From: Aurantimicrobium minutum | Lineage (GTDB): Bacteria > Actinomycetota > Actinomycetes > Actinomycetales > Microbacteriaceae | Length of the DNA stretch: 64,000 nt | Reading direction: 5' to 3' | NCBI RefSeq assembly: GCF_002355535.1 | Contig: NZ_AP017457.1 | Coordinates: forward strand, 1 to 64,000 | Shown: positions 1-64,000 of the stretch, one piece after another | How positions within the stretch are numbered: the first letter of the stretch is position 1 | Layout: every line of letters begins with the position of its first letter | Program-made: the position numbers and the translations under genes | Notes under the pieces: generated by a model | Told to the model about the DNA's origin: nothing | Databases searched by the model: none | The model's input: the letters and a program-made list of their open reading frames with translations, nothing else

Positions 1-43
1 CTTTACTCAGCCCCGCGCCTTTCGCTTCGAGAGTGGATGACAT
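1..43 (-). CDS. 5' end of a divergent gene leaving the window (partial)
   Basis: Only the first 14 codons are inside the window. Read on the minus strand, an ATG at 43-41 opens a frame (MSSTLEAKGAGLSK) that is open to the left edge. A good ribosome binding site, GAGGAG, lies 12-17 bases before the ATG. The 15 bases at 49-63 around this site are identical to the leader of the P450 gene (4666-4680), and a 20-bp operator candidate lies just upstream at 73-92, as it does for the P450. That makes a real co-regulated gene more likely than chance. Too little protein is visible to name a product. Confidence 0.5.
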   Translation of the reverse strand, partial: MSSTLEAKGAGLSK

Positions 44-72
44 TATTTGATCTCCTCATTGAGTTCATAAAA

Positions 73-92
73 ATCGTTTGGATAGAAACGAT
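73..92. promoter_or_regulatory. Operator candidate A (MarR-type palindrome)
   Basis: ATCGTTTGGATAGAAACGAT is a perfect 7-bp inverted repeat around a 6-bp centre. It matches four other sites at 196, 2523, 4681 and 6035. It lies 30 bp upstream of the partial minus-strand gene and 140 bp upstream of the acetoacetate-decarboxylase-like gene. The likely ligand is the MarR protein encoded at 4785-5279 (inference from co-location). Confidence 0.6.
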
Positions 93-195
93 GTTCCAAC
101 TTTGCCAACAACAGCCAGCTAGGTCAAGTTCAGACTATAACTTTTCTGAAAAGAATATGGAATATTTTCTGCAAACAAATCAGGACAAAAAAATG

Positions 196-215
196 TTTGT
201 TTGGATACGAATGAC
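196..215. promoter_or_regulatory. Operator candidate B
   Basis: TTTGTTTGGATACGAATGAC shares 13 consecutive bases (positions 3-15 of the site) with site C at 4681. It ends just before a TATAAA hexamer (217-222) that could be the -10 element of the gene starting at 233. Binding here would block polymerase, which suggests repression. Confidence 0.55.
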
Positions 216-232
216 CTATAAACTCTTATGTC

Positions 233-1048
233 ATGAGCACACTTAAAGGTTTCCTAGCCCCCAAAACTCCGTCGGGCAACAGCGCCATCATTCCAGAGAT
301 GCCTTGGCACTACTCCGGCACGCTACTGACTGTTGAGTACCTCACCGACCCTGCCAACGTTCGAGCCATCCTTCCTGCTGAGCTAGAACTCGCGGATGAG
401 CAGCCTGGTGCTGTTGCGTTAATTTGGGCTGACTGGCAGTCATGTTCTGATGACTTTGAAGAGTTGCTCGATCCTGACCGCTCGCAGTACATGGAGACCT
501 TCGTCGTCGTGCGTTGCAAGTACGAGGGCGTCACCTACAGTCGCTGCGTCGCTATCTGGGTAACCAAAGACTTTGCCATGGCTCGTGGTTGGTTCCAGGG
601 CTACCCCAAGAAGCTGGGATCGATGCACGCCACCCGTGTATATAACCGAGGCAAGGCAACTCCACGTCTTGAAGCAGGAGCAAAGTTCGGTGCAAGCCTA
701 GCGGCCTATGACCACCGCCTGGCTTCAGCGAAGGTGACGCTAACCGGTCCGGTAGAGAGCAACGGTTTTGTCAACGGTCACAAGATGCTTCACAGCCGCT
801 GGGTTCCTTCGATTACTCCCGGTGCAGGTAACTCACTCGACCAACTCATCACCATGGGGGGTGTCGACCTTGATCTGGGGCAGGCCTGGGGTGGCACAGC
901 TGAACTTACCCTCGGTGATTCGCAATGGGATGAACTTGGTTCACTGCTTCCCGTAGAGAAGATTCTTGGTGGTTACTACAGAGAAGTCGGAACCACCTTT
1001 AATGGAGGAACCTTGGTTGCTGATTTGGGATCTAACCCCAGCATCTAA
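233..1048 (+). CDS. Acetoacetate decarboxylase family protein
   Basis: A 271-residue protein of the acetoacetate decarboxylase (ADC) superfamily. The YPKKLG motif at about residues 124-129 contains the adjacent lysines (K126/K127) that correspond to the Schiff-base lysine pair of classical ADC. The following region MHATRVY and the C-terminal GGYY segment also fit. Family members decarboxylate beta-keto acids or act as aldolase/dehydratase-like enzymes on 2-oxo acids, so the substrate cannot be fixed from sequence. It stands alone, opens the catabolic island, and is preceded by operator candidates A and B. A TATAAA hexamer ten bases before the ATG implies a very short 5' leader with no obvious ribosome binding site. 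The bidirectional terminator at 1077 follows. Confidence 0.8.
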   Translation: MSTLKGFLAPKTPSGNSAIIPEMPWHYSGTLLTVEYLTDPANVRAILPAELELADEQPGAVALIWADWQSCSDDFEELLDPDRSQYMETFVVVRCKYEGVTYSRCVAIWVTKDFAMARGWFQGYPKKLGSMHATRVYNRGKATPRLEAGAKFGASLAAYDHRLASAKVTLTGPVESNGFVNGHKMLHSRWVPSITPGAGNSLDQLITMGGVDLDLGQAWGGTAELTLGDSQWDELGSLLPVEKILGGYYREVGTTFNGGTLVADLGSNPSI

Positions 1049-1076
1049 ATTTGTGCATCTCCCAATCGGTGCACAT

Positions 1077-1110
1077 AAAGAACCCCGGTGGATATCCACC
1101 GGGGTTCTTT
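1077..1110. terminator. Bidirectional intrinsic terminator
   Basis: A perfect 17-bp inverted repeat with no separate loop (AAAGAACCCCGGTGGAT and its complement) ends in TTT on either strand. It sits between two convergent genes and can serve both. Confidence 0.85.
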
Positions 1111-1132
1111 AATGCTTGCAGTGCTGGGCGGG

Positions 1133-2485
1133 TTAGTACGCCTCTGCGTATTCTGTGATTTCCCAGTCCGTAACCTCACGGGTTGCGGGGTCTTCAACAG
1201 CTGCTTCATATCGAGCGATCTCATCACGCTTGAGCACCATGAAGACATTGACCAATTCTTGTGAAAGCTGGTTGCGCAGTGCGTCGTCGACTTCGAGCGC
1301 ATCGAGAGACTGAGTGAAGGATTCAGGAAGAATTTCGGCATCCTCGTTGTCATAGGCCATACCCACTGCATCCGGGGGGCATTCCATCTCGTTGACAATG
1401 CCGTCAAGACCTGCAGCAAGGATTGCTGCAATGACGAGGTAAGGGTTTGCCGCACCATCGCCCACGCGAATCTCGAGGCGAGTACCTTGGCCACGCTCTG
1501 GTGGAACGCGAACCATGCACGAGCGGTTGTCGTATCCCCAGTTCGAGCGGTAGGGGGCAAGAGTGTCGGGGCCCAGTCGCTTGAACGAGTTGATGGTGGG
1601 GTTGGTGAAAGCGGTCAGGGCATTGGCGTGCTTCACGATACCTGCGATGAGCATCTTGGCTGCGGGGGACAGGTTGCCGCGACCATCGTGCATTTTGTTG
1701 ATGCCGTCCGCATCGGTGACGGAGAAGTGCAGGTGGAACCCTGATCCACCCTCATCGCTCCAAGGCTTGCCCAGGAAGGTTGCATGCTTTCCACGCTTGG
1801 CAATGATGTCCTTGACCGCGGACTTAAAGAAGAAGGTGCGGTCAGCAGCATCAAGCGCTTCGCTGTGCCAGAGATTTACTTCGTATTGGCTGGGGCTAAA
1901 TTCGTGGTTTCCGGCAAAGGCACCAATGTTGAGGCTGTCAAGCATGCGCATGAGATGCAGGAAATCACCGTCAGGATCAACCAATGTTCCCGTCATATAG
2001 ACACGTCCTGTTTGACTCAAGGAGCGTTGGAAGTTTCCGTTCTCGTCTTTTGTCGAGATGTAGAACTCAAGTTCTGGTCCCACGACAGGGTGGAGCCCCA
2101 GTGCCTGGTAGCTCTCAATGACCTTTTGCAGTACTGAACGAGGAGACATCATGTTGGGCTTGCCATCGGGATTGAACGCGTCACCAATGACATATGCCAC
2201 ACCTGGTTCCCAGGCAAGGGGTGAAATCGTACTGGGAACAATTTGGGTAAAGAAGTCCTGGAGGCCGTCATTGGCGATTCCGTTTGCTTCGTGGAACTCA
2301 CCACCTGTTGTGGTGGTCCACACGCCCTGGCTGAAAGCGGGACCATTGTGGCATGCTTTGTCGAGCTGACTGACAAGAATGTCCTTAGAGCGAGGAATAC
2401 CCAAGACATCTGAGTACATGACGCGCAGAACATCAATCCCGCGTTCCCCAAGGTCATCTCGAAGTTTTGTCAGATCGTTAACCAT
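1133..2485 (-). CDS. Glutamine synthetase-like gamma-glutamyl-amine ligase
   Basis: A 450-residue member of the glutamine synthetase fold. Visible motifs are GPELEFY (about 136-142) and HEFSPSQYEVN (194-204), which carry metal-binding acids, GGSGFHLHFS (246-255, ATP site), NPTINSFKRL (295-304) and the arginine-rich VPPERGQGTRLEIR (327-340). The sequence is closer to PuuA/GlnA3/GlnA4-type ligases, which join glutamate to an amine (polyamine, ethanolamine, isopropylamine or aniline), than to ammonia-assimilating GlnA. It lacks the C-terminal adenylylation region of GlnA1. Two gamma-glutamyl hydrolase/GATase genes and an aldehyde dehydrogenase nearby support a gamma-glutamylation pathway. Operator candidate D lies between it and the divergent GATase gene. 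The amine substrate is not determined. Confidence 0.8.
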   Translation of the reverse strand: MVNDLTKLRDDLGERGIDVLRVMYSDVLGIPRSKDILVSQLDKACHNGPAFSQGVWTTTTGGEFHEANGIANDGLQDFFTQIVPSTISPLAWEPGVAYVIGDAFNPDGKPNMMSPRSVLQKVIESYQALGLHPVVGPELEFYISTKDENGNFQRSLSQTGRVYMTGTLVDPDGDFLHLMRMLDSLNIGAFAGNHEFSPSQYEVNLWHSEALDAADRTFFFKSAVKDIIAKRGKHATFLGKPWSDEGGSGFHLHFSVTDADGINKMHDGRGNLSPAAKMLIAGIVKHANALTAFTNPTINSFKRLGPDTLAPYRSNWGYDNRSCMVRVPPERGQGTRLEIRVGDGAANPYLVIAAILAAGLDGIVNEMECPPDAVGMAYDNEDAEILPESFTQSLDALEVDDALRNQLSQELVNVFMVLKRDEIARYEAAVEDPATREVTDWEITEYAEAY

Positions 2486-2522
2486 TGCAACTCCTTTGTG
2501 GCAAATATGGTGTCAAAACGCT

Positions 2523-2542
2523 ATCGTTAGGATACTAACGAA
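2523..2542. promoter_or_regulatory. Operator candidate D
   Basis: ATCGTTAGGATACTAACGAA contains a perfect 7-bp inverted repeat TCGTTAG-GATA-CTAACGA. It lies 38 bp upstream of the glutamine synthetase-like gene and about 80 bp upstream of the divergent GATase gene, so it could control both. It shares the central GGATA with sites A-C. Confidence 0.6.
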
Positions 2543-2620
2543 TAATACCTTCGTGCTAGCGCACAGCCAAAATTTCATCGTTATTCTGTGAATACCCATT
2601 CTCTATCCCAGGAGTGCTTT

Positions 2621-3328
2621 GTGAAAGCTTTAGTAATTCAGCACGATCACGTGAGCCCCACGGGCCCACTAGGGCGCCGACTAAAACACCACGGCTTTGA
2701 GATCACAGAGTTTCTTGTTGTCCCTAAAGAGTCGTTCAAAGCGCCCAACGTTACGGTGGATTTTCCCGATACAGACGATTTTGACTTAGTTGTCTTTCTG
2801 GGAGCTCCCTGGGGTGCATGGGATGACAATTGCATAGGAAATTGGCTCACTCCTGAAATAGAGCTGTGTCGCGAGCTCGTCACATCAAACAAGCCAGTAC
2901 TGGGCATTTGTTTTGGCGGACAGCTCATGGCACGTGCATTGGGTGGGACGGTGGCACCTGGACAACATCCAGAGATTGGCTGGACCTATATCTGGAGTGA
3001 CGATCAATCGCTCGTGAGCAATGGTCCGTGGTTCCAATTCCACTATGACCGCTTTACTGTTCCACCGGGAGCTCAGGAAATTGCTCGTAACCCCGTAGCC
3101 CCACAAGCCTTCACCATTAACCGCTCATTGGGCGTGCAGTTTCATCCAGAGCTAGATTCTGCAGCCCTCAAAGGCTGGCTCGATGAAGGCGGTTGGCCCA
3201 GCGTTGCAGAAGATCACCAAGATGGAGAAATAATGCTTGCACAAACCAAGGCTGAAGATGCCGCTGGTGAAGCGCGTACCTATGCACTGGTTGACGCATT
3301 TCTCACGAGAGTTGCTCAGTTGGTTTGA
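2621..3328 (+). CDS. Class I glutamine amidotransferase-like protein
   Basis: The protein has 235 residues when started at the GTG at 2621. This start is chosen because AGGAG at 2610-2614 has ideal spacing; a longer frame begins at 2588. The triad of class I GATases is visible: the nucleophilic Cys in GICFGGQ (about residue 97) and His/Glu in QFHPE (175/177). It is divergent from the glutamine synthetase-like gene across operator D. In aniline degradation a GS-like gene (atdA1/tdnQ) is paired with a GATase-like gene (atdA2/tdnT), so the pairing here is suggestive. A simple gamma-glutamyl hydrolase role is equally possible. Confidence 0.75.
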   Translation: MKALVIQHDHVSPTGPLGRRLKHHGFEITEFLVVPKESFKAPNVTVDFPDTDDFDLVVFLGAPWGAWDDNCIGNWLTPEIELCRELVTSNKPVLGICFGGQLMARALGGTVAPGQHPEIGWTYIWSDDQSLVSNGPWFQFHYDRFTVPPGAQEIARNPVAPQAFTINRSLGVQFHPELDSAALKGWLDEGGWPSVAEDHQDGEIMLAQTKAEDAAGEARTYALVDAFLTRVAQLV

Positions 3329-3345
3329 CGTACACGGCACACATT

Positions 3346-3376
3346 AAATAGCCCCCGAGATCATCGGGGGCTATTT
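3346..3376. terminator. Bidirectional intrinsic terminator
   Basis: A 13-bp perfect stem (AAATAGCCCCCGA) with a 5-base loop ends in TTT on the plus strand and in TTT from AAA on the minus strand. It separates the convergent GATase and P450 genes. Confidence 0.85.
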
Positions 3377-3423
3377 CTATGGAGGCCTTTACTGCGGTGA
3401 GACGCCCGCAGGAGGCAACATCG

Positions 3424-4662
3424 TTAGCGAAGGGTTACCTTCACAGGCATTGATTTGATGCCGTGGATGAAGTTGGAGTGCACAAAGTCCATAGGGCCGG
3501 TGCGCTCCATCTTGTCGATTCGGCGAATGACATCTTCAAACATGATGATGAGCTCAATACGTGCAAGAGCGTTACCCAAGCACATGTGGGGGCCACCACG
3601 ACCGAATGTCATGTGTTCATTTGGCATGCGAGTGGGGATCATCTTCTCAGGGTCTGCGAAAACCTCTGGGTCACGGTTTCCAGATGCAAACCAGGTGACG
3701 ACTTTTTGGCCGGCCTTAATTTCCTTGCCACCAAATTCCACGTCTTTGGTTGCGGTGCGACGGAAATGGTAAATGGGGCTTGCGTAGCGTAGGAATTCTT
3801 CAACTGCCCAAGGGATGTCCTGAGGGTTTTCCTGCAGGTAGGCAATGACCTCAGGGTTGTTCATGAGGTTGTTCATGGTGTGAGCGATGGTCTGACGAGT
3901 GGTCTCGTGACCCGCCACAATCAGCAGCAGGAAGTTGGTGTGGTATTCCTGATCGGTCAATGGCTTGCCGTCCATAGGAACGCTGTTAATCATTGTGGAG
4001 ATGATGTCAGTTCCATTGCGGCCAAGACGCTGACGCTTGAGTTCATCACCGTAAGCAAAAACTTCAAGAGCTGCTGGCGAACGGAAAGGCACCAAGCGGT
4101 ACTTTTCACTTTCAGGGTCGGTCGGAAGAAGATCGGTCAGGCTGGGGTCGCTGGAACCGATCATGGCGTTACCCCACCGAATGATGTTCTCAATATCGGT
4201 GTCTGGGATTTCTAGAAGTCGTGCGAGAACACGAATGGGGTAATCAGCCGCAACATCGTGCAAGAAGTCGAACTCACCCTTAGCGAATGCATTGTCCAGC
4301 GTTGTCGCAGTGAGGCCACGAAGGAAGGTCTCGTACTTTGCAACATTGTTGGGGGTGAAATCATTCTGAAGCAGACGGCGCAGCGCGCGGTGACGAGTAC
4401 CGTCAGAGTCGAGCAAAGAACGACGTGCCTCTTCTTGATCAGGCTCGAGCTCTTCCAGGTTGGTGAAGTGGCTACTGGTGAATGTTTCAGGGTCACGTAG
4501 CACTTTCACAATGTCGTGGTAGCGCATAACAGACCAGAAGCCAGAACCACCGTCTGTTTCATCGCTCCAGTTCACAGGGTCGTTTGCACGAAGTTCGGCA
4601 AACAGATCCCACGGGGCACCGTTATCAAAAACGTCGAGGTCGGCGAGGGAGCGAGTGGCCAT
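3424..4662 (-). CDS. Cytochrome P450
   Basis: A 412-residue soluble bacterial P450 monooxygenase. The I-helix oxygen-binding motif AGHETT is at about 250-255, ExxR (EFLR) at 289-292, and the heme-ligand loop FGRGGPHMCLG ends with Cys361. This loop has one residue more than the usual FGxGxHxCxG. The same 11-residue form occurs in actinobacterial CYP124/125/142-type enzymes (from memory), which suggests that clade. Electrons probably come from the ferredoxin at 9332 and the reductase at 9539. The leader contains GAGGAG before the ATG, and operator C overlaps the promoter. It acts in the cytoplasm; the substrate is unknown. Confidence 0.9.
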   Translation of the reverse strand: MATRSLADLDVFDNGAPWDLFAELRANDPVNWSDETDGGSGFWSVMRYHDIVKVLRDPETFTSSHFTNLEELEPDQEEARRSLLDSDGTRHRALRRLLQNDFTPNNVAKYETFLRGLTATTLDNAFAKGEFDFLHDVAADYPIRVLARLLEIPDTDIENIIRWGNAMIGSSDPSLTDLLPTDPESEKYRLVPFRSPAALEVFAYGDELKRQRLGRNGTDIISTMINSVPMDGKPLTDQEYHTNFLLLIVAGHETTRQTIAHTMNNLMNNPEVIAYLQENPQDIPWAVEEFLRYASPIYHFRRTATKDVEFGGKEIKAGQKVVTWFASGNRDPEVFADPEKMIPTRMPNEHMTFGRGGPHMCLGNALARIELIIMFEDVIRRIDKMERTGPMDFVHSNFIHGIKSMPVKVTLR

Positions 4663-4665
4663 GAA

Positions 4666-4680
4666 GATCTCCTCATTGAG
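4666..4680 (-). repeat. 15-bp leader repeat shared with position 49-63
   Basis: GATCTCCTCATTGAG is identical at 49-63 and here. On the minus strand it includes the GAGGAG ribosome binding site of the P450 gene. In both places an operator candidate lies upstream, so the whole promoter/leader looks duplicated. Confidence 0.6.
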
Positions 4681-4700
4681 ATTGTTTGGATACGAACAAT
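4681..4700. promoter_or_regulatory. Operator candidate C
   Basis: ATTGTTTGGATACGAACAAT has a perfect 6-bp inverted repeat. It sits 19 bp upstream of the P450 start, next to a minus-strand TATATT that could be its -10 element, and 84 bp upstream of the MarR gene. It is placed to repress the P450 and perhaps to autoregulate the MarR gene. Confidence 0.65.
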
Positions 4701-4784
4701 ATAAACAATAATAACCAGAAGTGCTGACGAAGAGTCAAGTCTTACCGCCACAATGGTGTGAGAAAGTTTTTTGGGAATGGTGAA

Positions 4785-5279
4785 ATGACTGGAAGCCACA
4801 CACTCGGCGAAACTGAAGCACGCGTTGCTAACCGCCTGAGTCACATGCAACTCGACTTTGAGGCGATGGCTGTCACTTCCAATTTGTTTCGCGCAGCGAG
4901 TGCTGTGCGCAATCACTTTGAACGAAATGTTCTTGCCGAGAGCGGGTTGAGCTGGACTGCTTTTGTTGTTCTCTGGGTGACCTGGATTTGGGAACCAGCA
5001 GAAACTCGCGACATCGCAGCAGAGGCCGGAATCTCCAAGGCAACGCTGACAGGTGTGTTGAGCACACTCGAAAAGATGGACCTTGTGTTGCGCTCTCGCA
5101 GCACTGAAGATGGTCGACTTGTGTTGGTCACGTTGACCACCAAGGGACAGACCTTGATGGAGACATTGTTTCCAGCCTTCAACCGTCAAGAGGTTGAAGT
5201 TGTTTCACCTGTGGCAGATAACAAGCGCGGTGACTTAGCTGACATGCTGCGTGCGATTACAGCAAAAATCGAAGGCTAG
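4785..5279 (+). CDS. MarR family transcriptional regulator
   Basis: The protein has 164 residues from the ATG at 4785; a GTG at 4758 would add nine. The winged helix-turn-helix lies at about residues 70-121, with recognition helix region ISKATLTGVLSTLEK and the wing RSTEDGRLVLVTLT typical of MarR proteins. MarR dimers bind palindromes of about 16-20 bp, usually as repressors released by an aromatic or phenolic ligand. The gene is divergent from the P450, and five matching palindromes lie in promoters around it, so it is the best candidate for the island's regulator. Its stop overlaps the convergent gene at 5276 by four bases. Confidence 0.85.
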   Translation: MTGSHTLGETEARVANRLSHMQLDFEAMAVTSNLFRAASAVRNHFERNVLAESGLSWTAFVVLWVTWIWEPAETRDIAAEAGISKATLTGVLSTLEKMDLVLRSRSTEDGRLVLVTLTTKGQTLMETLFPAFNRQEVEVVSPVADNKRGDLADMLRAITAKIEG

Positions 5280-5974
5280 TTCTTAGCGGCGAAAGATGCT
5301 GCTTCACTGACAAAACGAGAAAGTATCTCGAGCTGCGCAGCATTGGTGTCGTAGTTATCTTCGGGGTGCCACTGCACACCGAAGGCCCATCCAGGAGCAT
5401 TAATCTTCACTGCTTCGACGTAGCCTTCTGTTGAGCGTCCAATCACTTCCAGGCCAGGGGCAACCTGATCAATCATTTGATGGTGATAACAGGAAGCCTG
5501 CAACGAAGCCGTGCTTAAGCCCAATTCGTCGAGGTATTTCTCAATGGTGACGGGAGCAACATGGTGCTGGTGCGGCTGCTCCATGTGTTGCACAAGTGTT
5601 CCGCCCAGTGCCACGTTCGTGATTTGAAGCCCTCGACAAATGGCAAAGAACGGGATTGAGGTCTGCAGGGCATGTTTCACCAAAGAGATGTCTGCTTCAT
5701 CAGCAAGATCGTCAACGTCGTAAACGTGTTCCGAAGAAATCTCTTGGCCGTATGTTCGAGGGTTGATGTCAGCCCCACCAGGCATCAGCACGCCATCTAT
5801 TCCGCGGAGGCGATCTGACCAGTCGCTTCCCGACACAGGCAACATAGTCAGAGGTTCGCCGCCGGCGGCCCAGACCATTTCTGCTAACCGACGAGCGGTC
5901 ACAATGGCGGCGTATCTCGTTGCTGATGTGCTTTCAGCAAACCTGGCAAGAATGGCAATCCGGGGGCGAGCCAT
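5276..5974 (-). CDS. Gamma-glutamyl-GABA hydrolase-like (PuuD-type) peptidase C26
   Basis: The protein has 232 residues from the ATG at 5974, chosen because GAAAGG is well spaced before it; upstream ATGs at 5980 and 5989 are in frame. GVLMPGGADINP (61-72), the nucleophile in AICRGLQ (Cys113) and QWHPE (His203, Glu205) place it in peptidase family C26 with PuuD. Members hydrolyse gamma-glutamyl amides such as gamma-glutamyl-GABA in the glutamylated putrescine pathway. Together with the GS-like ligase and the aldehyde dehydrogenase it would complete ligation, oxidation and release. It is divergent from the aldehyde dehydrogenase with operator E between them. Confidence 0.85.
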   Translation of the reverse strand: MARPRIAILARFAESTSATRYAAIVTARRLAEMVWAAGGEPLTMLPVSGSDWSDRLRGIDGVLMPGGADINPRTYGQEISSEHVYDVDDLADEADISLVKHALQTSIPFFAICRGLQITNVALGGTLVQHMEQPHQHHVAPVTIEKYLDELGLSTASLQASCYHHQMIDQVAPGLEVIGRSTEGYVEAVKINAPGWAFGVQWHPEDNYDTNAAQLEILSRFVSEAASFAAKN

Positions 5975-6034
5975 CAGCATACCTTTCAAATAAATGTCTG
6001 ATTTATCTTGTGTGACTTTTATATCCTAGTAATA

Positions 6035-6054
6035 ATCATTAGTATACGAATGAT
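6035..6054. promoter_or_regulatory. Operator candidate E
   Basis: ATCATTAGTATACGAATGAT lies in the 112-bp divergent region between the PuuD-like and aldehyde dehydrogenase genes. It is a 6-bp inverted repeat (extended to 7 bp by flanking AA/TT) with the same 20-bp geometry as sites A-D and the TATACGAA core of B and C. Confidence 0.55.
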
Positions 6055-6086
6055 TACTTCAACACGATGATGTGAGGACCTGACCC

Positions 6087-7550
6087 ATGAGCACAATTAG
6101 CGTCGCCGGTGCCGAGATCGACACCCGCCACTATATTGGCGGTCAGCGCGTCTCCTCCGCCCAGACCTATACCAACACCTCTCCCATCGAGGGAACCTTC
6201 CTCGGAGAAATCTCCCGCGGAGGACAGGAAGAAGTAGATGCTGCTGTTGCAGCAGCACGTGCGGCTTTTCCCGCTTGGGCCAAGCTTGGCCCCCAAGGTC
6301 GTGGTGTATTGCTTCACAAACTTGCAGACCTCATTGAAGAAAATAACGAGACACTTTCACAGCTCGAAACAATGGACAATGGTTCATTACTGCGCTCCCA
6401 CCGCCGGGGAGTCATGCCTCGCGTGGCAATGAACATTCGATTCTTCGCAGACTGGGCACTCAACGATCTACACCACGAACCCTTCGAAACTCGTGGTCAC
6501 ACCAACAACGTCAGCTGGGATCCTTCTGGTGTAGCAGCACTGATTACTCCCTGGAACGCCCCCTTGATGTTGGCAACCTGGAAGATCGGCCCCGCGCTCG
6601 CCGCAGGAGACACTGTCGTGCTCAAGCCAGCCGAGTGGACACCACTGAGTGCGTCATTCTTTGCTGACCTCACCAAGCAGGCGGGTATTCCCGATGGCGT
6701 CTTCAACGTTGTGCAAGGCTACGGAAAAGAAGCCGGAGCTGCACTGGTTGCACACCCTGACATCAACCGCATCTCCTTCACTGGCTCAGTTCCCACCGCC
6801 AAGGTTATTGCTCGTGCAGCAGCTGACAACCTGACACCTTGCTCCTTCGAACTTGGTGGCAAGAGCCCCATGATTGTTCTCGAAGATGCAGATCTTGACC
6901 TTGCTGCAGAAATTGCGGTTGAACAATACGACAACGCTGGGCAGGTGTGTCTGTCAGGAACACGTATTTTCGTTCACGAAAACGTGGCAGATGAGTTTGC
7001 GAAAAAGTTTGGGGAAAAGGCGGCAGCAATCAAGCAAGGTGACCCTCGCGATGAGGGCACCGACATTGGCCCACAAATTCACCAAGTCCACTTCGACAGG
7101 GTGAAGGGTTTTGTTGATCGTGCTAAGGCAGAAGGCCAAGAGATTGTCTGGGGCGGTGAACCCAACGAAGAGTTGGGCGGACTGTTCTTCAAGCCAACCT
7201 TGGTGAAGAACCCAACCCCTGGTTCAGAGATTGTCTCGAGCGAAATCTTTGGTCCTGTGCTGTGCATGATGACCTTCAACACCGATGAGGAAGTCATTGA
7301 GAAAGCCAACGGCACAGAGTTTGGACTTGCCGCCGTTGTGGTCTCCGGAAATAAGGAGCACGCCAAGAAAATCACTGACGAGATAGTGGCCGGAACAATC
7401 TGGGTCAACTGCTTCTTTGTTCGTGACCTGCGTGCACCATTCGGAGGTTCCAAGAAGTCAGGCATTGGCCGCGATGGCGGCACATGGTCTTTCGACTTCT
7501 ATGCAGATGTAAAGAACACCGTAGTTTCACCAAATGGATGGAAGGAATAA
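6087..7550 (+). CDS. Aldehyde dehydrogenase, HpaE-like semialdehyde dehydrogenase
   Basis: A 487-residue NAD(P)-dependent aldehyde dehydrogenase. PWNAP (Asn157), ELGGKSP (Glu255) and the catalytic Cys288 in GQVCLSG are present. The C-terminal stretch NCFFVRDLRAPFGGSKKSG followed by WSFDFY is the kind seen in 5-carboxymethyl-2-hydroxymuconate semialdehyde (HpaE) and 2-hydroxymuconate semialdehyde dehydrogenases. It is followed after two bases by an extradiol dioxygenase and then an FAH-family gene, the hpaE-hpaD-hpaG order. GAGGA lies nine bases before the ATG. A PuuC-like role on gamma-glutamyl aldehydes is an alternative given the glutamylation genes nearby. Confidence 0.85.
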   Translation: MSTISVAGAEIDTRHYIGGQRVSSAQTYTNTSPIEGTFLGEISRGGQEEVDAAVAAARAAFPAWAKLGPQGRGVLLHKLADLIEENNETLSQLETMDNGSLLRSHRRGVMPRVAMNIRFFADWALNDLHHEPFETRGHTNNVSWDPSGVAALITPWNAPLMLATWKIGPALAAGDTVVLKPAEWTPLSASFFADLTKQAGIPDGVFNVVQGYGKEAGAALVAHPDINRISFTGSVPTAKVIARAAADNLTPCSFELGGKSPMIVLEDADLDLAAEIAVEQYDNAGQVCLSGTRIFVHENVADEFAKKFGEKAAAIKQGDPRDEGTDIGPQIHQVHFDRVKGFVDRAKAEGQEIVWGGEPNEELGGLFFKPTLVKNPTPGSEIVSSEIFGPVLCMMTFNTDEEVIEKANGTEFGLAAVVVSGNKEHAKKITDEIVAGTIWVNCFFVRDLRAPFGGSKKSGIGRDGGTWSFDFYADVKNTVVSPNGWKE

Positions 7551-7552
7551 CC

Positions 7553-8461
7553 ATGGGCGAAGTAGTAGGCGCTGCAATTCTTGCGCACGTACCCACAATC
7601 ATGCTCCCCAAGGAGACTCGCCTTGAGCTCAATGAGGGCAAAGAAATCTCTCTCGTTCCTGGCCTAGAAAAGCTGCGCAAGGACGTCATGGAGACGCTCG
7701 ACTACGACACCGTTATCGTGCTTGACTCGCACTGGGCTACCACAGTTGAGTTTGTCATTACTTCACACGACCACCGTGAGGGAAAGTACACCGCTGAAGA
7801 ACTCCCTCGCGGAATGTCCCAGATTCCCTACTCCTTCAAGGGTGACCGTGAGCTCGCTGAGTCGGTGGTCAAGTATGACGAAAAGAACGGAACATGGATT
7901 ACCCCCATTTCCGACCCCTACCTGCCCATCATGTATGCCACCGTCAACCTGTGGGACTACCTCGGTAAGGGACTAGACAAGCGTTGGGTTTCCGTCTCGG
8001 TGTGCCAGACAGCAACCACCGAAGACTTCTTGCGTGCAGGTCGTGCCCTCGGTGAAGCTATTCGTGACTCAGACCGCAAGGTTCTTCTCTTGGCTTCGGG
8101 TGCACTTTCACACACCTTCTACAAGCTGCGTGATCTGCGTAAGCACGAAGCCAGTGACCCCAGCCACATATTCTCTCCAGAAGCACGTGCTGCTGATGAA
8201 GAACGCATCGAATGGTTCAAGGCAGGAGATCACAAGCGTGTTCTTGAGACCATGCCTGAATTCATGAAGTACAAGCCAGAGGCTAACTTCAGCCACTACC
8301 TCACCATGGCTGGCGCCATTGGTGAAGAGGCCAACACCTCTAAAGGTGTGATGTACTCAGACTACGAGAACTCGGTCGGCACCGGTCAGGTTCACATCTA
8401 CTTCCCGAAGCCCGAAGGTGGCTTCCCTCTTCCAAAGGACATGGTTCTCTCACGTGACTGA
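7553..8461 (+). CDS. Class III extradiol ring-cleavage dioxygenase (LigB/HpaD-like)
   Basis: The protein has 302 residues from the ATG at 7553, two bases after the previous stop; the upstream extension to 7484 lies inside the aldehyde dehydrogenase gene. The LigB-superfamily pattern is visible: AHVP with His12 near the N-terminus, VLDSHW with His60, and LLLASGALSHTF in the second half. These enzymes use Fe(II) to cleave catechols next to a hydroxyl. Members closest in context are 3,4-dihydroxyphenylacetate 2,3-dioxygenases. Its product would be the substrate of the preceding dehydrogenase. The exact catechol is not proven. Confidence 0.8.
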   Translation: MGEVVGAAILAHVPTIMLPKETRLELNEGKEISLVPGLEKLRKDVMETLDYDTVIVLDSHWATTVEFVITSHDHREGKYTAEELPRGMSQIPYSFKGDRELAESVVKYDEKNGTWITPISDPYLPIMYATVNLWDYLGKGLDKRWVSVSVCQTATTEDFLRAGRALGEAIRDSDRKVLLLASGALSHTFYKLRDLRKHEASDPSHIFSPEARAADEERIEWFKAGDHKRVLETMPEFMKYKPEANFSHYLTMAGAIGEEANTSKGVMYSDYENSVGTGQVHIYFPKPEGGFPLPKDMVLSRD

Positions 8462-9332
8462 ATATCGTCGAATCCTGCTTGACGGCGCTGCGGTGCAAAC
8501 CGTACGCGACGGAGAGTTCCTTGTTGCCGCCGACGGCCGTCGTGTAGCTATCGAAGATGCGCAACATCTGCCACCTTCGGAGCCCACCAAGATCATTGCT
8601 GTTCACCTGAACTACGACAGTCGCACCAAGGAGTTCATGACCAAGCTCCCTGATGCCCCCACCTACTTCCACAAGCCCATCACGGCAATCAACAGCCACA
8701 AGGGGGCTGTTGTGCGCCCCGAAGGCTGCAAGTGGTTGAACTATGAGGGTGAAATCGTCATCGTGATCGGAAAGACCTGCCGCAACATTAGCCCAGAGGA
8801 AGCCGGCGACTACATCGCCGGATACACCGTGGGTAATGACTATGGACTGCACGACTTCCGCGACACTGACGCCGGCTCCATGTTGCGTGTGAAGGGTTCA
8901 GACACCCTGGCTCCCGTCGGCCCTGGTCTGGTTACTGACTGGGACTTCCGCAACAAGATGATTCGCACCTATGTCAACGGTAAGGTCAAGCAAGAAGACA
9001 ACACTGACAACATGGAATGGGACATGCACTATCTGGTTGCAGATATTGCGCGCACCATCACCTTGGTTCCTGGTGACATACTCTTTTCGGGAACCCCCGC
9101 CTTCTCACGTCCAGTTCAACCTGGTGATGTTGTCGAGGTTGAAGTTGAAGGCCTCGGTAAGTTGACCAACCACATCGTTGTCGGCCCCACTCCGATCCGC
9201 ACAGACGTGGGAGCGCAACCCACTGAGAGTGAAGAAGTAATTTCAACCGCTTTAGGAGGGGATTGGGAGTTCCGCGGAATTCGCACACCCTCTAAAGACC
9301 TATATCCATCAACCGTGGAGGAAAAAGAATAA
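8454..9332 (+). CDS. Fumarylacetoacetate hydrolase family protein (HpaG/HpcE-like)
   Basis: The GTG at 8454 gives 292 residues and overlaps the previous stop by eight bases; an ATG at 8418 would add twelve. FAH-fold metal ligands are visible: NYEGEIVIVIGK with two glutamates, and GYTVGNDYGLHDFR with an aspartate. SGTP near VPGDILFSGTPA is also conserved. In meta-cleavage pathways such enzymes decarboxylate or isomerise 5-oxopent-3-ene-1,2,5-tricarboxylate and its product. The gene is tightly coupled to both neighbours, including a one-base overlap with the ferredoxin. Confidence 0.8.
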   Translation: MTEYRRILLDGAAVQTVRDGEFLVAADGRRVAIEDAQHLPPSEPTKIIAVHLNYDSRTKEFMTKLPDAPTYFHKPITAINSHKGAVVRPEGCKWLNYEGEIVIVIGKTCRNISPEEAGDYIAGYTVGNDYGLHDFRDTDAGSMLRVKGSDTLAPVGPGLVTDWDFRNKMIRTYVNGKVKQEDNTDNMEWDMHYLVADIARTITLVPGDILFSGTPAFSRPVQPGDVVEVEVEGLGKLTNHIVVGPTPIRTDVGAQPTESEEVISTALGGDWEFRGIRTPSKDLYPSTVEEKE

Positions 9333-9529
9333 TGCTCAAGATTCATGTCGACATGGAAAAGTGCCAGCACTACGGACAGTGCGTCTTTGACGCACCAAAC
9401 GTATTCCGTCTCAACGATGACGACAAGCTGGAATACGAAGCAACGGCGGATGACAGCGAACAGGACAACGTCCAGCTCGCAGTAGACATCTGCCCTATGC
9501 AGGCAATTTCCTTCACAAAAGCAGACTAA
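9332..9529 (+). CDS. [3Fe-4S] ferredoxin, P450 partner, CxxYxxC type
   Basis: A 65-residue one-cluster ferredoxin. Cys11, Cys17 and Cys54 (the last in ICPMQAI) are the three expected cluster ligands. The position of the fourth cysteine is Tyr14 (CQHYGQC), so a [3Fe-4S] cluster is expected. Such non-cysteine residues are known in actinobacterial P450 ferredoxins, where His is common. It starts on the last base of the preceding stop region and is followed by the ferredoxin reductase. Together these form a class I P450 redox chain for the P450 at 3424-4662, although that gene is separated by several kilobases and is on the other strand. Confidence 0.9.
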   Translation: MLKIHVDMEKCQHYGQCVFDAPNVFRLNDDDKLEYEATADDSEQDNVQLAVDICPMQAISFTKAD

Positions 9530-9538
9530 GTTCAGCTG

Positions 9539-10753
9539 ATGACCCGTCCCGTAGTTATTGTCGGGGCCTCAATGGGTGGACTTCGCGCCGCGGAAACACT
9601 CCGCAAGAGTGGTTACGAGGATCGTCTGGTCGTCATTGGCGACGAACCACACGCACCGTATAACCGACCACCGCTGTCCAAAGAGGTTCTCGCTGAACAG
9701 GTAGACCACGCCGCGGTGGCCTTTCCTCTTTCAGAAGTACTTGACGATGTCGAGTGGGTGTTAGGCAACGCAGTCGTCAGTGCAGACCTCGAGTCACAGT
9801 CCATCACGCTCGCAGATGGTCAACATCTGGAATACAGCTGCCTCATTATTGCAACCGGCCTTCGTCCGCGAAGGCTTGATTTGCCCGGCCAACCACAATC
9901 TGGTGCTCACGCAATTCGCACTCTCGATGACGCGATGTCATTAAGAGCAGAGCTTAAGCCTGGTGCGAAGGTTGTGGTTTACGGAGCAGGCTTTATTGGA
10001 TGCGAAGCAGCTGCCACGGCAACAAAGCTCGGTGCCACTGTCACCGTCGTGGGCAAGGGTCCGGTTCCTATGTTGCGTCCGCTTGGGCAGCAGCTCGCTG
10101 AAGATATTCAGCGTCGCCACGAGGCACACGGTGTTCGTTTTGTGATGAACACCTACCTGACCAGAATCCTGGGGGAGGAGAAGGTCACCGGTGTTGTGTT
10201 GGATAACGGGGAAACTCTGGAATGTGATGTTCTCATTGAGTCCATCGGTTCACTTCCAAATACGGAGTTCCTCGAAGGTAATGACATTGACATCGAGTCA
10301 GGTGTTCATGTCAATTCCACGCTGCATGCATTGCGTAAAGATGGAACTGCGTGGAGTAACGTCTTTGCAATAGGTGATGTGGCTCGATTCCCCATCCCAC
10401 AGTTTGACCCCACAACTCGTCGCGTTGAGCACTGGAATATTCCGACAGAAATGGCGCGAAAGGTAGGCAAGCAGGTTGCTCTGCAATTGGGAGAAGATCT
10501 CGAGGCACACGCAACAGAGCTCGCGAAAAACTTTGCACCCATCCCTTCGTTCTGGAGTGATCAATTTGAGGTGAGCCTGCTTGCCTACGGATTGTTAGAT
10601 CAAGGTGAAGAGGTGCGACTTCTTGAGGGGGAAGTTGGGGGAGATTGCATCTACGGATATTTCAAGGGCGATGACATGGTGGGAGTATGCGGAATAGGCA
10701 TGCGTTCAAAAGTTATGGGTTACCGCAATAAAGTGGGCATTACGGTTTCATAA
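9539..10753 (+). CDS. FAD-dependent ferredoxin reductase
   Basis: A 404-residue flavoprotein of the putidaredoxin/rhodocoxin reductase type. The N-terminal FAD-binding GASMGGLRAAE (9-19), the second dinucleotide site VYGAGFIGCEAA for NAD(P)H in the middle, and the FAIGDVA motif of the FAD domain are present, followed by a C-terminal reductase domain. It passes electrons from NAD(P)H to the adjacent ferredoxin. It lies nine bases downstream of the ferredoxin. Confidence 0.9.
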   Translation: MTRPVVIVGASMGGLRAAETLRKSGYEDRLVVIGDEPHAPYNRPPLSKEVLAEQVDHAAVAFPLSEVLDDVEWVLGNAVVSADLESQSITLADGQHLEYSCLIIATGLRPRRLDLPGQPQSGAHAIRTLDDAMSLRAELKPGAKVVVYGAGFIGCEAAATATKLGATVTVVGKGPVPMLRPLGQQLAEDIQRRHEAHGVRFVMNTYLTRILGEEKVTGVVLDNGETLECDVLIESIGSLPNTEFLEGNDIDIESGVHVNSTLHALRKDGTAWSNVFAIGDVARFPIPQFDPTTRRVEHWNIPTEMARKVGKQVALQLGEDLEAHATELAKNFAPIPSFWSDQFEVSLLAYGLLDQGEEVRLLEGEVGGDCIYGYFKGDDMVGVCGIGMRSKVMGYRNKVGITVS

Positions 10754-10795
10754 AATTCATTCAGGTTTACTTCTCAACGATGTGAAAGGCATATC

Positions 10796-11854
10796 ATGAC
10801 CACTCAGGTTCGCGCTGTCGGAGCGAAGTCAGAAAAAGCACCTTTGGAAACAATAGAAATCACACGCCGTGATGTCCTGCCTGAAGACGTGCGTATTGCC
10901 ATTGACTACTCAGGAATTTGTCACTCGGACATTCACACCGTTCGTGGTGACTGGGGAGATATGCCCTACCCCGTCGTGCCAGGTCACGAAATCATTGGTC
11001 GAGTTGTTGAAGTTGGCGACAAAGTAACCAAATACTCTGTCGGTGACCTTGTGGGTGTGGGCGTCATAGTCAAAAGCTGTGGAGAATGTGACAACTGCAA
11101 GGCGGGTGATGAACACTTCTGCCAAGGGCCTACTGGGCCTCTGCTGACCTATGCAGAGGCAGACCCTTACATGCCAGGCTCCTCCACCCATGGGGGATAC
11201 TCACGTGAAATCGTGACCACGGAGAAATTCGTTTACCGTATTCCCGAAAACCTCGACAAAGCAGCCGCTGCACCTTTGCTGTGTGCTGGAATCACTGTCT
11301 ATTCCCCTCTGAAGCACTGGGGCGCAGGCCCAGGTAAAACCGTCGGTGTAGCAGGTGTTGGAGGGCTTGGCCACATGGCAGTGAAGTTTGCGCATGCACT
11401 CGGTGCCCACACTGTTGCATTGACCACAAGCCCTGAAAAGGTCGAGCTGTGTAAGTCTCTCGGCGCCGATGAAGTTCTCATCACAAGCGACAGCGAAGCG
11501 ATGAAGGCATCAGCAGAAAAGTTTGATCTCATCATCTCAACACTTCCCGGAGACCACGATATGAATCCATATCTTGACCTTCTTGGTCAAGATGGTAGCT
11601 ATGTCGTTGTAGGTGCTGTGGGGAACATGACGCACTCTTTCTCCCTACCTAAGTTGATGAAGCGCCACCGTTCCATTGCAGGATCTCAAATTGGTTCTAC
11701 CCGGGAGACCCAAGAAATGTTGGATTTCTGTGGCGAGCACAACATCGTCGCTGATATTGAACTCATCAATGCTGACTACATCAACGAAGCTTATGACCGA
11801 GTGGTCGCAGGTGATGTGCAATTCCGGTTCGTTATTGACGCCCAAACAATATAG
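10796..11854 (+). CDS. Zinc-dependent alcohol dehydrogenase (CAD-like MDR family)
   Basis: A 352-residue medium-chain dehydrogenase. The catalytic-zinc motif GICHSDIHT, GHE in the VPGHEIIG segment, four structural-zinc cysteines in CGECDNC and the later HFC, and the nucleotide-binding GVGGLGHMA are visible. The pattern resembles cinnamyl-alcohol/aryl-alcohol dehydrogenases of the YahK/AdhC class, which interconvert aldehydes and alcohols, usually with NADP(H). It is probably the last large gene of the 6087-12019 operon and may act on an aromatic alcohol or aldehyde intermediate. A GAAAGG motif precedes the ATG. Confidence 0.85.
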   Translation: MTTQVRAVGAKSEKAPLETIEITRRDVLPEDVRIAIDYSGICHSDIHTVRGDWGDMPYPVVPGHEIIGRVVEVGDKVTKYSVGDLVGVGVIVKSCGECDNCKAGDEHFCQGPTGPLLTYAEADPYMPGSSTHGGYSREIVTTEKFVYRIPENLDKAAAAPLLCAGITVYSPLKHWGAGPGKTVGVAGVGGLGHMAVKFAHALGAHTVALTTSPEKVELCKSLGADEVLITSDSEAMKASAEKFDLIISTLPGDHDMNPYLDLLGQDGSYVVVGAVGNMTHSFSLPKLMKRHRSIAGSQIGSTRETQEMLDFCGEHNIVADIELINADYINEAYDRVVAGDVQFRFVIDAQTI

Positions 11855-11863
11855 GAACTCAAG

Positions 11864-12019
11864 ATGACTGAAGCACAATCGGAACGCCCAGCAGCTTCCT
11901 ATCCCACTACAGCGAGACCAGATTCATCTTCTGAGGAGTACCAGAAGATGGATAAGCTCGCGAAAATGATGGAACATCAAGTAGATGTTCTCCGGGGAAC
12001 TGCCGAAGAGCAGAATTAA
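11864..12019 (+). CDS. Small hypothetical protein, 51 residues, end of the P450/meta-cleavage operon
   Basis: An ATG at 11864 opens a 51-codon frame that starts nine bases after the alcohol dehydrogenase stop, with AGGAA upstream, and ends two bases before the convergent agmatine deiminase stop. The N-terminal half is rich in Pro, Ser and Thr. The C-terminal half (KMDKLAKMMEHQVDVLRG) looks like a charged amphipathic helix. No homologue is recognised. The spacing and ribosome binding site support a real gene, but it could be a chance frame. Confidence 0.5.
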   Translation: MTEAQSERPAASYPTTARPDSSSEEYQKMDKLAKMMEHQVDVLRGTAEEQN

Positions 12020-12021
12020 AG

Positions 12022-13050
12022 CTACTCCTTGGGTTGCTGCTGCGTAATGCAGTGAATACCGCCACCACGAGCAAACAGCGGGCGAGCGTCCACGAGCACG
12101 ATTTCACGACCGGGGTAGGCCTTTGAGAGTACCTTTTTGGCTTTCTCATCGTTTGCGTCATCGAATGCACACAAAATCACTGCGCCGTTGCACACGTAAT
12201 GGTTGATGTAGCTGTAGTCGACCCAGCCTTCGTCATCCTGCAATACTTCCGGTGCAGGCACTGAAATGACGTTGAGCTTGTTTCCTTCTGAATCTCGAAC
12301 CGCCTTGAGGACTCTGCGCACCTCTTGGCTGATCCAGTAGTCGGGGTGTTCTTGGTTCTTTTGATCATGAAAAAGAACAGTGTCCTCGTTGGCAAAACAC
12401 GCCACGATGTCAATGTGTCCACGAGTTCCGAATTCGTCATAGTCACGCGTGAGACCTCGTGGCATCCAGATCACGTGATCAACTCCGAGCGTGCGATGTA
12501 GTTCTGCTTCTACTTGTTCTTTAGTCCAGTCAGGGTTGCGGCCTGGATCAAGCTGAACTGTTTCGGTAATCATGACGGTGCGAGAACCATTGACGTGGAT
12601 TCCACCACCCTCATTGGTCAGTGGGGAGTCAATCCGGGGAACACCGATGGAGTCCAGAATCTTGGTGGCTGCTTGGGAATCGTGTTCCCAGCTTGCCCAA
12701 CTTTGGCCGCCCCAGCCATTGAAAATCCAGTTCACTCCAGCGAGCTTTCCTGAGCTGTCGCGAACAAACGTGGGACCAATGTCTCGCATCCACGCGTCAT
12801 CGAGCTGGGCAACCAAGATCTCAACCTGAGGATCTAACCACTTCTTGGCTTCGTCAACTGCACTGGGATCAACCAGGATGGTGACCGGCTCGAAGCGCAC
12901 GATGGTGTTGGCCACATCTGACCAACACTTTCGTGCTTCATTGGCGAGCTCCTCCGTTTCACCGAGGGTGTAACCGGAGGAAGGCCAAGCCATCCAAGTG
13001 CGCTCATGCTCAGCCCATTCAGCTGGCATGTGGAATTCACGAGATGTCAC
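12022..13050 (-). CDS. aguA: Agmatine deiminase
   Basis: A 342-residue member of the peptidyl-arginine-deiminase fold. Typical agmatine deiminase segments are visible: MPAEW near the start with a following WMAWP, NGWGGQ, NEGGGIHVNG, RGHIDI and the C-terminal GGGIHCITQQQP with the nucleophilic Cys334. It converts agmatine to N-carbamoylputrescine and ammonia. The start is a GTG at 13050 with AGGAA upstream; an internal ATG at about 13029 would remove seven residues. It is downstream of the decarboxylase gene (gap 19 bases), so the pair may form an amine operon, although arginine decarboxylase activity of the neighbour is not shown. Confidence 0.9.
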   Translation of the reverse strand: MTSREFHMPAEWAEHERTWMAWPSSGYTLGETEELANEARKCWSDVANTIVRFEPVTILVDPSAVDEAKKWLDPQVEILVAQLDDAWMRDIGPTFVRDSSGKLAGVNWIFNGWGGQSWASWEHDSQAATKILDSIGVPRIDSPLTNEGGGIHVNGSRTVMITETVQLDPGRNPDWTKEQVEAELHRTLGVDHVIWMPRGLTRDYDEFGTRGHIDIVACFANEDTVLFHDQKNQEHPDYWISQEVRRVLKAVRDSEGNKLNVISVPAPEVLQDDEGWVDYSYINHYVCNGAVILCAFDDANDEKAKKVLSKAYPGREIVLVDARPLFARGGGIHCITQQQPKE

Positions 13051-13069
13051 GATAAGACCGTATTCCTAG

Positions 13070-14545
13070 TTAGACCATCGTGTCGAGGATTTGAACCAAA
13101 GATTCATAGGTTGTTCGGGGATTCACAATGGCAAAGCGTGTGTTGGGCTCGCCCTTGTGTGAACTGGGAACAACGAATCCGATGCCATCTGCCAGCAGCT
13201 TGTTGGACCACTTAGTGTAATCCTCCAGAGTCCAACCCTTTTTCACGAACACCACTACAGAGAGCTGGGGGTCACGAACTAGCTCAAGATCGGGACGACG
13301 ACGGATCTCATCAGCAATCTTGTATGCCAGTTGAATGTTCTGCTCGATGGCTTCACGGTAGGCAGAGACGCCATAGGTTGCCAATGAGAACCAGAGTGGC
13401 AGTCCACGGGGACGACGCGTCAGGTTGTAGGCATAGTCACTCGGGTTCCACTCTTCAGGGTTCTCGAGTGCATCAAGGTACTCAGCGTGCTGGGTGTGCG
13501 TAACCCGACCAAGCTCGGGATCGCGGTACACCAGGGCACACGCATCGAAAGGAGCAAACAACCACTTGTGTGGGTCAACAATGAACGAATCCGCCAGGGC
13601 AACGCCCGCGAAAAGGTGCTTCGTGCTCGGCGCCAGCATCGCTGCGATGCCGTAGGCACCGTCCACGTGGAACCACACATCGTGTGCCTTGGTGACATTA
13701 CCCACTTCTTCGAGTTCATCTACGATGCCAAAGTTGGTTGTTCCACCGGTTGCCACCACAGCAAAGATGCCGTCCCAGTCGCCCTCGAGAGTCTCGGCTA
13801 GTGCCTGACCGGTGAGGCGGCCTTCTGCATTGACGGGAACAGGAACAATGTCCACATCCATCACACGGGCAGCTGCTTTGAGAGACGAGTGAGCTTCAGA
13901 GCTGCAGGCAAAGCGCCAGCGGGTTGGCGCTGCCTTCCCAGAGGCCTTGAGGGCCTCTGTGGCGGTGTGACGCGCTGCAACCAAAGCTGAGAGGTTTCCC
14001 AAGGTTCCACCCTGCACAAAGACGCCTCCAGCGCCTTCTGGCAAGCCAGCTTCACGGGCTAACCACTCGAGTACCTGGTTCTCGGCATACACCGCACCGG
14101 CACCCTCCATCCAGGAGCCACCATAAATGGTTGAAGCCGAGACGATGAGGTCGAACAGGGTTGCAGCCTCGGTGGGAGCACAGGGAATAAATGAGAGGTA
14201 GTTCGGGTGATCGTTAGAAATCGTTGCCTCAGCAAGCACATTCTCAAAAAGATTCAGTGCTTCCAATCCGCCTAAGCCCTCTTCGGTGACCGTATCGGGG
14301 ACTTCCTGACGAAGCTGACTGATGGTTTTGGGGCCATCCAGCGGTGGTGGGTCGTAATTCATGCGTCGGCGAGCATATTCAAAAACTTGCTCGCGAAGCT
14401 TCATTGTTTCGAGGTCGACAGTGTGCATGTGATTGCCGTTGGGAGTTGTCATGTCGTGAGACATCCACTTCAGTGTTTCATCCGCCGAATGCCCGCCACG
14501 ACGAGTGTCGTGCGACTGGGGCCCTACGGTGGGCTCAGACCACAT
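13070..14545 (-). CDS. Group II pyridoxal-dependent amino acid decarboxylase
   Basis: A 491-residue PLP enzyme of the aromatic-L-amino-acid/tyrosine/glutamate decarboxylase group. His219 in SEAHSS would stack on the cofactor, Asp295 in HVDGAYG would bind its pyridine nitrogen, and Lys327 in DPHKWLF would form the Schiff base. The N-terminal FISF-like segment (YLSFIPCAPTEAA) matches aromatic amino acid decarboxylases. It would produce an amine such as tyramine, phenethylamine or dopamine. The start is uncertain; ATGs at 14461 and 14452 are also in frame. No operator of the A-E type is seen upstream, so it may be regulated separately. Confidence 0.85.
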   Translation of the reverse strand: MWSEPTVGPQSHDTRRGGHSADETLKWMSHDMTTPNGNHMHTVDLETMKLREQVFEYARRRMNYDPPPLDGPKTISQLRQEVPDTVTEEGLGGLEALNLFENVLAEATISNDHPNYLSFIPCAPTEAATLFDLIVSASTIYGGSWMEGAGAVYAENQVLEWLAREAGLPEGAGGVFVQGGTLGNLSALVAARHTATEALKASGKAAPTRWRFACSSEAHSSLKAAARVMDVDIVPVPVNAEGRLTGQALAETLEGDWDGIFAVVATGGTTNFGIVDELEEVGNVTKAHDVWFHVDGAYGIAAMLAPSTKHLFAGVALADSFIVDPHKWLFAPFDACALVYRDPELGRVTHTQHAEYLDALENPEEWNPSDYAYNLTRRPRGLPLWFSLATYGVSAYREAIEQNIQLAYKIADEIRRRPDLELVRDPQLSVVVFVKKGWTLEDYTKWSNKLLADGIGFVVPSSHKGEPNTRFAIVNPRTTYESLVQILDTMV

Positions 14546-14664
14546 TACCGGGGAAGTTCGACACGCCGAAACCCAGAAGCCAAAAAACTTTTTTCTGGCG
14601 AGAAAACGCGTAAATATGCGGTTCTCTAGGCAAACTCACAGCACCTCATAAAAAAACTCTCAAA

Positions 14665-14678
14665 CACTACATGTAGTG
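14665..14678. promoter_or_regulatory. Perfect 14-bp palindrome upstream of the -35 element
   Basis: CACTACATGTAGTG is a perfect palindrome that ends two bases before the -35 hexamer of the promoter at 14681. This is a typical place for an activator or repressor. It resembles half of an NrdR box pair, but the second box is missing and no nrd gene follows. Confidence 0.5.
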
Positions 14679-14680
14679 GA

Positions 14681-14710
14681 ATGACAATGGTGTGATTCGC
14701 GTTATATAGT
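14681..14710 (+). promoter_or_regulatory. Strong sigma-A type promoter
   Basis: ATGACA (14681-14686) and TATAGT (14705-14710) each match the consensus at five of six positions, with an 18-bp spacer. Transcription would start near 14717 and read into the 28-codon ORF. Confidence 0.65.
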
Positions 14711-14726
14711 GATAACTCACCGCAGG

Positions 14727-14757
14727 GGTGCGGCAGAAACATGTAAATGTTTCGACA
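14727..14757 (+). promoter_or_regulatory. Leader hairpins before the 28-codon ORF
   Basis: The untranslated leader contains CCGC-AGGGGT-GCGG and GAAACAT-GTAA-ATGTTTC, a perfect 7-bp stem with a 4-base loop at about 14737-14754. The ribosome binding site TGGAGG follows at 14765. Confidence 0.45.
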
Positions 14758-14775
14758 AGTTTTATGGAGGCACAA

Positions 14776-14862
14776 ATGGAATTCGAATCAAACGACACAG
14801 TAGGTGGCTACGCAGTACCAGTAGATCCAATGGATCTGCTGCAGTGCGACAGCTGCCAGTAA
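14776..14862 (+). CDS. 28-residue peptide gene ending in CDSCQ, function unknown
   Basis: An ATG at 14776 with GGAGG nine to five bases upstream encodes 28 residues. The peptide is acidic at the start (MEFESND), has a glycine pair and a hydrophobic VPVDPMDLL segment, and ends in QCDSCQ with two cysteines. It has its own promoter (14681), leader hairpins and a strong terminator (14887), so it is an independent unit rather than a leader of hadA. It is not ribosomal protein L33, which often precedes hadA in actinobacteria. A precursor peptide, a metal- or redox-responsive small protein, or a regulatory uORF are possible; none can be shown. Confidence 0.55.
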   Translation: MEFESNDTVGGYAVPVDPMDLLQCDSCQ

Positions 14863-14886
14863 AAACCTTGCAGCAGTAGCTGCCCC

Positions 14887-14926
14887 AAGAACCCCAGGTC
14901 AAAGACGGTCTGGGGTTCTTTCGCTT
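14887..14926 (+). terminator. Intrinsic terminator of the small peptide gene
   Basis: AAGAACCCCAG and CTGGGGTTCTT form an 11-bp perfect stem around a 12-base loop, followed by TCGCTT. It closes the short transcript that begins near 14717. Confidence 0.8.
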
Positions 14927-14965
14927 AACCCAGCACTTCTCCCAGGCCACGCCTAGAATTGTGGC

Positions 14966-15415
14966 GTGGCTGTAAATCCTGAACTTCAAGGTCGTGTCTT
15001 CCCTCCGACCGCCCCGTATCTCGTTGGACGTGAAAAGATTCGCGAGTTTTCTCGCGCAGTACTCTCGACCAACCCCATCAACTTTGATGTGGACGCAGCG
15101 CAGGCTGCCGGCCACAGCGACCTCGTAGCCCCCACGACATTTCCAGTCGTCGTGCAGGAGGCCACCCTGGCGCAACTCTTAGCCGAGCCGGATGCGGGCA
15201 TTGACTTCTCCCGCGTCGTACACGGGGAGCAGCGCTTCACCTACACTCGCGCCATTGTTGCCGGAGATGAACTGACCGCAACCTTGACCGTCTCCAGCGT
15301 GAAAAGCCTAGGCGGACACAACATGGTCACCGCTGACTCTGAGATTGTGGACGCGGACGGAAAGCATGTTGTGACCGCCATCTCGACGCTGGTTGTTCGA
15401 GGAGATGAGGACTAA
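14966..15415 (+). CDS. MaoC-like N-terminal dehydratase domain protein (HadA-like)
   Basis: A 149-residue hot-dog fold protein of the UPF0336/FAS1-like dehydratase N-domain type. It pairs with the following gene as HadA and HadB do in mycobacteria, where HadA-HadB dehydrates 3-hydroxyacyl-ACP. The GTG start lies six bases after a TAGAAT -10 hexamer (14954-14959), so the transcript may be leaderless. In a Microbacteriaceae-type genome without mycolates the acyl substrate is unclear. Two bases separate it from the next gene. Confidence 0.8.
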   Translation: MAVNPELQGRVFPPTAPYLVGREKIREFSRAVLSTNPINFDVDAAQAAGHSDLVAPTTFPVVVQEATLAQLLAEPDAGIDFSRVVHGEQRFTYTRAIVAGDELTATLTVSSVKSLGGHNMVTADSEIVDADGKHVVTAISTLVVRGDED

Positions 15416-15417
15416 TC

Positions 15418-15837
15418 ATGGTTGACTTCTCAACACTCTCTAAAGGCGATGTCATTGCTGAGGAATCTTTCCACCTCACCCGAGACAACTTGGTTCGATA
15501 CGCCGGGGCCTCTGGCGATTTCAACCCCATTCACTACCGCGACGATGTTGCCGTCTCAGTTGGACTTCCTGGAGTTCTTGCGCACGGCATGCTCACGATG
15601 GGACTAGCTGTTCAACCTGTGTCCAACTGGGTGGGTGATCCTGCTCGCATCGTGGACTATCAGGTTCGTTTCACCCGTCCTGTTCTTGTCGATGGCCAAA
15701 CTGGCGCAGATGTCATTGTCTCCGCAGCAGTGGGTGCACTGGAAGAAGACACACAGATTGTGCGTATCGATCTGACCGTGAAGTTCAACGACGAGACAGT
15801 CCTGGGTAAAGCCCAGGTTCGCGTCAACCTTGCCTAA
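15418..15837 (+). CDS. MaoC family hydratase/dehydratase (HadB-like)
   Basis: A 139-residue MaoC/hydratase 2 domain. The motif YAGASGDFNPIHY (about 27-39) contains the catalytic Asp and His of R-specific enoyl hydratases, and GVLAHGML follows. It would supply the active site to the HadA-like partner encoded just upstream. It precedes murB by three bases. Confidence 0.85.
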   Translation: MVDFSTLSKGDVIAEESFHLTRDNLVRYAGASGDFNPIHYRDDVAVSVGLPGVLAHGMLTMGLAVQPVSNWVGDPARIVDYQVRFTRPVLVDGQTGADVIVSAAVGALEEDTQIVRIDLTVKFNDETVLGKAQVRVNLA

Positions 15838-15840
15838 CTG

Positions 15841-16956
15841 ATGAACTCAGTTCCGCTTTCCACACTGACCACCATGCAGGTGGGGGGTCCGGCGCGCGAA
15901 CTCATTACCGCCACAACGCGGGAGCAACTTATTGAGGCTGCTCTGAATACGTGGGATTCGAATGAGCCCTGGCTCATTCTGGGCGGCGGATCCAACACCA
16001 TCGTTGCTGACCATGGGTTTGATGGAACCGTTATTCACGTCTGCACGCACGGCATGGAACGTCAGCAAGACATTTCGCGCTCGCCAAACCACAGCACTAT
16101 TCGCATTGCTGCGGGAGTGAACTGGGATGAACTCGTTGCGTGGAGCATTTCTGAAGGCTTAGCCGGTATAGAAGCACTCTCGGGAATCCCCGGTTCCACA
16201 GGTGCAGCACCCATTCAAAACATTGGTGCCTATGGCCAAGAACTTTCCTCCGTGCTCACTGCCGTTGAATTCCTTGACCGCTACACCCAAGAGATCTCCT
16301 GGATTTCCGCAGCTGACTTAGCTTTGGGATACCGCGACTCGGTGTTCAAGCAGGGCAAAGAAGGTGTCATTCTCACGGTGGAGTTGAGTCTGGCTTCCTA
16401 TGGGAACAACCTGTCTGCACCAATTGCTTTCCCCCAGCTCGCCTCAGCGCTCGGTGTTGAGTTGGGTGCCCAGGTATCTCTTGAAGAGGTTCGCCAGTCT
16501 GTTCTCGCTCTGCGCGCGAGCAAAGGCATGGTTCTCAACCCTGCAGACCCTGACACAGCCAGCGCAGGTTCTTTCTTCATGAACCCCATCGTCACCGAAA
16601 ACTTTGCTCGCAACTTGCCTGAGGACGCTCCACGTTTTCCCGTGCAGAACACTCAGCAGGACCGCGTGCTTCCACTCGGTGCTGAGGTGCCACCGCTGGC
16701 CTCGGTAGAAGCTGGTCCCAACCTAGTCAAGCTTTCTGCTGCATGGCTCATTGAGAATGCTGGCGTGAAGAAGGGATATTCCATCCCTGGCTCCAAGGCA
16801 GGCATCTCCACCAAGCACACTCTGGCAATTACTAACCGCGGCGGCGCAACAGCTGCCGAGGTAGTTGGCCTGGCCACCTATGTCCAAGCTATGGTCCAGT
16901 CACACTTCGGCATTATCTTGCGCCCAGAACCCAACCTCATTGGAGTGGAGATTTAG
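15841..16956 (+). CDS. murB: UDP-N-acetylenolpyruvoylglucosamine reductase
   Basis: A 371-residue FAD enzyme that reduces UDP-GlcNAc-enolpyruvate to UDP-MurNAc in peptidoglycan synthesis. GGGSN (FAD binding), SGIPGSTGAAPIQNIGAYGQE, GYRDSVFK with the conserved Tyr/Arg, and SAGSFFMNP with the proton-donating serine are all visible. The long insert before the C-terminus is typical of actinobacterial type I MurB. It is the last clear member of the hadA-hadB-murB operon. Confidence 0.95.
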   Translation: MNSVPLSTLTTMQVGGPARELITATTREQLIEAALNTWDSNEPWLILGGGSNTIVADHGFDGTVIHVCTHGMERQQDISRSPNHSTIRIAAGVNWDELVAWSISEGLAGIEALSGIPGSTGAAPIQNIGAYGQELSSVLTAVEFLDRYTQEISWISAADLALGYRDSVFKQGKEGVILTVELSLASYGNNLSAPIAFPQLASALGVELGAQVSLEEVRQSVLALRASKGMVLNPADPDTASAGSFFMNPIVTENFARNLPEDAPRFPVQNTQQDRVLPLGAEVPPLASVEAGPNLVKLSAAWLIENAGVKKGYSIPGSKAGISTKHTLAITNRGGATAAEVVGLATYVQAMVQSHFGIILRPEPNLIGVEI

Positions 16957-16958
16957 CC

Positions 16959-17312
16959 ATGGCAAAGTTTGAGAGCGTCGAGGACTACCTCAACAGTTTG
17001 GAAAGCCCTAAACACGAAACTCTGCGAGCTGTTATCAGGGCCATCGAAACACATTTTCCCGAAGCTGAATTCAAACTCGCATGGAATGTTCCCCAGGTTC
17101 AGATTCAGGGCAAATACGTCTTCGGCATGTCTGCAGCAAAGAACCATCTTTCACTGGCGCCCTGGAGTGAAGCAGTCATGGCAGAGCTTGCTCCACGACT
17201 AGCTGGCTATGAAACCACCAAAGGCTTGATTCGTATCCCGGTTGATTGGGATGTTGATCAGCAGCTCATCGCTGACATGATTTCGGCTCGAATGGCCGAA
17301 CTCGGAATTTAG
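16959..17312 (+). CDS. DUF1801 / iron-chaperone-like small protein
   Basis: A 117-residue DUF1801 (YdhG/Fra-like) domain protein: DYLNSLESPKHETLRAVIRAIE at the N-terminus is the usual start of the family, and FGMSAAKNHLSLAPW fits the strand region. The biochemical role is not settled. It starts two bases after murB, so it is co-transcribed. Confidence 0.75.
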   Translation: MAKFESVEDYLNSLESPKHETLRAVIRAIETHFPEAEFKLAWNVPQVQIQGKYVFGMSAAKNHLSLAPWSEAVMAELAPRLAGYETTKGLIRIPVDWDVDQQLIADMISARMAELGI

Positions 17313-17315
17313 TTT

Positions 17316-18521
17316 CTACTTCGTACCGAAAAGTTTCTGCAGGCGCTGAACTCCCTCAAGCAGTTGTGCATCTCCGAGGGCATAGCTAAAGCGCAGGTAT
17401 CCGCTGGGACCAAATGCCTCACCAGGAACCGCAGCTACCTCTGTTTGATCAAGGATCAGGTCAGCGAGCTCGAGGGAGTTGGTTGGAGTAACTCCACCCC
17501 ACTCCTTGTTCAACAGCCCCGTGACATCACAGTAAACATAGAACGCGCCCTCAGGCATGGGAACTTCGAAGCCCGGAATCTTGCGGAGTTCTTCAACGAT
17601 GAGCTTGCGACGGCGATCGAATGCTTTACGCATTTCTTCAACAGGCTCTTGAGGGCCGGTGAGTGCTGCGATAGCTGCACGCTGAGAGATGTTGGAGACG
17701 TTAGAGCTTAGGTGTGATTGAAGGTTGGCAGCGGCCTTGATGGCATCGGCGGGGCCAACCATCCAGCCCAAACGCCACCCGGTCATGGCATAAGTCTTGG
17801 CAACGCCGTTGACCAAGATGGTGCGGTCTTGCAGGGCAGGAACAGCGTCCACGATGGAGACAGCCTTGAGACCGTCATAAGTCAGGTTCTGGTAAATCTC
17901 ATCTGCGATAACCCACAGGCCGTGCTTGTCAGCCCACTCACCAATGGCTTTGGTTTGCTCGGGGGAATAAACAGCACCAGTGGGGTTCGAGGGCGAGACG
18001 AAAAGCAACACCTTGGTTTTGTCCGTGCGAGCTGCTTCGAGCTGGTCCACGGTGACGAGGTAGTTCTGGTCGGCGCCAGCGAAAACGTCAACCTGCTTAC
18101 CGCCAGCAAGCTTGATGGCCTCGGGGTAGGTGGTCCAGTACGGGGTAGGAACAAGTACCTCATCACCTGGATCAAGCAGCGTTGCAAAAGCTTGGTACAC
18201 AGCCTGCTTGCCACCGTTGGTGACGATGACCTGGCTGGGGTCTACAGCCCAACCGCTGTCGCGCTTTGTTTTATCCGCGATGGCCTGCTTGAGTTCGGGT
18301 AAACCGGCGGCGGGGGTGTAGCGGTAGTTTTTGGGATCTTTCACCGCAGCCAGTGCCGCATCCACGATGTGAGCAGGTGTGGAGAAGTCTGGTTCACCAG
18401 CTGCATAGCTGATAACGGGGCGACCAGCAGCTTGCAAGGCTTTTGCCTTGGCATCTACCTTGAGGGTCGCAGACTCTGCGATGGCGGAAATACGAGAAGA
18501 AATACGCTTCAATTCAGGCAC
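17316..18521 (-). CDS. aspC: Aspartate aminotransferase, class I/II fold type I
   Basis: A 401-residue PLP aminotransferase. The segments SYAAGEPDF near the N-terminus, [11 protein letters not shown] and the lysine in [14 protein letters not shown] match type I-gamma aspartate aminotransferases of Gram-positive bacteria. It transfers amino groups between aspartate and 2-oxoglutarate. It is convergent with the murB operon and upstream of tRNA-Trp on the opposite strand. Substrate preference (aspartate or prephenate) cannot be decided from sequence. Confidence 0.85.
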
Positions 18522-18667
18522 GACTACAACTATAGGGCTCCGGGCTCAGCTTTACACAGAGGCACTTTCTGACCTAAGCTGTTGCGAAGTGGTTGAAAAA
18601 TGCCATGCTTTCGCGTGCCTTCTTTTGGGAAGAAACTACTGAAGTTTTCAGTGGCAGCGTGAAGCAG

Positions 18668-18740
18668 AGGGCGGTGGCTCAATTGGTAGAGCAGCGGTCT
18701 CCAAAACCGCAGGTTGCAGGTTCGAGTCCTGTCCGCCCTG
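18668..18740 (+). tRNA. trnW: tRNA-Trp (CCA anticodon)
   Basis: A 73-base cloverleaf: acceptor AGGGCGG pairs with CCGCCCT, the D arm is GGCTCAATTGGTAGAGC, the anticodon loop CTCCAAA carries CCA, and the T arm is GCAGGTTCGAGTCCTGT. The discriminator is G and no CCA tail is encoded. It lies 20 bases upstream of secE, a common actinobacterial arrangement. Confidence 0.97.
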
Positions 18741-18759
18741 CAAATCGAAAGGAAAACAA

Positions 18760-19050
18760 ATGGCGCAAGACGTAGCCGACGAGCCCGGTGAGGACATCGT
18801 CGCACGCGCAAAAAAGGATCGTGCTGCCAAGCGCAATCCTTTCTCGCGCATTGCGCTCTTCCTTCGTCAGGTAATGGGTGAACTCAAGAAAGTCGTCACC
18901 CCTACCCGTAAAGAACTCATCAACTATGTGTTGGTAGTTCTCGCCTTCGTCACCATCATGTTGTTGATTGTGTCGGCGATGGATGCAGTATTTGGCTGGA
19001 CCGTGATTGCCGTATTCGGTGACCTCGGTGCAACAACACCTGCTGGCTAA
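18760..19050 (+). CDS. secE: Preprotein translocase subunit SecE
   Basis: A 96-residue protein with a charged N-terminus, the FLRQVMGELKKVVTPTRKEL amphipathic segment typical of SecE, and one membrane helix (about residues 63-85). It stabilises SecY in the translocon. It sits between tRNA-Trp and nusG, as in most bacteria. Confidence 0.95.
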   Translation: MAQDVADEPGEDIVARAKKDRAAKRNPFSRIALFLRQVMGELKKVVTPTRKELINYVLVVLAFVTIMLLIVSAMDAVFGWTVIAVFGDLGATTPAG

Positions 19051-19088
19051 CCAGCACCAACGATTTACACAAATAAGACAGGAACAAC

Positions 19089-19895
19089 GTGACTGATTCG
19101 ACGCGCGAAGACGAGCAGCTGCTCGAGGCTGCTCTGGATGCACTAACCGAAACCGATGCTGCTGCAGTGGTTGACGTGGAGTCTGACGAAGTAATTGCCG
19201 ATGCTCTCGACATCGACACCATCGAAGAAGCAGAAGCAGCCATCGTTGCTTCTGAAGATGAAGAAGAAGTCGCTGAAGACCCCTACGCGGCCTTCGAAGC
19301 AGAGCTTCGTACCCTGCCTGGTAAGTGGTACGTCATCCACTCCTACGCTGGCTTTGAGCGCAAGGTCAAGCACAACATTGAGAACCGTCGTACCTCGATG
19401 CAGCTCAACGATTTCATCTTCCAGATCGAAGTTCCCATGGAAGACGTTGTTGAAATCAAGAACGGTCAGCGCAAGATGGTTACCCGTGTTCGTATCCCCG
19501 GATACGTACTCGTGCGCATGGACCTCAACGAAGACAGCTGGTCGTGTGTCCGTCACACCCCAGGTGTGACCGGCTTCGTCGGCAACGCTCACAACCCCAC
19601 TCCTCTGCGTTTCCAGGAAGCATTCAACATGCTCAAGCCCCTGGTTGAAGTCAAGGATGTTCCTACCGCTAAGGCTGTTCAGGCCAAGGGTGGCCAGGCT
19701 GTTGCTCGTACCCCCATCGCAGAGATCGACTTCGAAATCGGCGAGACCGTGGTTATCAAGGAAGGTTCCTTCGCAGGTCTTCCTGGTTCGATCAGCGAAA
19801 TCAAGCCAGAGAGCGGCAAGCTCACTGTTCTGGTTTCTTTGTTCGAACGTGAGACTCCAGTTGAACTGAGCTTCGACCAGGTCACTAAGCAGTAA
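19089..19895 (+). CDS. nusG: Transcription termination/antitermination protein NusG
   Basis: A 268-residue NusG. The first 75-80 residues form a strongly acidic, Ala/Glu-rich extension common in actinobacteria. The NGN domain (KWYVIHSYAGFERKV onward) and the KOW motif (GETVVIKEGSFAGLPGSI, about 214-231) follow. The gene starts with GTG. NusG links RNA polymerase to ribosome or Rho. The 114-bp gap to rplK contains the hairpin TCCCTGA/TCAGGGA. Confidence 0.95.
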   Translation: MTDSTREDEQLLEAALDALTETDAAAVVDVESDEVIADALDIDTIEEAEAAIVASEDEEEVAEDPYAAFEAELRTLPGKWYVIHSYAGFERKVKHNIENRRTSMQLNDFIFQIEVPMEDVVEIKNGQRKMVTRVRIPGYVLVRMDLNEDSWSCVRHTPGVTGFVGNAHNPTPLRFQEAFNMLKPLVEVKDVPTAKAVQAKGGQAVARTPIAEIDFEIGETVVIKEGSFAGLPGSISEIKPESGKLTVLVSLFERETPVELSFDQVTKQ

Positions 19896-20009
19896 TACAG
19901 ATTTCCCTGAGCTCAGTCTCAGGGATTACCGCGAATCAGGTTTACCTGATTTCACGGGAGAGTTCATCGGAACCCCGATGAGTTCGAAGCCCAAAAAAAG
20001 GAAAAAGAA

Positions 20010-20441
20010 ATGGCACCGAAAAAGAAGGTCACAGGTCTGATTAAGCTTCAGATCCAGGCCGGCGCCGCGAATCCAGCTCCTCCTGTTGGTCCCGCTCTGG
20101 GTCAGCACGGTGTGAACATCATGGATTTCTGCAAGGCATACAACGCAGCAACCGAATCACAGCGTGGAAACATCATCCCCGTTGAGATCACCGTTTACGA
20201 AGACCGTTCATTCGACTTCATCCTCAAGACTCCTCCTGCAGCTGAAATGATCAAGAAGGCTGCTGGCGTTGCTAAGGGTTCTGGTACTCCTCACACTGTG
20301 AAGGTTGCCAAGCTTACCCAGGCACAGGTTCAGACCATTGCAGAAGCAAAGATGGCTGACCTCAACGCAAACGACATTGAAGCTGCAAAGCTCATCATCG
20401 CCGGGACCGCTCGTTCCATGGGCATCACGGTAGAGGGCTAA
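20010..20441 (+). CDS. rplK: 50S ribosomal protein L11
   Basis: A 143-residue L11. The N-terminal [23 protein letters not shown]-like segment and the C-terminal GTARSMGI are characteristic. It binds the GTPase-associated region of 23S rRNA. GGAAAAAGAA precedes the ATG. Paired with rplA. Confidence 0.97.
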
Positions 20442-20452
20442 GGGGATAGATC

Positions 20453-21142
20453 ATGGCTAAGAAGTCAAAGGCATATCTTGCTGCTGCCGCAAAGGTAGAA
20501 GAAGGCAAGTTTTACACCGCAACCGAAGCAGTCGCACTTGCTAAGGAAACCGGTTCCGCAAAGTTCAACAGCACCGTTGAGGTAGCCCTCAAGCTCGGTG
20601 TTGACCCTCGTAAGGCAGACCAGATGGTTCGTGGAACCGTCATGCTTCCTCACGGCACCGGTAAGACTGCACGCGTTATCGTGTTCGCAACCGGTCCTGC
20701 TGCTGAAGCTGCTGTTGCAGCTGGTGCAGACGAGGTTGGCGGCGACGAGCTCATCGAGAAGGTAGCCGCTGGTTACACCGATTTCGATGCTGCTGTTTCT
20801 ACCCCTGAACTCATGGGTAAGGTTGGTCGTCTCGGTAAGGTACTCGGTCCTCGTAACCTGATGCCAAACCCTAAGACGGGAACCGTAACCCCAGATGTTG
20901 CTAAGGCTGTTAGTGACATCAAGGGCGGAAAGATCGAATTCAAGGTAGACAAGCACTCCAACGTTCACTTCATCGTTGGTAAGGCTTCGTTCACCGCAGA
21001 GCAGCTCAGCGAAAACATTAACGCAGCTCTCGAAGAAGTTGTTCGCCTCAAGCCTTCATCGGCAAAGGGTCGCTACATCCAGAAGGGCGCAGTCTCGACC
21101 ACCTTCGGTCCTGGCATCCCACTTGATGTTGCAAGCATCTAA
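20453..21142 (+). CDS. rplA: 50S ribosomal protein L1
   Basis: A 229-residue L1 with the [19 protein letters not shown] signature and the [11 protein letters not shown] segment. It is 11 bases after rplK and closes the operon at the strong terminator at 21161. L1 also acts as a translational repressor of its operon in many bacteria. Confidence 0.97.
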
Positions 21143-21160
21143 GTTCAACTGAACTCGGAG

Positions 21161-21199
21161 AAGTCCCCGTCGCGAATGCGACGGGGACTTCTTGTTTTT
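21161..21199 (+). terminator. Intrinsic terminator after rplA
   Basis: AAGTCCCCGTCGC and GCGACGGGGACTT form a 13-bp stem with the tetraloop GAAT, followed by CTTGTTTTTC. Confidence 0.9.
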
Positions 21200-21229
21200 C
21201 TCTCTAGTTCTGCCCGGTATCGTTGAAGA

Positions 21230-22297
21230 GTGATTAAGCAGCCTGCGCACATTGAGAACATCCCTGCCTACAAACCAGGGAAGTCCACTGTGGATGGCTG
21301 GGATGGTCCGGTGTACAAACTCTCCTCGAATGAGAACCCTTACCCGCCGCTTCCCTCCGTTATTCAGGCCATCACTGATGCCGCATCAACAATGCACCGC
21401 TATCCCAATATGGCTGCGCCTGAACTCACCGCCGCTTTAGCTGCACGCTTAGGGGTCAAGGAATCAGAAATCGCCTTTGGCACTGGCTCAGTTGAGGTTG
21501 CTGGACAGCTCATTCGTGCTTTCGCCGGTCACGGCGATGAAGTCATATATGCGTGGCGTTCTTTCGAGGCTTATCCCATCTTGGTTCGTGGGGCTGGTGC
21601 AACGCCAGTTGAGGTTCCCCTCACAGCCGATCATCGTCATGATCTTCCTGCCATGCTTGCGGCAATTACTCCCGCAACCAAAGTCATCTTCATTTGCACG
21701 CCCAATAACCCCACGGGCACAGCTGTCGGCCATGACGAGTTGCGGGAATTCCTTTCCCAGGTTCCTTCACACATCCTCGTGGTGATTGATGAGGCCTATG
21801 TTCACTTTCAGAACGATCCCAATGCGGCACGTGGTCTGGAGCTTTACCGCGAGTTTGAGAACGTAGCTGTCCTGCACACTTTCTCAAAGGCATATGGCCT
21901 TGCTGCTTTGCGTTTGGGATATACCGTTGCACGCCCTGATGTGATGGAGGGCCTAGCCAAGGTCGCACTGCCTTTTGGGGTGACCGATATTGCTCAAGCC
22001 GCAGGTGTTGCTTCGCTAGCTGCAGAGCCTGAACTTCAAGAACGCATCGAAGTTTTGTTGCAAGAACGAGACAAACTCGAAGCCTACCTCGCAACGACCG
22101 AGTGGGATGTTCCCCTGTCTCAAGCTAACTTTGTCTGGCTTGCCGCAGGTGATAAAACAGACTCTCTACAAGCGCATCTGATGAGCCGAGGAATTATCGG
22201 ACGGGCATTCAGCGGCACAGGTATTCGTATTTCTATCGGATCTCCAGAGGCCAATCTTGCCCTGATAGATGCGCTGGATAGCTATAGCCAGAGCTAG
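21230..22297 (+). CDS. hisC: Histidinol-phosphate aminotransferase family protein
   Basis: A 355-residue PLP aminotransferase of the HisC type: LSSNENPYPPLPSV near the N-terminus, CTPNNPTGT, and the PLP lysine in FSKAYGLAALRLGY. It forms histidinol phosphate from imidazole-acetol phosphate; related proteins transaminate aromatic 2-oxo acids. It stands apart from other his genes, so a broad or aromatic (Pat-like) role is possible. The GTG start lies six bases after a TATCGT hexamer, suggesting a leaderless mRNA. Confidence 0.85.
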   Translation: MIKQPAHIENIPAYKPGKSTVDGWDGPVYKLSSNENPYPPLPSVIQAITDAASTMHRYPNMAAPELTAALAARLGVKESEIAFGTGSVEVAGQLIRAFAGHGDEVIYAWRSFEAYPILVRGAGATPVEVPLTADHRHDLPAMLAAITPATKVIFICTPNNPTGTAVGHDELREFLSQVPSHILVVIDEAYVHFQNDPNAARGLELYREFENVAVLHTFSKAYGLAALRLGYTVARPDVMEGLAKVALPFGVTDIAQAAGVASLAAEPELQERIEVLLQERDKLEAYLATTEWDVPLSQANFVWLAAGDKTDSLQAHLMSRGIIGRAFSGTGIRISIGSPEANLALIDALDSYSQS

Positions 22298-22300
22298 TCT

Positions 22301-22909
22301 CTAAGACTCTTCAGCCTGCTCAAAGTTATCAAGACGAGCAATAAGACCATCGTGCACGGCAGGCCACTCGTCCTTGGTGATGGAGTAAACGGCAGTGTTG
22401 CGCAGGGTTCCATTGGGCATCACCATGTCGTTACGCAGCATGCCATCGAGTTTGGCGCCAAGCTTCTCAATTGCGGCACGGGACTGAGCATTCTTTTCGT
22501 GCGTGCGCAGTTCCACCGCGTTACACCCCAAAACATCAAAGGCATAGCTGAGCATCAGAAGTTTTGCCTCGGGGTTGATGGCTGTTCCTTGGAAGCTGTT
22601 AGCCATCCAAGTGGAGCCAATCTCCACCTTAAAGTTCTCCAGTTTCATGTTCATAAAAGTGGTCATTCCAATGGCCTTGCCTGAAGCCACATCAATCGTG
22701 GCAAAGGGCATCATGCTTCCTGCGTTATAGAGGCCCAGGCGGCGGTCTATCTCTGCTTTCATTCCCTCAGGGCTCGGAATTGCGGTGTACCAAAGCTCGT
22801 AGAGATTGCCATCTTTGCATGCAGCTTTGAGCTCATCAATACGTTCATTGCTCAGGGGCTCTAAACGAACGTAGTCGCCCTCAAGAACTGGAATCTCGGG
22901 AAGTGACAT
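22301..22909 (-). CDS. GNAT family N-acetyltransferase (RimJ/RimL-like)
   Basis: A 202-residue protein with the organisation of RimJ/RimL acetyltransferases: VRLEPLSNERIDEL at the start, GSTWMANSFQGTAINPEAKLL around the acetyl-CoA site, and VELRTHEKNAQSRAAIEKLGA in the C-terminal half. Targets may be protein N-termini or small molecules. It is convergent with hisC. Confidence 0.85.
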   Translation of the reverse strand: MSLPEIPVLEGDYVRLEPLSNERIDELKAACKDGNLYELWYTAIPSPEGMKAEIDRRLGLYNAGSMMPFATIDVASGKAIGMTTFMNMKLENFKVEIGSTWMANSFQGTAINPEAKLLMLSYAFDVLGCNAVELRTHEKNAQSRAAIEKLGAKLDGMLRNDMVMPNGTLRNTAVYSITKDEWPAVHDGLIARLDNFEQAEES

Positions 22910-22930
22910 GTGTTTCCTTAGGAAGAGAAT

Positions 22931-23596
22931 TTAGTTTGTGAGGCGGTGGAGCTCACCAATAAGCCCATTGGCAAGGTAGACAAGTTCTCGAATTGCACGC
23001 TCGTCACGCTCAATCCAGATGTGTTTGGGAGTATCTGAAACGGGAACAAAATTCTCATGCTGTTCCCAGACGAACAACGTTCTTTCTGCTCCGAGAACAT
23101 ATTGCTGCCAATAGACCTGACGAAGATATCCGGCAGGGACACCCTCGAAAGGCTTTTGACTAGTTTTTATCTCGGCAAGGACGAGGGTTTCATCAATGAC
23201 ACCTATGCCATCTGGCGTAGCCAGATGTCTCGGTTCGGGCTCTGCATGAAACAGGGCAGAGCTGGGATTGATAGAAAAGTTTTCTTTCACCCAAGCAGCG
23301 ATAACCGGTTCTCGAGCTTTTCCGTGATCCGTGAAAACATTGCCAGTAAAGGTGGATCCGCGAAGCTTTTCCAGGGCCGCGGTGGGAATGGCATTCACAC
23401 TATTGAGCTTGGCGACATCGGTGGCGGTAATTCCACGCGCTCGGGCGCGAAGCCACGCTGCTTCGTCTGTTCCGTCAGTGACAAGACGATCAAGATAGGC
23501 AATATGAGGGAATTCAGCCTGGGGTTTCGTCTCAGGCATACCTGCCACGTTCACTGGTGAATTCACGTTTCCTATTCTGGCGGTGGTCACCGACAT
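22931..23596 (-). CDS. YqaJ-type recombinase/exonuclease-like nuclease
   Basis: A 221-residue protein with the YqaJ/lambda-exonuclease (PD-(D/E)XK) pattern: WLRARARGITATDVAKL, HGKAREPVIAAW, ATPDGIGV with the catalytic aspartate, LAEIKTS with the E-x-K pair, and YWQQYVLG. Members are usually phage recombination exonucleases, but stand-alone chromosomal copies occur in actinobacteria. No other phage gene is seen here. The start is uncertain. Confidence 0.75.
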   Translation of the reverse strand: MSVTTARIGNVNSPVNVAGMPETKPQAEFPHIAYLDRLVTDGTDEAAWLRARARGITATDVAKLNSVNAIPTAALEKLRGSTFTGNVFTDHGKAREPVIAAWVKENFSINPSSALFHAEPEPRHLATPDGIGVIDETLVLAEIKTSQKPFEGVPAGYLRQVYWQQYVLGAERTLFVWEQHENFVPVSDTPKHIWIERDERAIRELVYLANGLIGELHRLTN

Positions 23597-23637
23597 TCGG
23601 ACAGGCGCTCGCCGGGTTGGTGACTATCTCTGCAGAT

Positions 23638-23676
23638 ATTCATAGCCTTCTTAGGTGATTCATAGGATTCTCATAG
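23638..23676 (+). promoter_or_regulatory. Tandem repeats upstream of the response regulator gene
   Basis: ATTCATAG, CTTCTTAG, ATTCATAG and TTCTCATAG end at 23645, 23654, 23665 and 23676, a period of about 10 bases. OmpR/PhoB-type regulators bind such tandem half-sites, so this may be an autoregulatory site. It lies next to a -10-like CATACT (23687) and the start codon at 23699. Confidence 0.5.
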
Positions 23677-23698
23677 AAAACTTAGCCATACTCGATGT

Positions 23699-24439
23699 GT
23701 GAACGAATCAACAGCTGCAGCCCCCATGCGCCTCACCCGAGCCGATGGTTCCCCCATTCGAGTACTCGTCGTCGATGATGAAGCATCCCTAACTGATCTG
23801 TTACAGATGGCTCTTCGATATGAAGGTTGGGAAATCAAGACTGCCGCCGATGGCTCCTCCGCCATCGCCACGGCGCGTGATTTCCGACCAGATGCTGTCG
23901 TGCTAGACATTATGCTGCCGGACATTGATGGACTCCAAGTATTGCAGCGCATGCGCGCAGACGGCAATGATGTTCCGGTGTTGTTCCTCACCGCTAAAGA
24001 TTCACTAGATGACCGCATTGCCGGCTTGACCGCCGGCGGTGACGATTACGTCACCAAACCCTTCAGCTTGGAAGAAGTTGTGGCCAGGCTTCGAGGATTG
24101 ATTCGCCGATCAACTTTGACCGTTGACGCGAATGAAAGCCCTGTGCTCACAGTCGGTGATTTGGAATTGGATGAGGACAGTCACGAAGTGCGTCGTGCGG
24201 GGCGTCCCATCGAACTCACTGCAACCGAGTTCGAACTGCTGCGTTACCTCATGCGCAACCCACGTCGCGTCGTGAGTAAGACACAAATTCTTGACCGCGT
24301 GTGGGATTACGACTTTGGGGGCAAGAGTTCCGTCGTCGAAATCTACATCTCCTACCTGCGTAAAAAGATTGATGCAGAGGGCTCTCCCATGTTGCATACC
24401 GTGCGTGGTGCTGGCTACATGATTAAGCCAGCTGACTAA
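23699..24439 (+). CDS. OmpR-family response regulator
   Basis: A 246-residue two-domain regulator. The receiver domain (about 20-135) has the acidic pair in VVDDE, the phosphorylated Asp70 in VVLD, and the lysine in YVTKPF. The C-terminal winged helix ends in VRGAGYMI. The start is GTG, six bases after a -10-like hexamer; an ATG nine codons later is an alternative. It overlaps the kinase gene by one base, so the two are translationally coupled. Confidence 0.9.
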   Translation: MNESTAAAPMRLTRADGSPIRVLVVDDEASLTDLLQMALRYEGWEIKTAADGSSAIATARDFRPDAVVLDIMLPDIDGLQVLQRMRADGNDVPVLFLTAKDSLDDRIAGLTAGGDDYVTKPFSLEEVVARLRGLIRRSTLTVDANESPVLTVGDLELDEDSHEVRRAGRPIELTATEFELLRYLMRNPRRVVSKTQILDRVWDYDFGGKSSVVEIYISYLRKKIDAEGSPMLHTVRGAGYMIKPAD

Positions 24440-25920
24440 TGTCCTCAGCAGGTCGCACCCCGTGGACTCTGCGTCGTCGCCTCACGGTGACGATGGCGGG
24501 GTTGTTAGTTGTTGCTGCGGCACTCATCGGTGTTGTCAGCGTGGTGTCATTGCGTGCATTCCTTGTTGACCGCTTAGACCAACAAATAACCAATGCCGTT
24601 GTTCGTTCAACAGCCGCAGTGTCTAACGGCATGGAAAACGGCAGACCTGGTCACCATGACGATGGCGATGATGATCACGATGATCGACCAAACGATGCAC
24701 TTTTAGCCCCTGGCCAAGCTGCTGGAACGCTGGTTGCCATCGTTGACCCTTCTGGACAGGTCACCGCAGGTGTCCTCAACAACCGGGGAGCGGTTGTTGC
24801 TGTGAACCTCGAAGATACAAATGCTTTAGCTTCCGTAGAATCCAACAGCGAACCAGAAACAATTCACGTCAAGGGCGCGGGAGAATATCGTGCGGTATCA
24901 GTTGCTGCCCAAGACGGTTCATCACTTGTCATCGCTCTACCTATGGTGGAAGTAAACGCTGCCACCACCCAATTACTCATTGTGATTTTGATTGTCACGG
25001 GACTTGGTGTTGCTGCCGCAATTTTGGTTGGTCGGGCACTCATTCGATACGAACTTCGTCCACTCGATCGCGTGGCGGACACCGCAACCCGAGTATCCGA
25101 ATTACCTCTCGATAAGGGCGATGTTGACCTTGGCGAGCGTCTGCAGGAAGAAGACACAGATCCGCGCACTGAAGTTGGTCGAGTGGGCTCAGCCTTCAAT
25201 AAGATGCTGGTTCACATCGGTCGTGCTCTGACAGCTCGTCAGGCAAGTGAAGAGAAAGTGCGCCGCTTTGTAGCAGATGCCAGTCACGAACTCAGGACGC
25301 CATTGGCCTCGATTAGGGGATATGCCGAACTCACCAGGCGCAGTGGTGCAACTTTGCCAGAGGATGTCAGTCACTCCCTCAATCGCATTGAGTCTGAAGC
25401 AACACGCATGACCGGTTTGGTCGAGGACCTGCTCTTATTGGCACGACTAGATGAGGGTCGCGAACTTGAGCACGAACAGGTTGATCTCTCCCGCATTGTG
25501 GTTGATGCCGTCAGCGATGCGCACGCTGCAGGACCAGATCACACATGGGATATGGATATTCCTGAGGTGCCAGTTGAGGTGCTGGGTGACCAGGCACGAC
25601 TACACCAAGTTGTTGTCAACCTGCTGGCTAATGCGCGGGTTCACACTCCCGCAGGCTCAACGGTTCGAGTCGTTCTCGAAGAAAGCTCGGACAGTGTCCA
25701 CTTACGTGTGATTGATAATGGCCCAGGTATTCCTGCAGACCAAATGCCAGATCTTTTTGAACGCTTTACCCGCGGAGACGCTTCTCGAACCCGTGCGACA
25801 GGAAGCACTGGCCTCGGTCTTGCCATTGTGAACGCGGTGGTTCATGCTCACAACGGAACAGTTTCTGTCAGAAGTGAACCAGGAAATACCCAGTTCACCG
25901 TGACCTTACCGAAGGCCTAG
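24439..25920 (+). CDS. Sensor histidine kinase with a His/Asp-rich extracellular segment
   Basis: A 493-residue kinase: first membrane helix (about 17-40), an extracytoplasmic domain (45-175), second helix (177-200), HAMP linker (200-255), dimerisation domain with His283 in DASHELRTPLAS, and ATPase motifs including the N box (LLANARVHTP), DNGPGIP and GLGLAIV. The sensor domain contains GHHDDGDDDHDDR (about 71-83), an acidic, histidine-rich loop that could bind divalent metal ions. The signal is unknown. It is coupled to the upstream regulator and overlaps the convergent kinase gene at 25917 by four bases. Confidence 0.9.
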   Translation: MSSAGRTPWTLRRRLTVTMAGLLVVAAALIGVVSVVSLRAFLVDRLDQQITNAVVRSTAAVSNGMENGRPGHHDDGDDDHDDRPNDALLAPGQAAGTLVAIVDPSGQVTAGVLNNRGAVVAVNLEDTNALASVESNSEPETIHVKGAGEYRAVSVAAQDGSSLVIALPMVEVNAATTQLLIVILIVTGLGVAAAILVGRALIRYELRPLDRVADTATRVSELPLDKGDVDLGERLQEEDTDPRTEVGRVGSAFNKMLVHIGRALTARQASEEKVRRFVADASHELRTPLASIRGYAELTRRSGATLPEDVSHSLNRIESEATRMTGLVEDLLLLARLDEGRELEHEQVDLSRIVVDAVSDAHAAGPDHTWDMDIPEVPVEVLGDQARLHQVVVNLLANARVHTPAGSTVRVVLEESSDSVHLRVIDNGPGIPADQMPDLFERFTRGDASRTRATGSTGLGLAIVNAVVHAHNGTVSVRSEPGNTQFTVTLPKA

Positions 25921-26933
25921 TAGCGAACGGTTGCCTTCTCCAGCAGCGTGTAGCTGGGGTCAACTTCACGCAACACAGCTTTTGGAGCATCCCCAAAAGA
26001 GCTGATCAGTGTAGTGGGAAGAGACACAGCCAAGGCTCCCCAGGAGCAGCCGGTGGTGAGTGCAGCTTCAGGACTGAGCTTGGGAAGTGTGCCATTTTCG
26101 CGACCTGCTGTTGAAGCCTCAGGACTCACTACCTGACTCAGGAACCCGGCCAAGAATGCATCGCCAGCACCAGTGGTGTTGATTACCTCGGGTGCAACAG
26201 CGCTTGCCCAGACTGCCTCATCGGCGGTAATGGCAATCGCCCCGTCGGGGCCGAGGCTCACGAGTGCAATCTCGAGTCCAGTCTCAATGAGTTCGCGACC
26301 GGCATCGATAACTTCACCGAGAGTGTGAAGTTCGTGCCCTACCAGCGATGCAAGCTCATCTGCGTTGGGCTTGATGAGGTTAACTTCGCCACTGCGTCCC
26401 CAGTGTTTGAGCTCTGGACCAGAGGTGTCCAAGCCAACACGAGCACCCAATTCACGTGCACGGGCAAAAAGCTCACTGAGGTCAATAGGCAAACCCGTGT
26501 CAATCATCTTCGGGTGCATGCCGGAGACCACAAGCCAGTCCGCGTTCATGTCTGAAACCTGCTCGAGGGTGGTCTCGACGACGTTGTGCCAGTCTTCCTG
26601 AGTGAAGGGGATGGCTTGCTGGTTGATGTTGGTGGTACGGCCACCACGTTCGACCACAGTGGTGTTCACGCGCACACGGCCTTGCACGGGCATGATGCGC
26701 AGAATCTGTGGGAACGGTGTGGAGAACAAAAGGTATTGGTCCTGCATACCAATCGGCAGCACAGCCGAGACGGGGTGCTTTGCCAAGTGCAGGGTGCGGG
26801 CAACGTTCAGGCCCTTACCGCTCATGTATTCGTGGACTTCGTAGGCACGGTTCACTTTGCCGACGGTGAGATCCTCGGCAAGGTAAGTGCGGTCCAGCAC
26901 GGGAGCGGGGGTCAGGGTAACAACTGCGTTCAC
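25917..26933 (-). CDS. PfkB-family sugar kinase (1-phosphofructokinase-like)
   Basis: A 338-residue kinase of the ribokinase fold. TPAPVLDRTY at the start, SGKGLNVARTL, and the ATP/anion-hole motif NTTGAGDAFLAGFL (about residues 256-269) match the 1-phosphofructokinase/tagatose-6-phosphate kinase subfamily. No PTS or fruA gene lies nearby, so the substrate is uncertain. GTG start. It is convergent with the histidine kinase. Confidence 0.85.
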   Translation of the reverse strand: MNAVVTLTPAPVLDRTYLAEDLTVGKVNRAYEVHEYMSGKGLNVARTLHLAKHPVSAVLPIGMQDQYLLFSTPFPQILRIMPVQGRVRVNTTVVERGGRTTNINQQAIPFTQEDWHNVVETTLEQVSDMNADWLVVSGMHPKMIDTGLPIDLSELFARARELGARVGLDTSGPELKHWGRSGEVNLIKPNADELASLVGHELHTLGEVIDAGRELIETGLEIALVSLGPDGAIAITADEAVWASAVAPEVINTTGAGDAFLAGFLSQVVSPEASTAGRENGTLPKLSPEAALTTGCSWGALAVSLPTTLISSFGDAPKAVLREVDPSYTLLEKATVRY

Positions 26934-27069
26934 GAGGCCTCTAATCTTCGTGACATGCTTCAGCTCACATCTTGTTACTGTCTCTCACGAGGTAACTGTG
27001 TCAGCGTCAGCGCTAATAAGGGAGGGAGGTCTCTAGTCTACCGATTTGCGGGAGAGGGCAACTCTCACA

Positions 27070-27271
27070 TAACCTAGAGATAACCAAAGACCGCTGGTTA
27101 TTGGTGTGTTCATGAAAATGAACATCCATCTAAAGTTCGTTTCGACGAAAACCCGCGCAGGCTAACTGTTAGTGATATTCACGTTCGCGTGTTTTCTTTC
27201 GCTCCAGCCCTGCGCTGGAGCTTTTTTATTTTTCAGCGGCCTGCGGAAAATCACCCCACACAAGTGGGGTG
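27070..27271 (+). promoter_or_regulatory. Structured leader of rplJ-rplL (L10-leader-like)
   Basis: The region between the divergent PfkB gene and rplJ contains several hairpins: ATAACCA/TGGTTAT, TGTTCAT-GAAA-ATGAACA (27108-27125, GNRA tetraloop), the terminator-like hairpin at 27201, and CACCCCAC-ACAA-GTGGGGTG (27252-27271). Ribosomal L10(L12)4 binding to such leaders regulates rplJ in many bacteria. The match to the L10 leader family has not been tested here. Confidence 0.5.
27201..27234 (+). terminator. Attenuator-like terminator inside the rplJ leader
   Basis: GCTCCAG-CCCTGCG-CTGGAGC is followed by TTTTTTATTTTTC. It lies 58 bp before the rplJ start codon, with no gene ending upstream on this strand, so it is more likely an attenuator than a normal gene end. 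Confidence 0.7.
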
Positions 27272-27292
27272 TGTGAAACCACAAGGAGCGCC

Positions 27293-27808
27293 ATGGCGAA
27301 CAAGGAAGCAATGCTCGCCGAACTCGAGAAGAATTTCTCTGGTTCGAATGCAGTTCTGCTCACCGAGTACCGCGGCCTCACTGTTGCACAGCTCAAGGAG
27401 CTGCGCAGATCAATCAGTGAGCACGCGACTTACGCCGTGGTAAAGAACACGCTGACCAAGCTTGCTGCCGCTAAGGCTGGCATCACTGGTCTCGATGACC
27501 AGCTTGCTGGCCCATCGGCTATTGCATTCGTACACGGTGACGCTGTCGCTGTTGCGAAGGCTCTGCGTGCCTTTGCCAAGGCAAACCCTCAGCTCATTTT
27601 GAAGGGCGGCTACTTCGACGGTAAGCCTCTCGACGCTGCTGAGGTTGGAAAGCTCGCCGATCTCGAGTCCCGCGAAGTACTTCTGGCAAAGTTTGCCGGT
27701 GCTGCGAAGGCCTCTCTCTTCGGTGCCGCATACCTGTTCACCGCACCACTGTCCAAGGCTGTTCGTACAGTCGACGCACTGCGTGCAAAGCAAGAGTCCG
27801 GCAACTAG
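27293..27808 (+). CDS. rplJ: 50S ribosomal protein L10
   Basis: 171 residues from the ATG at 27293, chosen because AAGGAG is five bases upstream and [12 protein letters not shown] is the normal L10 start; an in-frame extension to 27269 overlaps the leader hairpin. L10 forms the stalk base with L7/L12. It is followed by rplL. Confidence 0.97.
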
Positions 27809-27854
27809 TCCTTACTAGTTCTCGGTTTAAACGAAATATAACAAGGAGAAAATC

Positions 27855-28247
27855 ATGGCAAAGCTCTCAACTGAGCAGCTCATCGAGGCTTTCAAGGAGC
27901 TCTCACTCATCGAGCTCAGCGAGTTCGTTAAGGCATTCGAGGAGACCTTCGAGGTCACCGCTGCAGCTCCCGTAGCTGTTGCTGCTGCTGGCGCACCTGC
28001 TGCTGGTGGCGGCGCTGCTGAAGCTGCTGAAGAGAAGGACTCTTTCGACGTCGTTCTCGAAGCTGCTGGCGCTAACAAGATCGCTGTTATCAAGGAGGTT
28101 CGTACCCTTACTAACCTCGGTCTTGGTGAAGCAAAGGCTCTCGTTGATGGTGCACCTGCAACCATCCTCGAAGGTGCAAACAAGGAGACCGCTGACAAGG
28201 CTAACGCTGCCCTCACCGAGGCTGGCGCAACCGTCGTTCTCAAGTAG
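27855..28247 (+). CDS. rplL: 50S ribosomal protein L7/L12
   Basis: A 130-residue L7/L12: N-terminal dimerisation region, an alanine/glycine-rich hinge (about 36-57), and the C-terminal domain with [20 protein letters not shown] precedes the ATG. It ends at the terminator at 28267. Confidence 0.97.
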
Positions 28248-28266
28248 TCTTTCGCACTACACGCTT

Positions 28267-28300
28267 CAAGGGCGTCGATCCTCAGGGATCGGCGCCCTTG
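28267..28300. terminator. Terminator between rplL and the convergent NRAMP gene
   Basis: CAAGGGCG-T-CGATCC and GGATCG-G-CGCCCTTG form a stem with loop TCAG and one internal mismatch. Usable in both directions, although no long T run follows. Confidence 0.7.
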
Positions 28301-28311
28301 TGCTTCAACCT

Positions 28312-29562
28312 CTAGCTCGTGAACGTGATCCAGAGCAGAACGAGATTCAAAGCAATAACAAATCCTGCGGCCGTAATTGCCAGCACGGTGGTTGCTTTGC
28401 GGTTGGAATCCTCTCCCACAATCTTTTTATCCTTGGTGAAAATCAGCAGAGGAATCAACGCAAAAGGAATACCGAAGGAGAGAACAACCTGGCTCATAAT
28501 TAATGCCCATGTGGGGTCTATACCTAGCCCCAAGATAATGAAGGCAGGGATCAGAGTGATGAGTCTGCGCCACAACAAGGGCACATTTAGTTTGGTGAGA
28601 CCACTCATGATGTCTGCACCGGCATAGGCGCCCACAGAGGTTGACGCTAATCCTGAGGCCAACAAGCCAACAGCAAACAAAATAGCGATGACGGGTCCGA
28701 GCTGAGTTCCCAAAGCGTTGTAGACCCCCTCAAGACTGTCCGTTCCTGCCACACCTTGCAGGCTTACTGCTGCTGTCAACAAGATGGCCAGGTTGACACT
28801 TCCGGCGATGACCAGGGCGATGGTCACATCCACCCGCGTTGCTTTGAGAATTGTTCCACGCTGAACACCAGCTTGCACTAAACCAAAACGGTCACGGGTC
28901 AGTGCAGAGTGTGCATAAATGGCGTGAGGCATGATGGTGGCGCCCAAGATAGATGCCGCCAACAGCACCGAGTCTGGACCGTCAAAACGGGGGAACAGCC
29001 CACCCAGTACTGAAGAAGGGTCAGGCGGAGCGACAACCAATCCCATGCCAAACCCAACGGCGATGAGCAAGAGCAGGCCAATAATCATGCGCTCGAAGAC
29101 TTGTGAACCAGATCTGTCCCGCAAGGAAAGCATGAACAAGGACAGCAAACCCATGATGAGGGCACCTGCCAACAAGGGCATTCCAAAAAGAAGATTGAGA
29201 GCAATAGCCCCACCAATAACTTCGGCCAGATCGGTGGCCATGGCCACAATTTCGGCTTGTACCCAGAATCCTCGACGCAGCCATTTATTGCGGATGCGTT
29301 CACCCAAAATCTGGGTGAGAGATTTACCTGTTGCAATCCCTAGCTTGGCGGAAAGATATTGCACCAGCCAGGCAATGAGATTGCCAACAACGACAACCCA
29401 AACCAGGAGATAACCAAACTGTGCTCCAGCGGTCATGTTGCTGGCCACGTTGCCGGGATCTAGATAGGCCACTCCAGCAACTAGTGCCGGACCAAGGAGC
29501 GGAACAACCCTCAGCGCACGCGCTCGACGAGTCGTCGGAGGTGTGGCGGGTGGGGTCGACAT
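28312..29562 (-). CDS. mntH: NRAMP family divalent metal transporter (MntH-like)
   Basis: A 416-residue polytopic membrane protein. The DPGN motif in YLDPGNVASNM (helix 1) and the MPHAIYAHSAL segment (helix 6) hold the residues that bind Mn(II)/Fe(II) in NRAMP proteins. About eleven membrane helices are visible. It imports Mn(II) with protons. No clear MntR box is seen in the 109 bp before the start, only a short GGGTAACCC palindrome. Confidence 0.9.
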   Translation of the reverse strand: MSTPPATPPTTRRARALRVVPLLGPALVAGVAYLDPGNVASNMTAGAQFGYLLVWVVVVGNLIAWLVQYLSAKLGIATGKSLTQILGERIRNKWLRRGFWVQAEIVAMATDLAEVIGGAIALNLLFGMPLLAGALIMGLLSLFMLSLRDRSGSQVFERMIIGLLLLIAVGFGMGLVVAPPDPSSVLGGLFPRFDGPDSVLLAASILGATIMPHAIYAHSALTRDRFGLVQAGVQRGTILKATRVDVTIALVIAGSVNLAILLTAAVSLQGVAGTDSLEGVYNALGTQLGPVIAILFAVGLLASGLASTSVGAYAGADIMSGLTKLNVPLLWRRLITLIPAFIILGLGIDPTWALIMSQVVLSFGIPFALIPLLIFTKDKKIVGEDSNRKATTVLAITAAGFVIALNLVLLWITFTS

Positions 29563-29671
29563 CGCTACTCAATTTCGCTGGGATGGACGTATTTCGTCTT
29601 CCCCTTCAGACTACAAGCACTACGTTTGCCTGTTGTGGGGTTACCCAGACTAGAAATGTGCCTCGACGTGC

Positions 29672-30649
29672 TTAACCTGCGTTGAACTCGTGCCGTGTGA
29701 CGTGCACGTATGTTTCTTCAGGCTGAAGAACTATTGAAGGGAATCCGGGCAGTAACGCATTGTCAATGATGCGTTGAGGCTCCAAACACAGCCCACCTGA
29801 AGAGGTGAGGATGTGCTCAGCATCGAACTCTTCGTGCGGAAGATATGCCCCTGAATAGACCTGCATTGCAGGTTCAGAAGTGAAGAGAGTTAATGTCCTG
29901 CCAGTTCCGCTGTGGTGAAGCCGCGCAGCAGCAGTTGTGAGGTGGTTGGTGTTGGTCAAGATGAATGTGTCATCCCAGCTGTGTTCAGATAATGAAAGTT
30001 GCTGAGGCGGGGATAGCAGTTGTCCCGTGGGCAGTTGTACATCATCAGTTTCCAGCTGCCCAGCATGATCCACAACCAATTCATGGTCTTCAATAGTCTG
30101 CCCTGGAATTCCGGACAGGTTCCAATAGGCATGCGTAGTGAGGTTAACCGGGGTTGGCGCGGTGGTGTGTGCCGTGAGGGTCGAGGTCAACACCCCTTGA
30201 GCACTCAGTTCATACCGAGACGTTACTGTGAGTTCGCCAGGGTAGCCTTCTTCGCCTGCAGGACTGAGATAGTGAAACTCTGCTGAGACAACATCACCCG
30301 TGTCGAATGTTACGAGCTCCCATTCCACACGATCAAAGCTGCGTTCTGGTCCGCCGTGGAGATGATTACCTCGCTCATTAGGTTCCACGTCAAAAGAGAG
30401 CCCACCACCAACAAAGTGGCTGTGTGCAATTCGCCCAGCAACACGACCAACCGTGCAGCCGAGGTACAGCCCAGCTCGCTGGGCATAATCCTGAGGAGTG
30501 GGTAATCCCACGACGACATTGCCCAGGTTGCCTTCTCTATCTGGAACCCACAGCTCAACTATTCGTGCACCAAAGGTGGAAACCACCATTGACACTCCTG
30601 AGGTGGTACTCAGTCGTGTGAATCCAGAGGGTTCGTGTGTGATGCTCAT
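29672..30649 (-). CDS. galM: Aldose 1-epimerase family protein
   Basis: 325 residues from the ATG at 30649. The extension to 30682 begins inside the hairpin at 30670-30708, so the shorter form is preferred. HLHGG (catalytic His region), NLTTHAYWNLSG with the second histidine, and LCLEPQ with the catalytic Glu match GalM mutarotases. It interconverts alpha and beta anomers of aldoses. Its place after the xylose transporter genes suggests xylose mutarotation. Confidence 0.85.
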   Translation of the reverse strand: MSITHEPSGFTRLSTTSGVSMVVSTFGARIVELWVPDREGNLGNVVVGLPTPQDYAQRAGLYLGCTVGRVAGRIAHSHFVGGGLSFDVEPNERGNHLHGGPERSFDRVEWELVTFDTGDVVSAEFHYLSPAGEEGYPGELTVTSRYELSAQGVLTSTLTAHTTAPTPVNLTTHAYWNLSGIPGQTIEDHELVVDHAGQLETDDVQLPTGQLLSPPQQLSLSEHSWDDTFILTNTNHLTTAAARLHHSGTGRTLTLFTSEPAMQVYSGAYLPHEEFDAEHILTSSGGLCLEPQRIIDNALLPGFPSIVLQPEETYVHVTRHEFNAG

Positions 30650-30669
30650 GAGTTTCTTTTTTGAAGACA

Positions 30670-30708
30670 GTAATGCCCCCACTTGCTTGTGTGCTGTGGG
30701 GGCATTAC
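30670..30708 (-). terminator. Strong hairpin between xylH and galM
   Basis: GTAATGCCCCCAC and GTGGGGGCATTAC form a perfect 13-bp stem with a 13-base loop, just after the permease stop. No long T run follows, so it may protect the mRNA 3' end or only partly terminate before galM. Confidence 0.7.
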
Positions 30709-30722
30709 CAATTTACTGAGTG

Positions 30723-31964
30723 TTAGACGCGAACCCCGCCGCCGGAGCGCTTGCGAGAGAGAGCGTCAATGGTTGCAGCAGCAATCAGAACTGCACCGGT
30801 AACCAGGAAGTTCACACCTGCAGGCAGACCGATAAGGCCCAAACCGTTGTCGATGATGGCGATAACCAATGCACCGATTGCAGCGTGAATCAGACGACCA
30901 CGTCCACCGAAGAGGCTGACACCACCGACGACCGCAGCTGCCACACCGCTAAGCACGATGGAACGACCTGCGGTCGATTCGATAGCACCAATACGGCTGG
31001 CAGCCAGGATTCCGGAGACAACAGCAAGTGTTGAACAGATGATGAACGCGGTGATACGGATCTTGGCAACCTTGATACCTGCACGGCGTGCGGCTTCAGG
31101 GTTTCCACCAACGGCGTAAAGGTGACGACCAAAAGTGGTGCGGTCCAGCACGAAGGTTCCCACAAAGAGAATTCCGATCACGATGGGAATAACGATGGGC
31201 ACACCTTCGATGGGGACAACCGAAACGCTACGGTTGACGCTCATGGCACCCACGGCAATACCACCCAAGACAGCGATGGTTCCGACGCGAAGCAGCATCA
31301 ATGAGATGGGGCGGTTAGCGACGCCAGCCTTAGCGCGACGCGCGCGGTCATAGAAGCCCAGTCCCAAAGAGACAGCAACCATAATCGCGAGCATGAGCCA
31401 ACCAGCCCAGACGGGCATGTTGCCGTTCATGATGGCTTTGAGCTCAGGGACGTCGAGGCGGTAGAGGCCACCGTCACCCAGCATCACCAGCATCAGACCC
31501 TGGAAACCAAGGAACAGACCTAGGGTGACCACGAAGGAGGGAACACCAATCTTTGCGACAAAGATACCGATGGTCCAACCCACGAGGGATCCAACCAAAA
31601 GAGCCGCCAGAATTGCGACAATCCAGTTGATCCCCATCATCAGGTTCAGGACAGCAAACAGTGCCATACCAACACCGGCGGTCACACCAGCTGAAAGGTC
31701 AATTTCCGCAAGCAGCAGAACGAAAACCAAAGCAGCTGCGAGAACGGTGAGCTGTGCTGCCTGAACAAACAGGTTGGCAAAGTTCAAGGTGGTGAGGAAG
31801 TAGGGGCTCAGTGAAGCAAAGAGCACGACCAGAGCAAACAGTGCAATGACAGCAGGAAGTGCTCCCATTTCACCGTTCTTTAAGCGCTGAATGTAGGCGG
31901 TGATTTGATCGCGGACGCTACCTTCGTGGCCACTTCCAATTGCTGTGGGTTCAAGCGAAGCCAT
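30723..31964 (-). CDS. xylH: Sugar ABC transporter permease (XylH-like)
   Basis: A 413-residue membrane protein of the BPD_transp_2 (branched/ribose-xylose) permease type with about ten helices. LAEIDLSAGVTAGVGMALFAV and the C-terminal GGVSLFGGRGRLIHAAIGAL are characteristic. Its start codon overlaps the stop of the ATPase gene by one base. It forms the channel for the XylF-bound sugar. Confidence 0.88.
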   Translation of the reverse strand: MASLEPTAIGSGHEGSVRDQITAYIQRLKNGEMGALPAVIALFALVVLFASLSPYFLTTLNFANLFVQAAQLTVLAAALVFVLLLAEIDLSAGVTAGVGMALFAVLNLMMGINWIVAILAALLVGSLVGWTIGIFVAKIGVPSFVVTLGLFLGFQGLMLVMLGDGGLYRLDVPELKAIMNGNMPVWAGWLMLAIMVAVSLGLGFYDRARRAKAGVANRPISLMLLRVGTIAVLGGIAVGAMSVNRSVSVVPIEGVPIVIPIVIGILFVGTFVLDRTTFGRHLYAVGGNPEAARRAGIKVAKIRITAFIICSTLAVVSGILAASRIGAIESTAGRSIVLSGVAAAVVGGVSLFGGRGRLIHAAIGALVIAIIDNGLGLIGLPAGVNFLVTGAVLIAAATIDALSRKRSGGGVRV

Positions 31965-32713
31965 TACGCCACCTCTTCCATGCTCTTAGTGCCGGTGATG
32001 TAACCCACAACATCGGCTTGGGTTGTTTCTGAAGTTTTGAGGGATGCAACCATGCGGCCTAGGTAAAGGACGTTGATGGAGTCGCACACCTGGAAGACGT
32101 CAGCCAGGTTGTGGCTGATGATGATCACACCAATGCCATTGTCAGCGAGACGGCGAACAAGGTTGAGAACCTGTTCGGTCTGGGCAACACCCAAAGCAGC
32201 GGTTGGCTCATCAAGGATGACGAGCTTGGCGTTACGGAGGACTGAACGTGCGATAGCAACGGTCTGGCGCTGTCCACCCGAGAGTGAGGAAACCTTTTGG
32301 CGAACTGATTTCACGGTACGAACAGAAAGGCTCTGCAGGGCCTTGGTTGCCTGGAACTCCATTGAACCTTCGTCGAGGGTTCCTTGGCTCAGTTCTTCAC
32401 GGCCGAGGAACATGTTCTGGACGATGTCGAGGTTGTCGCACAAAGCGAGGTCTTGGTACACAACCTCGATGCCGAGCGCACCGCTCTGGCGAGGTGAGGT
32501 GAGATGTACTTCTTCACCAGCGAACTTGACGATTCCTTCGTCATAGGGCTGGACTCCCGAGAGTCCTTTAATCAGTGTCGACTTACCTGCACCGTTGTCT
32601 CCTACGAGTGCGGTTACCTGACCTGCGTATGCCTTGAGGTCGATTCCTTTAAGAACGTCGACGGGGCCGAAGCTTTTCTTTACTCCGGAGAGTTCGATTA
32701 GTGGCACATCCAT
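31964..32713 (-). CDS. xylG: Sugar ABC transporter ATP-binding protein, single domain
   Basis: 249 residues from the ATG at 32713, which has AAAGGAG six bases upstream; the in-frame extension to 32830 runs through a terminator hairpin. Walker A (GDNGAGKST), signature (LSGGQRQ), Walker B (LVILDEP) and the H-loop are present once only. E. coli XylG has two ABC domains, so this is the FrcA-like single-domain form and must act as a homodimer. Confidence 0.9.
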   Translation of the reverse strand: MDVPLIELSGVKKSFGPVDVLKGIDLKAYAGQVTALVGDNGAGKSTLIKGLSGVQPYDEGIVKFAGEEVHLTSPRQSGALGIEVVYQDLALCDNLDIVQNMFLGREELSQGTLDEGSMEFQATKALQSLSVRTVKSVRQKVSSLSGGQRQTVAIARSVLRNAKLVILDEPTAALGVAQTEQVLNLVRRLADNGIGVIIISHNLADVFQVCDSINVLYLGRMVASLKTSETTQADVVGYITGTKSMEEVA

Positions 32714-32792
32714 GCCCATCTCCTTTGATGTGTCATCCAGCGTCAGTGCCGGGGTGGTGTCATATGTATGACGTGAAGTGTGAGGTCTAACA

Positions 32793-32840
32793 AGATAAAG
32801 ACTTTGCGCCGGCCGGAAAGACCGGCGCAAAGTCTTATCT
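32793..32840 (-). terminator. Hairpin between xylF and xylG
   Basis: AAGACTTTGCGCCGG pairs perfectly with CCGGCGCAAAGTCTT around a 9-base loop, and pairing continues into GATA/TATC with one bulge. It lies between the binding-protein and ATPase genes. Such intercistronic hairpins usually raise binding-protein expression relative to downstream genes by partial termination or mRNA stabilisation. Confidence 0.8.
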
Positions 32841-32849
32841 ATAGGGGTG

Positions 32850-33896
32850 TTACTTTACGCCGTACTTTGCACATGCCTCAGCGAGCTCTGCGGTGCAGAG
32901 GTCCTTGGCAGATGCGTCACCAGCGGATACAACGTCGATGACCTGTTCAGGACCGACCTTGATTGGGGTAACTGCGATGAAAGGAGTTCCATCAGCGAGC
33001 TTCTTCTCTACAGAAGGAGCCTTGCCACCGAGGATCTGGATAGCCAGGTCGGAAGCAGCAGCAGCTTCTACGGAGAATGGCTTGTAGACCGTGCAGGTCT
33101 GCTTGCCGAGGAGAACGTTCTGAAGACCAGCTACAGATGCGTCCTGACCAGAAACAGGAACGGTCTTACCGTTCTTGTCAAGGATGGTGATAACTGCAGC
33201 AGCGTTGGTGTCGTTTGCTACCCAAACAGCGTCAACTGCACCACCGAGAGAGGTGTAAGCCTGCTCAAATGCGGTTCCAGCCTTGGTTCCATCCCAGGTA
33301 CCGGGGGTTTCAGCAGCAGGCTTGATGCCAGCCTTTGACATGACAGCAACAGCACCGTCGTAGAACATCTTTGCGTTACCGTCAGCAGGGTCTCCACCAA
33401 CGTAAACAACAGATGCAGTTGCAGGGTCCTTACCAGCAGCGGTCAGACCATCAACGATGCACTCACCCTGGATGCCACCAACGGTTTCGTTGTCGAACGA
33501 AACGTAGTAGTCAGCACCTTCGAGAGGGCGGTCGTAAGCGATAACTGGAACACCAGCTGCCTTAGCCTTTTCTGCTACCTGGATAGCTGCACCCTGGTGG
33601 TCAGTGAGGATCATTACACCACAGCCCTTAGAGAGCATCTGGTCTGCGATGGTTGCGTACTTAGCGGTGTCACCCTGAGCGTTCTGGATGTCTGCTTCGT
33701 AACCAGCGTCAGTCAGAGCAGCCTCGAGAGCAGGCTTGTCGCCAGCTTCCCAACGTGGTGAAGACTCGGTGTCGGGGAGGATTACACAAGCACGAGTGCT
33801 TGCAGCTGCATCGTTAGATGCACCAGCACAACCCGAGAGGGCAAGTGCGGACACAGCTGCTAGAGCTGCGATTGAGATCAATGAAGACTTCTTCAT
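32850..33896 (-). CDS. xylF: Sugar-binding lipoprotein (XylF-like)
   Basis: A 348-residue periplasmic-binding-type protein. A lipoprotein signal peptide ends in LALSGC, with Cys22 as the lipidated residue. The rest is a type I sugar-binding fold with GCGVMILTDHQGAAIQ, VIAYDRPLEG and VPVSGQDAS, segments like those of XylF/ChvE proteins. It captures xylose or a similar aldose outside the membrane. GGGAG precedes the start. A candidate operator lies at 33970. Confidence 0.9.
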   Translation of the reverse strand: MKKSSLISIAALAAVSALALSGCAGASNDAAASTRACVILPDTESSPRWEAGDKPALEAALTDAGYEADIQNAQGDTAKYATIADQMLSKGCGVMILTDHQGAAIQVAEKAKAAGVPVIAYDRPLEGADYYVSFDNETVGGIQGECIVDGLTAAGKDPATASVVYVGGDPADGNAKMFYDGAVAVMSKAGIKPAAETPGTWDGTKAGTAFEQAYTSLGGAVDAVWVANDTNAAAVITILDKNGKTVPVSGQDASVAGLQNVLLGKQTCTVYKPFSVEAAAASDLAIQILGGKAPSVEKKLADGTPFIAVTPIKVGPEQVIDVVSAGDASAKDLCTAELAEACAKYGVK

Positions 33897-33969
33897 TTCT
33901 CTCCCTTCAATTTTCTCTTGGTTTCTCGAAGTTAACTTCGAGTCGGGCTCGACGGTGAGCCCTGCCTAT

Positions 33970-33988
33970 ATGTTGCCCTATCCAACAA
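33970..33988. promoter_or_regulatory. XylR operator candidate upstream of xylF
   Basis: ATGTTGCCCTATCCAACAA contains the inverted repeat TGTTG/CAACA and matches the site at 36714 at 14 of 19 positions. It is 74 bp upstream of xylF. A TTTGTTGTTTA copy lies further upstream at 34045. Confidence 0.55.
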
Positions 33989-34073
33989 ATAAATAACAAC
34001 CTGATTTGGTTACAAACTGGTAACAAAACAGGGAAAGTACCTATTTTGTTGTTTAAAACACTAAATAGAAGGT

Positions 34074-35486
34074 TTAACGTTTTGCAGCAAAATCCGCAGC
34101 TGTGCGGTAGTTATTGATGACCTCGATTGCTCGGTTACGTGTAAGCGTGGCTACAGTGCTCGTTTCCCATGCCGGCGCGGATCTCAAGAGCAATTGAGCA
34201 GCTTGACGGGCGGCGCCAGTTGCAACGTATTCTCCTGGCTGAGGAACAACGATTGGAACACCAAAAATCTCTGCAGCAATCTCCTGCACAGCAGGATTAG
34301 CTGCTGCACCACCGACGAGAAAAATACGTTTGCACTCAACACCTGCTTCTACAAGTGCATCAAGGCCCGCGTTCAAACCACATAGCATTCCCTCGATAGC
34401 AGCGCGGGCAATGTTGTGACGAGAATTGTTTGCCAAGGTCAGGCCAACTAATTCAGCTGTGGCCTTGGGCAAGTTTGGAGTGCGTTCACCTTCGAAATAT
34501 GGAACCAGAACAATTCCGCCAGCGCCTGGCTTAGCTTCTAGAGCCAGGGAACCAAGCTCTTCGTGAGAGACAGAGAGAAGGTCCGCAAAAGAATCGATCA
34601 CGCGGGCAGCGTTGAGCGTGCAAACCAAAGGTAAGAATGAATTGGAAGCACTGGCGAAGCCCGCAATCGTTGCACTCTTGTCCTGAGTGGAAGATCGCGA
34701 GACGGAGAACACTGTTCCACTGGTGCCCAAGGAGACCACAACGTCACCTTCTGAGGCCCCGATACCAAAGGCGGCAGCAGCATTATCTCCAGCACCACAC
34801 GCAAGCTGTGTCCCGGTGGGTGTTTCTCCCGCAGGCTCACCAGGCAACACGATTCGAGGAAGAATCGGCACATGACCGAGGGCATAGGTGAGAACATCCT
34901 CGAGATACTCATTGGTGGTGGGATTGAAATACCCCGTACCACTGGCATCTGAACGGTCGGTGGCTAACGCTTCAAGGACGGGGCCCTTTTTGCTTTCGCC
35001 CTGAGGACCATAACCAGCCAGTCTCCAGGTCAACCAGTCATGTGGCAGTGCCACGGCAGCAATCCGAGCAGCGTGTTCTGGTTCATTCTTGCGAAGCCAC
35101 AACAATTTAGTTGAGGTGAACGATGCAACAGGAACAGATCCTGTTCGTGCTGCAAGGTTTTCGGCGCCGAAGTGGGCGATGAGCTCATCTGCTTCCTGAG
35201 CACTTCGCGTGTCGTTCCACAACAAAGCATCCCTGATGACTCGGCCCTCTTCATCAAGGACAACCATGCCGTGTTGCTGGCCACCAATAGATATCGCGTC
35301 AACATCGTCGATCCCGCCGGCATCCCGGATTGCCGTCTGGAGTGCTTCCCACCAGCAGGAGGGATTAACCTCGGTACCATTCGGATGGCTTGCTCGACCC
35401 TGCCGGACTAGCTCTCCGGTTTGGGCGTCAAGAATGACGACTTTGCAACTCTGAGTTGATGAATCAACTCCAGCTACTAAAGCCAT
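34074..35486 (-). CDS. xylB: Xylulokinase
   Basis: A 470-residue FGGY-family carbohydrate kinase. [14 protein letters not shown] at the N-terminus is the first phosphate motif, [11 protein letters not shown] with WNDTRS follows as in xylulokinases, and GTSGTVFS and [15 protein letters not shown] complete the ATP site. It phosphorylates D-xylulose. It starts three bases after xylA, giving a xylA-xylB operon. Confidence 0.93.
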
Positions 35487-35489
35487 GGG

Positions 35490-36683
35490 TTATCGAGCAC
35501 CCATAAGGTGTTCAATAGCTAACTGGTTGAGTTTGACGAAACCGAAGCCGCGTCCGTTGAAGTAGGAATCAGCATCGAAGTTTTCGTAGGAAGCAGTATC
35601 TGCCAAGAGATCCTGGTAGGTCTCACCTGGAGAGAGTGTGGTGGTGTGAATTTCAGCCACGCGTGAAGCTTCTAATGCAGCCTTGACTTCGGGGTCTGCA
35701 CGGAATGCGGCGGCGCGTTCCTTCAACAGAAGGTACATGCGCATGTTTGCTGCTGCAGAATCCCACACACCGCTGAAGTCTTCGGTGCGGCTGGGCTTGT
35801 AGTCAAAGTGGCGGGGGCCGTCATATGCGCGGCCACCGTTGGGGCCTCCGAATTCGAGCAAGTCAACCAAAGAGAAGGCATTGAGAATATCTCCGTGACC
35901 AAAGACGAGGTCCTGGTCAAACTTGACACCCTTCTGGCCGTTGAGATCAATGTGGTAGAGCTTGCCGTGTTCAATGGCCTGGGCAATTCCTGCGGTGAAG
36001 TTCAGTCCTGCCATTTGTTCGTGGCCAACCTCGGGGTTGAGACCCACGAGCTCTGGATGTTCCAGAGTGTTAATGAACGCCATAGCGTGACCAACCGTGG
36101 GCAGAAGAATGTCTCCACGTGGCTCGTTGGGCTTGGGCTCAATCGCAAAGCGAATGTCGTAGCCCTTGTCCTTGACGTAGGAGGTCATCAGGTTGACACC
36201 TTCGCGGTAGCGCTGAAGAGCACCCTGAATGTCCTTGGCACTGTCGTATTCGCCACCTTCGCGGCCACCCCACATAACGAAGGTCTTTGCACCCATCTCG
36301 GCAGCAAGGTCGAGGTTGCGAAGTGCCTTACGCAAAGCAAAGCGACGAACACCTCGATCATTACTTGTGAAACCACCATCTTTGAAAACGGGGTGGCTAA
36401 AGAGGTTGGTGGTGATCATCGGAATGATCAAACCAGTGTCGGCAAGAGCTTGCTTGAGGCGGTCTATCTGCTTTTGGCGTTCGGCATCGTTACTTCCAAA
36501 TGGGAAGAGATCGTCATCATGGAAGGTCAAACCGTAAGCGCCCAGTTCGGCGAGCTTCTCAACAGCTTCAACAACATCTAGGTGTTCTCGGGTTGGCCCA
36601 CCAAACTGATCTTGGGCTGCCCAGCCAATCGTCCAGAGGCCGAAAGAGAATTTGTCTTCGCGGGTAGGGGTTAGAGACGACAT
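35490..36683 (-). CDS. xylA: Xylose isomerase
   Basis: 397 residues from the ATG at 36683, with AAGGACAA upstream; the frame is open to 36761 but this would cross the operator. Conserved residues are visible: [11 protein letters not shown] with the catalytic His, [16 protein letters not shown] with the metal-binding Glu and the lysine, [10 protein letters not shown], and HIDLNGQ. It is the shorter actinobacterial class I form. It converts D-xylose to D-xylulose. Confidence 0.96.
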
Positions 36684-36713
36684 TGTCGATTTGTCCTTAG
36701 GGGTCTTGTGTAT

Positions 36714-36732
36714 TTGTTGCCTTAGGGAACAA
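36714..36732. promoter_or_regulatory. XylR operator candidate between xylA and the ROK gene
   Basis: TTGTTGCCTTAGGGAACAA is an inverted repeat with one mismatch (TTGTTGCC/GGGAACAA). It is 31 bp upstream of xylA and 110 bp before the divergent ROK regulator. A related TTTGTTGTTTA lies at 36786-36796, closer to the regulator gene. Confidence 0.6.
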
Positions 36733-36842
36733 TATAGACCCGTACGCGTAATGCTTGTCAACTCAAAAACACATAACTGTATTAATTTGTTGTTTAGAGG
36801 TAAGAATATGTTTGACAGCGTTCAGACAGAGAGAAAACTCCC

Positions 36843-38066
36843 ATGACACCTCCAGAGCCAAAAGCCAGAAGTGGCGCGTCAACCGTCGGCAGCAATCGCG
36901 AACAAGTTCGCCAACATAATTTGTCGGCAATTCTGAGATTGCTGCGTCAATTTGGCACCATGTCTCGCTCTGCGTTGACCCAACGTACTGGACTCAACCG
37001 TTCGACCATTTCTGACCTGGTCACCGAGTTGCAAGAGCTTGGACTCATTATTGAGTCAGAAGCAAATGTCACCCAAGGCGTAGGCAGACCCTCGTTGATG
37101 GTGTCTTTTTCTGACGAGGTAGTTGTGTTTGCAGTCAATCCTGATACCGACGCCACCACTGTGGGTGTAGTGACATTGTCCGGAAAAGTGATTGATAAGG
37201 TCCGGCACACTCACCCTGAAGTTCCAAGCCCAAATGAATCTGTAGAAATAGCTACCAAGCTCATCTCTGAGCTACGCGCCTCAATGCCGACCACGTACCG
37301 CATTGCTGGAATTGGGGTTGCGATCCCCGGGCAGATTCGAGTTGAGGATGGCGTGGTTCGGCTTGCGCCCCACCTGAACTGGGTAGAAGTTCCCTTCGCT
37401 CGCATGCTTCACCAGCAAACAGGACTACCTGTGTTTATCGACAATGATGCAAGCTTGGGATCGATTGCTGAGCGTGACCTCGGAGCCGGTCGAGGTTTTA
37501 GTGAAATTGTGTATCTCTTTGGTGGTTCAGGTGGGATCGGCGGTGGTGTGATCCATGGTGGAATTCTTCTCCGTGGTGCTGCAGGTTATGCAGGTGAGCT
37601 CGGCCACGTGCGCATCTCGGATTCACCCCGCGAAGATTATTCAGGTTTGCAGGGAACACTCGAGTCACTGGTTCGTCGTGAAGATTTGCTTGCAGCTCTC
37701 AAGATAGAAAGCGCTGATGATGCTGAACTAGAAGAGGTGCTTTCTAAACCAGTCAGTTCAAAAGTTCAAAAACTCCTTGAAGCACAAATTGACGCCCTAG
37801 CTATCGCAATTGGCAATTACGTCAACATCTTCAATCCTGAGATTGTGCTCATTGCGGGTTATCTAGTTGTGCTGCATTCCTACGATCGAGACAGACTTCT
37901 CAGTCGTTTCCGATGGAGCACACTAACAGCACCTCAAGACAGGTTGTTGGTCAAGACGGCAGAACTTGGGCCTAACCTTCTCATGATTGGCGCCGCTGGA
38001 TTACCTATTGCTCCACTCTTGGCTGAGCCTGCTGTGACACAGCTCTTCCCCGCTCGCGGGAAGTAA
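36843..38066 (+). CDS. xylR: ROK family transcriptional regulator, likely xylose repressor
   Basis: A 407-residue ROK protein: N-terminal winged HTH (about 25-75, MSRSALTQRTGLNRSTISDLV), then a sugar-kinase-like domain with GVAIPGQIR, FIDNDASLGSIAE and GYAGELGHVRI. The usual ROK zinc motif (CxCGxxGC) is absent: after the GELGH segment the sequence reads DSPREDYSGLQGTLES without cysteines. It is divergent from xylA and probably represses it until xylose binds. Confidence 0.88.
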   Translation: MTPPEPKARSGASTVGSNREQVRQHNLSAILRLLRQFGTMSRSALTQRTGLNRSTISDLVTELQELGLIIESEANVTQGVGRPSLMVSFSDEVVVFAVNPDTDATTVGVVTLSGKVIDKVRHTHPEVPSPNESVEIATKLISELRASMPTTYRIAGIGVAIPGQIRVEDGVVRLAPHLNWVEVPFARMLHQQTGLPVFIDNDASLGSIAERDLGAGRGFSEIVYLFGGSGGIGGGVIHGGILLRGAAGYAGELGHVRISDSPREDYSGLQGTLESLVRREDLLAALKIESADDAELEEVLSKPVSSKVQKLLEAQIDALAIAIGNYVNIFNPEIVLIAGYLVVLHSYDRDRLLSRFRWSTLTAPQDRLLVKTAELGPNLLMIGAAGLPIAPLLAEPAVTQLFPARGK

Positions 38067-38073
38067 CCGGAGG

Positions 38074-39114
38074 TTACTTCTCTCCGGTCAGGTATGCACC
38101 AACCTGATGGCGGGCCTGCAGGATCAAACCGATGTCTCTCACTGCTTCGTGCAGCGGCCGCAAGGGAGAGTCTGTCAAACCTTGATCAATAAAGGATGCC
38201 AGCGCGGTGGCCTGATAACTCAACCCCTCATGAGCAGGAACTCCTGTCTCATCACGCCAGGATGCAACTGGGGTCGGGTTGAACTCTGAAGCAAAGAGGG
38301 TCAAACCGCTTGGAGTGAAGAAAGGCTCGTGAATGTTGAGCCTTCCTTCAGTTCCCGAAATGGATGCAGCGGTAGGTGTGAACGCAGCCATGGTGACCGT
38401 AGCCACGGCCTGAGCACCTGAGGCATAGCTGAGGAAAGTGGTTGTCGTTTCGTCCACACCAGTTGAGGTGAGTGAACCAACGGTTGCAACCTCGGATGCT
38501 TCACCCAAAACAAAAGAAGAGAACGCGAAGTTGTAGATACCCAAATCCAACAATCCACCACCAGAAACAGGATCGATCAAACGTGGAACATGTCGCAGGT
38601 CTTGACCAAAGTCAGAGACAACACATCGAATCTCACCGAGGACACCGTCAGAGAGAAGTTGACGCATGACATCGGATTGCGGAATGTATCTCGTCCACAT
38701 GGCTTCCATAGCGAGCACCCCGGCATTGCGGGCAGCATCGAGAACTTCTTGAGCATCTGTGGGATTGGTGGCTAGTGGCTTTTCAACTAGGACATGCTTA
38801 CCTGCGGCAATAGCGAGCAGTGCATGCTGTTTGTGGAATTCGTGTGTGGTCGCGACATAAACCACATCCACCTCAGGGTGAGAGACAAGTTCCTGATAGG
38901 AGGTCAGTGCGAAAGGAATTCCTCGGGGTGTAGCAAAAGCTTCCGCCTTGCCAGGGGTTTGAGATGCCACCGCGACAATGCGTTGCGCAGTGTGTTTGTG
39001 AACGGAGTCAGCAAAAGTTGCCGCAATGCCGCCAGGCCCGATAATTCCCCACCGGAGGGAAGGAACCGAGTTGGGATCAATCAAGCGGGGGGCAGGTAAC
39101 GAAGTGGGGAGCAT
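38074..39114 (-). CDS. Gfo/Idh/MocA family oxidoreductase
   Basis: 346 residues from the ATG at 39114, which has AAGGA six bases upstream. The N-terminal NAD(P) fold has WGIIGPGGIAATF, and EKPLATN holds the catalytic lysine typical of the family; the C-terminal domain is GFO/IDH-like with GGGLLDLGIY. Members oxidise sugars or inositols. It may act on xylose or a related sugar, because it is next to the xylose regulator, but no sugar specificity is visible. Confidence 0.85.
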   Translation of the reverse strand: MLPTSLPAPRLIDPNSVPSLRWGIIGPGGIAATFADSVHKHTAQRIVAVASQTPGKAEAFATPRGIPFALTSYQELVSHPEVDVVYVATTHEFHKQHALLAIAAGKHVLVEKPLATNPTDAQEVLDAARNAGVLAMEAMWTRYIPQSDVMRQLLSDGVLGEIRCVVSDFGQDLRHVPRLIDPVSGGGLLDLGIYNFAFSSFVLGEASEVATVGSLTSTGVDETTTTFLSYASGAQAVATVTMAAFTPTAASISGTEGRLNIHEPFFTPSGLTLFASEFNPTPVASWRDETGVPAHEGLSYQATALASFIDQGLTDSPLRPLHEAVRDIGLILQARHQVGAYLTGEK

Positions 39115-39193
39115 CAGTGATCCTTGAAAGAGAGAGGGGGTGTAGCTCATGTTAGGGGAGAACCTTCTGTTAGTTCACCCCAACTAGAATTGA

Positions 39194-40549
<1,356 letters not shown>

Positions 40550-40570
40550 TACTTACTTCTGGCATAGCCA

Positions 40571-41107
40571 ATGAATTCTGTTGATTCACCTCCTTGGTAT
40601 GTGATCACAGGCGGGCCTAGCTCGGGAAAAACAACAACGGTTAATTTGCTGCGTGAGCGTGGCTTTGCCATCGCTCACGAACATGCGTCAGAAATCATTG
40701 CTGAGGAACTTGCCAAGGGCAGAACTCTGCTCGAGGTTCGCGCTGATGGTGAGTGGTTTCAGGAAGAGATTCTGCGCCGCCAAATCGAGCACGAACAGAG
40801 TTTGAATCCGGAAGAGACGTCCTTCTTGGATCGGGGAATTCCTGATGGTCTGGGATATGAACGGATCTTGAAACTGAAACCTAACCCCGAGCTTTCTGCT
40901 CAAGCAGCTAGGGCTCGCTACCGAAAAGTGTTCATTCTTGATCCTCTCCCGGTGAAGCTGGATTGGAATCGTCATGAAGACGCGCAAACTCAGCGCGCTA
41001 TTCATGACTCCATTGAAGATGTTTATCGCGAGCTCGGTCACCACATTCTGGAAGTTCCTGTTCTCCCAGCGGAAAAACGAGTCGATTTCATCCTCGAGCA
41101 CCTCTAA
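40571..41107 (+). CDS. AAA-type P-loop NTPase (AAA_28-like kinase)
   Basis: A 178-residue P-loop protein with GGPSSGKTTT (about 14-23) and FLDRGIPDG in the position of Walker B. This compact ATPase/kinase family is often annotated as ATP-binding protein or predicted kinase. It follows argG by 21 bases and could be co-transcribed; no functional link is known. Confidence 0.75.
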   Translation: MNSVDSPPWYVITGGPSSGKTTTVNLLRERGFAIAHEHASEIIAEELAKGRTLLEVRADGEWFQEEILRRQIEHEQSLNPEETSFLDRGIPDGLGYERILKLKPNPELSAQAARARYRKVFILDPLPVKLDWNRHEDAQTQRAIHDSIEDVYRELGHHILEVPVLPAEKRVDFILEHL

Positions 41108-41188
41108 ACAAGGGAAAAACTCCCAGCTTCAATTGCTAATATTGCCCGTGGGGGAGCAATAAAGTTCCTGCGTTACTGAGGAGTTTTT

Positions 41189-41548
41189 ATGGCTATCGTG
41201 TTGTCGATTTTGAACCTTGCTGTTGCGGTTCTTTTTGTTTTCGTGGGAACGAAGAAAGCTTTTCGCCCAATCCCTGAACTAGCTGGTCAGATGCCCTGGG
41301 TGAACACCTTCAGCAAGCGCAACGTTCGACTCATCGGATATGCAGAACTTGCTGGTGGTCTGGGATTGGTTCTTCCCGGAATCGTCGGTCTTGGTTTGCT
41401 CATTCCGCTGATCGCCGCACTGTGCTTGGCAGCACTCATGATCGGCGCAGCGGTGTATCACCTGCGCCTCAAAGACAACAAGGGCGCTATCCCCAGCATT
41501 GTTCTCGCAGGAATCTTATTGATTCTTGCGATGTATATGGTGCTCTAG
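41189..41548 (+). CDS. DoxX family membrane protein
   Basis: A 119-residue protein with four predicted membrane helices and the DoxX-like segment VGTKKAFRPIPELAG followed by GYAELAGGLGLVLPG. Function is not known for this branch. TGAGGAG lies just before the ATG. Confidence 0.75.
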   Translation: MAIVLSILNLAVAVLFVFVGTKKAFRPIPELAGQMPWVNTFSKRNVRLIGYAELAGGLGLVLPGIVGLGLLIPLIAALCLAALMIGAAVYHLRLKDNKGAIPSIVLAGILLILAMYMVL

Positions 41549-41554
41549 CCGACT

Positions 41555-41965
41555 TTATCTTCGTGGGTCCAAGACGTTTAAGCGCCTGCCACGAACTTCG
41601 TTAGGCGAGAATTCCATCCAGACATATGCACTATTGGGAGCGAATTCAACGATGGGAAGCTCGTCGAGAACCTGAGCAGCCTCGGCACTGGTCAAAGTTC
41701 TAACAAGGCCAAGAGCAACTGTGCTGGAGAAGTGGCGCATCATTTGATGTGCTGCTTCGAAGGCAACGAGGCGGCCATCGGTTTCTTTGCGCAATCGTGA
41801 TTCGGCACCGGTGCGGAAGTAGATCTTCCAGTTATGAGTGACGTATGCGATGGGGTAAATGTCAGGTGCGCCCTCGCGCGCACTGGCTATCCGACCAATG
41901 TGATTGGTCTGAATGACGTCCCAGGATTCTTCATCGCTGAGGTGATCAATGGGGTATTCGCTCAT
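41555..41965 (-). CDS. Pyridoxamine 5'-phosphate oxidase-like flavin-binding protein
   Basis: A 136-residue split-barrel protein. HIGRIASAREGAPDIYPIAYVTHNWKI-like N-terminal strands, YFRTGAESRL and VAFEAAH match the actinobacterial PNPOx-like family that binds FMN or F420. The substrate is unknown. It is convergent with the DoxX gene and divergent from the gene at 41999. Confidence 0.75.
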   Translation of the reverse strand: MSEYPIDHLSDEESWDVIQTNHIGRIASAREGAPDIYPIAYVTHNWKIYFRTGAESRLRKETDGRLVAFEAAHQMMRHFSSTVALGLVRTLTSAEAAQVLDELPIVEFAPNSAYVWMEFSPNEVRGRRLNVLDPRR

Positions 41966-41998
41966 TTACTGCACTGCTGTTCTTGCGGGAGGGATTGA

Positions 41999-42505
41999 GT
42001 GAGTCTATCTGTGGTTGCAGCACTTTTCCTGAAGGCTGAGGCTTTCGCGTACCCTGATGTCATGAGCGATTTGAACGAAGTAGGCCAGCGCGACAATTGG
42101 ATTTGCTGGTTGTGTGACACCGCTGTGGACCCTGATGCATCGGTGAATTCGGACCGGGGCCCCAGTGTTGATAGCTACTCGGTGGCCAAGTCAAAGAAGA
42201 ACGTTGTCACTGTTGAACGTTTAGCTCATCGCGATTGCAACACCATGAAGGGCAAAAAAGCTCCTGTTGTGCCCTGGGGTACTGAACTTCTAGTCATTGA
42301 CCCATCTCCGATTGTGGCAACCGTTGACCGTTTGCAGCGCAAGGGCGGCCGTGAAGTGATAGCTCGGTGCCCTAGCCAAGAGGATGCCGAACAAGCATCC
42401 GAGTGGTTACTTGATCGACTCTCGCGATATGCCCCTGACCTCTCAGTGAGTACCCAGATCACTTCTGGCGGGGGCCAATACATGCTTTTTTTGGTGGCGA
42501 ATTAG
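41999..42505 (+). CDS. HNH-like zinc-binding protein, uncharacterised
   Basis: 168 residues from the GTG at 41999 (GGAGGG six bases upstream); an ATG at 42062 would give 147. CWLC (about 36-39) and HRDCNTMKGKK (78-88) look like the two halves of an HNH/zinc-ribbon module, suggesting a nuclease-like fold. The C-terminal half has no recognised motif. Similar small HNH proteins occur in actinobacterial genomes, with no proven role. Confidence 0.55.
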   Translation: MSLSVVAALFLKAEAFAYPDVMSDLNEVGQRDNWICWLCDTAVDPDASVNSDRGPSVDSYSVAKSKKNVVTVERLAHRDCNTMKGKKAPVVPWGTELLVIDPSPIVATVDRLQRKGGREVIARCPSQEDAEQASEWLLDRLSRYAPDLSVSTQITSGGGQYMLFLVAN

Positions 42506-42543
42506 TCCTTCCATTGCATGTGGGTGGTTGCTAGCGTGACAGC

Positions 42544-42972
42544 ATGAGCGGTTACGAAATCACGAACATTGGCGCGCCAAGCACTTGGCGCGATTACCTT
42601 GGTGGCTTCGTGCCCCAGACGACTCGTCAGGGGCGGAGGGTCGTCGATCATGAAATGACCAACCAGTTCATTGGCATGACTGCCAATGCCTAGGAACCCG
42701 GTGAAGAAGCCGGATACTGGCACACCCACTCTGAAATCGAAGAGCTCTATATCTTTCTGGAAGGCTCGGGTCAGATGGGTCTTGATGAGGACATCATTGA
42801 CGTCACAGCCGGTTCAGTAGTTCGGGTCGGACAGGGTGTGTGGCGGACCTGGCGTGCCCTGCCTGAAAGCGATGGCCAATTGCGCTGGATCTGCATTCGA
42901 GCTGGGGCTAGCGAGCTCACCAACTACCCGCGTGATGCCACCAGGGATCACGAGCGCGATTCACCCTGGTAG
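42544..42972 (+). pseudogene. Cupin-domain gene interrupted by an in-frame TAG
   Basis: The frame from the ATG at 42544 reads a small cupin protein of 142 residues, but codon 50 is TAG (42691-42693). The reading frame continues without any shift into EPGEEAGYWHTHSEIEELYIF-like cupin sequence (HTH plus later Glu are the metal ligands), and ends at TAG 42970-42972. One base change has therefore destroyed an otherwise intact gene, or the codon is read through. The metal-binding half lies after the stop. The lack of other damage suggests a recent event or a sequencing error. Confidence 0.75.
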
Positions 42973-42978
42973 TTGTAA

Positions 42979-43449
42979 TTAGTACTCGCCTTTTACGACA
43001 AAATAGCTGCCACGAATTGTTCCAGCCAGCTTGGATTTCATCCGGGCAAATTTGAACTTGTTTAGTTCTTCTGGAACATCCATACCATCCGAGAGCTTGA
43101 ATCCGACAGCACGTTTTTTATTGTCATTGACGGTATAAAGAACGTTGATGGCAAGACCGCTTTCATAAAAAACATAGGTCCAGCGAACGAGCCCGTCTGC
43201 AGTGTCAACCATCATCTCGGTGACCTCGAGCGGGGTGGATGCCACAACGATGTCTCGCTCGAGTAAAACTGTGGCTACGTAGTCCACGAGCTCCGGCGCT
43301 TCGCTGGCTGGAGTTGTTTCAAAAACGAGGTCGTATTTGTTCTTGAAATAACGTGCTTCATTTGCTCGTAGCCCTGCAAGCGCCTCCGCGTGAGGAGAGG
43401 ACTCAAGACCGTGCGTGGAGACGGTTGTGAAATCAATAGGGGTGGGCAT
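42979..43449 (-). CDS. Hypothetical protein, 156 residues
   Basis: No family is recognised. The protein is mostly soluble, with alternating strands and helices and a lysine-rich C-terminus (KFKFARMKSKLAGTIRGSYF). AGAAGG before the ATG supports translation. It lies between the cupin pseudogene and a VOC-family gene on the same strand as the latter, 25 bases downstream of it, so they may form a pair. Confidence 0.6.
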   Translation of the reverse strand: MPTPIDFTTVSTHGLESSPHAEALAGLRANEARYFKNKYDLVFETTPASEAPELVDYVATVLLERDIVVASTPLEVTEMMVDTADGLVRWTYVFYESGLAINVLYTVNDNKKRAVGFKLSDGMDVPEELNKFKFARMKSKLAGTIRGSYFVVKGEY

Positions 43450-43474
43450 ACATGTACCTTCTCAGGAAAGAGGA

Positions 43475-43882
43475 TTAGTCGAGGATGTGATCTGGATTCA
43501 TCCAGAACACATCCCATAAGTGGCCATCCAGATCTTCAAAACCCCAGCTGAACATGAAGCCAATATCTTCAGGTTCATTGACTTTGCGCGCCCCCAAAGA
43601 AAAAGCCTTCTCACACAGCGTACGAACATCCTCAGCAGAGTCACACGACAGTCCAAAAATAGCTTCAGCTGTGTCTTTGGGAGCGATCTTCTTCTCGATG
43701 AAGCTTTCAAACTTTGCGTGTTCGAGCAGCATGATGAAAATGTTGTCGTTGACAATCATGCAGGTGGACTGCTCATCAGTGAACTGAGGATTGAAAGTGA
43801 ATCCAAGCCCGGTAAAGAACTCAACAGAGTTCTTGAGATTGGCTATTGGGAGATTCACGAAAAGAGAATTAACCATGGCCAC
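43475..43882 (-). CDS. VOC family (glyoxalase/bleomycin resistance-like) protein
   Basis: A 135-residue vicinal-oxygen-chelate protein: VNLPIANLKNSVEFFTGLGF and the C-terminal EDLDGHLWDVFWMN are typical. It resembles the YaeR/lactoylglutathione-lyase-like set of unknown substrate. It is downstream of tRNA-Ser and its terminator. Confidence 0.8.
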   Translation of the reverse strand: MAMVNSLFVNLPIANLKNSVEFFTGLGFTFNPQFTDEQSTCMIVNDNIFIMLLEHAKFESFIEKKIAPKDTAEAIFGLSCDSAEDVRTLCEKAFSLGARKVNEPEDIGFMFSWGFEDLDGHLWDVFWMNPDHILD

Positions 43883-43919
43883 ACACTACTGGAGACAGAT
43901 AACGGGAGTTAGCTTAAAC

Positions 43920-43949
43920 AAAATGACCGCCACGAGGGGCGGTCATTTT
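43920..43949. terminator. Terminator downstream of tRNA-Ser
   Basis: AAAATGACCGCC and GGCGGTCATTTT form a perfect 12-bp stem with a 6-base loop and TTTT at either end. It terminates the leftward tRNA-Ser transcript. Confidence 0.85.
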
Positions 43950-43952
43950 CGG

Positions 43953-44040
43953 TGGCGGAGAATGGGGGATTCGAACCCCCGAGGGCGTTAACCCAACACG
44001 CTTTCCAAGCGTGCGCCATAGGCCACTAGGCGAATCCTCC
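43953..44040 (-). tRNA. trnS: tRNA-Ser (GGA anticodon)
   Basis: Read on the minus strand: acceptor GGAGGAT pairs with ATTCTCC, the anticodon stem-loop CGCTTGGAAAGCG carries GGA, a long variable arm follows as in all serine tRNAs, and the T arm contains GGTTCGAATCC. The CCA tail is encoded (43953-43955). Confidence 0.96.
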
Positions 44041-44151
44041 TGATGGCCCGCTTGCTTGCGCAAGAGGACAACTTGAATATTCTAACTGCTCAACACTGGT
44101 GCTGACGAACCGAGAATGTGCATCACAGTTACGTGCTTTAGAATGTTGTTT

Positions 44152-44240
44152 GGCTCCTCGCGTGGCGCCATCCAGGCCAACTCCCCCAGGACGGAAACGT
44201 AGCAAGGGTAACCGGGCTCTGGCGGGTGCGCGAGGGGTCC
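44152..44240 (+). ncRNA. ffs: Signal recognition particle RNA (4.5S, small bacterial type)
   Basis: The 89-base segment folds as one hairpin (GGCTCCTCGCG pairs with CGCGAGGGGTCC). Its tip has the conserved CAGGACGGAAACGTAGCAAGGGTAACCGGG-type domain IV, with GGAAAC and AGCAAGG the Ffh-binding features. A TAGAAT hexamer at 44139-44144 is positioned as its -10 element and TTTTTATT follows the 3' end. It lies directly upstream of dnaX, as in related actinobacteria. Confidence 0.9.
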
Positions 44241-44306
44241 TTTTTATTGCGCTCACAGCGTTGACGAAGTGGTCTGGATGTCGGCTCTGACGCGTACTAT
44301 TGAACT

Positions 44307-46283
44307 GTGGCTACCGCACTGTATCGCCGTTATCGGCCTGAATCCTTCGCTGACGTAATTGGGCAATCCCACGTCACCGAACCGTTGATGACGGCGCTCC
44401 GAACTAATCGTGTGAACCACGCATATCTTTTCAGCGGTCCCCGTGGTTGCGGTAAGACAACCTCTGCTCGAATTCTGGCTCGATGCTTGAACTGTACCGA
44501 AGGCCCAACCGACACTCCTTGTGGCGTATGCCCCAGTTGTATTGAGCTTTCTCGTGACGGTGGCGGATCACTCGACGTTGTTGAAATTGACGCAGCCAGC
44601 CACAACGGTGTTGACGATGCGCGTGACTTACGTGAGCGTGCTGTCTTTGCTCCTGCTCGTGACCGCTACAAAATCTTCATCCTCGATGAGGCACACATGG
44701 TCACCCCGCAGGGCTTCAACGCCTTGCTTAAGCTCGTTGAAGAACCGCCAGAGCATGTGAAGTTCATTTTCGCTACTACTGAACCTGAGAAAGTTATTGG
44801 CACGATTCGTTCGCGCACCCACCACTACCCATTCCGCTTGATTCCTCCAGCACAAATGTTGGAATACTGCGAGAGCTTGTGCGCCTCGGAAAACATCACA
44901 GTTGAACCAGGTGTTCTGGCATTGGTTGTTCGTGCAGGCGGCGGATCTGCCCGAGACACTCTCTCCTTGCTTGATCAACTCATTGCCGGTTCAGAAAATG
45001 ATGCCGTCACCTACGAACGTGCTGTTTCCCTCCTGGGATATACCCACGCTGCACTGCTCGATGAAGCCGTTGATGCGCTCGCCGCGGGTGATTCTGCAGG
45101 AGCATTTGCTGCTGTTGATCGAGTGATTCAGACAGGTCAAGATCCTCGTCGTTTTGTGGAAGACCTTCTTGAACGACTGCGTGATCTCATTCTTGTTGCC
45201 GCTACGGGAGCAAACGCTAACGCGGTACTGCGCGGTATTCCCTCAGACGAACTCGAGCGTATGCAGGCTCAAGCTCAGAACTTTGGTGCCGCGGAGCTTT
45301 CCAGAGCCGCAGATGTGGTGAATTCCTCGCTGACTGAGATGACGGGTGCAACCTCACCGCGTCTCCATCTTGAACTGATGATTGCCCGTCTGCTTGTTCG
45401 AGCCACGGGTAGTGCTTCTGGCGCGGTTGCTGCTCCAGTTGCATCCGCACTGCCTGCTGCGCCTGCTGCGCAGAAAAAGGATGCCCCAGCGCCAGCTCCA
45501 ACACCTGCTGCCCCAGTTGCTTCTGCACCATCGCCCAAGGTTGATAAGCCTGCGCCAGCCCCAGAGCCAGTCAAGGAAGAACCCAAGGTGGTTCCAGCCG
45601 GGCCAGTGGGAACACGTGAACTTCTTGAAGCATGGCCTGCTGTATTGGAGAAAATCCAGGCGAAGTCTCGTGCAGCATGGCTCGTCGTTGTTGCTGCGCA
45701 GGTTCGCTCTCTTGAAGATGATGTGCTCACGCTCGTCTTTAGCAACGAAGCTGACGCCGCCTCTTTCCGTCCGCAAAAAGGTGTTCCCGGCGGTGTCCAC
45801 GAAATTTTGCGTCAAGCAATCCTGGATACCGTTGGTGTTCGCGTGAGCTTCAAAGTTTCCAGTGACTCCAGTGCGACCGCACCTATCGACAAAGTCAGCA
45901 CAGCAACAGATGCTGTGGCATCATCTCCCAACGCTCCGCGAGAGTTTGCAACCCCAGCACCTGCAGATGAGGAGCCTCCGCTTCCTGAGGAACCACCAGC
46001 TGAACTTTCAGAAGAATCTCCCGTGGATGAGCCCGCCGATGACGGCTGGGATGTTGTTGCAATCCCCTCGGGAACTTCAGCTGTCCTTGATGATGAACCA
46101 TCCACGGATTCGAAGACACCGGTTGAGCCAGAAGTGGCTGACGCTGGTTCTCAACTCAGCGCAGAGGAAGCTGAGCTGCAAGACCGTCGTTATGGCGAAG
46201 CAGTCGTTCGGGAGATCTTGGATGCCAAGTTCATTTCTGAAGAGGTCACTGCCCCCACTCCTGTTATTACTACTGAGGACTAG
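44307..46283 (+). CDS. dnaX: DNA polymerase III subunit gamma/tau
   Basis: A 658-residue clamp-loader ATPase. Walker [14 protein letters not shown] (about 44-56), a zinc module with four cysteines (CLNC ... CGVCPSC), Walker B LDEAH and the SRC motif (IRSRTHH) are present in domains I-II. After residue 365 comes an Ala/Pro/Lys linker and an acidic C-terminal tail. GTG start six bases after TACTAT, so probably leaderless. Followed by recR two bases later. Confidence 0.95.
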
Positions 46284-46285
46284 GC

Positions 46286-46882
46286 ATGTATGACGGCATA
46301 GTTCAGGAGCTCATTGATGAATTGGGCCGACTTCCCGGTGTGGGACCCAAGTCAGCTCAGCGCATTGCGTTTCATATTCTGCAAACAGAATCCTTCGATG
46401 TGACCCGCCTGTCAGCAGTGTTGTTGGAAGTTCGGGAAAAAGTTAAGTTCTGTGAGATTTGCGGAAACGTATCTGAAGAAGTGACCTGCGCTATCTGCCG
46501 TGACCCCAGGCGTGACCCCACGTTTATCTGTGTCGTGGAAGAAGCCAAAGACGTCGTTGCTATTGAGCGCACCCGGGAATTCCGCGGGCTCTACCACGTT
46601 CTGGGCGGAGCAATCAGCCCCATTGATGGAATTGGGCCTGACGACCTTCGTATTCGCCAACTCATGACGCGTTTAGCGGACGGGACTGTGACAGAGGTCA
46701 TCATCGCCACCGACCCCAACCTCGAAGGTGAAGCAACCGCGACGTATCTCTCTCGCTTGTTGAAGACTCTAGAAATTAAGGTCTCGCGTCTTGCTTCGGG
46801 TCTTCCTGTTGGCGGCGATTTGGAATATGCCGACGAAGTGACCCTCGGTCGCGCCTTCGAAGGCCGTCGCACCGTCTCCTGA
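46286..46882 (+). CDS. recR: Recombination protein RecR
   Basis: A 198-residue RecR: helix-hairpin-helix ([17 protein letters not shown]), the four-cysteine zinc finger CEIC...CAIC, and a Toprim domain ([14 protein letters not shown]). It loads RecA at gaps with RecF and RecO. It is cotranscribed with dnaX. Confidence 0.96.
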
Positions 46883-46974
46883 GCGTAAAAAGCCCCCTGA
46901 AACTCCCCGTAGAATAGAGTTTCCAGCTCGCGTGAAACGAAGCCGTGAGCATCTTCTTTCAGGAGTTTCAAACC

Positions 46975-49298
<2,324 letters not shown>

Positions 49299-49316
49299 TT
49301 CTCTGCACCATTTCAC

Positions 49317-49348
49317 GAAGGCCACCAGAAACGCTTCTGGTGGCCTTC
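49317..49348 (+). terminator. Intrinsic terminator after asd
   Basis: GAAGGCCACCAGAA and TTCTGGTGGCCTTC form a perfect 14-bp stem with loop ACGC. The T run is poor. Confidence 0.8.
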
Positions 49349-49396
49349 ACTGTTCCTCCCGGTAGCTGGAAGCACTGAGGGCAGTGCTCAGTAGCT

Positions 49397-50893
49397 TTGC
49401 CACGTAAACTTGCGGATGTGAATGCAAAGACAGTTGACGTCGCCCTGATTGGTGGCGGAATTATGAGCGCCACGCTCGGCGCACTCATTAAACAGCTGCA
49501 ACCTGACTGGAGCATCCAGGTATATGAGCGTCTGGGCGAAGTGGCTCAGGAAAGCTCAAACCCCTGGAACAACGCAGGTACCGGTCACGCTGGTTTGTGC
49601 GAACTGAACTACATGCCCGAAGCACCTGATGGTTCGGTTGAGCCTTCCAAAGCTGTGGCGATTAATGAACAATTCCAGGTCTCTCTCCAGTTCTGGGCAT
49701 ACATGGTCGCTTCCAAGATGCTTGATGCACCCACCACCTTCATCAACTCAACTCCTCACATGACCTTCGTTTGGGGAGAAGCGAACGTGGAATATCTTCG
49801 TAAGCGCTATGCAGTGCTCAAAGATCAGCCTTTGTTTGCAGGCATGGAGTACTCAGAGGATCCTGACGTCATTGCTCAGTGGACCCCCCTGCTGATGGAT
49901 GGTCGCACCGGTGACGAGCCGATTGCTGCCACCCGCATCACATCAGGAACAGACGTTGATTACGGATCACTGACCAAGCAACTCTTCAACTTCATCACTG
50001 AGAACGGCGCGAAACTGCGCACAGGAACTCAGGTGACCTCGGTCAAGAAACTCCACAACGGGCACTGGCGTCTACAAATGCGTGACATGGTGGGAAACAC
50101 CCCGCACTCCATCACGGCCAAGTTTGTGTTTGTTGGTGCCGGTGGTGGCGCGTTGTCACTGCTTCAAAGCGCGGGAATCAAAGAAGCCAAGGGCTTCGGC
50201 GGATTCCCCATCTCTGGGCAGTTCCTGCGCACCACCAACCCAGCCCTTGTTGCCCGCCACCAGGCCAAGGTCTATGGCAAGGCATCTGTTGGCGCGCCAC
50301 CCATGTCAGTTCCTCACTTAGACACCCGTGTTGTTGATGGCGAAAAGTCATTGTTGTTTGGACCTTTCGCAGGCTTTACTCCAAAGTTCCTCAAAGAGGG
50401 TTCCTGGTTCGATCTTCCCGGTTCGATTCGACTGAACAATATTTTCCCCATGCTGGCTGTCGGAGCAACCAACCTTGACTTGCTGAAATACCTCATCGGC
50501 GAATTGATGGCGAGCCCGCAAAAGAAGCTCGATGCGTTGCGTGAATTTTTCCCTGAAGCTCAGCACGAAGACTGGGAGCTCATCACCGCCGGTCAGCGCG
50601 TTCAGGTCATGAAGTCTGACCCCAAGAAGGTGGGCGTGCTTCAGTTTGGTACTGAGGTCATTGCCTCAGCCGATGGCACTATTGCTGGATTGTTGGGAGC
50701 CTCGCCTGGTGCTTCTGTGTCCGTGCCCGTCATGTTGGACGTACTCAAGCGCTGCTTCCCCACTGAGTTTGCCGGCTGGGAGCCAGAGATCAAGAAAATG
50801 ATTCCTAGTTTCGGAACACGTTTATCTGACAACCCTGCGACGGCAAAGAAGTCCTTTGCTGCTTCGGCTAAGGCGCTCAAACTCTCCACATAG
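49397..50893 (+). CDS. mqo: Malate:quinone oxidoreductase
   Basis: A 498-residue FAD enzyme (TTG start; a GTG at 49418 is an alternative). VDVALIGGGIMSATLGALI holds the FAD motif and YERLGEVAQESSNPWNNAGTGHAG the typical Mqo segment. It oxidises malate at the membrane and passes electrons to menaquinone. It replaces or complements soluble malate dehydrogenase. Confidence 0.95.
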   Translation: MPRKLADVNAKTVDVALIGGGIMSATLGALIKQLQPDWSIQVYERLGEVAQESSNPWNNAGTGHAGLCELNYMPEAPDGSVEPSKAVAINEQFQVSLQFWAYMVASKMLDAPTTFINSTPHMTFVWGEANVEYLRKRYAVLKDQPLFAGMEYSEDPDVIAQWTPLLMDGRTGDEPIAATRITSGTDVDYGSLTKQLFNFITENGAKLRTGTQVTSVKKLHNGHWRLQMRDMVGNTPHSITAKFVFVGAGGGALSLLQSAGIKEAKGFGGFPISGQFLRTTNPALVARHQAKVYGKASVGAPPMSVPHLDTRVVDGEKSLLFGPFAGFTPKFLKEGSWFDLPGSIRLNNIFPMLAVGATNLDLLKYLIGELMASPQKKLDALREFFPEAQHEDWELITAGQRVQVMKSDPKKVGVLQFGTEVIASADGTIAGLLGASPGASVSVPVMLDVLKRCFPTEFAGWEPEIKKMIPSFGTRLSDNPATAKKSFAASAKALKLST

Positions 50894-50936
50894 GGAAGAC
50901 TGGTCTTTACGGCCATTTGGGTGAGGGGGAGCGAGA

Positions 50937-52145
50937 ATGCAGATTGGTATTCCTGCCAAACTCGCACCTGTCTTGTTTGCTCAAGCACTCTCTCGCCTCT
51001 TCTTGGTTTACTCGGCCTATTCCGTCATCTTTGCTGAAGTTCTACTTCTGCTGGCCGGATGGCATGAGGGCAATGCTGCCGTGTTGTGGGCAGGGTTCTT
51101 GGTTGGCTTTCCTGGTTTTGTGTTGTGGTGGCTCATGTTTTCCCCGCTGTCACCCTTCTCGGCATCTCTGTATTTAGTTTTCTTAGGCATTTGTTTAGTC
51201 ATTGTTTCGTGGGCAGCGCTCGCCACCATGCCTGATGTGGTTTCTACAAAATTCTTGCCCTTTACCCTGCTTGGCTTTGCTCTGATTACTACCTGTGGTG
51301 TTGCTGCTCGTGTTCGGGACAGATTGTTCTGGGCAACCCTGGGTTATGTGATTGCGAATGTGGCTATTTTTGTCGGAGCACAGCTTGCCGGTGGGGTTTT
51401 TGAATTCGATAATCGCCTTCTTGTGGGATACGTCATTGTGGTGTTAGCCGTATCGTTCACACCGGGGCTACTGCGAGCTCAGAGCAAGATTCAACCTTCT
51501 CTTGATAACAGCATGGATTTCATTTCACAGGATGCCCAAGTGGTTGCCTCGGCGAAAGATATTGCTGCTCATCTTCATGACACGTTGTTGGCCAACCTGG
51601 CCCTGATTGCGCAAACTAAACCGGGAATGCTCCAGCAGGATGTTCGCGAATCCATTGAGGCCCAACTCGCACGCCTCGAGAACAGTGAACTCACAACGAC
51701 CCGGCAGACAGCTACTTCACCAGAATTGAGTTCTGATACTCGTGAACGCTTGAGCCCCGTCTCAACTGCGCTCGCCGAAGCGGAGCGAAACGGACTCGTC
51801 ATCAACCTCAGCGGCGATCTTGCTTCCTTAGAAAATCTGACGAACGATCAAATCACCGCCACCGCAGCTGCACTGAGTCAGTGTTTAGCGAATGTTTTGG
51901 CTCACTCAGGTCAGAAAAATGCAGAAGTGGTGTTGTTAGGTATTCCTTCGAATGTGAGCATCACAGTTATTGATGGCGGTGTTGGTTTTGACGTTGAGGC
52001 CATCCCTACTGATCGTTTAGGTCTAAAACTTTCCGTGAGAGAACGTATTGAGCAGGCCGGCGGCACTGTTCGAATTTGGTCGAATCCTAATCATGGTGCG
52101 GCCATCATGATGCAGTTGCCCACGGAGGTGAGAGATGAGCGATAG
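50937..52145 (+). CDS. Membrane sensor histidine kinase (HisKA_3-like)
   Basis: 402 residues: six or so membrane helices in the first 180 residues, then a dimerisation segment with IAAHLHDTLLANLALIAQ (His214-Asp215, the HD pair of NarL-type kinases) and an ATPase-like domain with CLANVLAHSG and DGGVGFD. The last part (GLKLSVRERIEQAGGTV) is also kinase-like. It overlaps the next gene by 11 bases. The signal is unknown. Confidence 0.8.
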   Translation: MQIGIPAKLAPVLFAQALSRLFLVYSAYSVIFAEVLLLLAGWHEGNAAVLWAGFLVGFPGFVLWWLMFSPLSPFSASLYLVFLGICLVIVSWAALATMPDVVSTKFLPFTLLGFALITTCGVAARVRDRLFWATLGYVIANVAIFVGAQLAGGVFEFDNRLLVGYVIVVLAVSFTPGLLRAQSKIQPSLDNSMDFISQDAQVVASAKDIAAHLHDTLLANLALIAQTKPGMLQQDVRESIEAQLARLENSELTTTRQTATSPELSSDTRERLSPVSTALAEAERNGLVINLSGDLASLENLTNDQITATAAALSQCLANVLAHSGQKNAEVVLLGIPSNVSITVIDGGVGFDVEAIPTDRLGLKLSVRERIEQAGGTVRIWSNPNHGAAIMMQLPTEVRDER

Positions 52146-53244
52146 AGGTCGTAGCCTGCAACAAATCGATCCGCTCACCGCTGCCACAAGCTGGGAAGGA
52201 GCAATAGTCATCGTTCTTGTTACGTGGTGCTATGTGGTACTGGCCTCAGTTTCTTCACTGGTACATATTTCCAACATGTACTTAATGGCTATCGCAATTA
52301 TTTTTATGACTCTTTCACTCGGACTGCACCTGTGGTTTGCCGCTCCACGGCATGCTCCCTATGGCAAATGGAGTTACACACTCGTTGTCTTTTTTGCGAT
52401 CTGCGCAGCATGTTTTCAAGTCGGGGCGATGGATAACCACGTCACAGGTTACTTCTTCGAGTGGGGACCAATTGCGTTAGCTTTGCTGTTTACCAGTGCC
52501 AGTGGTTATCGGCCACTTTCAGACCAGTACTACGCCGGTTTGGCAGCGGTGCTGTCCGTCGGGGGCTTGTTGGCCTTAAACAGCCTGAGTCTGGACATTC
52601 CCTTTGGGCCGGCGTACTTTGCTGTTTCCGGTATCACTCTTATTGCCATCGTTGTCCTCGGCCAAGCTAGCTACACCCAAAAAGCAACAAGTGTGCTCAG
52701 GGCCTGGAATGCAACAGTGAGTGAACTAGCGCAGCCACCATCTCAGCCGAGTAGTGCCGTGACCGCTGAAGTGACGAAACCTTTCATAGACGAGGTGAAA
52801 CATTTTTATGTGGAACTTCTTGAAACAGGTCGCGTCAATGCGGAGGATGTCGAAAAAGCTCGGCAACTCTCCGGTGAAATTCGTGGAGAACTTCTCACCC
52901 TTTCCACTCGAACATGGGTAGAGCGTATTGGGTGTGAGCTGCACGATCCAGAGCAATTGTTGGGACGTTTTGATCTCTCTTCTCAATCCAGCATTTCTGC
53001 ACTAATCACCGGTTTGAGAGATAACGGAGTGCGATCAATTACGGTGTCCTTGCGGTCAGATCCTGCAACAGATCGCCTCTCCTGTGTGGTGTTAGGAAAA
53101 GACCACGGCGAACGCAGTGCCGCCAGCTATCGTTTGAGAATCAAACTCGCCCCCTATCTGCGTGTGATGTACGTAGTGTTTCAAGATGTCCGCATGATTG
53201 AACAAGATGGGGAAGTGAAGGTGTTGTTCTACTATGCAAACTAA
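52135..53244 (+). CDS. Membrane protein with degenerate sensor-kinase-like C-terminus
   Basis: 369 residues with about five or six membrane helices in the N-terminal half. The soluble C-terminal half (about 200-369) has a helical segment with ARQLSGEIRGELLTL and a final mixed fold, but no N, G1 or G2 box and no HD pair are visible. It therefore looks like a non-catalytic partner of the kinase upstream. It overlaps both neighbouring genes, so the three proteins are probably made together. Confidence 0.6.
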   Translation: MSDRGRSLQQIDPLTAATSWEGAIVIVLVTWCYVVLASVSSLVHISNMYLMAIAIIFMTLSLGLHLWFAAPRHAPYGKWSYTLVVFFAICAACFQVGAMDNHVTGYFFEWGPIALALLFTSASGYRPLSDQYYAGLAAVLSVGGLLALNSLSLDIPFGPAYFAVSGITLIAIVVLGQASYTQKATSVLRAWNATVSELAQPPSQPSSAVTAEVTKPFIDEVKHFYVELLETGRVNAEDVEKARQLSGEIRGELLTLSTRTWVERIGCELHDPEQLLGRFDLSSQSSISALITGLRDNGVRSITVSLRSDPATDRLSCVVLGKDHGERSAASYRLRIKLAPYLRVMYVVFQDVRMIEQDGEVKVLFYYAN

Positions 53245-53890
53245 TGGGGGACGCAGGGCACCTGCGACGTTGGCGATTTTGGATGACCACGGACTCTTGG
53301 TCGAAAGCATCACAAGTTGGTTTTCTGAAAACGCTCCAGATTTCGACGTGGTCTGTAGTGAAACCTCCTGGGCGGGGTGCCTAGGCAACCCTGCTTTTCC
53401 TGCCGACATGGTTTTGATGGACTACCAGTTGGCAGAAAACGTCTCGATTGAGGCACGAGTACTAACGTGTAAAGCTGCCGGAGCCAAGGTCGTGGTGATT
53501 AGTGCTCTCGGTGGCACCGAGCTTGAGGAACGTATCAACGCCTCGGGCGCTGATGAATACTTCGATAAGGCCACCTCGATGAGGGTCATTGCTGCCTCAA
53601 TGCGTCAATTGTTGGGCATGCCTGCCATGCACGTGGGAACCCCAGGTGAGCCCATTCAACACGCCGAAGAGCTGTCCAAGCCTCGTTTGAGTGCTGGGGA
53701 AGAACAGGCATTGATGCTGTATTGCCAAGGTTTAGCAACAAAAGATGTCGCAGAAGCTATGAATGTTCAGTTTGAGACGGCCAAAACATACCTCAGACGG
53801 GTCCGTGAGAAGTACGCTAGAGCTGGAAGACCCGCGTCCCGGCGGGCTGATTTGGTTCGGCGTGCAGCCGAGGATGGATATTTGACCTAA
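53234..53890 (+). CDS. NarL/LuxR-type response regulator
   Basis: 218 residues. The receiver domain (11-130) has ILDDH, Asp63 in VLMDYQL and a lysine in YFDKAT. The C-terminal LuxR HTH (about 150-215, LSAGEEQALMLYCQGLATKDVAEAMN) ends in ADLVRRAAEDG. It is the output of the operon starting at 50937. Its stop TAA overlaps the tdk ATG (TAATG). Confidence 0.85.
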   Translation: MQTNGGRRAPATLAILDDHGLLVESITSWFSENAPDFDVVCSETSWAGCLGNPAFPADMVLMDYQLAENVSIEARVLTCKAAGAKVVVISALGGTELEERINASGADEYFDKATSMRVIAASMRQLLGMPAMHVGTPGEPIQHAEELSKPRLSAGEEQALMLYCQGLATKDVAEAMNVQFETAKTYLRRVREKYARAGRPASRRADLVRRAAEDGYLT

Positions 53891-54552
53891 TGGCCAAGCT
53901 TTATTTCCGTTATGGCGCTATGAACAGCGGCAAGAGTACTGCAATGCTCCAGGCTGCTTACAACTACGAAGAGCGTGGGCACTCTGTCATCATCGCGAAG
54001 CCTGCGATTGATCAAAAGGGTGACATGGGTGTTCTATCTCGTGTGGGTATTACCCGCCGCTCTGACTTCGTCATTGCTGAAGAGAGCGACGTCTATGGCC
54101 TCTTCCAGCACGAGCGTGAAGAAATCATCCGCAAGACCGGAGCTGACGTCAAGTGCTTCATGGTCGATGAGGCACAGTTCCTCAGTGAAGCTCAGGTTGA
54201 TGACCTGCTCCGAATCGCGTTGCTCGAAGACATTCCTGTCATGGCGTTTGGTATTCGCACCGACTTCCAGACTGTGGCTTTCCCTGGCTCACGTCGCCTG
54301 TTGGAGATCTCTCACGAAATTGATGAGCTGAAGACCATCTGCCGCTGTGGCAAGAAGGCAATCTTCAACGCTCGTAAATACAACGACCGTTTTATCTTTG
54401 ATGGTGAACAAGTTGCTATTGATGGCGTTGCTGTTCACTACGAAACTCTCTGTGGTAACTGCTACCTCATCGAAAGCAACGGTGTACTCAACGCTGGTCG
54501 TCGCCAGTGGCCTGTTGCCTACTCCTACGAACCAGACCCCGACTTTAGCTAA
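53890..54552 (+). CDS. tdk: Thymidine kinase (type II)
   Basis: A 220-residue enzyme: P-loop GAMNSGKSTAML (about 8-19), lasso segment, Walker B FMVDEAQFL, and four zinc cysteines (CRCG and CGNC). It salvages thymidine. It is translationally coupled to the response regulator gene, an unusual partner. Confidence 0.95.
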   Translation: MAKLYFRYGAMNSGKSTAMLQAAYNYEERGHSVIIAKPAIDQKGDMGVLSRVGITRRSDFVIAEESDVYGLFQHEREEIIRKTGADVKCFMVDEAQFLSEAQVDDLLRIALLEDIPVMAFGIRTDFQTVAFPGSRRLLEISHEIDELKTICRCGKKAIFNARKYNDRFIFDGEQVAIDGVAVHYETLCGNCYLIESNGVLNAGRRQWPVAYSYEPDPDFS

Positions 54553-54561
54553 TTTCTCACC

Positions 54562-55875
54562 ATGCGCATCTCGGTCATCGGTTGCGGCTATCTGGGTGCA
54601 GTGCATGCAGCAGCCATGGCCGACCTTGGGCATGAGGTTATTGCCGTCGATGTCGATGCGGCGAAAGTTGACGCTCTCGCTCAAGGCAAACCACCCTTCT
54701 TTGAGCCAGGTCTGCCAGAAATACTTGCTTCTTCTCTAGATTCTGGGCGTCTGCGTTTCACCACAGACATCAGTGAAGTTGCGGGAGCATCGCTGCACTT
54801 TATCGCTGTAGGAACACCCCAAAGTGAGAACAGTGGCGCCGCAGATCTTCGCTATGTCCATGCAGCTGTTGATGCTCTGATTCCTCATCTGGGATCAACG
54901 GATGTCATCGTGGGAAAGAGCACAGTTCCTGTTGGCACAGCAGAGGCTCTATCTCACCGGCTCCTGGCTGCAGGCAGTTCGGCAACCCTGGCATGGAATC
55001 CAGAATTCTTGCGAGAGGGCTTCGCAATCAAAGACACACTCTCACCAGACCGGCTGGTCTTTGGTTTTGGTGAAGGCCCTGGCGCACAGCAGGCACGATC
55101 AGCACTTAGGGATGTGTATTCACAAGCGATTGCTTCTGGAACACCAGTTGTCGAGACCGATCTAGCAACGGCAGAGCTGGTTAAGACTGCAGCTAATGCG
55201 TTTCTTGCTACCAAAATTAGTTTCATCAACGCCATGAGCGAGATTGCAGAGGCAACAGGCGCTAATGTCACTGAGCTAGCCGATGCCATTGGTTATGACG
55301 CGCGTATTGGCAGGAAATTTCTCAACGCTGGAGTGGGGTTTGGTGGCGGGTGTTTGCCGAAGGACATTAGAGCTTTCTCTGCTCGTGCTCAAGAACTTGG
55401 CTTAGGTTCCTCGGTCGCATTCTTAGATGAAGTGGATGCCATTAACCTGCGCCAACGTGAGCGAGTTATTGCCCGCGTCATCTCTGATGCCGGAGGGGAT
55501 ACTGCAGGCCTGCGGGTGGCGGTGTTGGGTCTAGCCTTTAAGCCCCACTCCGACGATGTTCGTGACTCACCTGCTTTGGATGTTGCTCAAGGTTTACTTG
55601 CTGCTGGAGCAGATGTTGTTGCTTATGACCCTCAAGCTCACGGCCCTGCACTGCAGCGATTCCCCGAACTCAATGTCGCTGAAACTCTCGAGCAGGTTTT
55701 GGTGGGTGCAGATATAGCCGTTTTGGTCACCGAATGGCCAGAGTTTGTTGCCTTAGATCCGCGAGTAGCAGGAGATCTCATGGCACACAAACGAGTCGTG
55801 GACGCCAGAAATGTCCTAGATGCTGACATGTGGAGAGCAGCTGGCTTCCACTACAGCAGCTTGGGACGTCCCTAA
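54562..55875 (+). CDS. ugd: UDP-glucose 6-dehydrogenase family protein
   Basis: A 437-residue enzyme: SVIGCGYLGAVHAAAMA (NAD fold), WNPEFLREG, Lys208 in ELVKTAANAFLATKISFIN and the catalytic Cys264 in GVGFGGGCLPKDIRAF. It oxidises UDP-glucose to UDP-glucuronate for surface glycans. The ATG is six bases after TAATTT, so it may also have its own leaderless promoter. It is convergent with the phosphoesterase gene, with no gap. Confidence 0.92.
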   Translation: MRISVIGCGYLGAVHAAAMADLGHEVIAVDVDAAKVDALAQGKPPFFEPGLPEILASSLDSGRLRFTTDISEVAGASLHFIAVGTPQSENSGAADLRYVHAAVDALIPHLGSTDVIVGKSTVPVGTAEALSHRLLAAGSSATLAWNPEFLREGFAIKDTLSPDRLVFGFGEGPGAQQARSALRDVYSQAIASGTPVVETDLATAELVKTAANAFLATKISFINAMSEIAEATGANVTELADAIGYDARIGRKFLNAGVGFGGGCLPKDIRAFSARAQELGLGSSVAFLDEVDAINLRQRERVIARVISDAGGDTAGLRVAVLGLAFKPHSDDVRDSPALDVAQGLLAAGADVVAYDPQAHGPALQRFPELNVAETLEQVLVGADIAVLVTEWPEFVALDPRVAGDLMAHKRVVDARNVLDADMWRAAGFHYSSLGRP

Positions 55876-56811
55876 CTAGTCTCTGGGGCTGAGAGTGACC
55901 AGAGAAGCCTCTGGGGGGCAGGCAAAGCGCACAGGAGCATAAATAGATGTTCCCAGGCCTGCAGAGACGTTCAATGCGGCTGTGTGGGCGCCATGGCGCC
56001 ACGTGCTCAATCCCTTGACTTGATCGCGAGGGATATCGCAGTTTGTCACCAATGCTCCAAATCCTGGAACACAAACCTGACCACCGTGGGTGTGACCGGC
56101 AAACATCACTTGAGCACCCTGAGCAACGAACTCGTTCAGAATGCGCTGATAGGGGGCGTGTGCGACACCAATCGTGAGCTCTGGTGCAGTTTCTTCAAAA
56201 ATGTCCTCAGACTGCAAGCTCTCTAATGCGCGTTCCATGCGAGAAAGCGAGTCGAAGTTGCGGTGGGGGTCATCCACACCCATGAAATCTATTCTGCGTT
56301 CACCAATCTGGATGGAGGCAGCAGTGTTGTTGAGGTTAGCCCAGCCTAAATCGTTGGTCAGGAAGTGCTGCAGTCCCGCTGTATCCAGCACAGTCGCATG
56401 GGTCTTGGCCCGTGAGGGGCCAGCGAAATAAGTGAAAGGGTTTTTGAACTCGGGAGCAAAATAGTCGTTGGAACCGTTGACAAAGACTCCAGGAATGCCC
56501 TGGAAAGCCGATAGCGCTTCTTCAACAGCTGGAAGAGCATTGATGTGACCGAGGTTGTCACCTGTGTCAACAACGAGATCGGGGGACAGGGCAGCTAATG
56601 ACTTGATCCACTCGATTTTGCCCTCTTGCCAGGGGGCAAGATGTAAGTCAGAAATGTGAAGAACACGGAGGGGCTGTGCACCAGGTTCTAAAACTTTGGC
56701 TTCGACTTCACGCAAAGTGAACTGGTTACGTTCGATGAGCGTTCCCCAGAGCAGGGCGCCGGCAGCGGCGACCCCTACTCCGAGGAGCGCATCACGAACA
56801 AACTTGTCCAT
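55876..56811 (-). CDS. Membrane-anchored metallophosphoesterase
   Basis: 311 residues: N-terminal hydrophobic segment (about 7-24) as signal anchor, then the calcineurin-like motifs HISDLHL, DTGDNLGH, NGSND, and AGHTHGGQ. It probably acts outside the membrane on a phosphoester. It starts eight bases after the PBP gene and is likely co-transcribed with it. Confidence 0.88.
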   Translation of the reverse strand: MDKFVRDALLGVGVAAAGALLWGTLIERNQFTLREVEAKVLEPGAQPLRVLHISDLHLAPWQEGKIEWIKSLAALSPDLVVDTGDNLGHINALPAVEEALSAFQGIPGVFVNGSNDYFAPEFKNPFTYFAGPSRAKTHATVLDTAGLQHFLTNDLGWANLNNTAASIQIGERRIDFMGVDDPHRNFDSLSRMERALESLQSEDIFEETAPELTIGVAHAPYQRILNEFVAQGAQVMFAGHTHGGQVCVPGFGALVTNCDIPRDQVKGLSTWRHGAHTAALNVSAGLGTSIYAPVRFACPPEASLVTLSPRD

Positions 56812-56818
56812 CAGCGAG

Positions 56819-59404
56819 TTATTGCTGAACCGTAATTGTCACGGTGGCACCAGGCTTCACAAATCCACCCACAACATCCTGGGCAATAACCTTGCCGACA
56901 TTAGGACTTGGTGGTGCAGGACATGTGCTTTGCACTGGTGCAGGAATCACACTCGGATTGTTGGGGTCAACAGGAGGGGTGCTAGGACAAGGCGTTGGTG
57001 TGGGGCTTGGAGCCAAGATAACTTGGACAACCCAACCTCCAGATTGCAGGCTACTGGTTGCGGCAGCTTGAGTCATGCCGAGTGTAGTTCCAGGACCAGC
57101 TACAAGCGACTGGTTACTGGTGTAGACAGTGATTTCCGCACCCACAGCGGTGTTTTCACCCGAAGGTGGATCTGACTTGACCACGGTTCCCTTGGGCTTC
57201 TCAGAGTCCATCTCGCCGCCGTCTTTGAAGGTCAGGCCGACGCTCTCGATGAGTTCTTGAGCTTGCTTGAGGGTCAAGCCGTCAATTGCTGGGACGGCTA
57301 CAGACTTACCCTTCATCAAGTTGGGATCTGGTGCTGGGAAGGCATCTCCACCATAAATGCTGTTGGCAGTTGCCATCACGCCACGCCAGATTCCCTGCAC
57401 GAAGACATAGGGAGGGAAGACGTATTCACCCACGTTGACGTGGCCTGTGACGTTACCAATCCAGGAAACGGTAGATACCTTGGTAGTGGTACCCATCATC
57501 CAGTTGTGCTCGGAGTTATCCGAGGTACCGGTCTTCGAGATGAAGGGAACACCGTCGTTAGGAGACGCCCATCGAGCTGATCCTTCGATTACTCGAGACA
57601 TGGCATACGCCACAGTGTTCGCAATGTTTGCCGGGACTGCCTGGTTGCACTTGGATTTGGGTGGGTCAACCTTCTTACCATTGCGGTCAGTGATTTCATC
57701 AATCGCAATTGCTGAACACACCTTGCCCTGGTTTGCGAAGCCGGCAGCTGCCACAGCCATGGTCAGCGGCGCGATTTCATTTGAACCCAGCACAGCCATG
57801 GGGTTGCTGGTAAGAGTCTTCAGGTCAGCGCGGTGAACACCGAAGCTTTCTGCAGTTTTACGGATCTTGCAGAGGTCCAGCTTGGACGCCATCATCATGA
57901 AGTTGGTGTTCCACGAGTTGATCAGCGATTGCAGAGCAGACCAGACTCGACCAGTTCCACGACCGTCGAAGTTTTGCAGGTTCCAGTTGTTGAGGTCTCC
58001 AACACCTTCACAGCTGTTGGTGAATTCCCTACCGGTCCAAATACGGTTCTTACCGTCAACCATTTCGTTAAGGCCGTGACCGTTCTTAAGCCATTCAGTG
58101 AGAGTGAAGACCTTGTAGGTCGAACCCACAGGGAAACCGGTCGAGCTTCCGTAACGGGAATCTGTGCTGTAGTTCACGGAGGTGTAGTTGGCTCCGGTTG
58201 CAACCACCTCAGGATCAGCGGAGTAATCCTTGCTTTGGCCCATCGCCAAAATACGTCCGGTGCCCACCTCTACCGAGACAGAAGCTGCGGCGATGTTTCC
58301 TTCATCAACAACTTTGGCAACGCGCTCGTCAATAGCAGCGTTGGTTGCTGCCTGAACATCCAGGTTGAGGGTGGTCATGATTTTGTAACCACCACGTTGG
58401 AAGTTGTTCCAACGCTCATCCTCGGTTGCTCCGAAGGCTTTGTCGTTTTTGATGACCCAGGTGACGTAGTCACAGAAGAATGCGGCTCCACCAGCAGTCT
58501 GGCAACCAGTGCTGGGAGGGGTGATGACAGGTGTCACAGGTTCTGCAACAGCTGCCTTGTATTCCTTCTGAGTGATCTTGCCTTCAGCAAGCATGCGCTC
58601 AAGGACGTAGTTTCGACGGTCAGTGTTTGCTTGAATGTTTTCTTCGTAGTCAATACGGAGGTTGTTTGGGTTATTGACCGTGGCAATCAAGCTTGCTGCT
58701 TGGGCAAGTGTGAGGTCTTTCGCTTTCACGCCGAAGTAGTACTGAGCTGCAGCTTCGATTCCGTAGGTTCGACCACCGAAGGAAGCAATGTTCAGATAAC
58801 CATTGAGAATTTCATCTTTCGAGTACTTCGACTCAATGCTGATGGCCAGCTTCATTTCTTTGAGCTTTCGCTCAATGCTTGTCTGGGTAGCAGCGATGTA
58901 GGCAGCCTTACGGGCATCAGGGTCTGCGAGCTCTTCAGCACGCTGAACGAGAATGTTCTTCACATACTGCTGGCTGATGGATGAACCACCCTGTACATCT
59001 CCACCGGACGCGTTCGACAGGATTGCGCGAGCGGTACCAATCAGGTCAACACCACCGTGCTCATAAAAGCGAGGATCCTCGGTAGCAATAGCTGCGTCAA
59101 TGACGTAGGGAGAAATTTCGTCCAAAGGAACCGTGACACGGTTCTGAGCGTAGAAGGAGGCAAGAAGTACCTCAGTGCCATCTGATGCTTTGGCATAGAT
59201 GCTGGTCTTTTCCGCGAGCTGGTTGATTTTCAGATATTCAGGCAACTCGTCAAAGACGCCCAAAGCGCTATTGGTGGTGAGGCCGGTAACCGCGATAGCG
59301 GGGGTCACAGCGGCTGCAATAAGTACTGACGCAACGGCGCTCATGCCGACAAATGCGAGCAGTCCTCCGACCAGTCCTGACTTCGAGGGCTTCTTGGCAA
59401 ACAT
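56819..59404 (-). CDS. Class A penicillin-binding protein (PBP1) with PASTA-like repeats
   Basis: An 861-residue bifunctional cell wall enzyme. Membrane anchor (about 12-40); GT51 transglycosylase with Glu109 in ATEDPRFYEHGG; transpeptidase with Ser428-x-x-Lys431 (STYK), SWN (497-499) and KTG (624-626). Two C-terminal PASTA-like segments (about 690-765 and 770-860) flank a Pro/Cys-rich stretch (PTPTPCPSTPPVDP and following). Actinobacterial PonA-type enzymes have one PASTA domain, so the second is notable. It synthesises and crosslinks peptidoglycan. Confidence 0.93.
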   Translation of the reverse strand: MFAKKPSKSGLVGGLLAFVGMSAVASVLIAAAVTPAIAVTGLTTNSALGVFDELPEYLKINQLAEKTSIYAKASDGTEVLLASFYAQNRVTVPLDEISPYVIDAAIATEDPRFYEHGGVDLIGTARAILSNASGGDVQGGSSISQQYVKNILVQRAEELADPDARKAAYIAATQTSIERKLKEMKLAISIESKYSKDEILNGYLNIASFGGRTYGIEAAAQYYFGVKAKDLTLAQAASLIATVNNPNNLRIDYEENIQANTDRRNYVLERMLAEGKITQKEYKAAVAEPVTPVITPPSTGCQTAGGAAFFCDYVTWVIKNDKAFGATEDERWNNFQRGGYKIMTTLNLDVQAATNAAIDERVAKVVDEGNIAAASVSVEVGTGRILAMGQSKDYSADPEVVATGANYTSVNYSTDSRYGSSTGFPVGSTYKVFTLTEWLKNGHGLNEMVDGKNRIWTGREFTNSCEGVGDLNNWNLQNFDGRGTGRVWSALQSLINSWNTNFMMMASKLDLCKIRKTAESFGVHRADLKTLTSNPMAVLGSNEIAPLTMAVAAAGFANQGKVCSAIAIDEITDRNGKKVDPPKSKCNQAVPANIANTVAYAMSRVIEGSARWASPNDGVPFISKTGTSDNSEHNWMMGTTTKVSTVSWIGNVTGHVNVGEYVFPPYVFVQGIWRGVMATANSIYGGDAFPAPDPNLMKGKSVAVPAIDGLTLKQAQELIESVGLTFKDGGEMDSEKPKGTVVKSDPPSGENTAVGAEITVYTSNQSLVAGPGTTLGMTQAAATSSLQSGGWVVQVILAPSPTPTPCPSTPPVDPNNPSVIPAPVQSTCPAPPSPNVGKVIAQDVVGGFVKPGATVTITVQQ

Positions 59405-59452
59405 AGACTCTAATTTATCCCGGATTTCTGAGAAACTACCGAACGGAGAGCC

Positions 59453-59614
59453 ATGAGCGCCACAAAATGGGAGTACACCACCACTCCACTACTGATTCAC
59501 AACACCACTGCCATCCTCAACACCTGGGGAACTGAGGGCTGGGAACTGGTCCAAATCGTGACTGGGCCCGAAGGCGGACTTGTTGCCTATCTCAAACGAC
59601 CACTGGCTGAATAG
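59453..59614 (+). CDS. DUF4177-like small protein, 53 residues
   Basis: An ATG at 59453 with GGAGAG upstream gives 53 residues. WEYTTTPLLIHNTTAILNTW and GTEGWELVQIV match the small DUF4177-like proteins that in actinobacteria commonly precede ridA (from memory). Function unknown. It is 32 bases upstream of ridA on the same strand and divergent from the PBP gene. Confidence 0.85.
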   Translation: MSATKWEYTTTPLLIHNTTAILNTWGTEGWELVQIVTGPEGGLVAYLKRPLAE

Positions 59615-59646
59615 ACTCAACTCGAGCCACGAACAAAGGACTAAAC

Positions 59647-60117
59647 ATGGCAAACATTGACGCTCGCCTTGCTGAACTCGGCATCGATATCCCTGACCTC
59701 GTCCCCCCTGTTGCCGCCTACACTCCAGCGGTTATTCACGGTGACCTGGTGTTCACGTCAGGTCAGTTGCCTATGGTCTCTGGTGCACTTCCTGCCACAG
59801 GCAAGGTCGGTGAAGGCCATGGACTCATTCCAGCCTCCGACGCTAAAGAGTATGCACGCACCTGTGCGCTCAATGCGCTCGCCGCTGTGAAATCAGTACT
59901 TGGCGACCTCAACCGTGTGACCCGTGTGGTCAAGGTAGTGGGCTTCGTTGCCAGCGACCCTGCTTTCACGGGACAGCCCGGTGTCATTAACGGGGCTTCC
60001 GAGGTTCTCGGAGAGATCTTCGGTGACGCAGGCGTTCACGCTCGCTCGGCAGTTGGTGTCGCTGTTTTGCCGCTTGATGCTCCGGTTGAAGTAGAAATCA
60101 TCATTTCATTCAAGTAG
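59647..60117 (+). CDS. ridA: RidA family protein
   Basis: 156 residues of the YjgF/YER057c/UK114 fold: PVAAYTPAVIHGDLVFTSGQ and the C-terminal ARSAVGVAVLPLDAPVEVEI. The Arg of ARSAVGV is the conserved residue of imine deaminases. It is longer than the 128-residue E. coli RidA, as in the actinobacterial subgroup. AAAGGA precedes the ATG. Confidence 0.9.
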   Translation: MANIDARLAELGIDIPDLVPPVAAYTPAVIHGDLVFTSGQLPMVSGALPATGKVGEGHGLIPASDAKEYARTCALNALAAVKSVLGDLNRVTRVVKVVGFVASDPAFTGQPGVINGASEVLGEIFGDAGVHARSAVGVAVLPLDAPVEVEIIISFK

Positions 60118-60132
60118 CCCTCGACTAACAAC

Positions 60133-60165
60133 ACTGAACCCCAGGCCACAGGCCTGGGGTTCAGT
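60133..60165. terminator. Bidirectional terminator between ridA and acs
   Basis: ACTGAACCCCAGGCC and GGCCTGGGGTTCAGT form a perfect 15-bp stem with the loop ACA. It separates convergent genes. Confidence 0.9.
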
Positions 60166-60180
60166 GCGTTCGTGCTTCGT

Positions 60181-62136
60181 TTAGTGAACTTGAGCACTGA
60201 TGATGCTGAGCACACCAGTGTCGGTCAGCGTGGTGGTGTCACCAATCTCGCGACCTTCAGCGACGTCCTGGAGGAGACGGCGCATGATCTTGCCAGAACG
60301 AGTCTTGGGAAGCTCTTCAACGATGTACACCTTTGAAGGGCGAGCAATCGCACCAATTTGGTCCGCAACGTGCTTGCGCAGGATGGCGCTTGCTTCCTCG
60401 GGAGTCTGGTCGTCAACGTGGCTCTTCTTCAGGATGACGAAGGCGACAACGGCCTGACCTGTTGTCTCGTCTGCGGCACCTACCACTGCTGCTTCAGCCA
60501 CAATCTGGTTACCAACCAGCGCAGATTCAATCTCTGCTGTGGAGAGACGGTGACCTGAGACGTTCATCACGTCATCGACGCGGCCCAAGAGCCAGATGTC
60601 ACCATCTGAGTCGTAACGAGCGCCATCGCCTGCGAAGTACTTATCTCCGAACTTCTCCCAGTAGGTCTCTTGGAAACGGGCTGGGTCTCCCCAAATGCCG
60701 CGAAGCATGGAGGGCCAAGGTTCGGAGATGACCAACAAACCACCGGAGTTCTTTTCCTGAGGAACACCTTGCTCGTCGAGAATGTCGATGACTACACCGG
60801 GGATGGGTACCTGTGCTGAACCTGGCTTCAGGGTGGTTACACCAGGGAGTGCCGCAATCATGATTGCGCCGGTCTCGGTCTGCCACCAGGTGTCTACAAT
60901 CGGCGCGGTTCCGCCACCGATGATGTCGTGGTACCAAATCCATGCTTCGGGGTTGATGGGTTCACCCACGGATCCGAGTACACGGATGCTGGAGAGGTCA
61001 AACTTGGCAGGGATTTCGCGTCCGAGCTTCATGAAGGAACGAATTGCCGTGGGCGCGGTGTAGAGAATCGAGACCTTGTACTTCTCGATTATTTCCCACC
61101 AACGACCGGGGTGAGGCGCGTCTGGAGTTCCTTCATAGACCACCTGGGTTGCCCCGTTAGCGAGTGGACCATAAACAACGTAGGAGTGTCCGGTAATCCA
61201 GCCCACATCTGCGGTGCACCAGTAGACATCTTTTTCTTCGTGAAGATCGAAGATGTTTTTGTGGGTAAATGCTGCCTGGGTGAGGTAGCCACCTGTGGTG
61301 TGCAGAATTCCCTTGGGCTTACCGGTTGTTCCGGATGTATACAGAATGAACAGTGGGTGCTCTGCGGGGAATCCCTGAGCTTCGTGTTCTGCGTCAACAC
61401 CGGCCATAGCCTCATGCAGCCAGATGTCGCGACCTGCAGTCCACGCAACCTCGTTCTCGCCACGCTTGACCACGAGAACATTTGTGACGGTGCTGCCGCC
61501 ACCGTGTGCCTCGAGTGCTGCATCAACTGTGGGCTTGAGGGGGAATACTTTGCCCTTGCGCCATCCGCCATCGGCTGTCACCACAAGCTTTGCTTGGGCG
61601 TCATCGATACGGCTACGAAGGCTGTCGGAGCTAAATCCCCCGAAAACGACGGTGTGGACTGCGCCAATGCGGGCAGAAGCGAGCATGGCAATCACGGCTT
61701 CAGGAATCATCGGCATGTAAATCGCGATGCGGTCGCCAGCGGTGATACCCAGCGAGAGATACACATTTGCAACTCGCTTAACCTCTGCGGTTAATTCGCT
61801 GTATGTGTATACACGCTGATCGCCAGGCTCACCTTCGGCATAGAGTGCAACGCGGTCACCATTACCGGCGAGAACGTGTCGATCAAGACAGTTGTAAGCC
61901 ACATTTAGTTCACCATCGTCGAACCATTTGGCCACAGGAGCGTCGCTCCAGTCGAGCACGCGAGTGTATGGTTTGTGCCAGTGAAGCAGTTCTTTGGCTT
62001 GCTTGTCCCAGAAACCAAGGCGATCTTTCTTCGCTGAGTCGTAAAGGTCAGCTTTTCCTACTGCCTGGGCAGCAAATTCTGCGCTGGGTGGAAAGCGACG
62101 TTCCTCGTGCATCAGGTTGTCAATGTTGTTGCTCAT
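60181..62136 (-). CDS. acs: Acetate-CoA ligase (acetyl-CoA synthetase)
   Basis: A 651-residue AMP-forming ligase. YTSGTTGKPKG is the P-loop motif, DTWWQTETG follows, and PKTRSGKIMRR holds the catalytic lysine that is acetylated in many bacteria. It converts acetate to acetyl-CoA. The promoter region upstream contains CAAAGT half-sites and a perfect 16-bp palindrome (62209). Confidence 0.96.
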   Translation of the reverse strand: MSNNIDNLMHEERRFPPSAEFAAQAVGKADLYDSAKKDRLGFWDKQAKELLHWHKPYTRVLDWSDAPVAKWFDDGELNVAYNCLDRHVLAGNGDRVALYAEGEPGDQRVYTYSELTAEVKRVANVYLSLGITAGDRIAIYMPMIPEAVIAMLASARIGAVHTVVFGGFSSDSLRSRIDDAQAKLVVTADGGWRKGKVFPLKPTVDAALEAHGGGSTVTNVLVVKRGENEVAWTAGRDIWLHEAMAGVDAEHEAQGFPAEHPLFILYTSGTTGKPKGILHTTGGYLTQAAFTHKNIFDLHEEKDVYWCTADVGWITGHSYVVYGPLANGATQVVYEGTPDAPHPGRWWEIIEKYKVSILYTAPTAIRSFMKLGREIPAKFDLSSIRVLGSVGEPINPEAWIWYHDIIGGGTAPIVDTWWQTETGAIMIAALPGVTTLKPGSAQVPIPGVVIDILDEQGVPQEKNSGGLLVISEPWPSMLRGIWGDPARFQETYWEKFGDKYFAGDGARYDSDGDIWLLGRVDDVMNVSGHRLSTAEIESALVGNQIVAEAAVVGAADETTGQAVVAFVILKKSHVDDQTPEEASAILRKHVADQIGAIARPSKVYIVEELPKTRSGKIMRRLLQDVAEGREIGDTTTLTDTGVLSIISAQVH

Positions 62137-62208
62137 TTGAGCACCTCACTTCATTGGGTGGTGACAAAGTTCTATCAAAGTCTGATACGAGATTACCCCC
62201 AAAATCAC

Positions 62209-62224
62209 ACTTTGTATACAAAGT
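62209..62224. promoter_or_regulatory. Perfect 16-bp palindrome upstream of acs
   Basis: ACTTTGTATACAAAGT is a perfect palindrome. Two further CAAAGT copies lie at 62165 and 62176. RamB of corynebacteria, a regulator of acetate metabolism, binds AACTTTGCAAA-like sites, so a RamB-type control of acs is possible. Confidence 0.5.
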
Positions 62225-62495
62225 TACTTTTTGTACTCGGGGTACAGATAATTTTCAGAAATATGCCTTACACTCGTAATGTTCAGAGCTTCGTATCTGA
62301 CTGGTGGCGCCGCCGATTCCCCCAATCTGGCGTCACGAAGGCGACACCGTTCCCCCCAACTGGTGTCGCCTTCCTCTGTGTGTGAGGTCTTTCGGGTACA
62401 CATGACCTGTCCTCCACAGGGGCAAAAGGGGTACAAATACCCCCAATTTGGTCCAAAAATTCTCATCTGATGAATTTTTTCTCTAATTTGAGGCC
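62225..62495. other. Intergenic region between acs and the Tad locus
   Basis: No convincing gene is seen in these 271 bases. The region holds GTAC-TCGGG-GTAC (62234), a perfect 12-bp stem GAAGGCGACACC/GGTGTCGCCTTC with a 13-base loop (62337-62373), the hairpin GGGGTA-CAAA-TACCCC (62428-62443), and three related motifs: CCCCCAATCTGG, CCCCCAACTGG and CCCCCAATTTGG. They may be regulator sites for either gene. Confidence 0.5.
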
Positions 62496-63419
62496 ATGTT
62501 CGCCCTGCTGGATACCCAGATTCGGAATCCCCTCGTCACTGACATTCTCATCTCGAGCAATGCCGGAATGTGGGTCGATCAAGGCTCGGGCCTCATTCCA
62601 GTACCTCGCTGGGAGGCAACAGAGAAAGAGGTCCGAGCGCTAGCTGTTGAACTGATAGACCGCGGTGGGCGTCATTTAGATATCGCCCACCCCTGTGTTG
62701 ATGTCCGACTCGAGGGCGGTATTCGTGTGCATGCTGCACTAGCCCCGGTAGCAGCCCACGGGACAGCAATCTCCATCCGCATACCCCGTCACCACGACCT
62801 GACGTGGGAGAAACTTCAGGAGCAGGGCTATCTCAGCCCTCAGCAGCATGAGTACCTCCATGCAGCAGTGGCCTCTCAGCAGACAATTCTGGTGACGGGT
62901 GCAGCAGGAGCAGGGAAGACCTCATTATTGGCCCTTCTTTTATCTGATGCTGATCCACATCAACGAATTCTCGTGTTGGAAGATGTGGCTGAATTGCAGA
63001 TACGGCACCCACACGTCATTACTTTGGAGGCGCGGCAAGCAAATAATGAAGGCGCGGGTGGACTTACTCTCGAACAGCTAGTGCCACAGGCCTTGCGAAT
63101 GCGGGCAGACCGGCTCGTCCTTGGTGAATGTCGCGGGAGTGAACTCGGTGCCGTGCTCAGCGCCTTGAACACAGGCCACACCGGCGGCGGGATGACGTTA
63201 CACGCCAACACATTGAGTGACGTACCTGCACGATTGCGAGCACTCGGATTCCTGTCTGGTTTGAGTGAAGCTTTGCTCACCACATTGGTTCACGGGGCAG
63301 TTGACCTTGTTGTTCATGTGGAGCGAGGTGAACATGGTCGACGTATTGCACAAATGGGGAAATTTGCTCAGAATTTTCGTTCGCTCGAGATTCATCCGCT
63401 CCGCTTCGGTAGCTCATGA
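62496..63419 (+). CDS. Tad/type II secretion ATPase (TadA/CpaF-like)
   Basis: A 307-residue ATPase of the VirB11/TadA family. Walker A GAAGAGKTS (about 135-143), the arginine-rich hexamer region RMRADRLVLGECRGSE and Walker B-like LVLEDVAE are present, with HANTLSDVP near the end. It is shorter than CpaF (about 400-450), lacking an extended N-terminus. It powers Tad pilus or similar filament assembly. The next gene starts 86 bases before its stop. Confidence 0.85.
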   Translation: MFALLDTQIRNPLVTDILISSNAGMWVDQGSGLIPVPRWEATEKEVRALAVELIDRGGRHLDIAHPCVDVRLEGGIRVHAALAPVAAHGTAISIRIPRHHDLTWEKLQEQGYLSPQQHEYLHAAVASQQTILVTGAAGAGKTSLLALLLSDADPHQRILVLEDVAELQIRHPHVITLEARQANNEGAGGLTLEQLVPQALRMRADRLVLGECRGSELGAVLSALNTGHTGGGMTLHANTLSDVPARLRALGFLSGLSEALLTTLVHGAVDLVVHVERGEHGRRIAQMGKFAQNFRSLEIHPLRFGSS

Positions 63420-64000
63420 CGATTTAGGTGAGGTCTCTGCACTCTCACAACTGTTGGCCATGTTGCTCGCAGCGGGACTGAGCCCCCAACAAGCACTCAT
63501 GCATGCTCGAGTGGAACGTGATGCCTTCTTTGACAACAAACCGCCCACACCTCTGGCTCTCCTGGCACAGGTGTGGCGCCTGGGCCTTGAACTGGGGGCC
63601 TCGATGAAAGATCTACTTGTGTCACTGTCTCATGCGCTTGCTCACGCATCCCAAAATTCTCGCGAAGCACGAAGCCAACTAGCAGGGCCTCAAGCTGCGA
63701 CCAGGCTCGTCATGATATTGCCGGGCATTGCGATTCTGGGCGCGATGGCGGCCGGCTATAACCCGCTCGCATTTTTATTGCTTCAACCTGTGGGCTGGTT
63801 TTTGCTTGTTGTGGCTGCCGGCTTGATGTGGCTGGCTCATACCTGGTCCGCTTCGCTGGTTGCTGCAGCTGAACCCACCACGTGGGCTATTGGAATGCCG
63901 ACTGAAGTGATGGCGATGTCTTTACGCTCTGGGGCCTCGTTGAGACACGCACGACATTGTGCTCAGGAGATAGCCGATAACTATCTCACTGACCACTCCG
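63334..64000 (+). CDS. TadB-like type II secretion F domain protein (partial)
   Basis: An ATG at 63334, preceded by GAGCGAGGTGA, opens a frame that runs to the window edge (222 codons seen). It lies in a different frame from the ATPase gene and overlaps its end by 86 bases. SALSQLLAMLLAAGLSPQQAL and GLELGASMKDLL are GspF/TadB-like, followed by two hydrophobic segments (about 135-180) and a second repeat-like segment with EVMAMSLRSGASL. It is an inner-membrane component of Tad pilus assembly. Confidence 0.8.
   Translation, partial: MVDVLHKWGNLLRIFVRSRFIRSASVAHDDLGEVSALSQLLAMLLAAGLSPQQALMHARVERDAFFDNKPPTPLALLAQVWRLGLELGASMKDLLVSLSHALAHASQNSREARSQLAGPQAATRLVMILPGIAILGAMAAGYNPLAFLLLQPVGWFLLVVAAGLMWLAHTWSASLVAAAEPTTWAIGMPTEVMAMSLRSGASLRHARHCAQEIADNYLTDHS

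Follow-up and report, generated by a model that had tools for sequence, protein, structure and literature searches.

A MarR-linked gene core in Aurantimicrobium minutum that may encode an N-capped route from a phenethylamine to GABA

INTRODUCTION

The Puu pathway takes gamma-glutamylated putrescine to GABA, and gamma-glutamyl-4-aminobutanal is the substrate of PuuC. Aniline degradation by the tdn/atd systems likewise pairs a GS-like ligase with a GATase-like hydrolase, followed by ring oxidation and meta-cleavage; there, an aniline dioxygenase converts the gamma-glutamyl amide to catechol (PMC4539516). The GlnA4 ethanolamine pathway of Streptomyces employs a GS-like ligase, dehydrogenases, and a GATase on gamma-glutamyl intermediates (PMC6529630), and the role of meta-pathway aldolase has been suggested for two ADC-like proteins of Saccharolobus (PMC7820114). 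Here we analyze a gene island of Aurantimicrobium minutum that shares components with these systems. The window, that is, the whole 64,000-nucleotide stretch analyzed, comprises bases 1-64000 of the 1,622,386-base contig NZ_AP017457.1. In our preferred reading, which we consider fairly probable, the core of the island would encode a MarR-controlled catabolic pathway in which a phenethylamine, most likely tyramine, is N-capped and carried through to GABA.

RESULTS

Gene content of the island

The island is already under way at base 1, and the start of the unit lies outside the window; the window opens inside it because this is the point at which the 1.62 Mb, probably circular Aurantimicrobium chromosome was opened. 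At the opposite end of the contig lies the APC permease of the core, which is divergently paired with the ADC-like gene in the relatives fetched. Every family that the initial annotation had named was recovered where it had been placed. The predicted family assignments are clear, and the island proteins score below the NCBIfam equivalog cut-offs. The genes are as follows.

L011:18547-19947, - strand: APC permease of the core
233-1048, + strand: ADC-superfamily protein, MppR/Sbi-ADC-like (PF06314, 191 bits)
1133-2485, - strand: predicted GS-like gamma-glutamyl-amine ligase (PF00120, 309 bits)
2588-3328, + strand: predicted class-I GATase-type gamma-glutamyl amide hydrolase (PF00117)
3424-4662, - strand: cytochrome P450 (PF00067)
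4758-5279, + strand: MarR-family regulator (PF01047; best NCBIfam model HpaR, 58.8 bits, below its cut-off of 121.2)
5276-5989, - strand: predicted peptidase-C26 (PuuD-like) gamma-glutamyl hydrolase (PF07722, 147 bits)
6087-7550, + strand: HpaE-like semialdehyde dehydrogenase (best NCBIfam model TIGR02299, 526 bits, below its cut-off of 638)
7553-8461, + strand: LigB/HpaD-like extradiol dioxygenase (PF02900; best NCBIfam model TIGR02298, 133 bits, below its cut-off of 316); 7553 is the conserved start
8418-9332 (ORF limits), + strand: single-domain FAH-fold HpaG-C-like decarboxylase/isomerase (PF01557, 189 bits), with a conserved start near 8454 by eye
9332-9529, + strand: P450-type ferredoxin, 65 aa, named from its motif CQHYGQC...CPMQA without a family scan
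9539-10753, + strand: ferredoxin reductase (PF07992, 204 bits)
10796-11854, + strand: Zn-alcohol dehydrogenase/aldehyde reductase, a facultative follower outside the core (Ahr best NCBIfam model, below cut-off)
12022-13050, - strand: agmatine-deiminase-like neighbor outside the core (PF04371, 370 bits), without operator
13070-14545, - strand: group II PLP decarboxylase neighbor outside the core (PF00282, 198 bits), without operator

The core thus comprises the genes from the APC permease to the ferredoxin reductase. Residue conservation was counted in matches of at least 40% identity. The GS-like protein scores 247.7 bits against the PuuA model (cut-off, 650), and its Glu/ATP motifs are kept in relatives. 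The DGSS of solved GS chains, an Asp-Gly-Ser-Ser loop that we take to be the ammonium-binding loop of functional glutamine synthetase, is unmatched in the window protein and aligns there to unrelated residues or a gap. The nucleophile Cys of the class-I GATase is kept in 57/57 matches and the Cys of the C26 hydrolase in 48/48; the latter protein reaches 79.5 bits against the PuuD model PRK11366 (cut-off, 266). The haem-ligand Cys of the P450, whose closest solved relative is CYP125MRCA (339 bits), is kept in all 59 matches, and the ferredoxin cysteines in 66-67. In the HpaD-like enzyme two His and one Glu are conserved in 79/79, 80/80, and 80/80 matches, respectively.

For the HpaG-C-like protein, TIGR02303 (205 bits, below its cut-off of 276) ranks second to PRK12764 (220 bits). 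It is the only PF01557 match in genome G000, and HpaH, which we take to be a member of this FAH-fold family, is missing there. The HpaI family PF03328 has three matches in G000: a RipC-like one is among them, one below the cut-off is presumably pyruvate kinase, and a 274-aa frame lies over the cut-off, with a similar-scoring frame in the island-less genome G005. The HpaF isomerase family PF02962 matched in 0/9 genomes, and the control was likewise silent.

The ADC-like protein scores 186 bits against the MppR model (cut-off, 380), and MppR (4jm3) is its best solved relative. When aligned with MppR, it retains the lysine of the PKK/PKQ motif of aldolase-dehydratases, presumably the catalytic Schiff-base lysine, and the lysines of its YPKKLG motif are kept in 50/50 matches. 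We propose that this protein acts as both hydratase and retro-aldolase.

Conservation of the core

Related loci were examined as the best 80 of 220 confirmed ones, a set skewed to near relatives, and a gene was counted as present when tblastn gave a match of at least 30% identity. Among those of the best 80 with 9 kb upstream, the core genes were present as follows: HpaE 49/49; GS, GATase, and MarR 48/49 each; P450 47/49; ADC and APC 45/49 each; and C26 36/49. With 4 kb downstream, HpaG was present in 59/59, the reductase in 56/59, and the ferredoxin in 55/59. Since C26 is missing from 13/49 clusters, the GATase may be the true final hydrolase. The arrangement exceeds chance, since it recurs across related genomes; the core is found together there and not as unrelated subsets.

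The initial annotation had treated the whole region as one island. This holds for the ligase, the P450 chain, and the meta-cleavage genes, which are co-inherited and apparently co-regulated, and not for the alcohol dehydrogenase, agmatine deiminase, and decarboxylase, which fall outside the core. Among loci of the best 80 with enough flank, the first is linked in 4/59, the second in 4/40, and the window-type decarboxylase in 10/40 with distant relatives counted in. A role of the agmatine deiminase and decarboxylase as pathway feeders was not supported for the window, given this poor linkage and their lack of an operator. Elsewhere, two groups of decarboxylases of the same fold occur beside clusters in 9 of the best 80 loci each (the first in five Salinibacterium loci and in four with the window-type gene), and such decarboxylases lie beside the cluster in 7 of 20 deep loci. 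Because they recur in this way, an amino-acid-to-amine feeder is possible at these other loci; the cluster-linked enzymes show only distant likeness to aromatic ones.

The dioxygenase was found in 50/398 genomes of a family sample and 39/396 of a phylum sample, the organism's own and same-genus genomes counted in both. The 20 deep loci were hand-picked for contig extent and spread from 37 phylum matches (G000 and G022 excluded); the GATase is present in only 4 of them and the ferredoxin and reductase in only 3. L090 jointly lacks the P450, ferredoxin, and reductase and keeps the remaining core genes except ADC. L093 has HpaE/D/G, C26, and a distant APC; GS, GATase, ADC, and P450 were not found within its 15.6 kb. 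The two P450 matches of L073 resemble one broken frame.

A shared operator and its regulon

A 20-bp palindrome is common to all four divergent promoters of the core. The window holds seven matches at five places against 0.04 expected, and no site was found in it beyond 6054. The predicted sites, given without strand, are as follows.

73-92: operator site 1, ATCGTTTGGATAGAAACGAT, in the APC permease/ADC-like intergenic region
196-215: operator site 2, TTTGTTTGGATACGAATGAC, directly upstream of the ADC-like gene
2523-2542: operator site 3, ATCGTTAGGATACTAACGAA, in the GS/GATase divergent promoter
4681-4700: operator site 4, ATTGTTTGGATACGAACAAT, in the P450/MarR divergent promoter
6035-6054: operator site 5, ATCATTAGTATACGAATGAT, in the C26/HpaE divergent promoter

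Divergent intergenic regions of the best 80 of 220 loci (both genes found, 20-700 bp apart) were scored with a position matrix trained on these very regions, and 206 of 209 outscored every shuffle. In 7/7 island-bearing Aurantimicrobium genomes an operator also precedes three genes not linked to the cluster (gabT, an SSADH-like gene, and efeU), and a site occurs in 17 of the 20 deep loci against a mean of 0.15 loci in dinucleotide shuffles. These sites provide independent support because none was used in training. We propose that the MarR protein is a repressor acting at this operator, and the core very likely forms one co-regulated pathway.

In the sole island-less relative compared, G005, a single control genome, the gabT and SSADH operator sites are erased (GabT identity to G000 is 75% for G005 vs 77% for G004 and G007), and no close copy of the MarR was found. 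For efeU, a gene not located in G005, the result is the absence of an operator site there and not its loss. With a looser pattern, island-bearing genomes contain 10-16 sites each vs 1-4 in a reversed control, and G005 contains 4 vs 1; three of these four adjoin no regulon gene. The fourth lies near a gene that is cydA-like by eye. A katG site fits the operator pattern in G000, G002, and G003 only.

As a general feature the gabT operator fails outside Aurantimicrobium: 24 island-bearing genomes gave one weak match in 32 regions, and 18 island-less genomes gave none in 24. This count omits the gabT of G033 and G040 (contig edge), the incomplete G379:C181, and two copies linked to clusters, G100:C8 and G162:C18; G199 had no match.

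Links to GABA metabolism

Other clusters adjoin genes of GABA metabolism. ALDHs at least 50% identical to the PuuC-like ALDH occur in 6/20 deep loci, and the one such enzyme scanned (L198) has PuuC as its best NCBIfam model (565 bits, below the cut-off of 850). In L081 an aminobutyraldehyde dehydrogenase over cut-off follows the ferredoxin reductase, and ALDHs placed by position, without a scan, lie similarly in L057, L077, and L078. G022 carries a PuuC-like ALDH whose aligned start has an operator-like site (16.7) 68 bp upstream and which is followed by C26, GATase, and GS. Both G100 and G162 have a gabT over cut-off roughly 5 kb away from the dioxygenase, with further cases in L026 and L027, and gabT-like genes occur in 5/20 deep loci.

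No operator was found for the PuuC-like ALDH of Aurantimicrobium itself (L011:16916-18424), which looks to be part of an ethanolamine unit; for these two reasons the dehydrogenase step of the cluster is left unassigned in this genus. The regulon gabT and SSADH-like genes, together with the linked PuuC-like and aminobutyraldehyde dehydrogenases, suggest that the amine has a side chain of two carbons that ends as GABA. Among the substrates first suggested (aromatic amines including an aniline, or an alkylamine), arylethylamines therefore appear to be the best class, and aniline and simple alkylamines are disfavored.

DISCUSSION

Proposed pathway

Judged from the enzyme families, the amine would be imported by the APC permease, and the GS-like enzyme would couple glutamate to it. 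The P450 with its ferredoxin and reductase would add a second ring hydroxyl, converting gamma-glutamyl-tyramine to gamma-glutamyl-dopamine, and the LigB dioxygenase would cleave the ring adjacent to the diol with the nitrogen still capped. The HpaE-like enzyme may then oxidize the semialdehyde, the HpaG-like enzyme may decarboxylate the product, and the ADC-like enzyme may hydrate the 2-oxo-enoate and split it by retro-aldol cleavage. By this arithmetic the -CH2CH2-NH-Glu side chain would end, beside pyruvate, as gamma-glutamyl-4-aminobutanal. An ALDH would convert this aldehyde to gamma-glutamyl-GABA, a hydrolase would release glutamate and GABA, and GABA would be converted to succinate by GabT and SSADH. 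With the glutamyl cap in place, no free amine would be available to cyclise onto the product of ring cleavage. We consider an N-capped route to GABA likely and tyramine itself a plausible substrate.

Alternative explanations

The same N-capped pathway might instead serve dopamine, 3-methoxytyramine (with the P450 as O-demethylase), or phenethylamine, a possibility that overlaps with our preferred reading and that we regard as unlikely though worth keeping in view. Genes that are VanA- and VanB-like by eye adjoin the cluster in G022, L094 and L100 have more than one P450 match, and L090 has none, all of which suit such substrates, but the single core P450 of the remaining P450-bearing loci fits a single hydroxylation of a monophenol.

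It is also conceivable, but rather doubtful, that nitrogen is removed early, the P450 or a hydrolase with an oxidase splitting the C-N bond so that free homoprotocatechuate proceeds to succinic semialdehyde by the Hpa route. In cyclic amine degradation, a P450 encoded beside a GS-like gene attacks the carbon next to nitrogen, and we counted this for early removal along with the HpaE/HpaD/HpaG-type trio, the HpaR-like MarR, and the SSADH-like gene of the regulon. However, the regulon gabT and the linked PuuC-like and aminobutyraldehyde dehydrogenases would then have no role, HpaH is missing, and one more ring hydroxylase would be needed.

A chance juxtaposition of two or more unrelated pathways is very improbable for the core, which shares an operator in four divergent promoters and is conserved into distant lineages of the phylum, although it is true of the alcohol dehydrogenase, agmatine deiminase, and decarboxylase and of the GS/ADH/ALDH/GATase unit on the far side of the contig end, which have no operator and are poorly linked. 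An aniline-type route, in which the ligase forms a gamma-glutamyl-anilide that is oxidized to catechol with loss of nitrogen, shares the GS-like/GATase-like pair and meta-cleavage with aniline degraders (PMC4539516), but no Rieske dioxygenase was found among the 19 ORFs scanned (233-18521), and the GABA genes of the regulon would require a two-carbon amine side chain, so this route can be virtually discounted.

Significance and comparison with known systems

If the N-capped phenethylamine pathway is correct, it would be a dedicated route in many freshwater and soil actinobacteria, including small-genome lake bacteria, and a so far undescribed bacterial use of a common biogenic amine, whose genes standard annotation would record as scattered members of the Hpa, Puu, and P450 sets. 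It would account for how the cell deals with the amine while avoiding a ring-fission product that cyclises on itself, assign a role to a branch of the ADC superfamily, and make the operator a regulon marker for other genomes. In the open-access listings searched we found no description of such a pathway, and there seems to be a slightly better than even chance that this undescribed combination holds: a ring hydroxylated and meta-cleaved under a gamma-glutamyl cap, an ADC enzyme as hydratase and aldolase, and a MarR regulon with unlinked GABA and iron-uptake genes.

Riboflavin/lumichrome catabolism, considered because it also pairs an actinobacterial P450 with an extradiol dioxygenase and ends in hydration and retro-aldol cleavage, was rejected since its gene set differs: it uses a TPP enzyme, xanthine oxidase, and Rieske dioxygenase, and the part of PMC12746152 available contains no glutamine synthetase or gamma-glutamyl term. 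The GlnA4 pathway has no ring chemistry; it matches well the neighboring unit L011:13741-18424, which lacks the core operator. Compared with the tdn/atd systems, a P450 here takes the place of the aniline dioxygenase, and the nitrogen seems to be retained until GABA. ADC aldolases of the MppR/Sbi00515 type are the nearest solved relatives of the ADC-like protein and share its lysine motif, but MppR belongs to enduracididine biosynthesis, whereas we propose the reverse reaction in catabolism.

The island resembles the Hpa pathway in having HpaE-, HpaD-, and HpaG-type enzymes in one gene run with an HpaR-like MarR. It differs in adding the GS-like ligase, glutamyl hydrolases, and P450 chain, in having an ADC-like enzyme in place of HpaH, and in a regulon that extends to GABA genes. 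With the Puu pathway it shares a gamma-glutamyl ligase, a C26 hydrolase, a PuuC-like ALDH in some clusters, GABA transaminase, and SSADH; in contrast to that pathway, its proteins score below the PuuA, PuuC, and PuuD equivalog cut-offs, and an aromatic ring would open between ligation and the aldehyde step. Aromatic meta-cleavage would thus be merged with the Puu route, and tyramine (C6-C2-N) would yield pyruvate and gamma-glutamyl-GABA.

Gene content and the conserved core

All the gene families that the initial annotation named in the island were found in the window. The window covers bases 1-64000 of a single contig (1,622,386 bases). Because this contig starts inside the island, the first core gene lies at the far contig end, in the stretch preceding window base 1 (L011):

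L011:18547-19947, reverse strand: APC permease

In the relatives fetched, this gene adjoins that of the ADC-like enzyme. The dioxygenase is present in six of the seven same-genus genomes (G005 is without it), and the core is kept in all five whose cluster region was fetched (G001, G003, G004, G006, and G007). In G006, some 51 kb separate the ADC-like and permease genes, along with both of their operator sites, from the remaining cluster (L215, G006:C1:1524000-1540000), as if after a large insertion or rearrangement.

When the dioxygenase was used to scan genome contigs, 220 relatives were recovered, and linkage was counted only in those loci among the best 80 of the 220 that had enough flank. 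The core recurs across these genomes. The alcohol dehydrogenase, agmatine deiminase, and decarboxylase, which had been counted as island partners, are, unlike the core, linked in just 4/59, 4/40, and 10/40 loci, respectively. The latter two genes (window 12022-14545) remain adjacent in L023, L024, L026, and L027 and may form a small unit of their own.

Table. Occurrence of core genes beside the dioxygenase (a, about 24% identity or more)
Product	Linked loci	Distant loci of the phylum
HpaE	49/49	18/20
HpaG	59/59	13/20
GS-like ligase	48/49	16/20 (+1 closer to the second GS)
P450	47/49	16/20
ADC-like enzyme	45/49	13/20
MarR	48/49	10/20
APC permease	45/49	10/20 (APC-like, a)
C26	36/49	7/20
GATase	48/49	4/20
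Ferredoxin	55/59	3/20
Reductase	56/59	3/20

The 20 distant loci also contained a PuuC-like aldehyde dehydrogenase (ALDH) in six cases and a gabT-like gene in five, and neither agmatine deiminase nor the alcohol dehydrogenase in any. From these tallies, the ring-and-ligase center predates the precise combination of genes. In three genomes of 9-10 Mb (L197-L199), the ligase, P450, ferredoxin, reductase, HpaE, HpaD, HpaG, ADC-like enzyme, C26, APC permease, and PuuC-like ALDH are encoded in a single stretch. Two distant lineages have a flavin-monooxygenase-like gene, by eye of the LLM type, alongside the cluster or its operator (L100:12251-13228 and L021:2406-3341).

A common operator

The four divergent core promoters share a palindrome. 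Its dyad, TCGTT-N8-AACGA, was found in 91/209 promoter regions, with 0.1 expected from mononucleotide shuffles, and a matrix scan placed 43/44, 55/56, 62/62, and 46/47 regions of the four promoters above every shuffle. Operator-like sites were also found in 17 of the 20 distant loci, which were absent from matrix training (shuffles, mean of 0.15 loci). The window has five sites, against a chance expectation of 0.04 for the pattern:

Starts 73, 196, 2523, 4681, and 6035: operator sites

The rest of the window and the 20 kb preceding it contained none. From the way the operator is distributed and from the site in its own promoter, we infer that the MarR protein is the putative binder.

Proposed pathway

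GS-like ligases of this family form gamma-glutamyl amines, and a P450 with its ferredoxin and reductase carries out hydroxylation. A LigB-type extradiol dioxygenase, an HpaE-type dehydrogenase, and an HpaG-type decarboxylase lead to a 2-oxo-enoate, which is normally followed by two enzymes, HpaH and HpaI. We propose that the ligase would make a gamma-glutamyl amine, that the P450 system would hydroxylate it, and that the dioxygenase and the HpaE- and HpaG-type enzymes would take the product to the 2-oxo-enoate with the nitrogen still capped. The only FAH-fold match in the A. minutum genome (G000) is the HpaG-like protein; HpaH is therefore missing. Its step, together with the following cleavage, may fall to the ADC-like enzyme, since an aldolase-dehydratase run backwards performs exactly hydration and retro-aldol cleavage. 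The nearest relatives of this protein are MppR and another solved ADC-superfamily protein, and the lysine motif is kept in 50/50 matches.

An amine with a two-carbon side chain would thus yield gamma-glutamyl-4-aminobutanal. Its further conversion is predicted to need a dehydrogenase (either PuuC-like or for aminobutyraldehyde), a hydrolase of gamma-Glu-GABA, a transaminase for GABA, and a succinate-semialdehyde dehydrogenase (SSADH). For the first, PuuC is the best family (below cut-off) of an ALDH in L198, an aminobutyraldehyde dehydrogenase above cut-off occurs in L081, and ALDHs hold a similar position in L057, L077, and L078. PuuD is among the solved relatives of C26. In G100 and G162, some 5 kb separate the dioxygenase gene from a gabT gene above cut-off, as is likewise seen in L026 and L027; the gabT-like gene of L195 is best matched by a general aminotransferase family (TIGR00700, 363 bits, below cut-off). 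A run of PuuC-like ALDH, C26, GATase, and GS genes in G022 has an operator-like site 68 bp ahead of its aligned start.

Unlinked operator sites

In Aurantimicrobium, the operator also precedes gabT and the SSADH-like gene. The remainder of the A. minutum genome has the pattern (three mismatches or fewer) at only four further places (reversed control, 0), one of them weak. One lies 82 bp upstream of the predicted gabT start (895033-896274; TIGR00700 above cut-off), and another (L106, G000:C1:934566-934585) lies upstream of efeU, a ferrous iron permease gene with its family above cut-off, which fits a pathway of heme, iron-sulfur, and non-heme iron enzymes. An extra matrix site is 58 bp upstream of an ALDH gene (75292-76764) that matches SSADH best among the families (546 bits, below the cut-off of 646). 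The gabT, SSADH-like, and efeU sites are each present in all seven island-bearing Aurantimicrobium genomes.

In the island-less G005, the operator is erased before gabT and the SSADH gene, while the region proximal to the start codon still aligns; no site around either gene scores above 8, and the closest match to MarR has 28% identity. GabT identity to G000 is 74.7% in G005 versus 76.7% in G004 and G007, and SSADH identity is 87.8% versus 93-95% in G001, G004, G006, and G007. Judged by these sequences, this single genome is a fair control for gabT and a somewhat more distant one for SSADH.

Other sites were seen. Another of the four places in G000 (L107, G000:C1:457378-457397) precedes katG (family above cut-off), and G002 and G003 likewise have an operator-like site ahead of this gene. 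G004 has a strong additional site (L119, G004:C1:821326-821345) before Zn-alcohol-dehydrogenase-like and ABC-transporter-like genes, not among the sites listed for the other Aurantimicrobium genomes. A similar palindrome near a cydA-like gene in G005 (L121, G005:C1:1493492-1493511), G007, and G001 is possibly the site of another regulator.

Substrate range and points against the proposal

Most loci have one core P450 per cluster, which fits one hydroxylation of a monophenol, tyramine first. L090 lacks the P450, ferredoxin, and reductase and keeps GS, MarR, C26, GATase, APC, and HpaE/D/G, an absence that hints at a catechol substrate such as dopamine. Additional P450 matches occur in L094 and L100, and VanA-like and VanB-like genes (by eye) adjoin the cluster of G022 (L019:17202-19217); both are hints of other ring patterns, and the latter suggests methoxylated substrates there.

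Several findings count against the proposal. The PuuC-like ALDH of Aurantimicrobium belongs to the separate, operator-less unit across the contig end; C26 is absent from 13/49 loci; GATase, ferredoxin, and reductase are seldom found in the distant loci; L093 has the HpaE/D/G part with no GS or P450 within 15.6 kb; and the gabT operator appears restricted to one genus. The island proteins fall short of equivalog cut-offs, as expected if the substrate is new, which leaves room for other chemistry too.

Comparison with known systems

In the titles and abstract openings of the open-access matches listed, which mostly exclude subscription journals, no paper concerned catabolism via gamma-glutamyl-tyramine or -dopamine; by their titles, those with such wording addressed other topics.

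Two further gene sets lie across the contig end:

L011:4926-7461: RipB/Ich-like and RipC/Ccl-like genes (best families, below cut-offs)
L011:13741-18424: second GS-like ligase, GATase, alcohol dehydrogenase, and PuuC-like ALDH

The first is probably an itaconate degradation set; by eye, a CaiB-like CoA transferase gene accompanies it, and electron-transfer flavoprotein and acyl-CoA dehydrogenase genes come after it. The second, for which no island operator was found in the 20 kb before the window, resembles the GlnA4 ethanolamine cluster described in PMC6529630 and looks like a unit of that type, outside the island pathway. For the ADC-like enzyme, PMC7820114 puts forward a related aldolase role for two phenol-induced ADC-like proteins of Saccharolobus.
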